The position numbers and the translations under genes were made by a program. The notes beneath the pieces are model-generated. The model saw nothing but the letters and a program-made list of their open reading frames with translations, did not search any database and was not told the DNA's origin. A stretch of 43,370 bases of DNA from an uncultured Halomicronema sp. (lineage in GTDB: Bacteria; Cyanobacteriota; Cyanobacteriia; Phormidesmidales; Phormidesmidaceae). The stretch is taken from assembly GCA_937899725.1 (NCBI GenBank), contig CALCCA010000057.1:1-43370 (forward strand), read 5' to 3'. Below are positions 1-43,370 of the stretch, piece by piece (position 1 is the stretch's first letter; each line of letters starts with the position of its first letter).

Positions 1-905
1 CCTCCAGGGCAGCTTCTGGCGTTAGCTGCACCGCTGCCTGCTCATAATCAGCGCCCTTCAGCATGACTTCGGTAATTAAGCCATATGCTTCGACCCAAGC
101 CGCTTGCGTATCCGGCGTCCAGTCATTTCCGAGGTATTGGCCAAAGGTTTTGAGCAGCGAATTGCCCACCAGCGGATAGTGCTCGGGCAAGGCCCCATAC
201 TTGACGTGACGCGCGCCCAGCCCTTCCAGAGCACCGGTCAACGCCCCAGGGTTGCGCAGGTTTTCAACCACGAAAACCAAAGACTTCAGCAGCTTGCTAC
301 CTTGCTCTTTCATATTGGAATGGGCAAACAAAGGCTTGGCGGCGGGGTAATCAGTGAACAAATTTTCGTAAAAGCTACTGACAAATGCGTCGGCCTGCGG
401 CCCGACTTTCGCAAAGCTCTCCTCTAGCAGCTTGACCTTGAGCCCAGTCGCCTCATCTACCTCCGGCTCGGGAGTCTCTAGCTGCACCTGAGCCTGCTCA
501 TAATCAGCGCCTTCGAGCATGACTTCAGTGATCACACCATAGGCCTCGACCCAGGCTTGCTGAGTTTCGGGTGTCCAATCATCACCCAAGTACTGGCCAA
601 AGGTTTTGAGTAGCGAATTACCCACTAGCGGGTAATGCTCGGGTAAGGCACCGTACTTGACGTGACGCGCGCCAAGACCCTGTAGGGCCTCGGTCAGCGC
701 CCCCGGCTGCCGCAGATTTTCGACGACAAACACCAGTGAAGTCAGCAGCATATGGCCCTGAGACTTCATGTTGACGTGGGCGAACAGGGGCTGGGCGGCT
801 GGGTAATCCGTAAACAGATTCTCGTAGAAGCTCCCGACGAACTCATCGGCCCGAGGCTTGACCTTTTCGAAACTGCCTTCCAAAAGCTCGACCTTTAATC
901 CTGCT
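1..905 (-). repeat. Tandem duplication of the globin-domain coding unit, period about 456 bp
   Basis: The segment encoding the first globin (about 446-905) is repeated at about 1-445. Long stretches match almost base for base, for example the block around 590-670 against 134-214. The offset is 456 bp, an exact multiple of three, so the duplication keeps the frame. The left copy may be incomplete at the window edge. Confidence 0.8.
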
Positions 906-937
906 TCCTGCGAAGAGGATGGTGAACTAGCATCCAT
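1..937 (-). CDS. Tandem globin-domain protein (partial, C-terminus off the left edge)
   Basis: Reading the minus strand from the ATG at 937 gives an uninterrupted frame of about 312 residues to the window edge. It holds two bacterial-type globin domains with a period of 152 residues, starting near residues 13 and 165. Each has a FYENLF helix B whose Tyr should be TyrB10, a Gln before the E helix (KSQG, KEQG) that aligns with GlnE7 of Vitreoscilla globin, and the F-helix motif GLGARHVKYG, whose His should be the proximal heme ligand, followed by PEHYPLVG. The reading after the second domain (VQLTPEAALE) resembles the linker after the first, so a third globin or an effector may follow outside the window. 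TyrB10/GlnE7 globins bind O2 and NO; sensing or NO detoxification is inference. The two copies are also very similar as DNA, which suggests recent duplication or conversion. Confidence 0.88.
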   Translation of the reverse strand, partial: MDASSPSSSQEAGLKVELLEGSFEKVKPRADEFVGSFYENLFTDYPAAQPLFAHVNMKSQGHMLLTSLVFVVENLRQPGALTEALQGLGARHVKYGALPEHYPLVGNSLLKTFGQYLGDDWTPETQQAWVEAYGVITEVMLEGADYEQAQVQLETPEPEVDEATGLKVKLLEESFAKVGPQADAFVSSFYENLFTDYPAAKPLFAHSNMKEQGSKLLKSLVFVVENLRNPGALTGALEGLGARHVKYGALPEHYPLVGNSLLKTFGQYLGNDWTPDTQAAWVEAYGLITEVMLKGADYEQAAVQLTPEAALE

Positions 938-1618
938 GATGCGCTCCAAAAAAACGACTCAATTTAGATTTACGATGACCACCCAAAAAGCAATCAGTCA
1001 GGTGATAAAAACCTCCAGTCAACCAAGCAAAAATCCTAGCCTTCTGTCAAAATCGCCTTTGCCGAAGTGAAGAGCAAAGTGCCCCCGACCCGGCTAAGCA
1101 CAATGGCTCAACAAAAACTCAAAATAAACTTGATTAGCTAGGAATGACCCCACGACCGCTAGAAAAAATGACTTGTATTCAGTCATCAAGTCAAGCGAAA
1201 AATCACGCGATTCGTTTGGATGCTCAGACAGTAGTGGAAAAAAAAGATGATTTTTTGTAGTCAGAATAACCAAATCAAAATTTCATATGTTTTTGCTGCA
1301 TGGGTTTAATGCGAAAACCGGATATTGTCGCAAATCGCTGCAGAAAGGTGCTTTGGGCCGCGATTTTTCTGGCAAATCAGTCCGAGTGGACTTGTTTTGA
1401 GGAATAAAGTCTTTTCTGGCTCTCCGGGCGTCGAGAATTTGGACCCTCTCTGAGGTTGCTCGAATCCACTGCCTTGAGTTATGGGATACCTGCATCATTG
1501 TTATTCAAAACCTGCATAAAGATACTGGTTCGGTAGTTGCCAATACAGAAATCAAGGCTTGCTTTGGTAACTCTACAATTGAGTTCTTTTAGTCTTTGTC
1601 TAGCGTTTTTGAGAGACT
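938..1618. other. Intergenic region between divergent genes (681 bp)
   Basis: This AT-richer stretch separates the minus-strand globin gene from the plus-strand ResB-like gene, so it should hold promoters for both. I found no convincing gene, tRNA or strong hairpin in it. The short open frames lack recognisable sequence. A GAGAG run a few bases before the ATG at 1619 is a weak ribosome binding site for the plus-strand gene. Confidence 0.5.
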
Positions 1619-3412
1619 ATGCCACCTAAAATTGTCCGTTTCTTGGGATCTATTCGATTGGCAGTGCCGCTGCTAATTGCGATCGCGGTTGTACTCATTG
1701 GCGCAACTTTTTATGAATCAGAAGTGGGGTCATTGACCGTACAAATGCAGATTTATAAGAGTCCTTGGTTTGGGGCAATGATGTTTTTGTTGGCGGTCAA
1801 CTTAGGCATTTCTACTCTGAGTCGCTGGCCGTGGAAAGGGCCTCGAAAAGTGGGCTTTGCGCTGACCCATTGGGGCTTGGTCGTGATTATTGCGGGCTCG
1901 GCAGCGGTGATTCACCTGAGCACGGAGGGGATGCTGCTGGTGCGTACGGATGCTGGGCCAGGGCAGCAGATTCGCGTGCAGGGTGATCTGCTAGAGGTCG
2001 TTGCCCCTGACCAGTCGCGCCAGCAAACGGACATCTTCATAAAACCTGACGGGACGGTGCATCCTCAGCAGTTCGCTGGGCTGCAGCTGCTGGGCTACAG
2101 CGAACGCACGATGAAAACAGTACAGTTCACCGATAACGGCCAGGTGGATAATGTCGCCGTCAACCTAGAGCTTCACAGCGACCGCATGGGGCAAACGCTT
2201 GCCCGCTGGCTCGCTGTCGCGCCCGCTGGCTACAGCCAGATGGATGTCGGCCCCGCTCATTTAGAAATTATGCAGGCGGCAGACGCGGCGGAGCAGCGAC
2301 AGCTCTTGAGCCCGCCCGCCCCGCCGCAAAGTCAATTAGGCCAACTGCAGGTCGGCGATCGCACCTTTGAGGTCGCCGATATTGTGGGGCAACCACAACC
2401 ACTGCGCTCCGGCGTCACCCTGGAAGTGGTGCAGGTTTGGCCTGACTTTCGCCTCGATCAAGCAGGGCTACCAGGTTCAGCTTCTGAAGCGTTTCGCAAT
2501 CCCGCCCTGCAGGTGAAGCTGTCGCGCGGGGATCAGCAGGCGCAATGGTTTGTCTTTGGCAAAGCCGGATTCGAGCCGGTGCGATCGGGCGATGCGATTG
2601 ACTTGGCGATCGCCTATGACGCGCCGGCACTGCGCCCCACTGATTATTTTCGAGTGGTGGTAACGCCGGATCAGCAGCTATTTTATGCCGCGGCATTTTC
2701 TAAAGGGTTTGCCACCGGCGAGCTGTTGCCTGGTCAAGCGGTGATGCCGGGCTGGGCTGATTTTAAAATTTCGCTGACTGAGCAGTTAACCCATGCCCAA
2801 GTGCAGCGGCAAATTGTGCCGCTGATGCCGGTGGCGCCAGGCACGCTGGCCAACGAGGGAGCGCCCGCCCTGCATGTGGCGACCGCCGCTGGGCAAGATT
2901 TTTGGTTGCCTTGGGGGGAGCCCACGAGTTTGGCCACGGCTGACGGTAACTATTTTGCGGCGTTTAGCCCCAAGCTGCTGACGCTGCCGTTTTACGTCAA
3001 GCTCGACGACTTTATTGTGGAACGCAATGAGGGCAGTGAATCTGTGGCCATGTGGACAAGTCAGGTGACGCTGTTTGATCCCCAAACTGATACGGCCACC
3101 CGGCGCCGGGTTTGGATGAATCATCCCACCTGGTTTCGTGGTTGGAAGCTGGCTCAAGCTTCTTGGAACCCTGGCGACCTGGCCCAGTCAACGCTGCAGC
3201 TTAAGCGCGAGCCCTGGTGGGTCACGGGCCTCACCTGGACGGGGTCGATGTTGATTGTGTTGGGCATTGGCGTCATGTTTTACGGCCCGGCGATCGCCAA
3301 GCGTTGGCGTCGGTGGACGAAGACGGCGACCCCTGAGCCGTCACCCGAGACCGCCTTACCCGAAACCGAGCCCGCGACGACGATCCCGATTCTGGCCGTG
3401 TTTGGTAAATAG
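1619..3412 (+). CDS. ResB/CcsB-like cytochrome c biogenesis protein
   Basis: A 597-residue membrane protein. Three N-terminal membrane segments (about 13-31, 50-67, 79-100) are followed by a large extracytoplasmic domain and a last membrane segment at about 535-556, the layout of the ResB/CcsB subunit of System II heme-to-cytochrome c ligation. The third segment carries His84 in ALTHWGL, which matches the conserved transmembrane His of the family. The end of the soluble domain has NHPTWFRGWKLAQASW, a typical ResB signature. It differs from the roughly 450-residue Ccs1 that I know from cyanobacteria, and its layout recalls the CcsB half of CcsBA fusions in Bacteroidetes and epsilonproteobacteria. 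It lies directly upstream of a CcsA-like gene, so the two probably form a complex. The start is an ATG behind a weak GAGAG. Confidence 0.82.
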   Translation: MPPKIVRFLGSIRLAVPLLIAIAVVLIGATFYESEVGSLTVQMQIYKSPWFGAMMFLLAVNLGISTLSRWPWKGPRKVGFALTHWGLVVIIAGSAAVIHLSTEGMLLVRTDAGPGQQIRVQGDLLEVVAPDQSRQQTDIFIKPDGTVHPQQFAGLQLLGYSERTMKTVQFTDNGQVDNVAVNLELHSDRMGQTLARWLAVAPAGYSQMDVGPAHLEIMQAADAAEQRQLLSPPAPPQSQLGQLQVGDRTFEVADIVGQPQPLRSGVTLEVVQVWPDFRLDQAGLPGSASEAFRNPALQVKLSRGDQQAQWFVFGKAGFEPVRSGDAIDLAIAYDAPALRPTDYFRVVVTPDQQLFYAAAFSKGFATGELLPGQAVMPGWADFKISLTEQLTHAQVQRQIVPLMPVAPGTLANEGAPALHVATAAGQDFWLPWGEPTSLATADGNYFAAFSPKLLTLPFYVKLDDFIVERNEGSESVAMWTSQVTLFDPQTDTATRRRVWMNHPTWFRGWKLAQASWNPGDLAQSTLQLKREPWWVTGLTWTGSMLIVLGIGVMFYGPAIAKRWRRWTKTATPEPSPETALPETEPATTIPILAVFGK

Positions 3413-3413
3413 T

Positions 3414-3454
3414 CCTGACAGTGAGCCGCCTCCATGGGCCGGTGCGCTGTCAGG
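3414..3454 (+). other. Weak inverted repeat after the ResB-like gene
   Basis: CCTGACAG at 3414-3421 can pair with CTGTCAGG at 3447-3454 across a 25-base loop, starting just after the stop codon. There is no T-tract. It may be a weak attenuator between the ResB-like and CcsA-like genes, or have no function. Confidence 0.25.
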
Positions 3455-3624
3455 GGCATTGCCGGTAGGATGCGAAACGCCACCGGCTCGTTCTGATTCT
3501 CTGTAACAAGCCCAGAATTCTGATTCCTCTGGCTTGCCCAGATGGTAGGAGCAACCCCGAATACTGAGCGGGGAGCACTCTCGTTCTGACTTTAATTTGC
3601 TGTTTTTAGACGGTCACCTCACCG

Positions 3625-5316
3625 ATGAAACTCATTACTTTTTTGATTGGATTGGTTTTGGGAGGGCTATTGCTGATAGTGCCCCTGAATCAATCGTCGC
3701 CGGATGGTCTAGAGTCGTTGCGATCGCTGGCGGTGCAGCTAGACGGTCGGAAAAAGCCGCTAGATACTGTGGCCCAAGAAACCGTGGCGAAAATTCACGG
3801 TTCCACTACCTACCGGTTTGCCGAGGGCGATCGCGCTGACGCCCTCAGCACCTATCTAACGATGTGGTTCAACACTCGCAACTGGAACGAAGAGCCCTTT
3901 GTGCTGGTGAGCTATCGTCCGTTAAAAGCAGCAGTGGGTCTCGATGTTGACCGCAAGCAGTTCACCTTTCGTGAGCTGATGAGCAACTCCGAGTTGGGGG
4001 CGTTAGTCGGGCAAGCCCATGAGAAAGAGTTAAATGAGGTCGAACTCAGCCGCAACGAAACCGAAGCGCTGACCGTCGAATCGCGGCTCAATTTGCTGTT
4101 CCAAGCGGTTGGTGACAACAACCTGCCGATTGTGCCCCATCCTGATGACATCAAGGGCAAATGGGCCGGACTTAACGAGGCAACTGCGCTCTATGCGCCG
4201 GAAACGGCTGCCCCGCTGATGGCCAATTTTGCCATGATGCAGCAGACGGTGCTGCAGGGCGGCACCACCCATCTATCCATGATCGCGTCGCTGGCTGATG
4301 AGCTGCGATCAGCCCTGCAGCAGTTGAGTCCCAAGATCTATCCGGCTGCAGCAGGACTCAATCGCGAAGTGCATTTCAATCACTTTCATCCCTTTGCTAA
4401 GGCGTGGTGGCTGTATGCGATCGCCTTTATCGCCATGCTACTGAGCCAGTGGATTAAGCGGGATCACCTGTATTGGGCTGCGATGGGGCTGTTTACCACC
4501 GGCCTGGCCGTGCAAAGCTATGGCTTTTGGCTGCGGATGCAAATTGCCGATCGCCCGCCCGTGACCAACATGTACGAGTCGGTGGTGTGGGTCGGGTTTG
4601 GCATCGCCGCGATCGCCTTTCTGCTAGAGCTGCTCTCGCGCAACCGCTACTACGTGCTCGCGGCGGCCCCCCTGGCGGTCGTCTGTTTGGTGTTGGCCGA
4701 TAGTTTGCCAGCGGTACTGGATCCGAGTATTGCGCCGCTGGTGCCCGTGCTGCGAGACAATTTTTGGCTCAGTATCCACGTCCCCACCATTACTTTGAGC
4801 TATGCCAGTTTTGCCCTCGCCCTGGGGATCGGTCATGTGGCGCTCTTTAATTATCTGTTGACGCCGCAAGCGAGCCAGCGGCTGAAGCTACTGTCGCAGC
4901 TCAACTATCGGGTTTTGCAGGTCGGCGTTTTGTTACTCACAACGGGCATCATTCTCGGCGGTATTTGGGCGCACTTTTCTTGGGGCCGCTTTTGGGGTTG
5001 GGATCCCAAGGAAACCTGGGCGCTGATTGCCTTGCTCTGCTACCTCGCCCCGCTGCATGGTCGTCTGGTGGGCTGGATTGGTGACTTTGGCGTTCATATC
5101 GCCAGCATCGTTTCGTTTAATGCGGTGCTGATGGCCTGGTATGGCGTCAACTTTGTCTTGGGCACCGGCCTCCACAGCTATGGGTTTGGCAGCGGTGGCT
5201 CTGATCTGCTGATTGCCAGCGTGGTCGGGCTCGATCTACTACTGGTGCTGACTACAGTGGCTCGCCACTCCGGTTGGCTCAAGCGTCAGGCGCTGACGCC
5301 GGCTGATAACCTTTAG
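3625..5316 (+). CDS. CcsA/ResC-like cytochrome c biogenesis protein (heme handling)
   Basis: A 563-residue polytopic membrane protein of the heme-handling family. The tryptophan-rich WWD motif is WGRFWGWDPKETWA at residues 453-466. It is flanked by His385 (SIHV) and His517 (GLHSYGF), which fit the two periplasmic heme-ligand histidines. The N-terminus has a membrane anchor (3-21) followed by DGRKKPLDTVAQE (40-52), which resembles the GRxKPLD segment found in CcsBA fusion proteins of Bacteroidetes and epsilonproteobacteria and is absent from the usual short CcsA. With the ResB-like gene 212 bp upstream it looks like a split CcsBA that exports heme and attaches it to apocytochromes outside the cytoplasmic or thylakoid membrane. 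The start ATG lacks a strong Shine-Dalgarno. Confidence 0.85.
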   Translation: MKLITFLIGLVLGGLLLIVPLNQSSPDGLESLRSLAVQLDGRKKPLDTVAQETVAKIHGSTTYRFAEGDRADALSTYLTMWFNTRNWNEEPFVLVSYRPLKAAVGLDVDRKQFTFRELMSNSELGALVGQAHEKELNEVELSRNETEALTVESRLNLLFQAVGDNNLPIVPHPDDIKGKWAGLNEATALYAPETAAPLMANFAMMQQTVLQGGTTHLSMIASLADELRSALQQLSPKIYPAAAGLNREVHFNHFHPFAKAWWLYAIAFIAMLLSQWIKRDHLYWAAMGLFTTGLAVQSYGFWLRMQIADRPPVTNMYESVVWVGFGIAAIAFLLELLSRNRYYVLAAAPLAVVCLVLADSLPAVLDPSIAPLVPVLRDNFWLSIHVPTITLSYASFALALGIGHVALFNYLLTPQASQRLKLLSQLNYRVLQVGVLLLTTGIILGGIWAHFSWGRFWGWDPKETWALIALLCYLAPLHGRLVGWIGDFGVHIASIVSFNAVLMAWYGVNFVLGTGLHSYGFGSGGSDLLIASVVGLDLLLVLTTVARHSGWLKRQALTPADNL

Positions 5317-5492
5317 GGGCTCAGGGCGCAGCGGTTTAACGTTCTATCCAGCCGCCGCGTTCCGGTTTTCGGGCAGCCCCGTGACCTCTGGAAAGCCGGA
5401 GCACTAGTCTTAGTCGTACTGTACTGCGGGATCATTCTCTGCTCTGGCGTTGAGCCCTCTAAAATCTCATTGTTGAAAGGAGACTGCTTGCG

Positions 5493-5948
5493 ATGAATCG
5501 ACGTGAATTTATGAATCTCATGGGGATCGGTGTCCTAGCGACCTCCCTACCAGTGGCACTGGCGGCCTGCCAGTCAGAGACGGCAGCGCCCGACGCGGCC
5601 CCCGAAGATGATGCCGTTGCGATCGACTCCACCCCCCGAGAAGATGGATTTGCCGCTATGGCCACTGTGGGTGAGCTAGATGAAGCCGGATTTGTCTCAG
5701 ACAAGAACTTTCAAGGCACCCAGCTCGTGGTCGTTCGCGATCCCGCCGATGATGCCGCCCTCATCGCCGTCAACTCGCTGTGCACTCACCAGGGCTGCAG
5801 CGTTGCCTGGGAAGAGGGCGCTTTTGCTTGTCCCTGCCATGGTTCGTCGTTTAACCCTGACGGTACCGTCGCCTCTGGGCCAGCCCCCACGGCTCTGGAA
5901 ACCTATGAAGCAAAAATTGAAGATGATCTAGTGTTGGTCAAAGTCTGA
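5493..5948 (+). CDS. Rieske [2Fe-2S] lipoprotein with Tat-like signal
   Basis: A 151-residue protein. The N-terminus has RREFM followed by a hydrophobic stretch and LAAC with Cys26, which combines a twin-arginine-like signal with a lipobox. The protein should therefore be exported folded and lipid-anchored. The Rieske cluster ligands are complete: CTHQGC at 97-102 and CPCHGSS at 113-119, giving Cys97, His99, Cys113 and His116, plus Cys102/Cys115 for the usual disulfide. It is shorter than the cytochrome b6f Rieske PetC and lacks that protein's N-terminal transmembrane architecture, so it is more likely an accessory electron carrier. A strong GAAAGGAG precedes the ATG. Its position after the ResB/CcsA pair suggests a shared redox system, but no cytochrome gene lies nearby to name the partner. 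Confidence 0.85.
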   Translation: MNRREFMNLMGIGVLATSLPVALAACQSETAAPDAAPEDDAVAIDSTPREDGFAAMATVGELDEAGFVSDKNFQGTQLVVVRDPADDAALIAVNSLCTHQGCSVAWEEGAFACPCHGSSFNPDGTVASGPAPTALETYEAKIEDDLVLVKV

Positions 5949-5956
5949 TCTGATCG

Positions 5957-5993
5957 CTGGCTGTCAGCGGCGTCCGCCACCGCTGACAGCCAG
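5957..5993 (+). terminator. Hairpin just after the Rieske gene
   Basis: A perfect 14-bp stem (5957-5970 with 5980-5993) around a 9-base loop begins 8 bases after the TGA. There is no T-tract. It probably stabilises or terminates the ResB-CcsA-Rieske transcript. Confidence 0.6.
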
Positions 5994-6131
5994 TCGGTAC
6001 CGCTGAATCAGGGGTGATGGAGCCATGCGGCAAGCACGAGCTCATGCCCTCCAACCGGTTGAGGTGTCTTTTACACCAGAGATTGACCCAGCGGGCTGGG
6101 GGGTAACGCTGATCTGACGTCTCTTCAATAA

Positions 6132-6186
6132 CCCCTTAGCAAACGAGCCCAGAAACATCCGAGTTCTGGGCTCGTTTGCTAAGGGG
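6132..6186. terminator. Strong 23-bp inverted repeat between convergent genes
   Basis: Bases 6132-6154 and 6164-6186 are perfect reverse complements with a 9-base loop. The site lies between the plus-strand Rieske gene and the minus-strand lipoprotein gene. On the minus strand the stem is followed by TTATT. A bidirectional transcription stop is the simplest reading. Confidence 0.7.
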
Positions 6187-6223
6187 AAACGTCCCGACCG
6201 GATATGAGCTGCCAGCGTGGGGA

Positions 6224-6886
6224 TCACCAGTCACCGGAGGCCACAGCCACCTGACTGCCATCGCTTTCAATCACCACTAATGGCAAGGTTTCGCCTGTTT
6301 CCACCCGGTCAAACTGCACAAATTGGAGGCCCGTCGTCGTCGTCTCAACCGTGATCTGATAAGCGTCGTCGGCCCAGGTAATGTCAACTACTTGGTGCCC
6401 AATCAGCCAGACTTCTGCCAGTTCGCCCTGATTGATGGCCTCTGGGCGATCGCCTTCATAGCAGCCTGACATCGCCTCAATGCCGGTCCACACGCCGCTG
6501 AGGTAAACCGGTTCAGTGCGAGCACTCAACCCATAGGTCGTGAAAGAAATTACCGATTGCTGCCAGAACTTGTCAAATAGGCCTTTGAGGGGTTCGGCGG
6601 CAATCGCGTCACCATAGCGGGGCTGCTGAGTCAATTCAGCAGTTTGCTCAGCCAGACTCAATCGCTCCCAGTCGGGCAGCTCGCCACAGACGGCAAACTC
6701 AATCGACTGGGGAGGCTGCTCGGCGATCGCGGTTTCAGTGCCCTCTGACTGCACCACCGGCATCACGGTTGAATCTGGTGACTGAGACAGCGATAACTGA
6801 GACCCTGCCGGGCATCCGAATAGACCCAACGTGCCCAGGCTCAAGGCGCCTAAACCTAACTTCTGCCAGGAAATTCTTTTCCACAT
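6224..6886 (-). CDS. Predicted lipoprotein of unknown function
   Basis: I chose the ATG at 6886, giving 220 residues, because it starts a textbook lipoprotein signal: MWKRISWQK, a hydrophobic run, then LFGC with Cys25. A GAGGG lies about 10 bases upstream. The open frame extends further upstream to 7102, but that extension reads unlike a protein N-terminus. The mature part has two Cys (FAVCGELPDW and MSGCYEGD) and ends in a beta-rich section. I recognise no family. It is probably a membrane-anchored protein on the outer face of the cytoplasmic or outer membrane. It faces the Rieske operon across a shared terminator and shows no operon partner. Confidence 0.65.
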   Translation of the reverse strand: MWKRISWQKLGLGALSLGTLGLFGCPAGSQLSLSQSPDSTVMPVVQSEGTETAIAEQPPQSIEFAVCGELPDWERLSLAEQTAELTQQPRYGDAIAAEPLKGLFDKFWQQSVISFTTYGLSARTEPVYLSGVWTGIEAMSGCYEGDRPEAINQGELAEVWLIGHQVVDITWADDAYQITVETTTTGLQFVQFDRVETGETLPLVVIESDGSQVAVASGDW

Positions 6887-7696
6887 CTGGCTTGAACCCT
6901 CGTCCAATGACGGTAACGATGCTGATGAGTTTGGGCGGGCAACGGTCAGTCCCTCGTTCGGACTGGCCATTGTTGCGCATAGCGGTCTCATTGCCTCAAC
7001 TCTGGCCTTAGAAACTGATCCCAGCAGAATTGTTCCTGCTAGCTCAATCGCTAGGGCTGTGAGCCCTAGGTCGCTAAGTATCAGGCCATGATCCCGGCTC
7101 AAATCGCCTTTGATCAGGCGCTCTGCTCAACGACTAGAAGGGTAATCCGGCGGGTCAAACTTTGGCGGCTGCCCGATTTTTTCGGCGGATCACCTAAACA
7201 TGGTTGAGCCCACCTAAAGCAGATATCAGTGACTTCTTGGATGACGCGGCTTGTTGAGTAAGACCAATACCAGCTGGTATTGATGTGACCTCTTGAGACG
7301 GGGGCCATCGCTCTCATCCGAAACTCAGTTACTTGCTGGCTCTAGCCAGGGCGAGTGACAGTGGTATCGGCGTTTGAAGAGAGCAGACTTGAGAAGCCAG
7401 AATCCTTTAGGTGGTGAGTATTTTGGCAACTTGCTTTGTTTCTACATTTAGCATAGCGAAGCATCCGGAATGGATGTCTCACTTTACAAAAACTTGAGAA
7501 AGTTTGGCCCACTATCGTCGCCTAGTTAACCAATTTGGGCGGGGAATATCAAAACTATCCAATGGCAGCCAGGTTTAACCTGAATTCGTTGATTAAGGGC
7601 CTGGGTGAGCCCGCGCTCCAGAATGGCATCAGCCTTTAGGCGGGGCTCAAACTACAGCTGGTCTCGAACCGCCCCGTCAGGTTTTGCTTCCGCTGT
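6887..7696. other. Intergenic region (810 bp) upstream of the lipoprotein gene
   Basis: No convincing gene is seen here. It should contain the promoter of the minus-strand lipoprotein gene and the 3' end of the nnr transcript. Its most visible element is the 18-bp perfect palindrome at 7265-7282. A weak GGGGC/GCCCC pairing lies at about 7641-7676. Confidence 0.5.
7265..7282. promoter_or_regulatory. 18-bp perfect palindrome, possible operator
   Basis: CAATACCAGCTGGTATTG reads the same on both strands. It sits about 380 bp upstream of the lipoprotein start, in sequence without genes. Such a dyad without a loop is typical of a site for a dimeric regulator, but no known consensus is matched. Confidence 0.3.
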
Positions 7697-9277
7697 TTAG
7701 AGGTGTGAGGTCAGAACTGTCGGCAAGCGCCTGGCCAGCTGACTCGCCGAGCAGCCCAAGACACTCTGTTCTGCGGCTACGGCGATCCCCGTTTGAGCGT
7801 GCCACCAGACGGCGGCGATCGCACTGGCAAGCAGGGCATCAGCGCCGGATCGCTGACGTTGCATTAGCTGGGCCGCCAGGCCAGCGGCGAGGCCGGTCAA
7901 TACGTCACCGCTGCCCCCTCGTGCTAAGGCCGAGGTACTCGTCGGGTTGAACCATACCGGCTCGTTCGGGTGCGCCACAGTGCTGATGGCTCCTTTCAAC
8001 ACAACGGTGCACCCGGTTTGGGCCGCTTGGTAAGCCGCTGCGCTGGGCGTCACTGCTTGTGCCCAGAGGTCGGGAAACAGGCGGCGAAATTCGCCAGGAT
8101 GGGGCGTGAGTAGGGTGGCGGCCCGCCGTTCCCTAATGGCCCGTTGGGGATCACGCTGCGCCAAGTAATTGAGGCCATCCGCGTCGAAAATCAAAGGTCG
8201 ATCGCCGCTCCAGGCGGCCGCCATCACGGTCGTAGCTGCTAGCGTCAATCCGGGGCCACAGGCCACGACGTCATACTGATCCCACTCCACGGCGGCGGGC
8301 AGGGTGGCGATTGCCCCCGCCGCCGTTTCCGCCGCCCCGAGCACCAGCGCTTCGGGTAACTGGCTGAGGGCCATTGGCCTCAGGCTCTCGGGCACTACTA
8401 GCGTCAACATACCCACTCCGCTGGCGATCGCGCCCCGACCGGCTAGCAGCGCTGCCCCGCCATACTGTCGAGAACCGGCAATCAGTAGGGCATGGCCAGC
8501 GGTGTACTTGTGAGCGATCGGCGATCGCGGCAGGGGGAGGCGGGCGATCGCCGCTGCCGCCGTGATGCGACGGCGAGCCGGCGACGGGGTGAGCACTGCC
8601 TCAATCGCTGCTTGAGGAATGTCAAAGGGGATCAAATGAGCTTGTCCTAGCCAGGGTTGCGCCGCGTCTTGCAGCAGCCCCAGTTTCCACAAGCCCAAAC
8701 AGAGGGTATGCGTGGCCCGTACGGCTGTGCCGAGGGCGGCCCCACTGTCAGTATCTAACCCCGAGGGCAGGTCAATACTCACGATAGGCCGATCAGCGGC
8801 ATTGAGGGCCGTGATCCCGGCGGCGAACTCACCGCTCAGCGGTTTGGTGAGACCGATACCAAAGCCCCCATCGACAATGAAGTCGCACCCCAACAGCTCA
8901 TCGCTGTGGGTGACGCCCGCAATCCCCAGATAGTCCAAATAGGTTTGGTGCTGAGCGGTGAGTGGCTTGAGGTTGGGGAACGGGTACCAAGGCCGCACCT
9001 GGTAGCCCTGATGGTGCAGCTCGCGGGCGACGACGAGGGCATCGCCGCCGTTGTGGCCTGGCCCCACGATGATCCCCGCTACTGGGGCGCGATCGCGAGG
9101 ATAGTGCGGCAACAGCCACTGGGTGATCTGACCGGCCACTTTTTCCATGAGCGCGGGCACGGGCAGACCCGCCTCAAACAAGTGGGTCTCGATTTGCTGC
9201 ATCTGCTGGGCCGTGACCACGACTGCTTCAGGCCCAAGATCAGGACGATAGCCGTGCCTATGTTCAGACTCTTCCAT
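7697..9277 (-). CDS. nnr: Bifunctional NAD(P)H-hydrate epimerase / ADP-dependent NAD(P)H-hydrate dehydratase
   Basis: The protein repairs hydrated NAD(P)H: the N-terminal YjeF_N domain interconverts the R and S epimers and the C-terminal ribokinase-like domain dehydrates S-NAD(P)HX using ADP. From the ATG at 9277 it has 526 residues. The epimerase loop GPGHNGGDALVVARE lies at about 72-86 and DLPSGLDTDSG further on. The dehydratase half shows CGPGLT, LTPHPGEF and ARGGSGDVLTGLAAGLAAQ (from about 452), where the Asp of GSGD is the expected catalytic residue. The length and domain order are those of the usual bacterial fusion. An in-frame TTG at 9328 would add 17 residues, but the ATG with GGAG upstream is more likely. 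The gene stands alone. Confidence 0.93.
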   Translation of the reverse strand: MEESEHRHGYRPDLGPEAVVVTAQQMQQIETHLFEAGLPVPALMEKVAGQITQWLLPHYPRDRAPVAGIIVGPGHNGGDALVVARELHHQGYQVRPWYPFPNLKPLTAQHQTYLDYLGIAGVTHSDELLGCDFIVDGGFGIGLTKPLSGEFAAGITALNAADRPIVSIDLPSGLDTDSGAALGTAVRATHTLCLGLWKLGLLQDAAQPWLGQAHLIPFDIPQAAIEAVLTPSPARRRITAAAAIARLPLPRSPIAHKYTAGHALLIAGSRQYGGAALLAGRGAIASGVGMLTLVVPESLRPMALSQLPEALVLGAAETAAGAIATLPAAVEWDQYDVVACGPGLTLAATTVMAAAWSGDRPLIFDADGLNYLAQRDPQRAIRERRAATLLTPHPGEFRRLFPDLWAQAVTPSAAAYQAAQTGCTVVLKGAISTVAHPNEPVWFNPTSTSALARGGSGDVLTGLAAGLAAQLMQRQRSGADALLASAIAAVWWHAQTGIAVAAEQSVLGCSASQLARRLPTVLTSHL

Positions 9278-9664
9278 GGCCAAGTGATCTCCAAGGTTGG
9301 TTGCGATGGTTCGCGGCTCGGGGCTCAAAAGTCGATATGTGCCCCAACCTCAATTAGAACTGGAGTCTTGACCTGCGGTGAAAACTCGCTGTCTGTGGCA
9401 CCGCTCCTAACTTTTAGCGCAGCCTGCTCAGAGGCCTTGGGAAGGGTTGGCTCGGCCGGCTAAAACTTCAAGCTGACACCGCCGACGTGATTGAGACCCT
9501 AAAACCAGCAATCGGAGTGGTTGGGAACGATCGCCCCCAACCACTCCGATCATAATTTCAACGATTGTCGGTTTAAGCGCTTACCAGTTGGAGCAAGCGG
9601 CCAGGGAGCCCCAGCCTGTCTCCGCTCACCAATCGCTCAGCCAGCGGCTTCGCAGTCAGCGAAC
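9278..9664. other. Intergenic region (387 bp) between nnr and the SPOR-like gene
   Basis: It contains the nnr promoter region and the hairpin at 9511-9550. No further gene is supported. The plus-strand frame that crosses it is antisense to the start of nnr and has no recognisable content. Confidence 0.5.
9511..9550 (-). terminator. Hairpin terminator downstream of the SPOR-like gene
   Basis: A perfect 15-bp stem (9511-9525 with 9536-9550) has a 10-base loop. On the minus strand it is followed by TGCTGGTTTT, so a short T-run lies 6 bases after the stem. It fits transcription ending after the gene that stops at 9665. Confidence 0.6.
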
Positions 9665-10513
9665 TTACTCGAAGTGAACGCGGGAACTCGCAAAGCCGGA
9701 ATCACGCAGATAGCCGTTCCATTCTTGAGCGATCCCGTGATCGTCATACGGTCCGATAGCGACGTGGGGGCCACGGGGAGCCGTGCGAGTCCGCACCAGG
9801 CTACTCGGCGCGCCGAGGGCAACCAGTTCGCGCGCAATGCCCGATAATTCACTCACGCCCGCAGGAACCACGACATAGTAACCAGAGGGCAGCGACTCAT
9901 TCACAATGGTCGGTGCGGTCAGGGGCGGTGCTGCGGACCCTGACGGTGAAGTGGTTGGAAAAGCCGGCGGGAAGGCCGCCGAAGACGCGGGAGCCGTTTG
10001 AAACGGTGCAGCCTGACCAAACTCGATGGAGGCGGGCGTTGCTGCCACCGAGTTCACCGGAATGGCAGTAGGTGCCGCTGTGGGATAGGACAAATCGTAA
10101 TTGGCGGGCGCTGCCCCGGCGATCGGCGCCCCGCTAAAGGTATTTGCTTGCACCTCAGCGCCAATGCCAAAGTTGGCCAGTTCATCGGCCCGCACTTGCG
10201 CGTTTTGATAGGAGCTAAAGCGCCCAGCCTGAATGACGGAGCGGCCATCAACAAAGTTGACAAAGGCCCCTGGCTCGACCTGGCGTACCTGTTGCAGTAA
10301 CTGATCGCTGCTGCCGCTGATCAGCACCAAATATTGTTCACCGGTCGTCGAGGACACGCCGCTGTTAGCCGGTAAGGGGGGCAGCGGTGTGGGCAAAGCC
10401 TGAGCGATCATCGGCGCGGCTGATTCTGATGAGGTCAAGCCCGGCTGAGCGATCGCGACGGCCAGCGTGGCCGCTGCGAGGCCACAGCCCAAGAGCCGCA
10501 CCCTGGAATCCAT
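9665..10513 (-). CDS. Exported SPOR-like protein (hypothetical)
   Basis: From the ATG at 10513 this is a 282-residue protein with an Ala-rich signal segment (about 7-25). An in-frame ATG at 10591 would add 26 residues and give an unusually long signal n-region; neither start has a clear Shine-Dalgarno. Two segments look like SPOR domains, which bind denuded peptidoglycan. The first (EQYLVLISGS to GIGAEVQ) contains the typical run of a residue-by-residue offset, VQAGRF-like IQAGRFSSYQNAQ. The second is at the C-terminus (GYYVVVPAG to the end). A Pro/Ala/Ser-rich linker joins them. Envelope localisation is a reasonable inference; the exact role is unknown. The SPOR assignment rests on pattern recognition and not on a profile search. 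Confidence 0.65.
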   Translation of the reverse strand: MDSRVRLLGCGLAAATLAVAIAQPGLTSSESAAPMIAQALPTPLPPLPANSGVSSTTGEQYLVLISGSSDQLLQQVRQVEPGAFVNFVDGRSVIQAGRFSSYQNAQVRADELANFGIGAEVQANTFSGAPIAGAAPANYDLSYPTAAPTAIPVNSVAATPASIEFGQAAPFQTAPASSAAFPPAFPTTSPSGSAAPPLTAPTIVNESLPSGYYVVVPAGVSELSGIARELVALGAPSSLVRTRTAPRGPHVAIGPYDDHGIAQEWNGYLRDSGFASSRVHFE

Positions 10514-10866
10514 TGAGATGGCAGGACGAACATGATGAATAGAGCGAGGCAGAGTCGTCGAACGTGATGTAAGCCAAAGGGGGAATTTCATATGACCGGT
10601 TCAGCTTGCAGCTGATGGCGAGAGGGCACTGTCACAGGGGGGCTGTGGGAGCTAATTCGCAAAGTTTAAGTCTGGCCGGGCCGATATCCTGAAATTTAGC
10701 TAGCGGTGAGCGCCAGTCAATAGCAAGCGCAAAGGCTTTACAGGCAGAGGGCTGACAGACAAATTGCCAATTATCTCGGGCTGACCTCGGCCTTCCTACG
10801 AACAGTCGAGGCGAATGCTAGCCTAGGATAGTTACATTCATAGAAAATTTCCAGACTTTTTTGAAG
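10514..10866. other. Intergenic region (353 bp) between divergent SPOR-like gene and mnmA
   Basis: It should hold the two divergent promoters. I see no gene, strong hairpin or recognised riboswitch. Confidence 0.4.
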
Positions 10867-11997
10867 ATGAGCAAAATTGTTGTGGGCCTCTCCGGCGGGG
10901 TCGATAGTTCTGTAGCCGCCGCAACATTGCATCATCAAGGTCATGACGTCATTGGTCTGACCCTTTGGTTGATGAAGGGCAAGGGTCAATGCTGCTCCGA
11001 AGGCATGGTCGATGCCGCTCAACTTTGTGAAGAGCTTGGCGTTCCCCACCACATTGTGGATAGTCGCGAAACGTTTCAGAGCAACATTGTGGATTATCTG
11101 GTCGCCGGTTATGCGGCGGGGATCACGCCGCTGCCTTGCTCACAGTGCAATCGCTCGGTGAAGTTCGGCCCCATGCTCCACTACGCTCGTACCGAGTTGG
11201 GGGCCGCCGCGATCGCCACGGGCCACTATGCGCGGGTGCAATTTAACCCCGACACCCAGCGTCACGAACTGCTGCGGGCAATTGATCGCAACAAAGATCA
11301 GTCTTACTTTCTTTATGACTTGACCCAGGAGATGTTGGCGTCGCTGCATTTCCCATTGGGGGAGCAAACTAAAGCGGAAACTCGCCGTCTGGCCAGTGAG
11401 TTAGGCTTGCACACGGCTACCAAGCCAGAAAGCCAAGACCTGTGTCTGGTCGAGCAACATGGCTCAATGGGCAGCTTTCTAGACAAATATCTCGCCCCGA
11501 AGCCGGGAGACATTGTCGATACTCAAGGGCGGGTTTTAGGGCGTCATACGGGCATTCATCATTACACTATCGGTCAGCGCAAAGGCTTGGGCATCGCCGC
11601 AGCGCATCCCCTTTATGTGGTCGCTCTGGATGTCGGACGGAACCAAGTGATTGTGGGCGATCGGGCCAGTGTCAACTATCCCGACTGTACTGCCCACCGC
11701 GTCAACTGGGTTTCGATAGTGGCGCCCTCAGAGCCGCTGCGGGCAACGGTTCAAATTCGCTATCGTTCGGCAGCGGTCGCCGCGACGATTTGGCCCCTGG
11801 CGGAGGTAGCCTCAATGAGTTCGGCAGGGGCGCGAGTTAAGGTCGTGTTCGATGAGCCGCAGTTTGGGGTGACTCCTGGCCAAGCGGCCGTCTGGTATGA
11901 CGGCGATCGGGTTTTAGGGGGGGGCATCATTGAGCCCTTACCAGTGCAGCACCGATTGGCGGCGGCCCTGGCACAAACGAGTCGAGCCGAAGAATGA
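10867..11997 (+). CDS. mnmA: tRNA-uridine 2-sulfurtransferase MnmA
   Basis: MnmA thiolates U34 at the wobble position of tRNA Lys, Glu and Gln, using ATP and a relayed sulfur. The 376-residue protein starts [15 protein letters not shown], with the PP-loop ATP site at 9-15. The catalytic pair fits the family: Cys94 in [11 protein letters not shown] and Cys193 in SQDLCLV correspond to Cys102 and Cys199 of the E. coli enzyme. The ATG at 10867 was chosen because the product then begins right before the PP-loop strand; a TTG two codons earlier is possible. The length is normal. The sat gene follows after 96 bp on the same strand, so the two could be cotranscribed. Confidence 0.95.
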
Positions 11998-12093
11998 TTT
12001 AGTCGCTCAGGCTCTCTCGGTGTAAATGCCGATTGCCATCCCGTGATTGGGCATATTGAACGCGACTACTGTGCAGTTTGAGAGGTCAATGTT

Positions 12094-13272
12094 TTGACAA
12101 CGACACCCGAAATCAATAGCGCCCACGGGGGCACCCTAGTTCACCGCATTGCCACCCCTGAAGCTCGTGAGAACTTTTTGGAAGCGGGCGCATCGATGCC
12201 CCGTGTGGTGCTTGATGAGCGCGCCGTTTCTGATTTAGTCATGATTGCGATCGGCGGGTTTAGCCCCCTGGACGGCTTTATGGGGCGTGCCGATTACGAT
12301 ACGGTAGTGACTGACATGCGCATGGCTAATGGCCTGCCGTGGGCGATTCCGGTCACTTTGTCGGTGGATGCCGCGATCGCTGAGCCCCTGAAAGAAGGCA
12401 CCCTAATTCGCCTCGATGACGCCCAGGGTGAATTTGTCGGGGTTTTAGAACTGACTGAAAAATACCGCTACGACAAAGCCAAAGAAGCGATCAACGTCTA
12501 TCGCACCGATGAAGAAAAGCATCCCGGCGTCAAAGTGGTGTACGAACAAGGTGCCGTCAATTTGGCCGGGCCGGTGTGGTTGTTAGAGCGCGATCCGCAT
12601 CCGCTGTTTCCCAGCTATCAGATTGATCCCGCTGTCTCTCGGGTGATGTTTGCTGAGCGGGGCTGGAAGACTGTGGTGGGTTTTCAGACCCGCAATCCGA
12701 TTCACCGCGCCCATGAATATATTCAAAAATGCGCTCTAGAAATTGTCGATGGCCTGTTCCTACATCCCCTCGTCGGGGCGACTAAGCAAGACGATATTCC
12801 CGCCGATGTGCGGATGCGGTGCTACGAAATTATGATGGAGCACTATTTTCCGCAAAATCGGGTGATTTTAGCGATTAACCCTTCAGCAATGCGGTACGCT
12901 GGCCCTAGAGAAGCGATTTTCCATGCTCTCGTCCGCAAAAATTATGGTTGCACACACTTTATTGTGGGTCGTGATCATGCTGGGGTGGGTGACTATTACG
13001 GCACTTACGATGCTCAGCATATCTTTGAGGAGTTTGGACCTGACGAGCTGGGTATCACTCCCCTAAAGTTTGAGCATGCTTTTTACTGCACTCGCACCCA
13101 CACGATGGCAACGACTAAAACCAGTCCTAGCCAACCCGAAGAGAGAGTGCATTTGTCGGGCACCAAAGTGCGTGAGATGCTGCGTCGGGGTGAACTCCCC
13201 CCCCCTGAGTTTTCTCGCCCTGAAGTGGCTGCCGAACTGGCGCGAGCCATGCGGGTCGCTCAAGAAGTCTAG
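12094..13272 (+). CDS. sat: Sulfate adenylyltransferase (ATP sulfurylase)
   Basis: Sat activates sulfate with ATP to form APS, the first step of sulfate assimilation and the precursor of PAPS. The 392-residue protein has [12 protein letters not shown] at 198-209, including the HxxH residues His204 and His207, and GRDHAG at 292-297, both in the nucleotide site. It is the single-domain dissimilatory-type/cyanobacterial form without a fused APS kinase. The start is a TTG at 12094 with GAGAGG about 9 bases upstream; the nearby ATG at 12089 runs into a stop. The orthocaspase-like gene starts 18 bp after the stop, so they probably share a transcript. Two sulfotransferase genes, which would need PAPS, lie about 4-6 kb downstream. 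Confidence 0.95.
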
Positions 13273-13290
13273 AAAAGGGATTGCCCTGCG

Positions 13291-15558
13291 GTGATGCTGG
13301 GACGACGAGATTTTTTGCAGCGGTTGAGTGCTGCCCTAGCGGTGCTCGGCATTACCGATATGACCTTGGCGGGCTGGTCTGCCGCTTACCAAACCGCCCT
13401 CGCTGAGTCAAATCGTTGTCTCGCCGTCCTCATCGGCATTAACGCTTATCCTGCTGGGGTGCGACAGGCGGACCCGGTTGAGCGCTCTGCTTTCCTGCAG
13501 GGTGCGCTGATGGATGTGGAACTGCAGCGAGAGCTGCTGACCAGTCGCTTTGGCGTTTTGCCGTCCAACATTGTTACATTAACGAACGAAACTGCCACCG
13601 TTAACCAGATTCTGGAAACGATTCAAGGGCATTTGGTGGCTCAGGCGAAGCCGGGCGATACGGTCGTGGTGCATTTTAGTGGGTTAGGCGGTCAGGTGCA
13701 GTTGTCGTCAGGGGCCGCCACGACCGGTCGCTTACCGACGTTGGTGGCGGTCGACAGCCAATTACCGTCTACTGCGTCAGCGGGCATTCAAGATTTGTTT
13801 GAAGAAAGCGTCGCTCAGCTGCTGCGGGGGCTGAAAGGCGTCAAGGTACTGACGGTGATCGATGCGGGTACGGTTGCTCACCCGACCTTGCTACGAGGTA
13901 ACTTTCGCGTGCGATCGCGCCTCGTGACTCCCCTCGGGGCTTGGCAGGCTCCCTTTGATACTCGTCTTACTGAGCCCCATCAACCGTTAGCTCAGCTGGC
14001 AACTAGTTGGCCAGGCTATCTATTGCGGGCGGGCTTGACCGGTACACCCGTTCTCGAAGGCAGCTGGAAAGGCTTTAGCGCCGGGCTGTTTACCTATGCC
14101 TTGACGCAGCAACTCTGGACGAGTCTGCCGGCCCAAAAGCAGCAGTGGTTTATCTACAACGTTGATCGCAAATTATCGACCTGGACGGGGACTCACAAGT
14201 CTCCCCAACTGCTGGGCAAACAGGCCAGCAAAAAACAAGGTTTACCCCTGTTATCGGGGCGGTTGCCTCAGCCTGCTGCCCACGGTGTCATTAAAACGAT
14301 TGACATGCCCAACCGCACGGCTACTTTGTGGCTCGGGGGGCTACCGACGATATTGCTGCCTTACTGTGATTTGGGGCTACAGTTGCAGCCTTTGCCGACC
14401 TTGCCTCAATCGGCCGCGCTGCCCCAGGGTACGTTGACCGTTAAAACGCTGGTGGGATTGCAGGCCAAAGCCGCCCTGATTGCTCCTCAAGACTTGTCAG
14501 TTGGGGTGCCGTTAGTGGAGATCGAGCGCCGGTTTCCCAAAGAGATTGTGCTGACGATTGCCCTCGACCCCATCCTCGAGCGAATTGAACTGGTAGATGC
14601 CACCAGCGCCCTCGCCGGCCTACCGTACATTACGACCACGGCCCCTGGCGAAAAAACAGTGGACTGTGTGTTTGGTAAGGGTACGTTTATTCGCCGCTCG
14701 GTCGCCCAGCTGACTGCAGACGAAGAGGCATCTGCGGCCAAGCAGTCAGAGGATGTTGTCGCCCCCTCAGCCCAGCCTGGGTATGCCCTGTTTAATCCTG
14801 AAGGGTCTTTGATTGCGGGGACCGCAGCGGAGGATGAAGAAGCCGTAAAAACCGCCGTCAGCCGCCTGCACGGGGCGCTGCGCAGTTTGTTAGCGGTCAA
14901 AATGCTGCGGCTCACGGTGAATACAGTTGCCTCCCAGCTGCCGCTCCGACTCACCTTAGAAACGCGCGCGCCCAATGGTCAACTCTGGCTGCTCGAAGAG
15001 ACCCTGCGCTCGCGACAACTAGCTAGCGCCGATGCCGCCAAGCCTCAGCGATTATCATCAATAGCGCGCGCGCTGAGCAATCTCGATGAACCGACTCAGC
15101 TGTGTCTGCTCAACTCCGGTGCGGTGCGGCTGTATTACCTCATCATCAGTGTGGCTGACAACAGTCGATTATCCGTGTATTGTCCGCCTGCCAGTGTGGC
15201 TGACGGCAGTGAGCCCACCAGCGGCACCATCGCCGAGGCGAGTCGCCTACCGGCTCGGCAGGCGGTGACGTTTCCCCAACTGCAAGATAGTGCTTTTTCG
15301 CTGCAGCCGCTGCCGACGTTGGCGGTGTTTGCGATCGCGGCGACCCACCCCTTCACCGAAACGTGGAAAGCCATCCGCACTCCAGAGTTTCGCCCGCTGA
15401 GCGATCAATGGTCAACGGTGCCGGAACCGTTGGAGATGGCCCAAGCCTTATTTAACGATTTGAGCTATGCCAGTGCACAATCAGCTGACGAGACCTCAGA
15501 AGACACCGACCCCTTGACTGTGTTGCGATCGGCCGCCTGGGCAACGCTGCCGCTTTAA
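13291..15558 (+). CDS. Orthocaspase-like (peptidase C14) protein lacking both catalytic residues
   Basis: A 755-residue protein. The N-terminus (GRRDFLQR then a hydrophobic run) looks like a Tat signal. A caspase-like p20 fold follows from about residue 43 (CLAVLIGINAYP). The strand that normally reads YFSGHG is HFSGLGGQ at 128-135, so the catalytic His is replaced by Leu132. The strand that normally reads DxCHSG is VIDAGTVAH, so the catalytic Cys is replaced by Gly193. The rest of the p20 pattern (PSNIVTLTNETAT, GDTVVVHFSG) is intact, which argues for a maintained non-proteolytic protein. The C-terminal part (about 560-740, LCLLNSG..LYYLIISV) resembles the DUF4384-type domain often attached to cyanobacterial orthocaspases. 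The start is GTG (or the adjacent ATG) behind AAGGGA. The gene sits 18 bp after sat. Confidence 0.8.
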   Translation: MMLGRRDFLQRLSAALAVLGITDMTLAGWSAAYQTALAESNRCLAVLIGINAYPAGVRQADPVERSAFLQGALMDVELQRELLTSRFGVLPSNIVTLTNETATVNQILETIQGHLVAQAKPGDTVVVHFSGLGGQVQLSSGAATTGRLPTLVAVDSQLPSTASAGIQDLFEESVAQLLRGLKGVKVLTVIDAGTVAHPTLLRGNFRVRSRLVTPLGAWQAPFDTRLTEPHQPLAQLATSWPGYLLRAGLTGTPVLEGSWKGFSAGLFTYALTQQLWTSLPAQKQQWFIYNVDRKLSTWTGTHKSPQLLGKQASKKQGLPLLSGRLPQPAAHGVIKTIDMPNRTATLWLGGLPTILLPYCDLGLQLQPLPTLPQSAALPQGTLTVKTLVGLQAKAALIAPQDLSVGVPLVEIERRFPKEIVLTIALDPILERIELVDATSALAGLPYITTTAPGEKTVDCVFGKGTFIRRSVAQLTADEEASAAKQSEDVVAPSAQPGYALFNPEGSLIAGTAAEDEEAVKTAVSRLHGALRSLLAVKMLRLTVNTVASQLPLRLTLETRAPNGQLWLLEETLRSRQLASADAAKPQRLSSIARALSNLDEPTQLCLLNSGAVRLYYLIISVADNSRLSVYCPPASVADGSEPTSGTIAEASRLPARQAVTFPQLQDSAFSLQPLPTLAVFAIAATHPFTETWKAIRTPEFRPLSDQWSTVPEPLEMAQALFNDLSYASAQSADETSEDTDPLTVLRSAAWATLPL

Positions 15559-16369
15559 TACGTGAGCCAACAATGCCGCTGCCGAATAGTGTTCCACCAT
15601 GGCATTCAATATGCTGAGAATACTTTTCGAGAAGGGCAAGGCCCTACAGAATGCGGGGGCGGCAGTCGGATTACTAGTCTGATTAGACTCCCCGTTCAGC
15701 AAACTGGCGTGACTTGATCAAAGTACACCTGGTCATAAATCAGAGCGCAAAAGTTTGTCGCGTCAAGATTCTTGAACCTCTTTTAGAAAAACAGCGTCTA
15801 TCTTCCAAGGTGTACTACGAGAGCCATGATTAGCAGCGTTAGAGGATAGATGGCTTGGGTATTCTGAAATGGGGAAATCAGAAAATCTACTGACGAGCAT
15901 GAGGCGCATCGTTAGCTGCCTATAGCTTCACCTTCGATGGATGGTGCCCTCGGCCAGTAGCCAGCTCACCTCGTCTTAGTCTGGTGTTAGCTGTGTGCTC
16001 TCGGCTGATGAAAGTTGCCCCAATTGAAACTTGAATAAGTAAGATTCCTCGTGTGAAATTGTGCTCAATTCGACTATTTTAATCTCTGAAAATTGAAACA
16101 GGCGCCGTGAGCGAATCCCGTTTGTGCAGGTTTTTTTAATTACATGCAGATAAGCCAACGTTTCTTCTATGCATCAGCCATAGAAAATCCTAGGGGACTC
16201 CACCTCAAAAATCACCGACGCCGATGCGTGATTCCAGAAGCTCCTTTGAACGATTGGTCAAGACTGTCAAAGCGATTGATTCTTTTACACTTCTTGCTTG
16301 TTCCAGTTGATTTTATATATTCGATTTCGGTGTAATCAAATCTGGCTTGATTTTTCAAAGGTATGAATC
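15559..16369. other. Intergenic region (811 bp) at the edge of an AT-rich island
   Basis: Base composition drops from GC-rich to AT-richer across this stretch, and I could find no HIP1 octamer in it. There is no convincing gene or RNA. It probably contains the promoter of the transferase and sulfotransferase genes, and may be the left boundary of acquired DNA. Confidence 0.5.
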
Positions 16370-17374
16370 ATGAATGAAGGTATTTATATCCTGGCCAATG
16401 ATGTTGTCTTTGATCAACTGGTTGCTTTGGTCAATAGCATCAGAGTCAATACTAAGAAGATGTACCCTATTTGCATCATTCCCTATGATGACCGCCTTGA
16501 TAGAACTAGACAGTATGCTGAACGATGTGATGAAGTCAGCTTGCTTGACGATGCGGCTTTGATTGAGCGATGGGAAGCTTTTTCGGCTGAGATCTGGCAG
16601 CACAGTCCTGCAGCCATAAAGGACTGGCAAGAGCGAGGCCTAGAAGGTGTCAGTAGAATGGGGATGCACCGGCGATTTTGTGCATTTGAAGGCCTTTTTG
16701 AACGCTATATTTACTTAGATGCTGATACCTTGGTCTTAAATGAGCTGGATATTATTTTTGATAAACTAAACGACCATGATTGGGTTGTTTACGACTTTCA
16801 ATATAAAGATATCACTCATGTTTTTGATGCTAGTTCTTCCAAGCTGAAGCATGTTTTCTCTGAAGGCCAGTTAGAATCCATTTTTTGTGCAGGAATGTAC
16901 GCCTCGAAGCGTAATATCTTTAGCCAGAGTCAGCTAGATTGGCTACTCGAGCAACTTAAGGAAGAAGCAGAAATTCTCTACTATAACGGTCCCGATCAAT
17001 CAATTGTCAACTATATGACATTGAAGTTGGGGATAGACGTTTGCAATCTATCAAAAACTTTGGCAAAGCAAGAAGTTACTGGCTGCTGTGTGACTTCTCC
17101 TCATTTCGAACAAAAAAATGGCTACTTGCTTGATAAAGGAGTTCGATTGACATACTTACACTATATTGGAATCTCTTCTAAGATATTTAAGCGCTTATGC
17201 CAAGGGGAGAATTTGGATTTTCCCTATCGTGATATCTTTCTTCACTATCGATACTTAAACACTCCAGGGGATTTTCCGGATTTTAATGAACCCCTCAGAT
17301 CCTACCAATCGCCGCCTCTATCTATGACAAAAAAGCTCAAAAGAAAATTCTCAAAAATGTTTGGTAATGGCTAA
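16370..17374 (+). CDS. GT-A-like putative glycosyltransferase (Npun_R2821/Npun_R2823-like family)
   Basis: A 334-residue cytosolic protein starting GIYILANDVVFDQLVALVNSIR, the strand-helix opening of nucleotide-sugar transferases. YLDADTLVL places a DxD metal/nucleotide-sugar motif at Asp117-Asp119. GPDQSIVNYM is the conserved DQ..NY segment seen late in GT8-like folds. It is a paralog of the gene at 18360, sharing the opening, the DxD, the DQ..NY and a C-terminal S.HFEQK motif. I recall these as an uncharacterised cyanobacterial family named after Npun_R2821; that name is from memory. AAAGG lies 8 bases before the ATG. The Lys/Arg-rich tail (KKLKRKFSK) may touch membrane. It is AT-rich and lacks HIP1 sites. 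The substrate is unknown. Confidence 0.72.
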   Translation: MNEGIYILANDVVFDQLVALVNSIRVNTKKMYPICIIPYDDRLDRTRQYAERCDEVSLLDDAALIERWEAFSAEIWQHSPAAIKDWQERGLEGVSRMGMHRRFCAFEGLFERYIYLDADTLVLNELDIIFDKLNDHDWVVYDFQYKDITHVFDASSSKLKHVFSEGQLESIFCAGMYASKRNIFSQSQLDWLLEQLKEEAEILYYNGPDQSIVNYMTLKLGIDVCNLSKTLAKQEVTGCCVTSPHFEQKNGYLLDKGVRLTYLHYIGISSKIFKRLCQGENLDFPYRDIFLHYRYLNTPGDFPDFNEPLRSYQSPPLSMTKKLKRKFSKMFGNG

Positions 17375-17464
17375 AAGCATTTGTGGCTTTCTTCTGCTGA
17401 GGTCTGCCTGCTTAAAAAATCCGTAAATCTAAAAGACATTGGCGAATAGAGAGATTATGTTTCC

Positions 17465-18316
17465 ATGAGAAAAATAAATAAGTTTATTTTTGATTTTCAT
17501 CAGCCAACCTATAGCTTACTAGAGCGAGCCTATCGAAAGCTGAGAAGGCAATATGAGCCTGAGATAGATAAGCATTACCGAGAAAGAGAAGTTGCAGACT
17601 ATTTGTTGATTTCTCAGACTAATTGTGGTCGGACGTGGTTGAGAATTCTTCTGGGGCGAGTGATGCAAGTCACTTATTACGTAGAAAAGGTTAATCTACA
17701 TTATCTGTACTCTTTCTCTGAACTTAATCCTAATCTGCCATCAATCAAGGCAATTCACGAAAGATATAGGCAATTTGGTTCTTACGAGACTAAGAAGATC
17801 ATTCTGTTAGTTCGTGATCCACGAGATGCCCTGGTCTCTCGATATCATCAGCACAAGCATGAATATTCTAGTTATCAGGATATCAACGATTTTATTTTGA
17901 AGAGCCCTGAGCTTTTGTTATGTATAGAAGACTACAACTTGTGGTGGCAGAATAGCCGTGAATTAGCAGGTTTGCTCGTTGTTCGATATGAAGATATGAG
18001 AGCCAATACTCAATATGAACTAACGAGAGTGCTGGATTTTTTGGAGATCGAAGCTGAGCCTGAGACTATTGCCGATGCGGTAGAATATGCATCCTTTAAG
18101 AATATGCGGTCAATTGAGGCCAAAGGCTCTTCTGAAGTGAGGGCAGGGGTTCTGAAAACTTCAGCTATCCAGGGTGGAGTCCTGGCTGATCAAAACTCCC
18201 TAAAGGTGAGGAAGGGGAAAGTCGGTGGCTATAAAGAAGAGCTGTCTTCAGAAGTCGTGAACTTTATGGATAATTTGGTTCGAGAAAAGTTGAATTCAAG
18301 TTATGGATATACTTAG
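17465..18316 (+). CDS. Sulfotransferase (PAPS-dependent)
   Basis: A 283-residue cytosolic sulfotransferase-fold protein. The 5'-phosphosulfate loop is QTNCGRTWLR at 51-60, a variant of the usual PKSGTTW, and the 3'-phosphate site is VRDPRDALVSRY from 116. VRKGKVGGYKEEL near the C-terminus matches the RxGxxGxW-type cofactor motif. These point to transfer of sulfate from PAPS to a hydroxyl of a glycan or small molecule. It lies 90 bp after the first transferase gene and 43 bp before the second, all on the same strand, so an operon is likely. The start of the gene is strikingly AT-rich. The acceptor cannot be read from sequence; alternation with two glycosyltransferase-like genes suggests a sugar. 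Confidence 0.82.
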   Translation: MRKINKFIFDFHQPTYSLLERAYRKLRRQYEPEIDKHYREREVADYLLISQTNCGRTWLRILLGRVMQVTYYVEKVNLHYLYSFSELNPNLPSIKAIHERYRQFGSYETKKIILLVRDPRDALVSRYHQHKHEYSSYQDINDFILKSPELLLCIEDYNLWWQNSRELAGLLVVRYEDMRANTQYELTRVLDFLEIEAEPETIADAVEYASFKNMRSIEAKGSSEVRAGVLKTSAIQGGVLADQNSLKVRKGKVGGYKEELSSEVVNFMDNLVREKLNSSYGYT

Positions 18317-18359
18317 GTTCAAGTTTAGATGCTGAACGATATTTAGGAGTGAATCCAGA

Positions 18360-19268
18360 ATGACTCGTGGTGTTTATGTTGTTGCAAACGATCGCGTCTT
18401 TGATCAAGCTATCGCACTCCTCACGAGCTTGCGTTTACAAGATCCAGATATCCCTGTATTCATGGTTCCGTTTGATCAAAATTATGATCAGGTTTGGGAA
18501 ATTTGCAAGGATCAGTTCAATATTCGGTTGTTTCCAGACTTGGAATTCCTAGACAAACTTACTCAAGATATTGCCGAAATTTTTCCTCGAGATTTTCTCA
18601 AGCTGCCTAACAAGATGCGCAAGTTAAGTCTCTGGTTTGGCCCTTTAGATGAGTTTGTCTACATTGATACTGATATCCTGCTTTTTCAAACTGTCCAAAA
18701 TAGCTTAGACTATCTTGAAAAAGCCGACTTTTTTTGCTGTGATTTTCAGCGTCAAGGGCGTGGATTAGCAGAAGTCTTTACTGCAGTAGTACAAGAGAAA
18801 TCTATCTTTAGTGAAGCAGAGCTTCAAGATATTTTTAATAGCGGATTTTGGGGAGGGCGAAAAGGAACTTTTGCCTATGAAGAAATGCTAGCTCTCTTAA
18901 GAGAATGTGCTGCTCATCGAGAATATTTTGACTTTTCTACTGGTACCACCGACCAGCCTGTCCTCAACTATCTGGTGTTAAAAGCAACAGAGCGACGCGT
19001 CAACATTGCTCAGGCAAATTCTAATGAGCCTGGTAGTTGGGCAGGGAGTTCGCATTTTGAACAGAAAGGACATCTTTTGTACGATGGCGATCGCCTACTG
19101 CGATATCTTCACTGGGCAGGATGTCCGATGAGACCTGATGGCCCTTATTGGGATTTGTGGCAGTCATATCGATTTCAGACGGTCTCTGAGTCTTTAAGAA
19201 ATCTAACGCCCGTAAGGAAAATAAGTATTTGGGAGCGTATTTCCCAGAAAGTTAAAGCACTAAAGTGA
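18360..19268 (+). CDS. GT-A-like putative glycosyltransferase, paralog of the 16370 gene
   Basis: A 302-residue protein opening GVYVVANDRVFDQAIALLTSLR, nearly the same as the first transferase. YIDTDILLF gives the DxD at Asp103-Asp105; TTDQPVLNYLVLK and SSHFEQKG repeat the paralog's late motifs, and LRYLHWAG follows. The two genes are clearly related but diverged, so they probably act on different steps or acceptors of one pathway. AGGAG lies about 10 bases before the ATG. It is flanked on both sides by sulfotransferase genes with gaps of 43 and 19 bp. HIP1-like sites reappear in this gene, unlike the first half of the island. The activity is inferred from the fold motifs only. Confidence 0.72.
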   Translation: MTRGVYVVANDRVFDQAIALLTSLRLQDPDIPVFMVPFDQNYDQVWEICKDQFNIRLFPDLEFLDKLTQDIAEIFPRDFLKLPNKMRKLSLWFGPLDEFVYIDTDILLFQTVQNSLDYLEKADFFCCDFQRQGRGLAEVFTAVVQEKSIFSEAELQDIFNSGFWGGRKGTFAYEEMLALLRECAAHREYFDFSTGTTDQPVLNYLVLKATERRVNIAQANSNEPGSWAGSSHFEQKGHLLYDGDRLLRYLHWAGCPMRPDGPYWDLWQSYRFQTVSESLRNLTPVRKISIWERISQKVKALK

Positions 19269-19287
19269 ATTTTATCAAGAGAGAATC

Positions 19288-20208
19288 ATGAGTGTAGCTG
19301 GCAAGATTATATTTATCCTGGGCATTGGTCGTTCTGGGTCGACAATGCTAGATCTGATGTTGGGAAGCCACTCTCAAGGCTTCTCTCTCGGTGAGATAAG
19401 TAAGCTGCCAGAAATACATAACCGCAATTTTGATGTGGCTGACCTATCCTCCAAAGGAACGTTTTGGCAAGATCACTTTAGCGACGAGGATGCTAAACAA
19501 TTGGCTTTGGGGCTGAGTGGTCATCGGTTGAACCAACTGATTCCCTTGAAAATAGACCGTTGGCTGCGAGAAATTACTGGGCAAGATGCCGTTCTCAATC
19601 CGTACACGTTATTGCTCAATCGAATTCAGATACCTGTGCTAATTGATTCGAGTAAATATCCGGATTGGGTAGCGCAACGCCTCAACGCTCGTGAATTTCG
19701 TCAAGGTCATTTGGATGCTTATGTGATTCATGTAGTGCGCGATGGTCGAGCTGTTTTAAACTCCTATTTACGCGCTTATCCTAACCTCACAGTAGAGACA
19801 GTCAGCCAGCGCTGGCTTAACAATCTGGAAGCGTCTGAGAACGTTTACGGGTTAGTGGCAGGCGATCGCAGAATGCAAGTGCGATATGAAGCCCTGGCGA
19901 CCAATCCTACCAAGACGATGCAAGGGGTTTGCGATTTTCTGGGCATCCCCTTCGAACCAGAAATGCTGGAATATTGGAAGCACGATCATAACTACATTGC
20001 GGGTAGTCGTAGTGCCAAGGCCTTGATTGCTCGCTATCGAGAGCAACCTGTCTCAGAAGCCACGCAAGAGATTCATGGCAGCTACTATTCTGAGATGGAT
20101 TTGACAATTAAGTTAGATCAGCGCTGGAAAGACGAGTTAGAGACTGCAAAGCTAGAACAGTTCCAGCAAATCGTCGGAACCCGAAACCAGCCCTTTGAAT
20201 GGAACTAA
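19288..20208 (+). CDS. Sulfotransferase family protein
   Basis: A 306-residue protein of a different sulfotransferase subfamily from the gene at 17465. The 5'-phosphosulfate loop GIGRSGSTMLDLML begins at residue 12, LIDSSKYPD follows near 115, and HVVRDGRAV (Arg151, Asp152) is the 3'-phosphate site. This set is typical of the 'sulfotransferase family 3/Stf0-like' carbohydrate group. It starts 19 bp after the second transferase gene with AAGAGAG as ribosome binding site and closes the four-gene run. The IS element begins 40 bp after its stop, so its original downstream neighbourhood has been disrupted; the IS footprint suggests the hydrolase gene now at 41919 once faced it. Confidence 0.82.
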   Translation: MSVAGKIIFILGIGRSGSTMLDLMLGSHSQGFSLGEISKLPEIHNRNFDVADLSSKGTFWQDHFSDEDAKQLALGLSGHRLNQLIPLKIDRWLREITGQDAVLNPYTLLLNRIQIPVLIDSSKYPDWVAQRLNAREFRQGHLDAYVIHVVRDGRAVLNSYLRAYPNLTVETVSQRWLNNLEASENVYGLVAGDRRMQVRYEALATNPTKTMQGVCDFLGIPFEPEMLEYWKHDHNYIAGSRSAKALIARYREQPVSEATQEIHGSYYSEMDLTIKLDQRWKDELETAKLEQFQQIVGTRNQPFEWN

Positions 20209-20239
20209 CTCGTTTGAATTGCTCTACGGCTCCAGAACA

Positions 20240-20248
20240 GGCCTGTGT
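20240..20248 (+). repeat. 9-bp target-site sequence at the left end of IS copy 1
   Basis: GGCCTGTGT abuts the left end of the complete IS. The expected duplicate is not found at its right end (CTCTGTACC) but occurs at the right end of the inverted copy 2, as the reverse complement at 42780-42788. The 9-bp size suits an IS4-group element. Confidence 0.75.
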
Positions 20249-21564
20249 CTGATTGACTGACAAAAGATGTATATAGAATCGCTGATGCGCTTGCCAGTAG
20301 GTCAACAGAGCTAGAGAAGAGGGAGTCAGCATTCTAGAATCAGATACCCCTCAAAACTCAAGAATGCTGTGAAAAAAACTCCCGCCTCTACCATGCCTTG
20401 ATGAGTTGGTTGGGTCAAGGTGATCACTGGGCACACCTGAGTCACCTAACGACGTGTCTAGCGATGGTAGCGGCCTTGATTCAGACCGGCGAAGTCAATC
20501 TGACACGATGGACTGCCTACATTCCATGCCGGGGGCACTACGCTCAAAGTAAGCAAAGACGAGTCAGACGATGGCTCGGCAATAGCCGCATCAACGTTCA
20601 CCGACTCTACAAACTCATCATCCAAGCAGTGCTGGCAGAGTGGCAGGAAGCTGAGCTCTACCTTAGTTTGGATACCTCGCTGTTTTGGGACGAGTACTGC
20701 CTGATTCGCTTGGCAGTCGTTCATCGTGGCCGCGCCTTGCCGCTCGCTTGGCGAGTCCTGCAGCATCCGAGTGCTTCGGTCGCCTTCGGTGACTATCAAC
20801 AGATGCTGAGTGATGCCGCTCACTATCTACCGGCTGGCATCAAAGTGGTGTTGCTGGCCGATAGAGGCTTTGTCCATAGGGAGTTGATGAGCCTCGTGAC
20901 CAAGCAACTGGGTTGGCACTATCGCATTCGGCTCAAGAGTACCGCCTGGATTTGGCGAGCTCACAAAGGGTGGCATCAACTAAAAGACTTTCACTTTGCC
21001 CCTGGCGCGGCGCGGTGCTTCCAATACGTCAAGCTACACAAGAGTCAATGGTATGGTCCGGTGCATTTGGTCTTTGGCCGCAACAACGTCAATGGTGAGT
21101 TCTGGGCCATTGTTAGTGACGCGAAAACGAGTCTGCAAACCTTTCAAGAATACGGCTGGCGCTTCGACATTGAGGAGGCCTTTCTCGATGACCAATCCAA
21201 TGGCTGGAATCTACAGAAGTCAGAAATCCGCTCCGTCTGTGACCTTTCCAGGCTGTTCTTCATCTTGGCGCTAGCGACGCTCTATGTCACAGCTCAAGGC
21301 ATCGCGGTTGTTGAGTCGGGTAGGCGGCGGTGGGTCGATACCCATTGGTTCCGGGGCAACAGCTATTTTCGTATTGGCTGTGAGTGGGTGAAGGCGGCTT
21401 TGCAGCAAGGCTGGCGCTTAACTCAGCAGGTGTGCTTCTGCGGTAATCGCGATCCGGAACCAGCGATGGCCTCGCGAAGGCAGCATCAACACAACAATCA
21501 GAGACTGGAATTCACCGTACGCTCCTTCGTCTACAAACCTGACTAACTTTTGTCAGTCAACCAG
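20249..21564 (+). mobile_element. Complete IS4-like insertion sequence, copy 1
   Basis: The element is 1316 bp. Its ends are 18-bp inverted repeats: CTGATTGACTGACAAAAG at 20249-20266 and the complement of CTGGTTGACTGACAAAAG at 21547-21564, differing at one base. The boundaries are supported by the point where the second copy (42789 onward) stops matching. It carries one transposase gene. It follows the AT-rich sulfotransferase island. Confidence 0.85.
20401..21546 (+). CDS. IS4-like family transposase
   Basis: A 381-residue DDE transposase that appears intact. The catalytic acidic residues fit Asp91 (LSLDTS), Asp154 (LLADRGF) and Glu258 or Glu259 in WRFDIEEAFLDDQSNGW, the last resembling the C-terminal Glu-containing region of IS4-type enzymes. 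The C-terminal half is identical in protein sequence to the fragment at 42807-43318. I use the ATG at 20401; a TTG one codon earlier is in frame and no good ribosome binding site is visible, which is common for IS genes. The exact IS family assignment would need a database search. Confidence 0.85.
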   Translation: MSWLGQGDHWAHLSHLTTCLAMVAALIQTGEVNLTRWTAYIPCRGHYAQSKQRRVRRWLGNSRINVHRLYKLIIQAVLAEWQEAELYLSLDTSLFWDEYCLIRLAVVHRGRALPLAWRVLQHPSASVAFGDYQQMLSDAAHYLPAGIKVVLLADRGFVHRELMSLVTKQLGWHYRIRLKSTAWIWRAHKGWHQLKDFHFAPGAARCFQYVKLHKSQWYGPVHLVFGRNNVNGEFWAIVSDAKTSLQTFQEYGWRFDIEEAFLDDQSNGWNLQKSEIRSVCDLSRLFFILALATLYVTAQGIAVVESGRRRWVDTHWFRGNSYFRIGCEWVKAALQQGWRLTQQVCFCGNRDPEPAMASRRQHQHNNQRLEFTVRSFVYKPD

Positions 21565-21752
21565 CTCTGTACCTTAGCCTCGACCAGCGCAAAGATAGCC
21601 AGCCCTCAGCCAGGGAAGCAAGAATTTTCGTTAGGCATTTTGTCCTGACTCTCCATGGACTCCCCAAACCAGCTCGGAAATTAGGGGAACCTAGCCACAG
21701 CGAAACCAGATTCATGGGCGGGCCTCAGAGCATCTATGTCAGTTGACCAGCC

Positions 21753-21791
21753 CATAAACAAAAAGCGAGAAGCCGTAGATGGCTTCTCGCT
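21753..21791 (-). terminator. Rho-independent terminator of petF
   Basis: An 11-bp stem (21764-21774 with 21781-21791, AGCGAGAAGCC and complement) has a 6-base loop. On the minus strand it is followed directly by TTTTGTTTAT. It lies 35 bp after the petF stop. Confidence 0.85.
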
Positions 21792-21825
21792 CTCACAAGT
21801 AATGTGTCCTAGCTGTAGCAGCAGC

Positions 21826-22125
21826 TTAGTACAGGTCTTCTTCCTTGTGGGTTTCGATGGTGCAATCGGAAGTCGGATAAGCGACACAAGTCAAAACAAA
21901 GCCTGCTTCAATCTGGTCGTCATCGAGGAAGGACTGATCAGATTGATCAATGCCGCCAGCGGTGATCTTACCGGCACAAGTGGAACAAGCGCCAGCACGG
22001 CAGGAGTAAGGAAGATCAATGCCCTGCTCTTCAGCCGCATCGAGAATGTACATGTCGTCAGCGACTTCGATCGTGGTGTTTAAACCTTCGGATTCGTTGA
22101 CTAAAGTTACTTTGTAAGATGCCAT
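21826..22125 (-). CDS. petF: Plant-type [2Fe-2S] ferredoxin
   Basis: The 99-residue soluble electron carrier accepts electrons from photosystem I and passes them to FNR, nitrite reductase, bilin reductases and others. Cys42, Cys47, Cys50 (in [12 protein letters not shown]) and Cys80 (VLTC) are the four cluster ligands with the standard spacing. The acidic surface and the ending THKEEDLY are typical of cyanobacterial PetF. AAGAGGA lies 8 bases before the ATG. An AT-rich stretch of about 400 bp upstream probably holds a long leader and promoter, and a strong terminator follows the gene, so it is monocistronic. It is divergent from bvdR. Confidence 0.97.
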
Positions 22126-22620
22126 ACTGCAATCCTCTTAACAAAAATGGGAACCGTTATTTCAGCAAACTGTTAACACTGTGTCGCGAACAAAAATAGA
22201 GACACGATTAATTAAGTTTGCTTTCTTATTCGATACTACGGGAAAACCTGTATTGTGTGGGACAAATCCCTCTAACGATTGAATGGGATTCGTAATCGAA
22301 AATCCTATTTTTCACTTTCCGTCTTATCAATACGCTTCATAAAAACCCTTGAACCGTTATAGTACAGGCAGTTTCAAGGCTATCTATGATTGATTTCAGG
22401 ATCATTCCTATCCTCCAGAAGGCATAGCGTTTTATCAGATTTCCCTCATCTATAATTTTTTCTTATGCGTGTATCTTCGAAGGCCCTGTGCGCTCTTGAG
22501 GCTTGGGTTCTATGCTGAATTTGACTGGGCCTATTGGCGTTATTATCAGCTCTGACAAAACCCTCTAAAATCAGACTAGCTTTGGCCGCAATGCCACCCT
22601 CAAGAGGAGCGATCGCAGCG
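22126..22620. other. Intergenic region (495 bp) between divergent petF and bvdR
   Basis: It is AT-rich near petF and must contain both promoters. I could not fix a -35/-10 pair with confidence; a TACTATAAC on the petF strand near 22355 is a weak candidate -10. No gene is supported. The in-frame extension of bvdR into this region lacks conserved sequence. Confidence 0.45.
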
Positions 22621-23655
22621 ATGGGTTTTGACGAGAGAACCGGGCAGCCGGTGCGCGTTGGGTTGATCGGCACGGGCTTTGTCGCCAAGGCCAGAGCGGC
22701 CGCGTTTGAGGCCGATGATCGGGCTCAAGTGGTGGCCGTATGGGGGCATCGGGTTGAGACGGCTCACACGTTTGCCCAGACCCAGACCATTCCAACGGTC
22801 TGCCCCACTTGGCAAGACTTAGTGGCGCATGCTGCGATCGATCTGGTCGTCGTTTGTAACATCAACTGCGACCACGGCCTCGTCGTGCAGGCCGCCCTGA
22901 TGGCCGGTAAGGCGGTGGTGGTGGAATATCCGCTAGCGCTCTGCCCAGACGAAGCCCAGCGGGCGATCGCCCTGGCCCAACAGCAGAATCTGCTGCTGCA
23001 TGTGGAGCACATTGAGCTGTTGGGGGGCCTGCACCAAGCGATGATGGCCCATTTGCCGCAGGTGGGGATCCCCCACTATGTGCGCTATGCCACCGCCGTA
23101 CCCCAAAATCCGGTGCCGCAAAAATGGACTTTTTGCGTCGAGCAGTTTGGCTTTCCCCTGGTGGCCGCACTGTCGCGAGTGCATCGTCTGACCAATCTAT
23201 TTGGCGCGGTGGATGAGGTGTTCTGCCAGCTGCAGTACGACGATCGCGCCGCAGTCGGTTTCACAGGATATTTCAAACAGTGCCGCTGTACCGCTCAGTT
23301 GCGATTTGCTAACGGGGTGATCGCCGAAGTGCTCTACGCCAAAGGAGAACAGACTTGGCGATCACAACGGTGGATGGAAGTGGAAGGCGATCGCGGTGCC
23401 TTAACCTTTGATCGGGAAGCTGGCACCTTGATCACAACGGCGGGTGAAACGCCCATTGAAGTCGGCTCCCGTCGGGGTCTGTTTGCCCAGGACACCGCTA
23501 GCGTGCTGGATGCACTTTTGGAAGGCAAACCGCTCTATGTGACCCTCGCCGAGAGTCTCTATGCGTTGCAGGTGGCGACGGCGGCGGCCACGTCAGCGCA
23601 AACGGGGCGCAGCGTGCGAGTTGAGGCGTCATATCCTAAGCGGGCGGGCCGCTGA
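22621..23655 (+). CDS. bvdR: Biliverdin reductase (Gfo/Idh/MocA fold)
   Basis: BvdR reduces biliverdin IXalpha to bilirubin with NAD(P)H and affects phycobilisome maturation in cyanobacteria. The 344-residue protein has the Rossmann start VRVGLIGTGF (11-20) and EYP at 102-104 in place of the usual EKP. It also has HVEHIELLGG from 127 and later QNPVPQKWT, QFGFPLVAALSR and GSRRGLFAQDTASVLD. I recognise these blocks from the Synechocystis BvdR sequence by memory, which is why I prefer this to a generic oxidoreductase. The ATG at 22621 has AGGAG 11 bases upstream; an earlier ATG at 22591 and a TTG at 22534 are in frame but precede the conserved part. It runs divergently from petF. Confidence 0.88.
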   Translation: MGFDERTGQPVRVGLIGTGFVAKARAAAFEADDRAQVVAVWGHRVETAHTFAQTQTIPTVCPTWQDLVAHAAIDLVVVCNINCDHGLVVQAALMAGKAVVVEYPLALCPDEAQRAIALAQQQNLLLHVEHIELLGGLHQAMMAHLPQVGIPHYVRYATAVPQNPVPQKWTFCVEQFGFPLVAALSRVHRLTNLFGAVDEVFCQLQYDDRAAVGFTGYFKQCRCTAQLRFANGVIAEVLYAKGEQTWRSQRWMEVEGDRGALTFDREAGTLITTAGETPIEVGSRRGLFAQDTASVLDALLEGKPLYVTLAESLYALQVATAAATSAQTGRSVRVEASYPKRAGR

Positions 23656-23861
23656 TTGACCAATCGATGCGGCGCGCATGGCGCTGGCCACGACTCGCGA
23701 TGCCTGAGGTTTAAGGTGCACGATTCATAGTGCACGGGGTAACCGGAAGACTGCTGTCAGGCGGGACTCGTAGTCTGTCAGCTTGATGTTGTCGGTTGGG
23801 TGAGCGCTAGAGATGTCGGCACATCCACCGGATTCGACTGGCCAGCGTCACAGCTCGGGGA

Positions 23862-25076
23862 TTATTTCTGCACGTTGGTTACCCGCCAGTTGAGCTTCAG
23901 GTTAACGCCAAAGTTCCACAGGGTGACGAGGGCGATCGCCACCAGCTTAGCCAGGTAAGCATTGACCCCAAACAGGTTAAACAAAAGGTTGACGATCAGG
24001 GTATTGAGCACCAGCCCCGCCAAGCAAATCAGGTTGAACTTGAGCCAGCGTTGGAGGCGGCACTGCCAGCCCCGTTGCCGCTGCGATAAGTCCGCAAACG
24101 TCCAGGCATCGTTCCACAAAAAGTTATTAAGAATGGCCACTTCGGCCGACAAGACATTGCTCGTCGTGAGGCCGACGCCCCACTGGCTGAACAACAGATA
24201 AAACACGGAGTAATCTACCAATAGGCCGCTGAAGCCCACCAGGGCAAATTGGCAAAAGCGCCGCAGGGGCAAGCTCAAGCGTCGTTTGGGCAGACGACGA
24301 TGCAGCCGCAACCGCAGTAAATGCTGTAGGTAGTCAAGATAGTGTCGCCAGCTGACCTTGCTTTCGCCCACCGTGCGCTCTTGAAAAACGTAGCCGACTT
24401 CGGCAATGTGTTGAATGTGGCCTCGACCTAAGACCTCCAGCAGGATTTTGTACCCTCTAGGGTTGAGCATTGGCCCCGCGATCGCCTCTCGCCGGACTAA
24501 GAAATAGCCACTCATGGGATCAGACACGCGCCCTACCACTTCGGGCAGCACAACGAGCCCCAAAATCTGAGCGCCGCGCGAGAGGGTGCGTCGTAGCAGG
24601 CTCCACTCGCTGACGCCCCCACCCTCCACATGACGACTGGCCAGGGCCAGATCAGTACCGTGCTGCATTTTGGCCAGCAGCTGCAGCAAAATCTCGGGGG
24701 GGTGCTGCAGGTCAGCATCGATGACGCCCAAGATCTGCCCGTCGGCAACTTGCCAACCACGAATCACCGCTGAAGACAGGCCGCTCTCTGCCTGTCGGCG
24801 CATCACTCGCAAGGCGGGATAGCGGCGGGTCAGCTGCAGCCCCAGCTCCCAAGTGCCGTCAGGACTGTCATCATCGACCACGATCAGCTCATAGTTGCCA
24901 CCCAGACGACGATCCAGTAGCTGGGTCAACTGCTCGACCAGCGGCTCCAAGTTGTGGCGCTCTTTAAAGGTCGGAATCACCAGGGAAAGCCAGGGGCCAG
25001 TGGTGGGGAGCGATCGCGCCGCGATTCGCAAAGCGCCCTGGGGAGCCGCTAGGGGAGCCAACAAATTCCGAGTCAT
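23862..25076 (-). CDS. GT2 glycosyltransferase fused to a GtrA-like membrane domain
   Basis: A 404-residue polyprenyl-phosphate sugar transferase-like protein. The N-terminal GT2 domain of the dolichyl-phosphate mannose synthase type shows VVDDDSPDGT (67-75), the DxD in VIDADLQHPPE (Asp120, Asp122) and QERTVGESK near 230. From about 270 a GtrA-like region with four hydrophobic segments follows, the part that may move or anchor the lipid-linked sugar. Such DPM1-GtrA fusions load a sugar from a nucleotide donor onto undecaprenyl phosphate for use across the membrane. The start is the ATG at 25074-25076. The gene stands alone; the acceptor pathway is not visible in the neighbourhood. Confidence 0.88.
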   Translation of the reverse strand: MTRNLLAPLAAPQGALRIAARSLPTTGPWLSLVIPTFKERHNLEPLVEQLTQLLDRRLGGNYELIVVDDDSPDGTWELGLQLTRRYPALRVMRRQAESGLSSAVIRGWQVADGQILGVIDADLQHPPEILLQLLAKMQHGTDLALASRHVEGGGVSEWSLLRRTLSRGAQILGLVVLPEVVGRVSDPMSGYFLVRREAIAGPMLNPRGYKILLEVLGRGHIQHIAEVGYVFQERTVGESKVSWRHYLDYLQHLLRLRLHRRLPKRRLSLPLRRFCQFALVGFSGLLVDYSVFYLLFSQWGVGLTTSNVLSAEVAILNNFLWNDAWTFADLSQRQRGWQCRLQRWLKFNLICLAGLVLNTLIVNLLFNLFGVNAYLAKLVAIALVTLWNFGVNLKLNWRVTNVQK

Positions 25077-25287
25077 TAACCAAGCAGATGGAGAACATTG
25101 AGCAACTATAGTTGACCGGGGCTCCGGGAAGACAGCCCCCGTTCCACTTCTTGCCGGTGCCCGCCTCTCGGGAACATCTGTCTACCCCCCATTCAGATGT
25201 AGAACAGGAGTGACGTTTCTCCTCGGGAGGTTTTTTCCCAATCGATGGGAGAAAGCCCTGGCTATCTTGCTCACGAACTCAGATAAT

Positions 25288-26790
25288 TTATTCCACCACG
25301 AAGGAATATCGCAGCGGGCGCGCCGAATTGGTGCCTAAAAACACAATGAGATCGTAATTGCCCGCTTCATATCCCGCTTCGCCAGCCGTCAACGTGTACA
25401 AATAGGTGCCCGTGTCAGGCGTCACATCGACCGTGCCAGAGGCGATTTCAACAAAGGGAGTGTTCTGCTCCGGCGAGTAGCGCCAGATAAACGTGAGGGG
25501 CAAGTTGCCTTCGGGACGACTAAAGCGGCTACCGATTTCAACATCGGCATTGACGGTTTGAGTCCCCACCGCAAAGCTGCTTGGAGCTTCCCCACAGCGA
25601 TCGCTCTGCTTCGCTTCCAGTTCATCTGGCCCCTGCTCGCTGATGATGGCCTCATATTCCTCAGGCGTTAGGGTCTTCTCACACACCTTAAGGCTCGATA
25701 GCTGAGTCGTGTCATCCGACAGCGTGCCACTAGCAGCTGAGGCCAAAGTGTCAGAACTCGGCCAAACGGCAAACGTATCAGTTTGGGTTAAAAAATCTTG
25801 AGACGTAGACGAGAGGCTCACTTCATAGCTACCCACTGCCAGAGCGGGCAGCGGCACCTCCGCCTTAAATTCTGTCGCACCAGGACTCAGCGTCGTCGAA
25901 ACCGTGTTTAAAACACTGCTGCTACCGGGCACAGATACATAGCTGATGCCCACCGTCACCGGAATCTCCGAGCGAATATGTTGGGGGGCTCCCGTCACAT
26001 AGATCGTCTCAACAGAATCCTCTAAATAATGACCGTCGCTGCTCGCACAGGTGTCGTGTGCTAAAGCGCTGCACACCGCGACGCTGTTGAGTCGGGGCGG
26101 GTTGCCAATCAGCTCAAAAGCGCCGGTGACGTCGTCGTCTCCCGCGACAATGCCGATACTGTAGGCCCCGATCGGGAGACTGGCTAGCGGCAACTCAAAT
26201 TGAGCCTGGCCATCGGCGAGACCCTGGGTAGCGGTGTACACGACTGCACTCGCACTGGTGTCAGGGGCTGCTGCCTCTGCGGCCTCAGGGTCTATCGCCT
26301 CGCCGTCAGCCGCCACCGGATCATCAGCGGGCGGGGTGTCGTCGTCCGGATTAGCTGCCTCGGTATCTGCCGCCTCGGCGTTGCCCTCGCTGCCGACATA
26401 GGTCAACTCCAGAGTGGCTTCTTGTCCGGCTGAGGCGTTGGGGAGCCGAGCCACGACATAGGCCGACTCGGCCTGATCCACATTCAATTCTGACTCATGT
26501 TGGGCACATTTACCTGCTACAGGTGCCTGACAGAGTTGAGCTTTAGCGCTCGCGGGGGTCATCATCAACGCGACAATCGTGAGGATGAATCCAGCCAGTA
26601 GTTTCAACACCTTGGGTTTCAGAAAAGCCAGTTTGGTTTCGAGCTTTCTTTGAATGGGGGGGAACACCACCACAAATGCCAAGAGAGCCACCAGGGCCAC
26701 CCAGATTGGGCCGTTGATTAGGCCAGCCAAAATAACGCTTCCCGCGAAGAGCGAAAATATCCATTGCAGAACTGTTAACAAGAATTTCAT
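25288..26790 (-). CDS. Membrane protein with three Cys-containing beta-rich modules (unknown)
   Basis: A 500-residue protein of no family I recognise. Two hydrophobic segments (about 3-45) are followed by a Lys-rich loop and a third (about 62-83, ending SAKAQLC), after which the rest should be outside. The outer part has three similar modules, each opening with a Cys pair (LCQAPVAGKC, VCSALAHDTC, VCEKTLTPEE..DRC) and ending in a G.Y.L/V strand (GAYSIGIV, GSYEVSLS, GNYDLIVF), like Ig-type or bacterial pre-peptidase domains closed by a disulfide. A Glu/Ala/Asp-rich low-complexity stretch lies within the first module (about residues 135-180). Possible roles are surface binding or assembly. The start is the ATG at 26788-26790. 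Confidence 0.6.
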   Translation of the reverse strand: MKFLLTVLQWIFSLFAGSVILAGLINGPIWVALVALLAFVVVFPPIQRKLETKLAFLKPKVLKLLAGFILTIVALMMTPASAKAQLCQAPVAGKCAQHESELNVDQAESAYVVARLPNASAGQEATLELTYVGSEGNAEAADTEAANPDDDTPPADDPVAADGEAIDPEAAEAAAPDTSASAVVYTATQGLADGQAQFELPLASLPIGAYSIGIVAGDDDVTGAFELIGNPPRLNSVAVCSALAHDTCASSDGHYLEDSVETIYVTGAPQHIRSEIPVTVGISYVSVPGSSSVLNTVSTTLSPGATEFKAEVPLPALAVGSYEVSLSSTSQDFLTQTDTFAVWPSSDTLASAASGTLSDDTTQLSSLKVCEKTLTPEEYEAIISEQGPDELEAKQSDRCGEAPSSFAVGTQTVNADVEIGSRFSRPEGNLPLTFIWRYSPEQNTPFVEIASGTVDVTPDTGTYLYTLTAGEAGYEAGNYDLIVFLGTNSARPLRYSFVVE

Positions 26791-27046
26791 TAGTGTTGTT
26801 TGAATAATTCATCATGAGCGGTCTCGGGTGCTGCACCCGCCAGCCGGTATATGCCCACCCTGGTTTACGGCCAGGCAGGGCAATCCAGACCGATCCCCCA
26901 AGACCGCGATTAGTGTTGGACAGCCCCCAGCAAAACTAGTGGCCGTGTTACAAAAATTTAGTCCTCTGGCCCGCTGTTTTTGTCACCCTCCCTAGCTGAC
27001 GGGCGGGCAATCGCCGGCGATCGCGGCTTGGATAAATTGCTGGCCC

Positions 27047-28030
27047 CTAAGGCTCTGAAGTAGACGGCTGGGGCGACAGACTTTGCTGAAATCGGCAATG
27101 CCCCATGGCCAAATCAAACACATGAAAGCCGTATTCCTGGGACAGCGCTTCGAACACTTTGAGGCCGCGCACGCTGTTGCCATTGCTATCAAGCAGTGGC
27201 GAGTAGACCGCGATCCCGGCCTGGTTCGGGACTACCGCCATCAATCCGCCAGAGACCCCACTTTTCGCCGGGAGACCGACGCGAAACGCCCATTCACCCG
27301 CAAAGTTATACATGCCGCAGGTATACATGACGCTGAGAATGTCGCGCACATATTGGGGCTGCAACACCTGCTCACAGGTGAGCGGATGCTGACCTTGATT
27401 GGCTAACGCCGCCGCCATCGTGGCCAAATCTCGACCGGTGACCAGCAGCGCACATTGTTGAAAGTAGAGATCGAGGGATTCTTCCAGATCGTCGCCAATC
27501 ATGCCGAAGTTGAGCATCAGGTGGGCGATCGCGCGGTTGCGATGTCCCGTGGCTCGCTCGGACAAAAAGGTAGACATATCCACATAGACGTCTTGCCCGA
27601 CATAGCGCCGAAACATGGCCAGCAGGCGATTCAGTCGAGCGGTGAGATTCTCCCCTTTGATCAGACTGGTGGTGGCGATCGCCCCCGCGTTAATCATAGG
27701 ATTTTCGGGTCGGTGGGAGGTTTCGTCAAGGCGAATCAGCGAGTTGAAGGGGTCGCCCGTAGGCTCAACGCCGACCTTTTCGAGCAGGCGATCGCGGCCC
27801 CAATCTTCCAGCGCCATACCGTAGACAAACACCTTGGAGATTGACTGAATGGTGAACTGCTGATCGACATCACCGGCATGAAAGCTGCGGCCATCAGTGG
27901 TGACGACACTAATACCAAAGTAATCAGGATTCGCCTTGGCCAACTCGGGAATATAACTGGCGACCTGACCCACGTTCAGGTCTTGATATCGCTGATACAG
28001 CTGGTCTAAAAAAGCTTGAATGTCGGTCAT
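27047..28030 (-). CDS. glsA: Glutaminase (serine beta-lactamase-like fold)
   Basis: GlsA hydrolyses glutamine to glutamate and ammonia. The 327-residue cytosolic protein has the catalytic Ser-x-x-Lys as Ser63-Lys66 in [66 protein letters not shown] and [14 protein letters not shown] are conserved blocks of the family. The length matches GlsA. The mtnP gene is divergent, 177 bp away. The ATG is at 28028-28030. Confidence 0.95.
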
Positions 28031-28207
28031 AACGGAACGTCACCAAACGCGCGAAAACAGGAGCACCGCAGGGCTGCTTGCCAAACCATATCAGCTTGTC
28101 AGGGGTCATTCTGCCGGCAATCCAGAATTTATTCGGTGGTGAAATATCCCCCCACGACAGCGGACAACCCGCTACAATCAACGGCGTTGAGCAAGACGGG
28201 CTTCTCC

Positions 28208-29083
28208 ATGGCAGCACAGGCAAAAATTGGCATCATTGGCGGCAGCGGCCTTTACAAAATGGAGGCTCTCACTGACGTGGAGGAAGTGTCAGTGGAGACG
28301 CCCTTTGGCCCGCCATCCGACGCTCTGATTATCGGCACGTTGGAGGGAGCAAGGGTCGCCTTTTTAGCGCGCCACGGTCGCCATCACACCCTGATGCCGT
28401 CCGAATTACCCTTTCGAGCCAACATTTACGCCATGAAGCAGCTCGGGGTGGAATACCTGGTTTCGGCGTCGGCAGTGGGTTCTCTTAAAGCCGCTGCCAA
28501 ACCGCTGGACATGGTGGTGCCCGATCAATTCATCGATCGCACCAAAAACCGCGTCTCCACCTTTTTTGGCGAGGGCATTGTCGCCCACATTGCCTTTGGC
28601 GATCCGGTCTGTGGGGCGTTGGCCAAGGTGATTGCCGATGCCGCGACGCAGCTCAATTTGCCTGATGTCACCCTGCATCGCGGTGGCACCTATGTCTGTA
28701 TGGAAGGCCCGGCCTTTTCGACCAAGGCGGAGTCGAACCTCTATCGCAGTTGGGACGCGACGGTGATTGGCATGACGAATTTACCCGAAGCCAAACTGGC
28801 CCGCGAGGCCGAAATCGCCTACGCCACCCTAGCGCTGGTCACCGATTACGACTGCTGGCACCCTGACCATGACAGCGTCACCGTCGAGATGGTGATTGGC
28901 AACCTGCAAAAGAATGCCCAAAACGCCCAGGATGTCATCCGCGCAGTGGTGCGATCGCTGGCAACTTCACCCCCCCCATCCGACGCCCACGACGCGCTGA
29001 AATACGCCATCATCACGCCCCTTGACCAAGCGCCCGAGGCGACTCTGGAGAAGCTTGACCTGCTACTGAAAAAGTACCGTTAG
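28208..29083 (+). CDS. mtnP: S-methyl-5'-thioadenosine phosphorylase
   Basis: MtnP splits methylthioadenosine with phosphate to adenine and methylthioribose-1-phosphate in methionine salvage. The 291-residue protein begins with the phosphate-site loop [10 protein letters not shown] (7-16), followed by [37 protein letters not shown] and [13 protein letters not shown]. The last contains the Asp residues that select adenine in MTAP-type enzymes. I use the ATG at 28208; an upstream in-frame start at 28016 would add 64 residues with no family match. It ends 17 bp before the convergent coiled-coil gene. Confidence 0.93.
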
Positions 29084-29100
29084 GTGCGTGAACTACGCTT

Positions 29101-29433
29101 TCAATCTGACTCTAGCTGAGTCACCCGCTCTTCGAGCTGCCGCAGGTCTTGCCTGATCTCGATCGCCAGCGTGGCCAAATTATCAAACTGCTCTTCTAGC
29201 GACAGCTCATTGAGGCCATCGACGGGGCTAGCGGGTGATGTGGGTGGCGGCAGCGAGCGGCCTGACACCTGGGCTTCTAGCCGCGTGATTTGCGATCGCA
29301 CCCGCGACAGTTCCGATTCCAGGCGATCGACCCGCGATTCCAGGCGAATATTCGTACCTTGGGCGAGACTGCTGACGGTGAGGCCCAGCCAACACAGCAG
29401 TCCTAATATCACCAGCAATAGACTTCTTCTCAT
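29101..29433 (-). CDS. Small exported coiled-coil protein (hypothetical)
   Basis: A 110-residue protein with an N-terminal signal or anchor (MRRSLLLVILGLLCWLGL..SLAQG). It is followed by two heptad-rich coiled-coil stretches (about 28-57 and 79-108, e.g. LESRVDRLESELSRVRSQI) split by a Pro/Ser hinge. It begins 8 bp after the stop of the gene ending at 29442, and its AGGGA ribosome site overlaps that stop, so the two are probably translationally coupled. I know no function. A role as a small envelope scaffold is only a guess. Confidence 0.65.
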   Translation of the reverse strand: MRRSLLLVILGLLCWLGLTVSSLAQGTNIRLESRVDRLESELSRVRSQITRLEAQVSGRSLPPPTSPASPVDGLNELSLEEQFDNLATLAIEIRQDLRQLEERVTQLESD

Positions 29434-29441
29434 GTCAATCC

Positions 29442-29867
29442 CTAGTTCTGAATGGCTGGGGTCAGCGTGCGGATGATCGCGATGCGACCATAGCGCGGGT
29501 CAATTTCCAACCCCCACACCTGCACCAGTGGCTGGCTGGGGTGAATTGTGGATGTCGTCGATTCGCCGGGACTCAACGTCAGACAGGTGTCGAACACCGC
29601 TTTGCGAAGTTCCAATGGCAAAAACGCGGTTTCGCCCACCGTCAGCGCCGCCTCATTTTGAAACGACAGCTTGCCCTCATGGTTGAGAATGCCAGCCGGA
29701 GCCGGGCACGCGTCGCAAAAGCTGACGGCCAAAAACCAGCGAGCATCGGCAATGCGATCGAACACGCGAGCCGGTTTCGGGTGTTGTAAAACTCGGTAGC
29801 CGCCCTCAACCGAAATGATCGTGCCGTCTAAAAAGCCACAGACCATCCCCATCGCTGGGTCGTCCAT
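29442..29867 (-). CDS. Hypothetical protein, first gene of a two-gene operon
   Basis: A 141-residue soluble protein with no recognised domain. The ATG at 29867 has AGGGAGGA just upstream; a TTG at 29888 is in frame. FCDACPAPAG contains two Cys three residues apart; one further Cys lies near the N-terminus (GMVCG) and one in FDTCLT. No zinc site is evident. It precedes the coiled-coil gene by 8 bp. Confidence 0.6.
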   Translation of the reverse strand: MDDPAMGMVCGFLDGTIISVEGGYRVLQHPKPARVFDRIADARWFLAVSFCDACPAPAGILNHEGKLSFQNEAALTVGETAFLPLELRKAVFDTCLTLSPGESTTSTIHPSQPLVQVWGLEIDPRYGRIAIIRTLTPAIQN

Positions 29868-29969
29868 TTCGTCCTCCCTGCTGCGCAAGCGGTTCAGCCG
29901 ATTCTAGCAAGCGATAATTTTGTCAGTATTAGGGGCGATCGCCACTCCCCCTCCACCCGTTCGTCCGGT

Positions 29970-31445
29970 TTAGAACTGGCGGCTCCATTCCTTGGGCCAG
30001 CGCTCGACCACCACCTTCGTTTGGGTAAAGAATTCCACTGCATGGGCGCTTTGCCCGTGCAGATCGCCAAAGAAACTCTCCTTCCAGCCACTGAAAGGAA
30101 AGAACGCCATCGGCGCGGCCACCCCAATGTTGATGCCAATGTTGCCCGCTTCCGCCTCATAGCGAAACTTGCGCGCCGCTGCCCCACTGCTGGTAAATAG
30201 ACAGGCCATGTTGCCCCAAGGACTTTGGTTGACCAGCGTGATCGCCTCGTCAATGGTTGACACATGCATCAGACCGAGCACAGGGCCAAAGATTTCCGTG
30301 CGGGCGATTTCGCCCTCGGTGGGCACGTCTTGCAGCACCGTGGGTCGGACAAAGTGTCCCTGTTCCAGACCCGCGATCGCAGGCTGGCGACCATCCACCA
30401 GTACCTTGGCCCCTTCGTCCGCCCCCGTTTGAATCAGGGCTTCAATCCGCGCTTGGCTCTGCGCTGTAATCACCGGCCCCATTTGCACGTCAGCTTCCAG
30501 ACCGTTGCCGGTAATACGACTCGCCGCCGTGGCCGCGATCGCCTCAGTAAAGTCGGCCCGAGCGGCGCCCACAGTCACTGCTAGCGAAGCGGCCAAACAG
30601 CGCTGCCCGGCACAGCCAAAAGCGCTATCGGCCACAATGCGGGTGGTCATCTCCATGTCTGCATCGGGCAGCACAATCACAGGGTTTTTGGCTCCGCCCT
30701 GACACTGCACCCGTTTGCCGTTGGCGGCGGCTTGGGCGTAGATGTATCGCGCCACGGGCGACGAGCCCACAAAGCTAATGGCGCGAATGTCGGGATGCTG
30801 CAAAATCGCGTCTACCGTTTCTTTTGCGCCATTCACCAGATTCACGACACCAGGCGGAAAGTCGGACTGGTCAATCAGTTCAAAAATTTTCTGCATCGTC
30901 AGGGGCACTTTTTCTGACGGCTTGACGAGGTAAGTGTTGCCGCAGGCGATCGCGTAGGGCATAAACCAAAACGGAATCATGGCAGGAAAGTTAAAGGGGG
31001 CGATCGCCGCCGCGACGCCCAGCGGCTGCCGCACCATAAATTCATCAATGCCGCGAGCAATGTCTTCCGAATAAGTGCCCTGCATTAGGGTGGGAATGCC
31101 GCAGGCGACTTCCACATTTTCAATCGCGCGCTGCAGCTCGCCCCGCGATTCTTTCAGGGTTTTGCCGCACTCTTGGGTGATTAGCCGCGCGATGTCATCT
31201 GCCGCGGCCTCAAGCAAATCCTTAAGTCGAAACAGACACTGTACGCGCTCCGTCGGCGGCACTCGCCGCCAGGTCTGAAAAGCCTGAACCGCTGCGGCGG
31301 TTGCCTGCTCCACTTCACTCGCGGGCGACAGGGGCACCTGAGCCAACACCTCTGCCGTCGCCGGATTCACGACCGGCTGTTGTTCGCTAGCGCTCGAAAG
31401 CTGCCATTCGCCATTGATGTAGTTTTTCAGCAAAGATTCAGACAT
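29970..31445 (-). CDS. mmsA: CoA-acylating methylmalonate-semialdehyde dehydrogenase
   Basis: An aldehyde dehydrogenase that converts methylmalonate or malonate semialdehyde with NAD+ and CoA to propionyl- or acetyl-CoA, used in valine and inositol catabolism. From the ATG at 31445 it has 491 residues. [14 protein letters not shown] and [10 protein letters not shown] are in the cofactor region; the catalytic Cys is 283 in [14 protein letters not shown] at about 251 and the MmsA-like pattern ([25 protein letters not shown]) favour this over generic ALDH, where a Glu near the GGK(N) position acts as a base; here none is visible. A GTG seven codons earlier is possible. It stands alone. Confidence 0.87.
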
Positions 31446-31944
31446 GACTATCCGTTGGGCACCCACAGCCTTTAGTGAACCACAGACAGCCTAGTACAGA
31501 AGAGGCCGGGGAGGGAGAGGGCTAGAGAGCTGGGGAGAGAGGGCGATCGCCCTGTGGCTTGATCGCCAACTCATAACGCTAGAGATCGCCCACCGCTGCC
31601 TTGCAGACACGTGACGTTTATGCGTCTGCAAGGCAGCGGTGGGGTGAACGAAAACAAGCGCGGTGTCTGGATCTTGGGGAAGGTTGATCTCGATTTTTAG
31701 ACGACCTGATCGAAAAAGAAAACCCGTTGAGTAGGCTTCCTAGCCTGCCCCCACCCAACCTGTTTGCGGCTCCTCAACTAGACCGCTCAGGAACGGCCAG
31801 GATGGCCATCAAACCCGCTCAGTATAGGCGTCGAAGTGGCTGGGAGGTGAGCTGGGCGCGAGCGCTGGGGGAGTTGACGGGCATAAGTAAGCATCGCGCG
31901 GAAAATTTCGTCCACCCGGTGGTGGCGAGAGAAGGTATCAGCAG
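31446..31944. other. Intergenic region (499 bp) between mmsA and the DoxX gene
   Basis: It holds the mmsA promoter and a strong inverted repeat at 31589-31643. The rest shows no gene that I can support. Confidence 0.45.
31589..31643. other. Perfect 20-bp inverted repeat (hairpin)
   Basis: Bases 31589-31608 are the exact reverse complement of 31624-31643, with a 15-base loop containing ACGTGACGT. Neither strand has a T-tract. It lies about 145 bp upstream of mmsA and 300 bp beyond the DoxX stop. It may terminate the DoxX transcript, or be a REP-like or regulatory dyad. Confidence 0.5.
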
Positions 31945-32355
31945 TCATTCAGAAGGGCTCATGTCACCATATTGGGCCGAGCGCGAAGGCGTACCATCGA
32001 GACTCAGGGCTCCTGCCCCGGCGTAGATCACCATGAGCAATCCGCCGACCAGACCCAGGTTTTTGAGAAACGGATTGATCTGACTCGGATCGCCAATTGG
32101 ATTATGAAAAACCAGCGTCGCCGGAATCAGAAACAAAATCAGCAACGTCGCGCCAATGTTGACCTTATAGCCCACGATGAGCGACACCGCCCCCAAGAGC
32201 TGAAAGATCACCGTACCGGCTGCCAACACTGGTGCCAGCGGCAGCGTTTGGGCGATCGACTCCACAAAGCCACCAAAACCTAGGAGATGGCGAATGCCAG
32301 CGTTCAAAAAGACTAAAGACAAAGCGATGCGGGCAACTAGGGGAAGATATTTCAT
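31945..32355 (-). CDS. DoxX family membrane protein
   Basis: A 136-residue protein with four predicted membrane helices and the DoxX opening RIALSLVFLNAGIRHLLGF. HNPIGDPSQINPFLKNLGLVGGLLMV, before the last helix, is typical. DoxX proteins are linked to redox stress and quinone-related functions in other bacteria, but no specific activity can be assigned. The ATG is at 32353-32355. The NDH-2 gene lies upstream on the same strand, 307 bp away. Confidence 0.85.
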   Translation of the reverse strand: MKYLPLVARIALSLVFLNAGIRHLLGFGGFVESIAQTLPLAPVLAAGTVIFQLLGAVSLIVGYKVNIGATLLILFLIPATLVFHNPIGDPSQINPFLKNLGLVGGLLMVIYAGAGALSLDGTPSRSAQYGDMSPSE

Positions 32356-32662
32356 AGCAGATAGAGCGGTAGTGGTGTGAGAGGGCAGCTAGACCAATTC
32401 TGAGGATTCGGGACTCCCGATGTCAGCTGGGCAACGCCAGGGAGCTCAGGGGCAGATTTGGCGTCTGGTTTCAGAGCATCAGTGTGCAACAGTATCAGTG
32501 CCGACGGGTCGCCAAACGATGACGCGATCGCCCTCCGATATATTCTGCCGTAGCCAACCAGGACTTGACGGATTTCCCTTAGCCTTAATTCAGCCTTAAA
32601 TCTTCCGTCTGGCATCAAGGCAATCAATCCGCCGGCGTCCCCCCGCTGCTAAACCGGCAAGT
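32356..32662. other. Intergenic region (307 bp)
   Basis: No gene is supported. The open minus-strand frame here has no start with a ribosome site and no recognisable content. It probably contains the DoxX promoter and the NDH-2 transcript end. Confidence 0.4.
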
Positions 32663-33931
32663 TCATCGCGGTTTGGTCATGGGTAAAAGCTGCCGGAGGG
32701 CGCGATCGCCCAATCCATAGTTTTGCACCCAGGTCAGCAACACCAAAAGACGACTGCGATACCCCGGCAGATAAGTGACATGCACCAATAGCCACATCAA
32801 CCAGGCCAAAAAACCACCAAAATTGACGCCAGCGATGCGACCCACGCCGCCATAGCCGCCCACAATGGCTAACCGGCCCTTGTTCCAATAGCGAAAGGGC
32901 TGCAGCGGTTGGCCCCGCATCTGACGCCGCAGATTTCGCGCGACGGCGACGCCCTGCTGGAGAGCGGCGGGGGCCACACTGGCGGGTGCGGAACCCGGCG
33001 CGGCGTGATGCACCACATCGCCAATGGCATAAACGTTGGGCTGCTCGAACACCTGCAGCGTATTGTTCACCATGAGCTGCCCTTGGGGGGCTGACTCTAG
33101 AGGCTGAGCCAGGGCCGGCAGGGCGGCTTGCGTACCCGCCGCCCAAATCACTGTCGCCGTTGCGATCGCGACTTGGTTTGACAGCTTCACCTGGCTAGCG
33201 GTGACCGCCGCTATTTTGGTATTGAGGCGCACTTCGACCCCAAGTCGGGTGAGCTGACGGTGGGTATAGTTGCCCAAGCGTTGTGAAAATTCTGGCAGCA
33301 GGTTGGCCCCTGACTGCACCAGCACCATCCGCCCCAGCCCCACCAATTCAGGAAAGTCTCGCTGGGCGGCACCGCGCCACCACTCGGCGAGGGCTCCGGC
33401 CACTTCAACCCCCGTCGCCCCACCGCCCACAATGGTAAAGGTCAGCAGTTGACGCTGCAGCTCTCGATCAGGAGTGGCGGCCGCTTGTTCAAAACAGGCC
33501 AACAGATGCTGGCGTAGGGCGATCGCATCCGCCAGGCTTTTCAGCGAAAAGCTGTGTTCCGGGGCACCCGGCACTTGGTGATAGCTCGACTGCGTGCCCG
33601 TGGCGATCACCAGGTAGTCATAGGAAATCAGGTTCGAGCCCGTATCGATCAGCTTATTCACAAAATCAATGCGCTCGACCTGGGCTTGCATAAATCGCAC
33701 GTTTTTCATCCGGCGCAATTTCGTGCGAATGGGATAGGCTACCAAGCTGGGCTCTAGCTGGGCCGTCGCCACCTGATAAAGCAGCGGAATAAACGTGTGG
33801 TAGTTATTGCGGTCAATGAGTAAAACATCAGCTGCTGCGCCTGCCAACGACTGCGCAGCCTGAAAGCCCCCAAAGCCAGCTCCAATAATCACGATGCGAT
33901 CGCGCGCACTTTCACGTGGCTCAGCAGTCAT
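32663..33931 (-). CDS. Type II NADH dehydrogenase (NDH-2), membrane-associated
   Basis: A 422-residue FAD enzyme that oxidises NAD(P)H and reduces quinone without pumping protons. The FAD-binding Rossmann loop is GAGFGG (17-22), the NAD loop VGGGATGVE (168-176), ATG and GDVVHH are the other FAD contacts. The C-terminus has a hydrophobic amphipathic segment (WLMWLLVHVTYLPG) as in NDH-2, which fits membrane association. Cyanobacteria carry several NdbA/B/C forms; I cannot tell which this is, so no symbol is given. The ATG is at 33929-33931. Confidence 0.92.
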   Translation of the reverse strand: MTAEPRESARDRIVIIGAGFGGFQAAQSLAGAAADVLLIDRNNYHTFIPLLYQVATAQLEPSLVAYPIRTKLRRMKNVRFMQAQVERIDFVNKLIDTGSNLISYDYLVIATGTQSSYHQVPGAPEHSFSLKSLADAIALRQHLLACFEQAAATPDRELQRQLLTFTIVGGGATGVEVAGALAEWWRGAAQRDFPELVGLGRMVLVQSGANLLPEFSQRLGNYTHRQLTRLGVEVRLNTKIAAVTASQVKLSNQVAIATATVIWAAGTQAALPALAQPLESAPQGQLMVNNTLQVFEQPNVYAIGDVVHHAAPGSAPASVAPAALQQGVAVARNLRRQMRGQPLQPFRYWNKGRLAIVGGYGGVGRIAGVNFGGFLAWLMWLLVHVTYLPGYRSRLLVLLTWVQNYGLGDRALRQLLPMTKPR

Positions 33932-34071
33932 GGCGACTCTACCTGAGGTGGCAATAGATTAGATATTAACTTAAGTTAAGTTGGCACCGAGAAACCTCCA
34001 CCCAGGGTCGGATTGACGGGGTGAACCGGCCCAGCCGCGCCTCTGCCAGTGATGCCGCGCCTGATCCGCAA

Positions 34072-34572
34072 CTACGGACAATACAAGGTATCGCGCGTAT
34101 TGCGTCCCGTCACGGGGTTGGTGCCTTGAGCCACGTCGCAGAGCAGATCATTGACCTTGGGGTCAAGCAGCACGTCGGTAAAATCAGCCCCGTCAATAAT
34201 CGCCCCGCGAAAGTCGGTGTCAAAGGCGTAAGCCCCTTCGAGGATGGCATTTGTCAAATTGGTGCGAATAAAGCGGGCGCTGTCTAAGGTGGCCCCGGTC
34301 ATGTTGACTCCGGTCATGTCGGCTTGACTAAAGGTGGTGTCAAACAGGCGGGCACCCCGCATATCGGCATTGTGCAAGTCGGCATTCGCGAGATCTGCCC
34401 GCGTGAAGTCATCACCCCGCAGGTCTCGATTCGAAAAATCTGACATGCGTAGGCTTTGCCGGTCGTAGCTGGTCGCATAGGCGGGCGACAGTCCGCCCCC
34501 CAAGCAGAGCGCAAACAGCAAGAAACTGAGGACAACACACCGCGCGATCGCCTGCATCTTCACAAATTTCAT
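34072..34572 (-). CDS. Exported pentapeptide-repeat protein (thylakoid-lumen type)
   Basis: A 166-residue protein with a signal peptide (ends about PAYA) and then A(D/N)LxxADL pentapeptide repeats from about residue 40 to 135, which form a right-handed quadrilateral beta-helix. The C-terminus has two conserved Cys (LLCDVAQG and LYCP) like those of the lumenal TL17/TL20.3-type proteins in chloroplasts and cyanobacteria. The function is unknown. The start at 34572 has AGGGG upstream; a second ATG lies 5 codons in. The gene stands alone. Confidence 0.85.
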   Translation of the reverse strand: MKFVKMQAIARCVVLSFLLFALCLGGGLSPAYATSYDRQSLRMSDFSNRDLRGDDFTRADLANADLHNADMRGARLFDTTFSQADMTGVNMTGATLDSARFIRTNLTNAILEGAYAFDTDFRGAIIDGADFTDVLLDPKVNDLLCDVAQGTNPVTGRNTRDTLYCP

Positions 34573-34750
34573 CGCCCCTACTGCCCACTGCTCAACTCCC
34601 TGATCCTACTCGGTGAGGGGAACCAGTGAAAGCACAAAATCGCCGTCCGGCACACTGAGCCTCAGGCGGAGACAACAGCAATACCAGTACGGCGATTTTG
34701 ACAGTCGCGATGAAGTTAGGGTGAACAGCGATGGGTCGCCGCTGTCTGAG

Positions 34751-35458
34751 CTACCGGCTGAGCAACGGTCGCATGATCAAGAAACCCGCGCCAAAGGCCG
34801 AAACGACTACCAGTAGAATCGTTGTCGCGAGCCACAAGTTACCCATGTCAGACCGTGAAGCCACCTTGCTGAGCGGCCGCATGCCTTCAGGTTGTTCGGT
34901 AAACAGCTTCTGCTTGTTCACCTTGCTGCGATTGGACTTAGGACGATCGCGCTTACGAGCTTTCGGCTGCGGCACAATAGCCTGAGCCTGAGGCTGCCGT
35001 TCGGTCGTGGGGGACGCTGCCGGTTGGGGCGCGGCGGGCGGTGCCGCCGGCGGCGCGACCGGCGCGGCAGCCTCAGCCGGGGCCGCCTTGGGAGCGGCAG
35101 GGGTGACGGGCGGCTGAGCAAACAAGTCGAAACGGGTGGAGGGCTCTTCGCGCTCGATTATCACGCGGTTCGGTATGGCAGCGGGGGCGGCGGGGGGGGC
35201 AATCCCAGCGAAATGTCCGAGCTGTTCGGCTGATTGCACAAACCGCTGAATTTCCGTGCGCAGTAGCGTGTTCTGGCGCAGCAACTGCTGGTTTTGTTGG
35301 GTCAGAGCATCCAGGGTGGTTTGCGTCAGCTTCAGTTCTGTCGCGAGCTCGCGATACACCGAAATCGGTACCGCCGGTGAGTAGCTACCGGGGGCGGCAG
35401 CACCGACCGCGCCAGCCACAGAATATCGTTGAGCATCAGATTTAATAGGGGCGTTCAT
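34751..35458 (-). CDS. Coiled-coil, Pro/Ala-rich single-pass membrane protein (hypothetical)
   Basis: A 235-residue protein starting at the ATG at 35458, with GGGAAAG upstream; a GTG two codons earlier is also in frame. The order is: a short head, a coiled coil (about 32-80, ELKLTQTTLDALTQQNQQLL), a long Ala/Pro linker, a Lys/Arg-rich basic patch (ARKRDRPKSNRSKVNKQ), and one C-terminal membrane helix (LWLATTILLVVVSAFGAGFLI). I recall similar conserved proteins in cyanobacteria, without known function. A tail-anchored cytoplasmic coiled coil with a nucleic acid- or lipid-binding basic patch is one possible reading. Confidence 0.7.
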   Translation of the reverse strand: MNAPIKSDAQRYSVAGAVGAAAPGSYSPAVPISVYRELATELKLTQTTLDALTQQNQQLLRQNTLLRTEIQRFVQSAEQLGHFAGIAPPAAPAAIPNRVIIEREEPSTRFDLFAQPPVTPAAPKAAPAEAAAPVAPPAAPPAAPQPAASPTTERQPQAQAIVPQPKARKRDRPKSNRSKVNKQKLFTEQPEGMRPLSKVASRSDMGNLWLATTILLVVVSAFGAGFLIMRPLLSR

Positions 35459-35806
35459 TGTCACTTTCCCGAGAAACGCGATACACCGGCGATCGCTACA
35501 TAGAGCAACGACTCAGACATCGAGGAATACAGAGCAATTCAGATGCGGTAGATTCCGCCCAAAGCGTATCGCAAAAATCTAACAATGCAACTCTTTTTTA
35601 GCGACTGGTTCAGATGGCGGCATGGGGAGTCGGCCAAATCTGGTTTTTTTCCCTCTCAGCAGTGGTTCAGCAGCCCCTTCGGGCGCTTGGCCAATCTATA
35701 AAAAGGCCGCCTCAGCCAGCGCTTGCCCAGCATCGAAAATGTTCCCTGAGCCATCATAATCGTGACAGCCAGGGGGCGGGGAAAGCAGAGGCGCGATCGC
35801 TCAGCC
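35459..35806. other. Intergenic region (348 bp)
   Basis: It holds the promoter of the coiled-coil gene and the 3' end of the CapA-like gene. I see no gene or strong hairpin in it. Confidence 0.4.
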
Positions 35807-38263
35807 TTAATGAGCTTCAGATACGTTGCTCACCGCCACGGGTTGAATCTCGACGGTCACCGGCACCGGGGCGCTGGGCGGCACCGGATTCAGCGGTTCA
35901 AAAACTTGACTAGTAGGCATGCCCGCTTGAGGGGGCGGAGCTAGGGTGGCTCCTTTGGTAGCAGGTTTCATGACGGCAGGGGGCTCCGATAAAACACTCA
36001 TTGGCCCAACGAGGGGCTCACTGTAGGGGGCAATCGCCTCGGGAGGCTCCGGGGATGACGTTGTCGGCTCAACAGCGGTCGCTGGGGCCGGTGACGGTGC
36101 GGCCAACTCATCTTCTACAATTGGCTCGGCGATCGTTTTCGGCTCAGCCGCTGGGCTCTCCTTGGGCGCAACGCGCAGACTCTCAGGCAGCGCTGATTCT
36201 GGCTCATAAATGGTATTAGGGCTGTCCTTCGGCCCCCATTCTTTAAGCAAGTCTTCGGGAATGGCCTCAATCTCAATATCCAGCAGCTCGTCTTCAGCGA
36301 CGGGCGACGGGGAGGGCGACGGGGTCGGGGCACTGGCCGGTGGCGATGGGGCAGTCTCAGATGGCGGGGGAGCCGCCTCGGGAGCAGTTTTCGTCTCTGG
36401 ACTCAATTCCTTGGCGTCAAAGGGGGAGGCATCCTCCTCATTGTCACCCGTGAACGAATCGGCCCCTGCCGGTGCGGTCTCCTCGGTAGGAACGCCGGTG
36501 CCCGCGTTGAGCACCACGGAGGTGGGCATCGGGGTTTGAAACTCGCTCGACGCGGCGCGGATTTTGGTCAGCACCTGCGCCGCTTCGGTGGCATTCGCGG
36601 GCTGGGGTTGGCCGTCTTTGACCTTGACCGGAATCAGCTCCACTTTCATTTGCCCGTCGCGCAACGAGACCTGCAATACCGCCGTTTCGGCTGTCGGGGC
36701 CTCAGCACTGGTGCCAAAGACGAAATCGCCTAAAGAATAGGCAATGGGTCGCCCCCGATAGATTTCTGCCCCCTGCAGCTGATGCGGATGATGACCCACG
36801 ACCAGATCAGCGCCTTGGTCAATTGCCAGACGCGCCAAATTGGTCTGTGATTCGGCCGGCGTGAGGGGCGGCTCCGTTGACCAGCGATAGTTGACGACGA
36901 GCCAATCGACCTCATCGCGAATCGCCTGAATGTCTCTCACAATGTCCTGCATGTTGACGGCATTGACGCCGCTCACCGAGTCATCGGCTGCCAGGGTGAA
37001 ATCCCGGTCATAGCTGAGGTAGGCAATGCGCTGACCCTTGACATCCATAATCTCGGGACGCCGCGCTTCGCGCTCGCTGCGGCCGGCCCCCACCCGAAAG
37101 ATGCCGTTGCGATCAAGCGTATCCAAGGTTTCGGCGAGTCCCTGCTCCCCAAAGGACAGCGACTTGTCGCCGGTCAGATTCACCACATCGACGCCGCCCG
37201 CTTTGAGCAACTCGATCGCCTCAGGTCGCTGCCGCTCTAACAATTCTTCTTCGAGGGAAGTGGCCGCCGCCGCCAACGGGTCTTGCAGATTCACCATCGC
37301 GACGTCGGCTTGACGATACGCTGGCAAACCGGAGAGCAGCTGTCCATCCTGCTCTAACTGCGCATAGGGCAGGCCATCCAAATCCACATCGCCGCCAAAT
37401 AGCAGCGTAACGGTGGGGTCTTGGGGGGCCGGTAAGCGTTCATGCTTGAGTACTCCGACCGGCTCCAGGGCCGCATTGACCACGTTCGGCCGCTCGCGCT
37501 CGGGCTCTACTTGATAGGAAATGGCAGCGTTTTCTGCAGTGGCAGCTCCCTGCGGTTGAGCCGGCGTCTGGCGATCGATCAACACAGTTGGCTCGGGAGC
37601 GATCGCGGGGAGCTGGGGCTCGCGGGCAGGAGCCGATGGGGGAATGTTTGAGGGCTGCGATCGCACCTCGGCACTGGTCTCGGCCGGCGCTTGAAAGGGC
37701 AGGGCAGGCTCTTGCCGGTTCGACATCACGACTTCAATCATGCAGCCAAACACAAATGCGGCCACCGCCGACCCGGTCAGCATGGAGGCCCGTAGCGTTT
37801 TGAGCTGACCGGTTAACAGCCGCGCCGTCAAACCGGGTAAGCGCGGCGCTGACTTGCGGGCGGCCAATGTGGGCGGGATGACTGCTGCCGCAGAGCCTTT
37901 GCCCTGTTCTCGCTGCAGCCGTTCGCGCAGGGCGGGGGTCATCACCCGAATTCGCTGCTGCCAAACTGGCTGGCGCTCGCCCACCGGTCGCGCCAGCAGA
38001 TGGATGCCCTCGATCAGGGGGGAATTCAGCTGCCACATCAGATGGCAAATAAATTGAGTCAGCGGCTTTTGTAAGGGTTGACGCTCAAACTCAACGATGA
38101 CGCGAATGCAGCCCGGTCGCTTATCTTGGCTCACTTGAGCGTAGATTTTTTCGGGAATCAGCGGCTCATTTAGCCACAGCGCGATCGCCCGAAATTGCCC
38201 CGCTGCTGCCAGTGCCTTAGTTGACAGCTTTTCGGGAGATAAGTTAGACGCTGCGTTGACCAT
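35807..38263 (-). CDS. CapA-family metallophosphoesterase-like protein with N-terminal domain and Pro-rich tail
   Basis: An 818-residue protein. Residues 1-155 form a domain I cannot name. A membrane helix lies at about 158-180, so the rest is probably outside. The CapA/PGA_cap domain runs from about 284: TVTLLFGGDVDLDG has the first metal Asp, followed by NLQDPL, NLTGDKSLSFGEQG, GVGAGRSE-like RVGAGRSEREA, VVGHHPHQLQG (the HHPH metal site) and SLGDFVFG. CapA proteins are tied to poly-gamma-glutamate or other polymer export and have a calcineurin-like fold. The last 220 residues are rich in Pro, Glu, Ser and Ala (APTPSPSPSPVAEDE) and should be disordered. The long extensions on both sides are unusual compared with plain CapA. 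The ATG is at 38261-38263. Confidence 0.82.
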   Translation of the reverse strand: MVNAASNLSPEKLSTKALAAAGQFRAIALWLNEPLIPEKIYAQVSQDKRPGCIRVIVEFERQPLQKPLTQFICHLMWQLNSPLIEGIHLLARPVGERQPVWQQRIRVMTPALRERLQREQGKGSAAAVIPPTLAARKSAPRLPGLTARLLTGQLKTLRASMLTGSAVAAFVFGCMIEVVMSNRQEPALPFQAPAETSAEVRSQPSNIPPSAPAREPQLPAIAPEPTVLIDRQTPAQPQGAATAENAAISYQVEPERERPNVVNAALEPVGVLKHERLPAPQDPTVTLLFGGDVDLDGLPYAQLEQDGQLLSGLPAYRQADVAMVNLQDPLAAAATSLEEELLERQRPEAIELLKAGGVDVVNLTGDKSLSFGEQGLAETLDTLDRNGIFRVGAGRSEREARRPEIMDVKGQRIAYLSYDRDFTLAADDSVSGVNAVNMQDIVRDIQAIRDEVDWLVVNYRWSTEPPLTPAESQTNLARLAIDQGADLVVGHHPHQLQGAEIYRGRPIAYSLGDFVFGTSAEAPTAETAVLQVSLRDGQMKVELIPVKVKDGQPQPANATEAAQVLTKIRAASSEFQTPMPTSVVLNAGTGVPTEETAPAGADSFTGDNEEDASPFDAKELSPETKTAPEAAPPPSETAPSPPASAPTPSPSPSPVAEDELLDIEIEAIPEDLLKEWGPKDSPNTIYEPESALPESLRVAPKESPAAEPKTIAEPIVEDELAAPSPAPATAVEPTTSSPEPPEAIAPYSEPLVGPMSVLSEPPAVMKPATKGATLAPPPQAGMPTSQVFEPLNPVPPSAPVPVTVEIQPVAVSNVSEAH

Positions 38264-38499
38264 TATTTTGATGTCTGGGGTATCGGACGAGAATCGGCGA
38301 CCTCAGTCTGCCGCAAAGCCTGGAGAAAACATGCCTAAAAATTGCGGGTAACAAATTCAAGAAACATGTTTGGTAGAAGCGCCAATGATGATAACAGTGA
38401 ATTCCAAGAAAAGCCCGACTTTGCCAATATTTTAGGCCGATTCTTTGCAGCGCGTCAGCAATCCACAACCCAAAGCTCCAGGCTAAGCGTCAATGGGCC

Positions 38500-39870
38500 C
38501 TAACGACTGACCGGCACTAAATGGCCATCGTCCAAAATGTGCTGCACGACCCCCCCAATTACTTCTCGCAGCATCCTTTGATTGCCACTGTTATCGATGG
38601 TGACGGTGAGCACGTAGCGTTCATCATCAATTTTGACCGCCGTTGAGCTGCCAATTACTTTGGAATTCTGACCGGTCTTTTCCCCAATCCAAGCCACCCG
38701 CTGGCTCCTCAACTGACTAATTGCGGTATAGCCAAACTCCCAGTCATACTGACCGACCATCGCATCGAGAATTTCATCAGCGCCCGGACTGGAGAAGGTA
38801 TAGACTTGCCGCATCATCTCCGTCACTTCATTACTCGTCATGACATTGCGACCCACGGCGCGGTTGCGAGTGGGGGCGGTGCGATCGCCAATCAGCTTCG
38901 TGCGAATTTTGGTCTGTTCGTAGCCCATCTCTTGCAGGGCGTTGTCCATATAGTCCCAGCCGAGATAATCCAACAGCTGATTGGTGGCAATGTTGTTGCT
39001 CTCTTTAATCATGCGCACCATCACTTCTCGGATGGGATACTCATGACGGACGTAGATTTTGGCCCCGTTCGCATTTTCCGTCCAGTTGTGAGGCTCGACA
39101 TACATCGAGTCGGTGATATCAATCTCTTCATCAACCACCTTTTTCATCAGCACCACTGCCACCGGCAGCTTGATCAGGCTGGCCGGGCTGGCCGGTGGCT
39201 GATCGCCTCGGTAGTCGCGACATTCCCCCGAAAGATGACAGACCGTGATGCGAATGGCGCGAGGCCGCCCGGTGGCTTCGGCGATGTCGGCTAAAAAGAC
39301 CGACTGCAGCTGGTCAATATCCTTCGCGACTGGTCTCAGAATGGCCGCATAACCTGCCCGGCGTTCAGCGGCGGCTGCCGCCAATATCGAGTCGGGGGAA
39401 ATCTGATCGAGCTGCCGCAGAGCCGATTCCCACAGATACTCCTGCTGCTGCAGTTCGGCCAGGGTCTCTTCATTATCTTCACGACCGGCATCCCGCACGG
39501 CAATGCTCTGTACGGCCAGCTCTTTAGACCGTTGGAAGTTGGCATCAGCGGCGGCTTCCATCGCCAATCTTTCGCGCGTGAGACGGGCCGCTTGCACCAC
39601 CGTAAAGTAGGGCGCGAGATCGCCCATGCCTTGGGTCAGTTCAGACGGCACTAACGCCGGGTCATTCGCCGGGTCCGCCGCCAGCGCGCTGGCTTCATCC
39701 GGGTTGATTTCACCGGAGGATGGTCTTTGCTGCCACATCGCCGTGAATGTCGGTCGCAGCCCGCCGATCGCGATGGCGACCACAAAGCCCGATAGAAAAC
39801 CCACCCCAAACACCCAGGGAGTGTTCCAGGAACGCTGCGAAAACGTATTTTTTAGACTCTCTCCTAACAC
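38500..39870 (-). CDS. Membrane-anchored serine hydrolase of the beta-lactamase/PBP fold
   Basis: A 456-residue protein with an N-terminal membrane anchor (about 19-38), a helical region (about 85-190), then a beta-lactamase-like domain. It has all three active-site motifs: Ser231-Leu-Ile-Lys234, Ser291-Asn-Asn293 and Lys398-Thr-Gly400. I do not see the ExxLN of class A beta-lactamases, so it is more likely a carboxypeptidase- or esterase-type protein acting on the cell wall than a resistance enzyme. VTVCHLSGECRDYRG just before the active Ser has two Cys that may form a disulfide. The start is a GTG at 39868-39870, with AAGG nearby; no ATG precedes the anchor. Confidence 0.8.
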   Translation of the reverse strand: MLGESLKNTFSQRSWNTPWVFGVGFLSGFVVAIAIGGLRPTFTAMWQQRPSSGEINPDEASALAADPANDPALVPSELTQGMGDLAPYFTVVQAARLTRERLAMEAAADANFQRSKELAVQSIAVRDAGREDNEETLAELQQQEYLWESALRQLDQISPDSILAAAAAERRAGYAAILRPVAKDIDQLQSVFLADIAEATGRPRAIRITVCHLSGECRDYRGDQPPASPASLIKLPVAVVLMKKVVDEEIDITDSMYVEPHNWTENANGAKIYVRHEYPIREVMVRMIKESNNIATNQLLDYLGWDYMDNALQEMGYEQTKIRTKLIGDRTAPTRNRAVGRNVMTSNEVTEMMRQVYTFSSPGADEILDAMVGQYDWEFGYTAISQLRSQRVAWIGEKTGQNSKVIGSSTAVKIDDERYVLTVTIDNSGNQRMLREVIGGVVQHILDDGHLVPVSR

Positions 39871-40342
39871 CGGTGCCTTGACTCCCCAGAATACGGTTGG
39901 ATGTTGGGTAAATTATCGCGTTTGATGGTCGCTTTAGTGTCCTGCTGACTACCAAAATAGGGGAAAGGTTGCCCTTTATTGAGTAGATATACTGTTGAAT
40001 TGTGCGATGTTTGCTCTCTAAAACGCGATCTAGCGGGTGGAGCGATCGCGAATTTCTACCCCGCTCAAGGGCAAGAATTTGAGGTGCGCGGCGGGGCCAG
40101 AGCTCATAATCGGCAATTTTCAGCAGTGCGGCGGTGAGCGGTGCCGTCCTTTCCTATACTGGTAGGCTAGTGGCGCAGTCATCGCTGATTGAGCCGGTTT
40201 GAGAGCGAGTTTCAGCTCACACTCGATGGCGTTTCGGCGATCGATGACGGGGGAGCTAGCCGCAATCGCCCGGACTGCTTCACCTGCTCACTCGCTGGGG
40301 CATGTCCTCGGCCCTTTTTATCCATCACCTCTGAGGCCAGTT
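39871..40342. other. Intergenic region (472 bp) between divergent serine hydrolase gene and gatA
   Basis: It should carry both promoters. No gene or strong hairpin is seen. A frame that extends gatA upstream to 40199 has no conserved sequence. Confidence 0.4.
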
Positions 40343-41797
40343 ATGTCGTTGATCCGCGAGTTACATCGTCAACTCACGCAAAAAGAGCGCTCTGCGGTTG
40401 AGATCACCCAAGCCTATTTGAGTCGGATCGAAACGTTGGAGCCCCAGTTGCGCAGCTTTTTGACGGTGACCGCCGATCAGGCCCTGACCCAAGCCCAAGC
40501 GGTGGATCAAAAAATTGCTGACGGTGCCGCGATCGGCCTGTTGGAAGGGATTCCGATGGGTCTGAAAGATAATTTGTGCACCCAGGGCATTCGCACCACC
40601 TGTGCCTCAAAGGTGCTCGACAACTTTGTGCCCCCCTATGAGTCAACGGTCACCCAGCGACTCGCTGAGCAAGGGGTGATTGCGCTGGGCAAAACTAATC
40701 TAGATGAGTTTGCCATGGGCAGCTCGACCGAAAACTCCGCCTATCAGGTCACCGGCAATCCCTGGAATCCGGATTGTGTGCCGGGTGGCTCATCGGGCGG
40801 GTCAGCAGCGGCCGTGGCGGCCGATGAATGTCCTGTCGCCTTAGGGTCAGATACCGGGGGCTCGATTCGTCAACCGGCCTCTTTTTGCGGCGTCGTTGGC
40901 CTCAAACCCACCTATGGCTTGGTATCTCGCTACGGACTGGTGGCCTTTGCCTCGTCTCTTGACCAAATTGGCCCCCTCACCCGCACGGTGGAAGATGCGG
41001 CGATCGTCCTGCAGGCGATCGCGGGTCACGATCCCAAAGATTCCACCAGCCTCAACGTCGAAGTGCCTGACTATACGCAAAATCTGCAGCCAGGATTAAA
41101 TTGCCAGGGCCGGACGATTGGCATCATTCAAGAAACCTTCGGCGAAGGGCTCGATCCCGAAGTTGATCAGGCCGTGAAAGCCGCGATCGCCCAGTTTGAA
41201 GCTCTCGGCGCCAAGGTCAAGACGATCTCCTGCCCGCGGTTTCGCTATGGTCTGCCCAGCTACTACATCATTGCGCCCTCCGAAGCCTCCTCCAACCTGG
41301 CCCGGTATGACGGAGTGAAGTACGGGGTACGCGCTGACGACAGCAACCTGATCTCGATGTATGCCAAAACGCGGGCAACCGGTTTTGGCCCAGAGGTCAA
41401 ACGTCGCATCATGATTGGCACCTACGCGCTATCGGCCGGGTATTACGATGCTTACTATCTAAAAGCTCAAAAAGTTCGCACCCTGATCAAACAGGATTTT
41501 GAAGCCGCTTTTCAAGAAGTGGATGCCCTAGTGTGCCCCACCTCGCCGACGACCGCCTTTAAAGCTGGGACCAAGGTGGATGATCCCCTCAGCATGTATC
41601 TGATCGATTTGATGACGATTCCCGTTAATCTGGCCGGTCTGCCCGGCATCAGCCTGCCCTGTGGCTTCGACGAGTCGGGATTGCCCATCGGCTTGCAGCT
41701 CATTGGCAACGTGCTGCAAGAGCAAACGCTGTTTGAGATGGCCTATGCCTATGAGCAAGCCACCGACTGGCACCAAAAGTCCCCTCAGTTGACCTAG
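40343..41797 (+). CDS. gatA: Aspartyl/glutamyl-tRNA(Asn/Gln) amidotransferase subunit A
   Basis: GatA is the amidase of the GatCAB complex, which converts misacylated Glu-tRNA(Gln) (and Asp-tRNA(Asn)) to the amide form using glutamine. The 484-residue protein has the amidase signature [13 protein letters not shown] (148-160). The Ser-cisSer-Lys catalytic set is Lys75 (MGLKDN), Ser150 and Ser174 ([11 protein letters not shown]); the spacing matches the enzyme from Staphylococcus with an offset of 4. The ATG at 40343 has TGAGG 6 bases before it. The alpha/beta hydrolase gene follows 121 bp later. Confidence 0.96.
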
Positions 41798-41918
41798 CTG
41801 CCCTAGCCAGTCTGCGAATACTACATGGGACATGATCCACGGCTGCCGGTCGCGGGTAATCTCGTCACCGGGTACGCTGACGTGAGGGACGGATGTCAAC
41901 GGATAGTCAGAGACAGCA

Positions 41919-42779
41919 ATGGAACAGTTGATTTTTGGTCTGTTGGGATTGGGAGCGATCGCTTACGCAGCGCTCTGTTTGGCCCTTTGGTGGGGCCAAA
42001 CCCGCCTGATTTTTCATCCTCAACCGGCCCCGACAACCACGCCCGCCTCTGTTGGCCTAGCCTACGAAGATATCCAGATCTCCGTGGCCGAGGGACACAT
42101 TCATGGCTGGTGGCTGCCTCATGAAGCCCCCCATGCCAAAACGGCTCTGGTCTTACATGGCAACGCCAGCAACGTCGCCGATACGCTAAACCAGACCCAA
42201 CCACTGCTCGCTGCTGGTCTCTCGGCACTGGTGATTGACTACCGAGGCTATGGCCGCAGTTCGGGGCCTTTTCCCAACGAGAGCCGGGCTTATGCCGATG
42301 CCGCCGCCGCTTGGGCCTATCTCGTCGAAACTCGGGGCATCCCTGCCGATGCCATCGTGATTTTTGGCCATTCGATTGGGGGCGCGATCGCGATTGATTT
42401 GGCATACCATCAACCCCAAGCCGCTGGCCTCATTGTCCAAGCTTCTTTCACTTCCATGACGGCCATGATGGATCATGTTGGCTACAGTCGAATTGTGCCT
42501 AAATGGCTGCTTCACCAGCGGTTTGACTCCATCACAAAAATCGCTAGCGTCTCCCCCCCTTTGCTGCTGATCCACGGCCTCGCAGACACTACGGTGCCAG
42601 CCCGTATGAGCGAAGCACTCCAGGCAGCGGCAGCGGCACCTAAACAGCTGTGGCTATTGCCAGGCGCAGAGCACAACGATATTGCCGAGATTGCTCATGC
42701 TCACTATATTGACCGGCTAAAAGAGTGGTTAAAAGACCATCAGCAAACACACGCGTTATCAACAGAAATACCTGCCTAA
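41919..42779 (+). CDS. Membrane-anchored alpha/beta hydrolase
   Basis: A 286-residue protein with an N-terminal membrane helix (about 4-26) and a BEM46/ABHD13-type hydrolase domain. The triad fits Ser152 in GHSIGG, Asp223 in HGLADTTVP and His252 in GAEHND; HGNAS forms the oxyanion region. The substrate is unknown. It ends 9 bp before the IS copy 2, and the 9 bases just before the IS are the reverse complement of the IS copy 1 left flank, so its original downstream sequence was probably the sequence now at 20239 and to the left. Confidence 0.85.
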   Translation: MEQLIFGLLGLGAIAYAALCLALWWGQTRLIFHPQPAPTTTPASVGLAYEDIQISVAEGHIHGWWLPHEAPHAKTALVLHGNASNVADTLNQTQPLLAAGLSALVIDYRGYGRSSGPFPNESRAYADAAAAWAYLVETRGIPADAIVIFGHSIGGAIAIDLAYHQPQAAGLIVQASFTSMTAMMDHVGYSRIVPKWLLHQRFDSITKIASVSPPLLLIHGLADTTVPARMSEALQAAAAAPKQLWLLPGAEHNDIAEIAHAHYIDRLKEWLKDHQQTHALSTEIPA

Positions 42780-42788
42780 ACACAGGCC
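42780..42788 (-). repeat. 9-bp target-site sequence at the right end of IS copy 2
   Basis: On the minus strand this reads GGCCTGTGT, identical to 20240-20248 at the left end of copy 1. It abuts the right inverted repeat of copy 2 exactly. It overlaps the last A of the hydrolase stop codon. Confidence 0.75.
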
Positions 42789-43318
42789 CTGGTTGACTGA
42801 CAAAAGTTAGTCAGGTTTGTAGACGAAGGAGCGTACGGTGAATTCCAGTCTCTGATTGTTGTGTTGATGCTGCCTTCGCGAGGCCATCGCTGGTTCCGGA
42901 TCGCGATTACCGCAGAAGCACACCTGCTGAGTTAAGCGCCAGCCTTGCTGCAAAGCCGCCTTCACCCACTCACAGCCAATACGAAAATAGCTGTTGCCCC
43001 GGAACCAATGGGTATCGACCCACCGCCGCCTACCCGACTCAACAACCGCGATGCCTTGAGCTGTGACATAGAGCGTCGCTAGCGCCAAGATGAAGAACAG
43101 CCTGGAAAGGTCACAGACGGAGCGGATTTCTGACTTCTGTAGATTCCAGCCATTGGATTGGTCATCGAGAAAGGCCTCCTCAATGTCGAAGCGCCAGCCG
43201 TATTCTTGAAAGGTTTGCAGACTCGTTTTCGCGTCACTAACAATGGCCCAGAACTCACCATTGACGTTGTTGCGGCCAAAGACCAAATGCACCGGACCAT
43301 ACCATTGACTCTTGTGTA
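42789..43318 (-). mobile_element. Truncated, inverted copy 2 of the IS4-like element
   Basis: The 530 bp match copy 1 from 21035 to 21564. The right inverted repeat (42789-42806) is intact; the left end and the first half of the transposase gene are missing. Identity to copy 1 stops abruptly at 43318. Confidence 0.85.
42807..43318 (-). pseudogene. Transposase 3' fragment
   Basis: The frame encodes the last 169 or so residues of the copy 1 transposase, identical in protein sequence, with Glu of FDIEEAF but without the two catalytic Asp. Past 43318 the frame continues open into unrelated sequence to at least 43370 (PSLTDQIYPRLA), so it may be expressed as a fusion, but it cannot be a working transposase. 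Confidence 0.8.
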
Positions 43319-43370
43319 TAGCAAGCCGCGGATAGATCTGGTCAGTCAATGAAGGCTTGGTCAACGACTT
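43319..43370. other. Sequence beyond the IS truncation point (window edge)
   Basis: The last 52 bases do not match copy 1, apart from a 10-mer (ATTGACTGAC on the minus strand at 43341-43350) that also occurs in the left IS end at 20252-20261. Their nature cannot be told from so short a stretch. Confidence 0.35.

Follow-up and report, generated by a model that had tools for sequence, protein, structure and literature searches.

The swapped 9-bp target duplications at two opposite-facing copies of an insertion sequence (IS) suggest that 21,224 bp of this genome were probably flipped by a single crossover between those inverted copies, which would have exchanged the inner halves of both duplications. 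The window analysed here (the whole stretch of DNA, 43,370 nucleotides) is one entire contig, C57, of a draft genome assembly in 216 contigs. Its features, together with those on a second contig, C156, are collected in Table 1.

Table 1. Features at the two ends of the probably inverted segment (positions in the window unless a contig is named).
Feature	Position	Strand	Basis
Sulfotransferase gene, undisrupted, stops 31 bp short of target duplication 1	19288-20208	+	
Target duplication 1, left copy, 9 bp, GGCCTGTGT, abuts IRL of copy 1	20240-20248	+	direct reading, pattern search
IS copy 1, intact, 1,316 bp	20249-21564	+	direct reading, genome search
Copy 1 transposase gene, IS4-type, 382 aa, single ORF	20398-21546	+	
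Probable inverted segment, 21,224 bp, counting each duplication once, ferredoxin-like gene to hydrolase gene	21565-42788		swapped duplications, relatives' gene order
Target duplication 2, one copy, 9 bp, CTCTGTACC, right flank of copy 1	21565-21573	+	
Alpha/beta hydrolase gene, undisrupted, stop codon abuts target duplication 1	41919-42779	+	
Target duplication 1, other copy, GGCCTGTGT, abuts IRR of copy 2, directly after hydrolase stop	42780-42788	-	
IS copy 2, 3' part (IS nt 787-1316, last 530 bp)	42789-43318	-	sequence comparison
IS630-type element end, inserted at TA within copy 2	43319-43370	-	contig ends inside element
Target duplication 2, partner copy, CTCTGTACC, before IS start of copy 2	C156:27061-27069		
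IS copy 2, 5' part (IS nt 1-788 minus 5 nt)	C156:27070-27852		base-by-base comparison

Two inverted IS copies and a nested element

Both insertions are intergenic and no gene is broken. The termini of copy 1 carry 18-bp terminal inverted repeats that match at 17 of 18 positions, with the sequence CTG(A/G)TTGACTGACAAAAG. Copy 2 is incomplete in the window because the contig ends inside a second element nested within it. The end sequence of this IS630-type element is present at 18 places in the genome; at 12 of these, among them the one in the window, the contig runs out 50-53 bp into the element. The other end of the element lies on C156, where it matches HTH_Tnp_IS630, and we infer that C57 and C156 are joined through it. 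With the two contigs linked in this manner, near-identical and oppositely oriented IS copies stand at both ends of the segment: they are identical across 530 bp and differ across 788 bp by one 5-nt deletion. A genome search gave these two near-identical copies plus one diverged copy on another contig, C41.

The transposase of copy 1 scores 131.5 bits (E 3.6e-38) against NF033591, which is below the cut-off of 152, and no Pfam family was matched at E 0.001. Residues Y252, R255 and E259 are present, and glutamine occupies the K position of the IS4-family signature Y-(2)-R-(3)-E-(6)-(K), in which the K is written in brackets in the accessible text of PMC2266710. Compared with the IS4 family as described there (IS10 and IS50 subgroups), the element is alike in its single-ORF transposase, its Y-(2)-R-(3)-E residues, its ends starting with CT, its 9-bp duplications and its length of 1.3 kb, whereas it differs in the glutamine that replaces the YREK lysine and in the NCBIfam score below cut-off. 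Target duplications typical of the family were taken to measure about 10 bp (7-13 depending on subgroup), and 9 bp were found at these copies and likewise at the C41 copy.

Reciprocal exchange of the target duplications

All four IS flanks can be read, and they reveal a reciprocal exchange of the two duplications, each 9-mer touching one end of copy 1 and the opposite end of copy 2. A pattern search finds GGCCTGTGT exactly twice in the window, both times touching an IS end, while at least two occurrences anywhere were seen in 5 of 100 shuffled windows. The probability that two 9-mers touching IS ends are equal by chance is about 4^-9, and for both matches (GGCCTGTGT and CTCTGTACC) simple arithmetic gives about 1.5e-11. 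A chance match was rejected because the second, independent 9-mer matches at the remaining two IS ends. No other IS copy that would explain GGCCTGTGT was found in the genome, the diverged C41 copy being flanked by an intact 9-bp duplication of its own, GGCCGTTAT.

Among 18 measurable IS relatives in other genomes, an intact duplication was found in 8 (9 bp in 6, 10 bp in 2), which serves, with the C41 copy, as a control that elements of this type are able to leave one. Matching flanks were absent from the other 10, so unequal flanks alone are common. Reading these 10 by eye, we saw no reciprocal swap among them. The sequence-only reading had proposed identical IS copies in opposite orientation, which is borne out across the 530 bp of copy 2 in the window, and the same 9-mer at the left end of copy 1 and at an end of copy 2, which the two occurrences confirm. 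An intact GGCCTGTGT pair around another copy, which it had named as evidence that would count against it, was not found in this genome.

Gene order at the two sites in relatives

At the site of CTCTGTACC the older join can be read from the sequence and gene order of IS-free relatives. In a congener (G002), contig C353 aligns continuously to C156 up to 27069 joined to the window from 21574 onward; the alignment is a single 2,022-bp block of 93.9% identity, and compared base by base it contains the 9-bp site once and no IS. A second congener (G003) agrees with the same order of a 153-aa gene, the ferredoxin-like gene and an oxidoreductase. The older join is thereby present in 2 of the 6 judgeable relatives (G002 and G003) and absent from G001, G005, G010 and G018; G004 and G020 were left out of the count, their contigs ending too soon.

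At the site of GGCCTGTGT the older order is supported, less exactly than at the other site. In G012, which belongs to another genus, a homolog of gene 16370 (+) is followed by the hydrolase (-), gatA (-) and homologs of 38500, 35807 and 34751 (+), which is the arrangement predicted after re-inversion but without the sulfotransferase. A congener (G001) retains a minus-strand C-terminal relic of gatA, which lies about 0.9 kb beyond its sulfotransferase gene and is convergent with it. The sulfotransferases of G015 and G022, 70-71% identical, are followed by other genes, and an intact sulfotransferase-hydrolase join was seen in none of the relatives examined. No IS-free version of this site was found at the nucleotide level: in the closest congener, G002, the matching contig C119 breaks off near window position 18781, the sulfotransferase has no match and the hydrolase match is only 35%.

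The earlier proposal that about 21 kb, from 21565 to 42788, had been inverted gains support from the reciprocal flank CTCTGTACC on C156 and from the IS-free join in G002; the swapped interval measures 21,224 bp. Its companion claim, that the sulfotransferase and hydrolase genes were once convergent neighbours, fared less well: the G012 neighbourhood and the gatA relic of G001 favour it, whereas the missing intact join and the different genes in G015 and G022 do not. The present joins are absent from the stretches of relatives examined, some of which are cut by contig ends, and neither IS-free relatives with the present order, which that reading had named as contrary evidence, nor any other sign of the present order as the ancestral one was found there.

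Possible routes to the present order and their meaning

Two copies of the same IS4-type element would have faced opposite ways at a distance of 21 kb, each inside its own 9-bp duplication, with the GGCCTGTGT pair beside the sulfotransferase gene and the CTCTGTACC pair beside the ferredoxin-like gene. One crossover between these 1.3-kb inverted repeats would invert the intervening 21,224 bp and exchange the inner halves of both target duplications. Among the routes considered, recombination between the inverted copies is the most likely.

Swapped 9-bp repeats at opposite-facing copies mean either that 21 kb were flipped or that they were mis-joined by the assembler, in which case the organism would keep the older order with intact duplications and the segment would be inverted on paper only, the assembler having crossed within the repeat. 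A mis-join at the IS would give identical swapped flanks, and relatives support the older order. The copies differ by one 5-nt indel and look the same for 755 bp on one side and 530 bp on the other, and in a draft of 216 contigs a two-copy repeat of 1.3 kb is a typical place for such errors; the 12 of 18 IS630-type end places that stop at a contig end also look like short-read assembly. However, this assembly often breaks at repeats beyond its resolution, and here the paths across the shared 788 and 530 bp were all assembled with zero N in the window or C156, which suggests spanning read pairs. As a control on assembler fidelity, the 20 DDE_Tnp_1 places in the genome were set against the window and two other loci, and the sole near-identical pair was copies 1 and 2 themselves. 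We consider an artefact unlikely, albeit the best-surviving of the alternatives, and the flip was presumably real in the organism.

A transposase-driven, one-step replicative intramolecular inversion, or a segment that is still flipping with both orientations in the culture, also seems improbable. In the one-step form taken by itself, to which we give slightly less credence again, a single IS at the first site would have attacked the second, in one event both flipping the segment and creating the other, oppositely oriented copy; the sequence-only reading had named this option too. By reasoning, this leaves an identical flank pattern, it accords with a genome search that gave just two near-identical copies, and intramolecular inversions through transposition are described for IS30 in the accessible part of PMC9333248. 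Replicative inversion is nevertheless less expected here because IS4-family elements are described, in the text available of PMC2266710, as cut-and-paste; and given two inverted copies, homologous recombination, the probable maker of the inversion, requires no special reaction. A composite transposon, in which both copies moved jointly with the intervening 21 kb, is suggested by two inverted copies of one IS bracketing a segment but is ruled out, as the earlier reading had held, since the outer flanks are unequal (GGCCTGTGT at 20240 vs. CTCTGTACC at C156:27061) and every inner flank equals the opposite outer flank.

The closest parallel is Mycoplasma mycoides subsp. capri 95010, for which the accessible text of PMC3053259 reports an 80.9-kb inversion between two inverted ICE copies, deduced from exchanged direct repeats. 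Both cases share an inversion between inverted mobile-element copies and exchanged direct repeats, while the elements there are ICEs and the segment 80.9 kb, and here an IS4-type IS, one copy of it interrupted by another IS, borders 21.2 kb. PMC5495485, as far as its available portion goes, concerns a different mechanism. Literature searches for comparable events, whether in cyanobacteria or involving IS4 elements, listed no direct case, though print may hold one.

The probable inversion adds one more clear case to a well-understood, textbook rearrangement process and opens no long-standing question. When swapped target duplications are traced from contig to contig, they can expose an inversion and connect the ends of contigs in a draft assembly. 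The locus is a clean trace of how insertion sequences reshuffle gene order in cyanobacteria, and a close relative still has one of the two sites free of the IS.

Target duplications at the IS ends

The two opposite-facing copies of the IS that bound the 21,224-bp segment at 21565-42788 carry their target duplications in crossed pairs. Copy 1 is flanked by GGCCTGTGT on the left and CTCTGTACC on the right, and copy 2, read in IS orientation, has CTCTGTACC ahead of its start (on C156, another contig of the draft genome) and GGCCTGTGT past its end, so that both duplications are swapped. The sequence-only reading had claimed the swap for GGCCTGTGT, which is borne out here, and the reciprocal CTCTGTACC swap is found through C156. 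The copy 1 transposase (382 aa) shows a relationship to NF033591, the IS4 family model, with 131.5 bits where the cut-off is 152. With copy 1 as the query, five places in the genome were matched, copy 1 itself included. A diverged copy on contig C41 has the intact 9-bp pair GGCCGTTAT; it occupies 2469-3881 of the fetched locus (L008) and, judged by eye, apparently holds another transposase-like sequence.

Features of the window (contig C57) and of other contigs of the same draft genome
Feature	Position	Details
Direct repeat at contig start	23-322 and 479-778	300 bp, 76% identical
Sulfotransferase gene	19288-20208	name based on Pfam
IS copy 1	20249-21564 (plus)	18-bp terminal inverted repeats, one mismatched position
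Presumed ferredoxin gene	21829-22128 (minus)	name from sequence reading
Presumed gatA	40346-41797	name from sequence reading
Hydrolase gene	41919-42779	name based on Pfam
IS copy 2, one part	C57:42789-43318	IS nt 787-1316
IS copy 2, other part	C156:27070-27852	IS nt 1-788
IS630-type element nested in copy 2 at TA	C57:43319-43370 and C156:27853-28970 (locus L006)	
Diverged IS copy	C41	two pieces, 71% and 79%

Flanks were surveyed at 36 loci bearing relatives of this IS, 18 of which were measurable, having both ends and full flanks (at 4 others a flank runs off the contig, and 14 lack at least one end). Duplications were intact at 8 (six of 9 bp by script, two of 10 bp by eye) and not intact at the remaining 10; unequal flanks are therefore common, and the telling sign is the reciprocal swap rather than unequal flanks. 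All 36 loci bear cyanobacterial titles, which together with the gene content is why the host is taken as a cyanobacterium. Two contigs of Leptolyngbya sp. Heron Island J (L073 and L074) each break off at this IS and share the 9-mer CAATAGATC, one on either side of the element, suggesting that the two adjoin in the genome.

The nested element and the proposed contig link

The window is one complete contig of a 216-contig draft genome totalling 6,994,590 bases. The two halves of copy 2 overlap by the two bases TA, after which each enters an end of an IS630-type element. Both kinds of end also lie about 1 kb apart on contig C17 (83% and 96% identical). We therefore read copy 2 as a single IS that a nested insertion has divided. 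The genome has 18 places with the 52-bp end seen on C57, and at 12 of them, the window's own among these, the contig runs out 50-53 bp into it, whereas the first 178 bases of the C156 end have only 3 other places (83-88%). On C156 the encoded start of the element matches HTH_Tnp_IS630 and its frame ends early; a further ORF beyond it (L006 8078-8653) had no Pfam or NCBIfam match. We read the assembly as having broken within this element, and we infer the linkage of C57 and C156 through it.

Gene order in relatives

For site 2 (CTCTGTACC), the pre-inversion join tested was C156 up to 27069 followed by the window from 21574. The joined stretch aligns to a contig of the closest congener, G002 (C353), in a single 2,022-bp block (93.9%), and around the junction G002 has the site just once and lacks the IS. 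A second relative, G003, has the predicted order of 153-aa gene, ferredoxin-like gene and oxidoreductase. The pre-inversion join is thus found at site 2, at the nucleotide level in G002 and as gene order in G003. The fetched stretches of six further relatives gave no ferredoxin match beside the 153-aa gene; with G004 and G020 left out, whose contigs end 348 and 98 bases past that gene, the join is present in two of six judgeable relatives (absent from G001, G005, G010 and G018). No hydrolase match was found in the site 2 stretches fetched from eight relatives.

At site 1 (GGCCTGTGT), the prediction from re-inversion is that the hydrolase gene and gatA are convergent with the cluster of the sulfotransferase gene and genes 16370 and 18360, which we take from sequence reading to be glycosyltransferase-like (neither was given a Pfam family). 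G012, of another genus in the same family, carries homologs of 16370 (plus), 18360 (minus), hydrolase (minus) and gatA (minus), continuing with those of 38500, 35807 and 34751 (plus), which is the window order backwards from 42779; the sulfotransferase is absent from that stretch. In G001, the 16370-18360-19288 homologs (plus) precede a set of inserted ORFs, presumably IS1-like as judged by eye. Beyond these ORFs, on the other strand, is a degraded gatA C-terminus that matches gatA residues 422-469 at 73% and contains a stop, with a weaker second match extending to 480; elsewhere in the G001 genome there is a longer match to gatA. This relic region, behind the sulfotransferase homolog, spans L060 10502-11645 (G001:C5). 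Against the prediction, G015 and G022 have sulfotransferases 70-71% identical but other genes come next, and the G004 homolog, at only 39%, has neither gatA nor hydrolase beside it. In G003 and G005 a glycosyltransferase-like gene adjoins hydrolase-gatA or gatA in the same direction as gatA, an arrangement that speaks neither for nor against the exact site 1 order. The convergent ancestral order proposed from sequence is favoured by the G012 neighbourhood and the G001 relic and opposed by G015, G022 and G004. The sulfotransferase stretches fetched from four relatives (G001, G004, G015 and G022) all lack the present join, with that gene beside the ferredoxin-like gene or the oxidoreductase.

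Origin of the probable inversion

A mis-join inside the repeat would yield an identical picture, since the copies, over the compared shared stretches, differ only by a 5-nt deletion. This assembly often stops at repeats, yet the shared stretches were assembled on all paths, with no N in the window or C156, which counts toward a real event; among other repeated IS4-type elements in the genome, none was usable as an assembly control. For a real event the likeliest route is ordinary homologous recombination, since the inverted copies are near-identical over 1.3 kb and can serve as its substrate; a single crossover between them explains all four flanks. One-step replicative intramolecular transposition would leave the same flanks but is less favoured, since IS4-family elements are described as cut-and-paste (PMC2266710).

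Neither insertion broke a gene, both being intergenic. The one at site 1 falls 31 bp past the stop codon of the sulfotransferase gene and immediately after that of the hydrolase gene, while the one at site 2 has the ferredoxin-like gene and the 153-aa gene on either side. Insertion-site direct repeats served the same purpose in Mycoplasma mycoides subsp. capri, where an inversion of 80.9 kb between two copies of an ICE was inferred from them (PMC3053259); the event here is a new instance of a kind already known.
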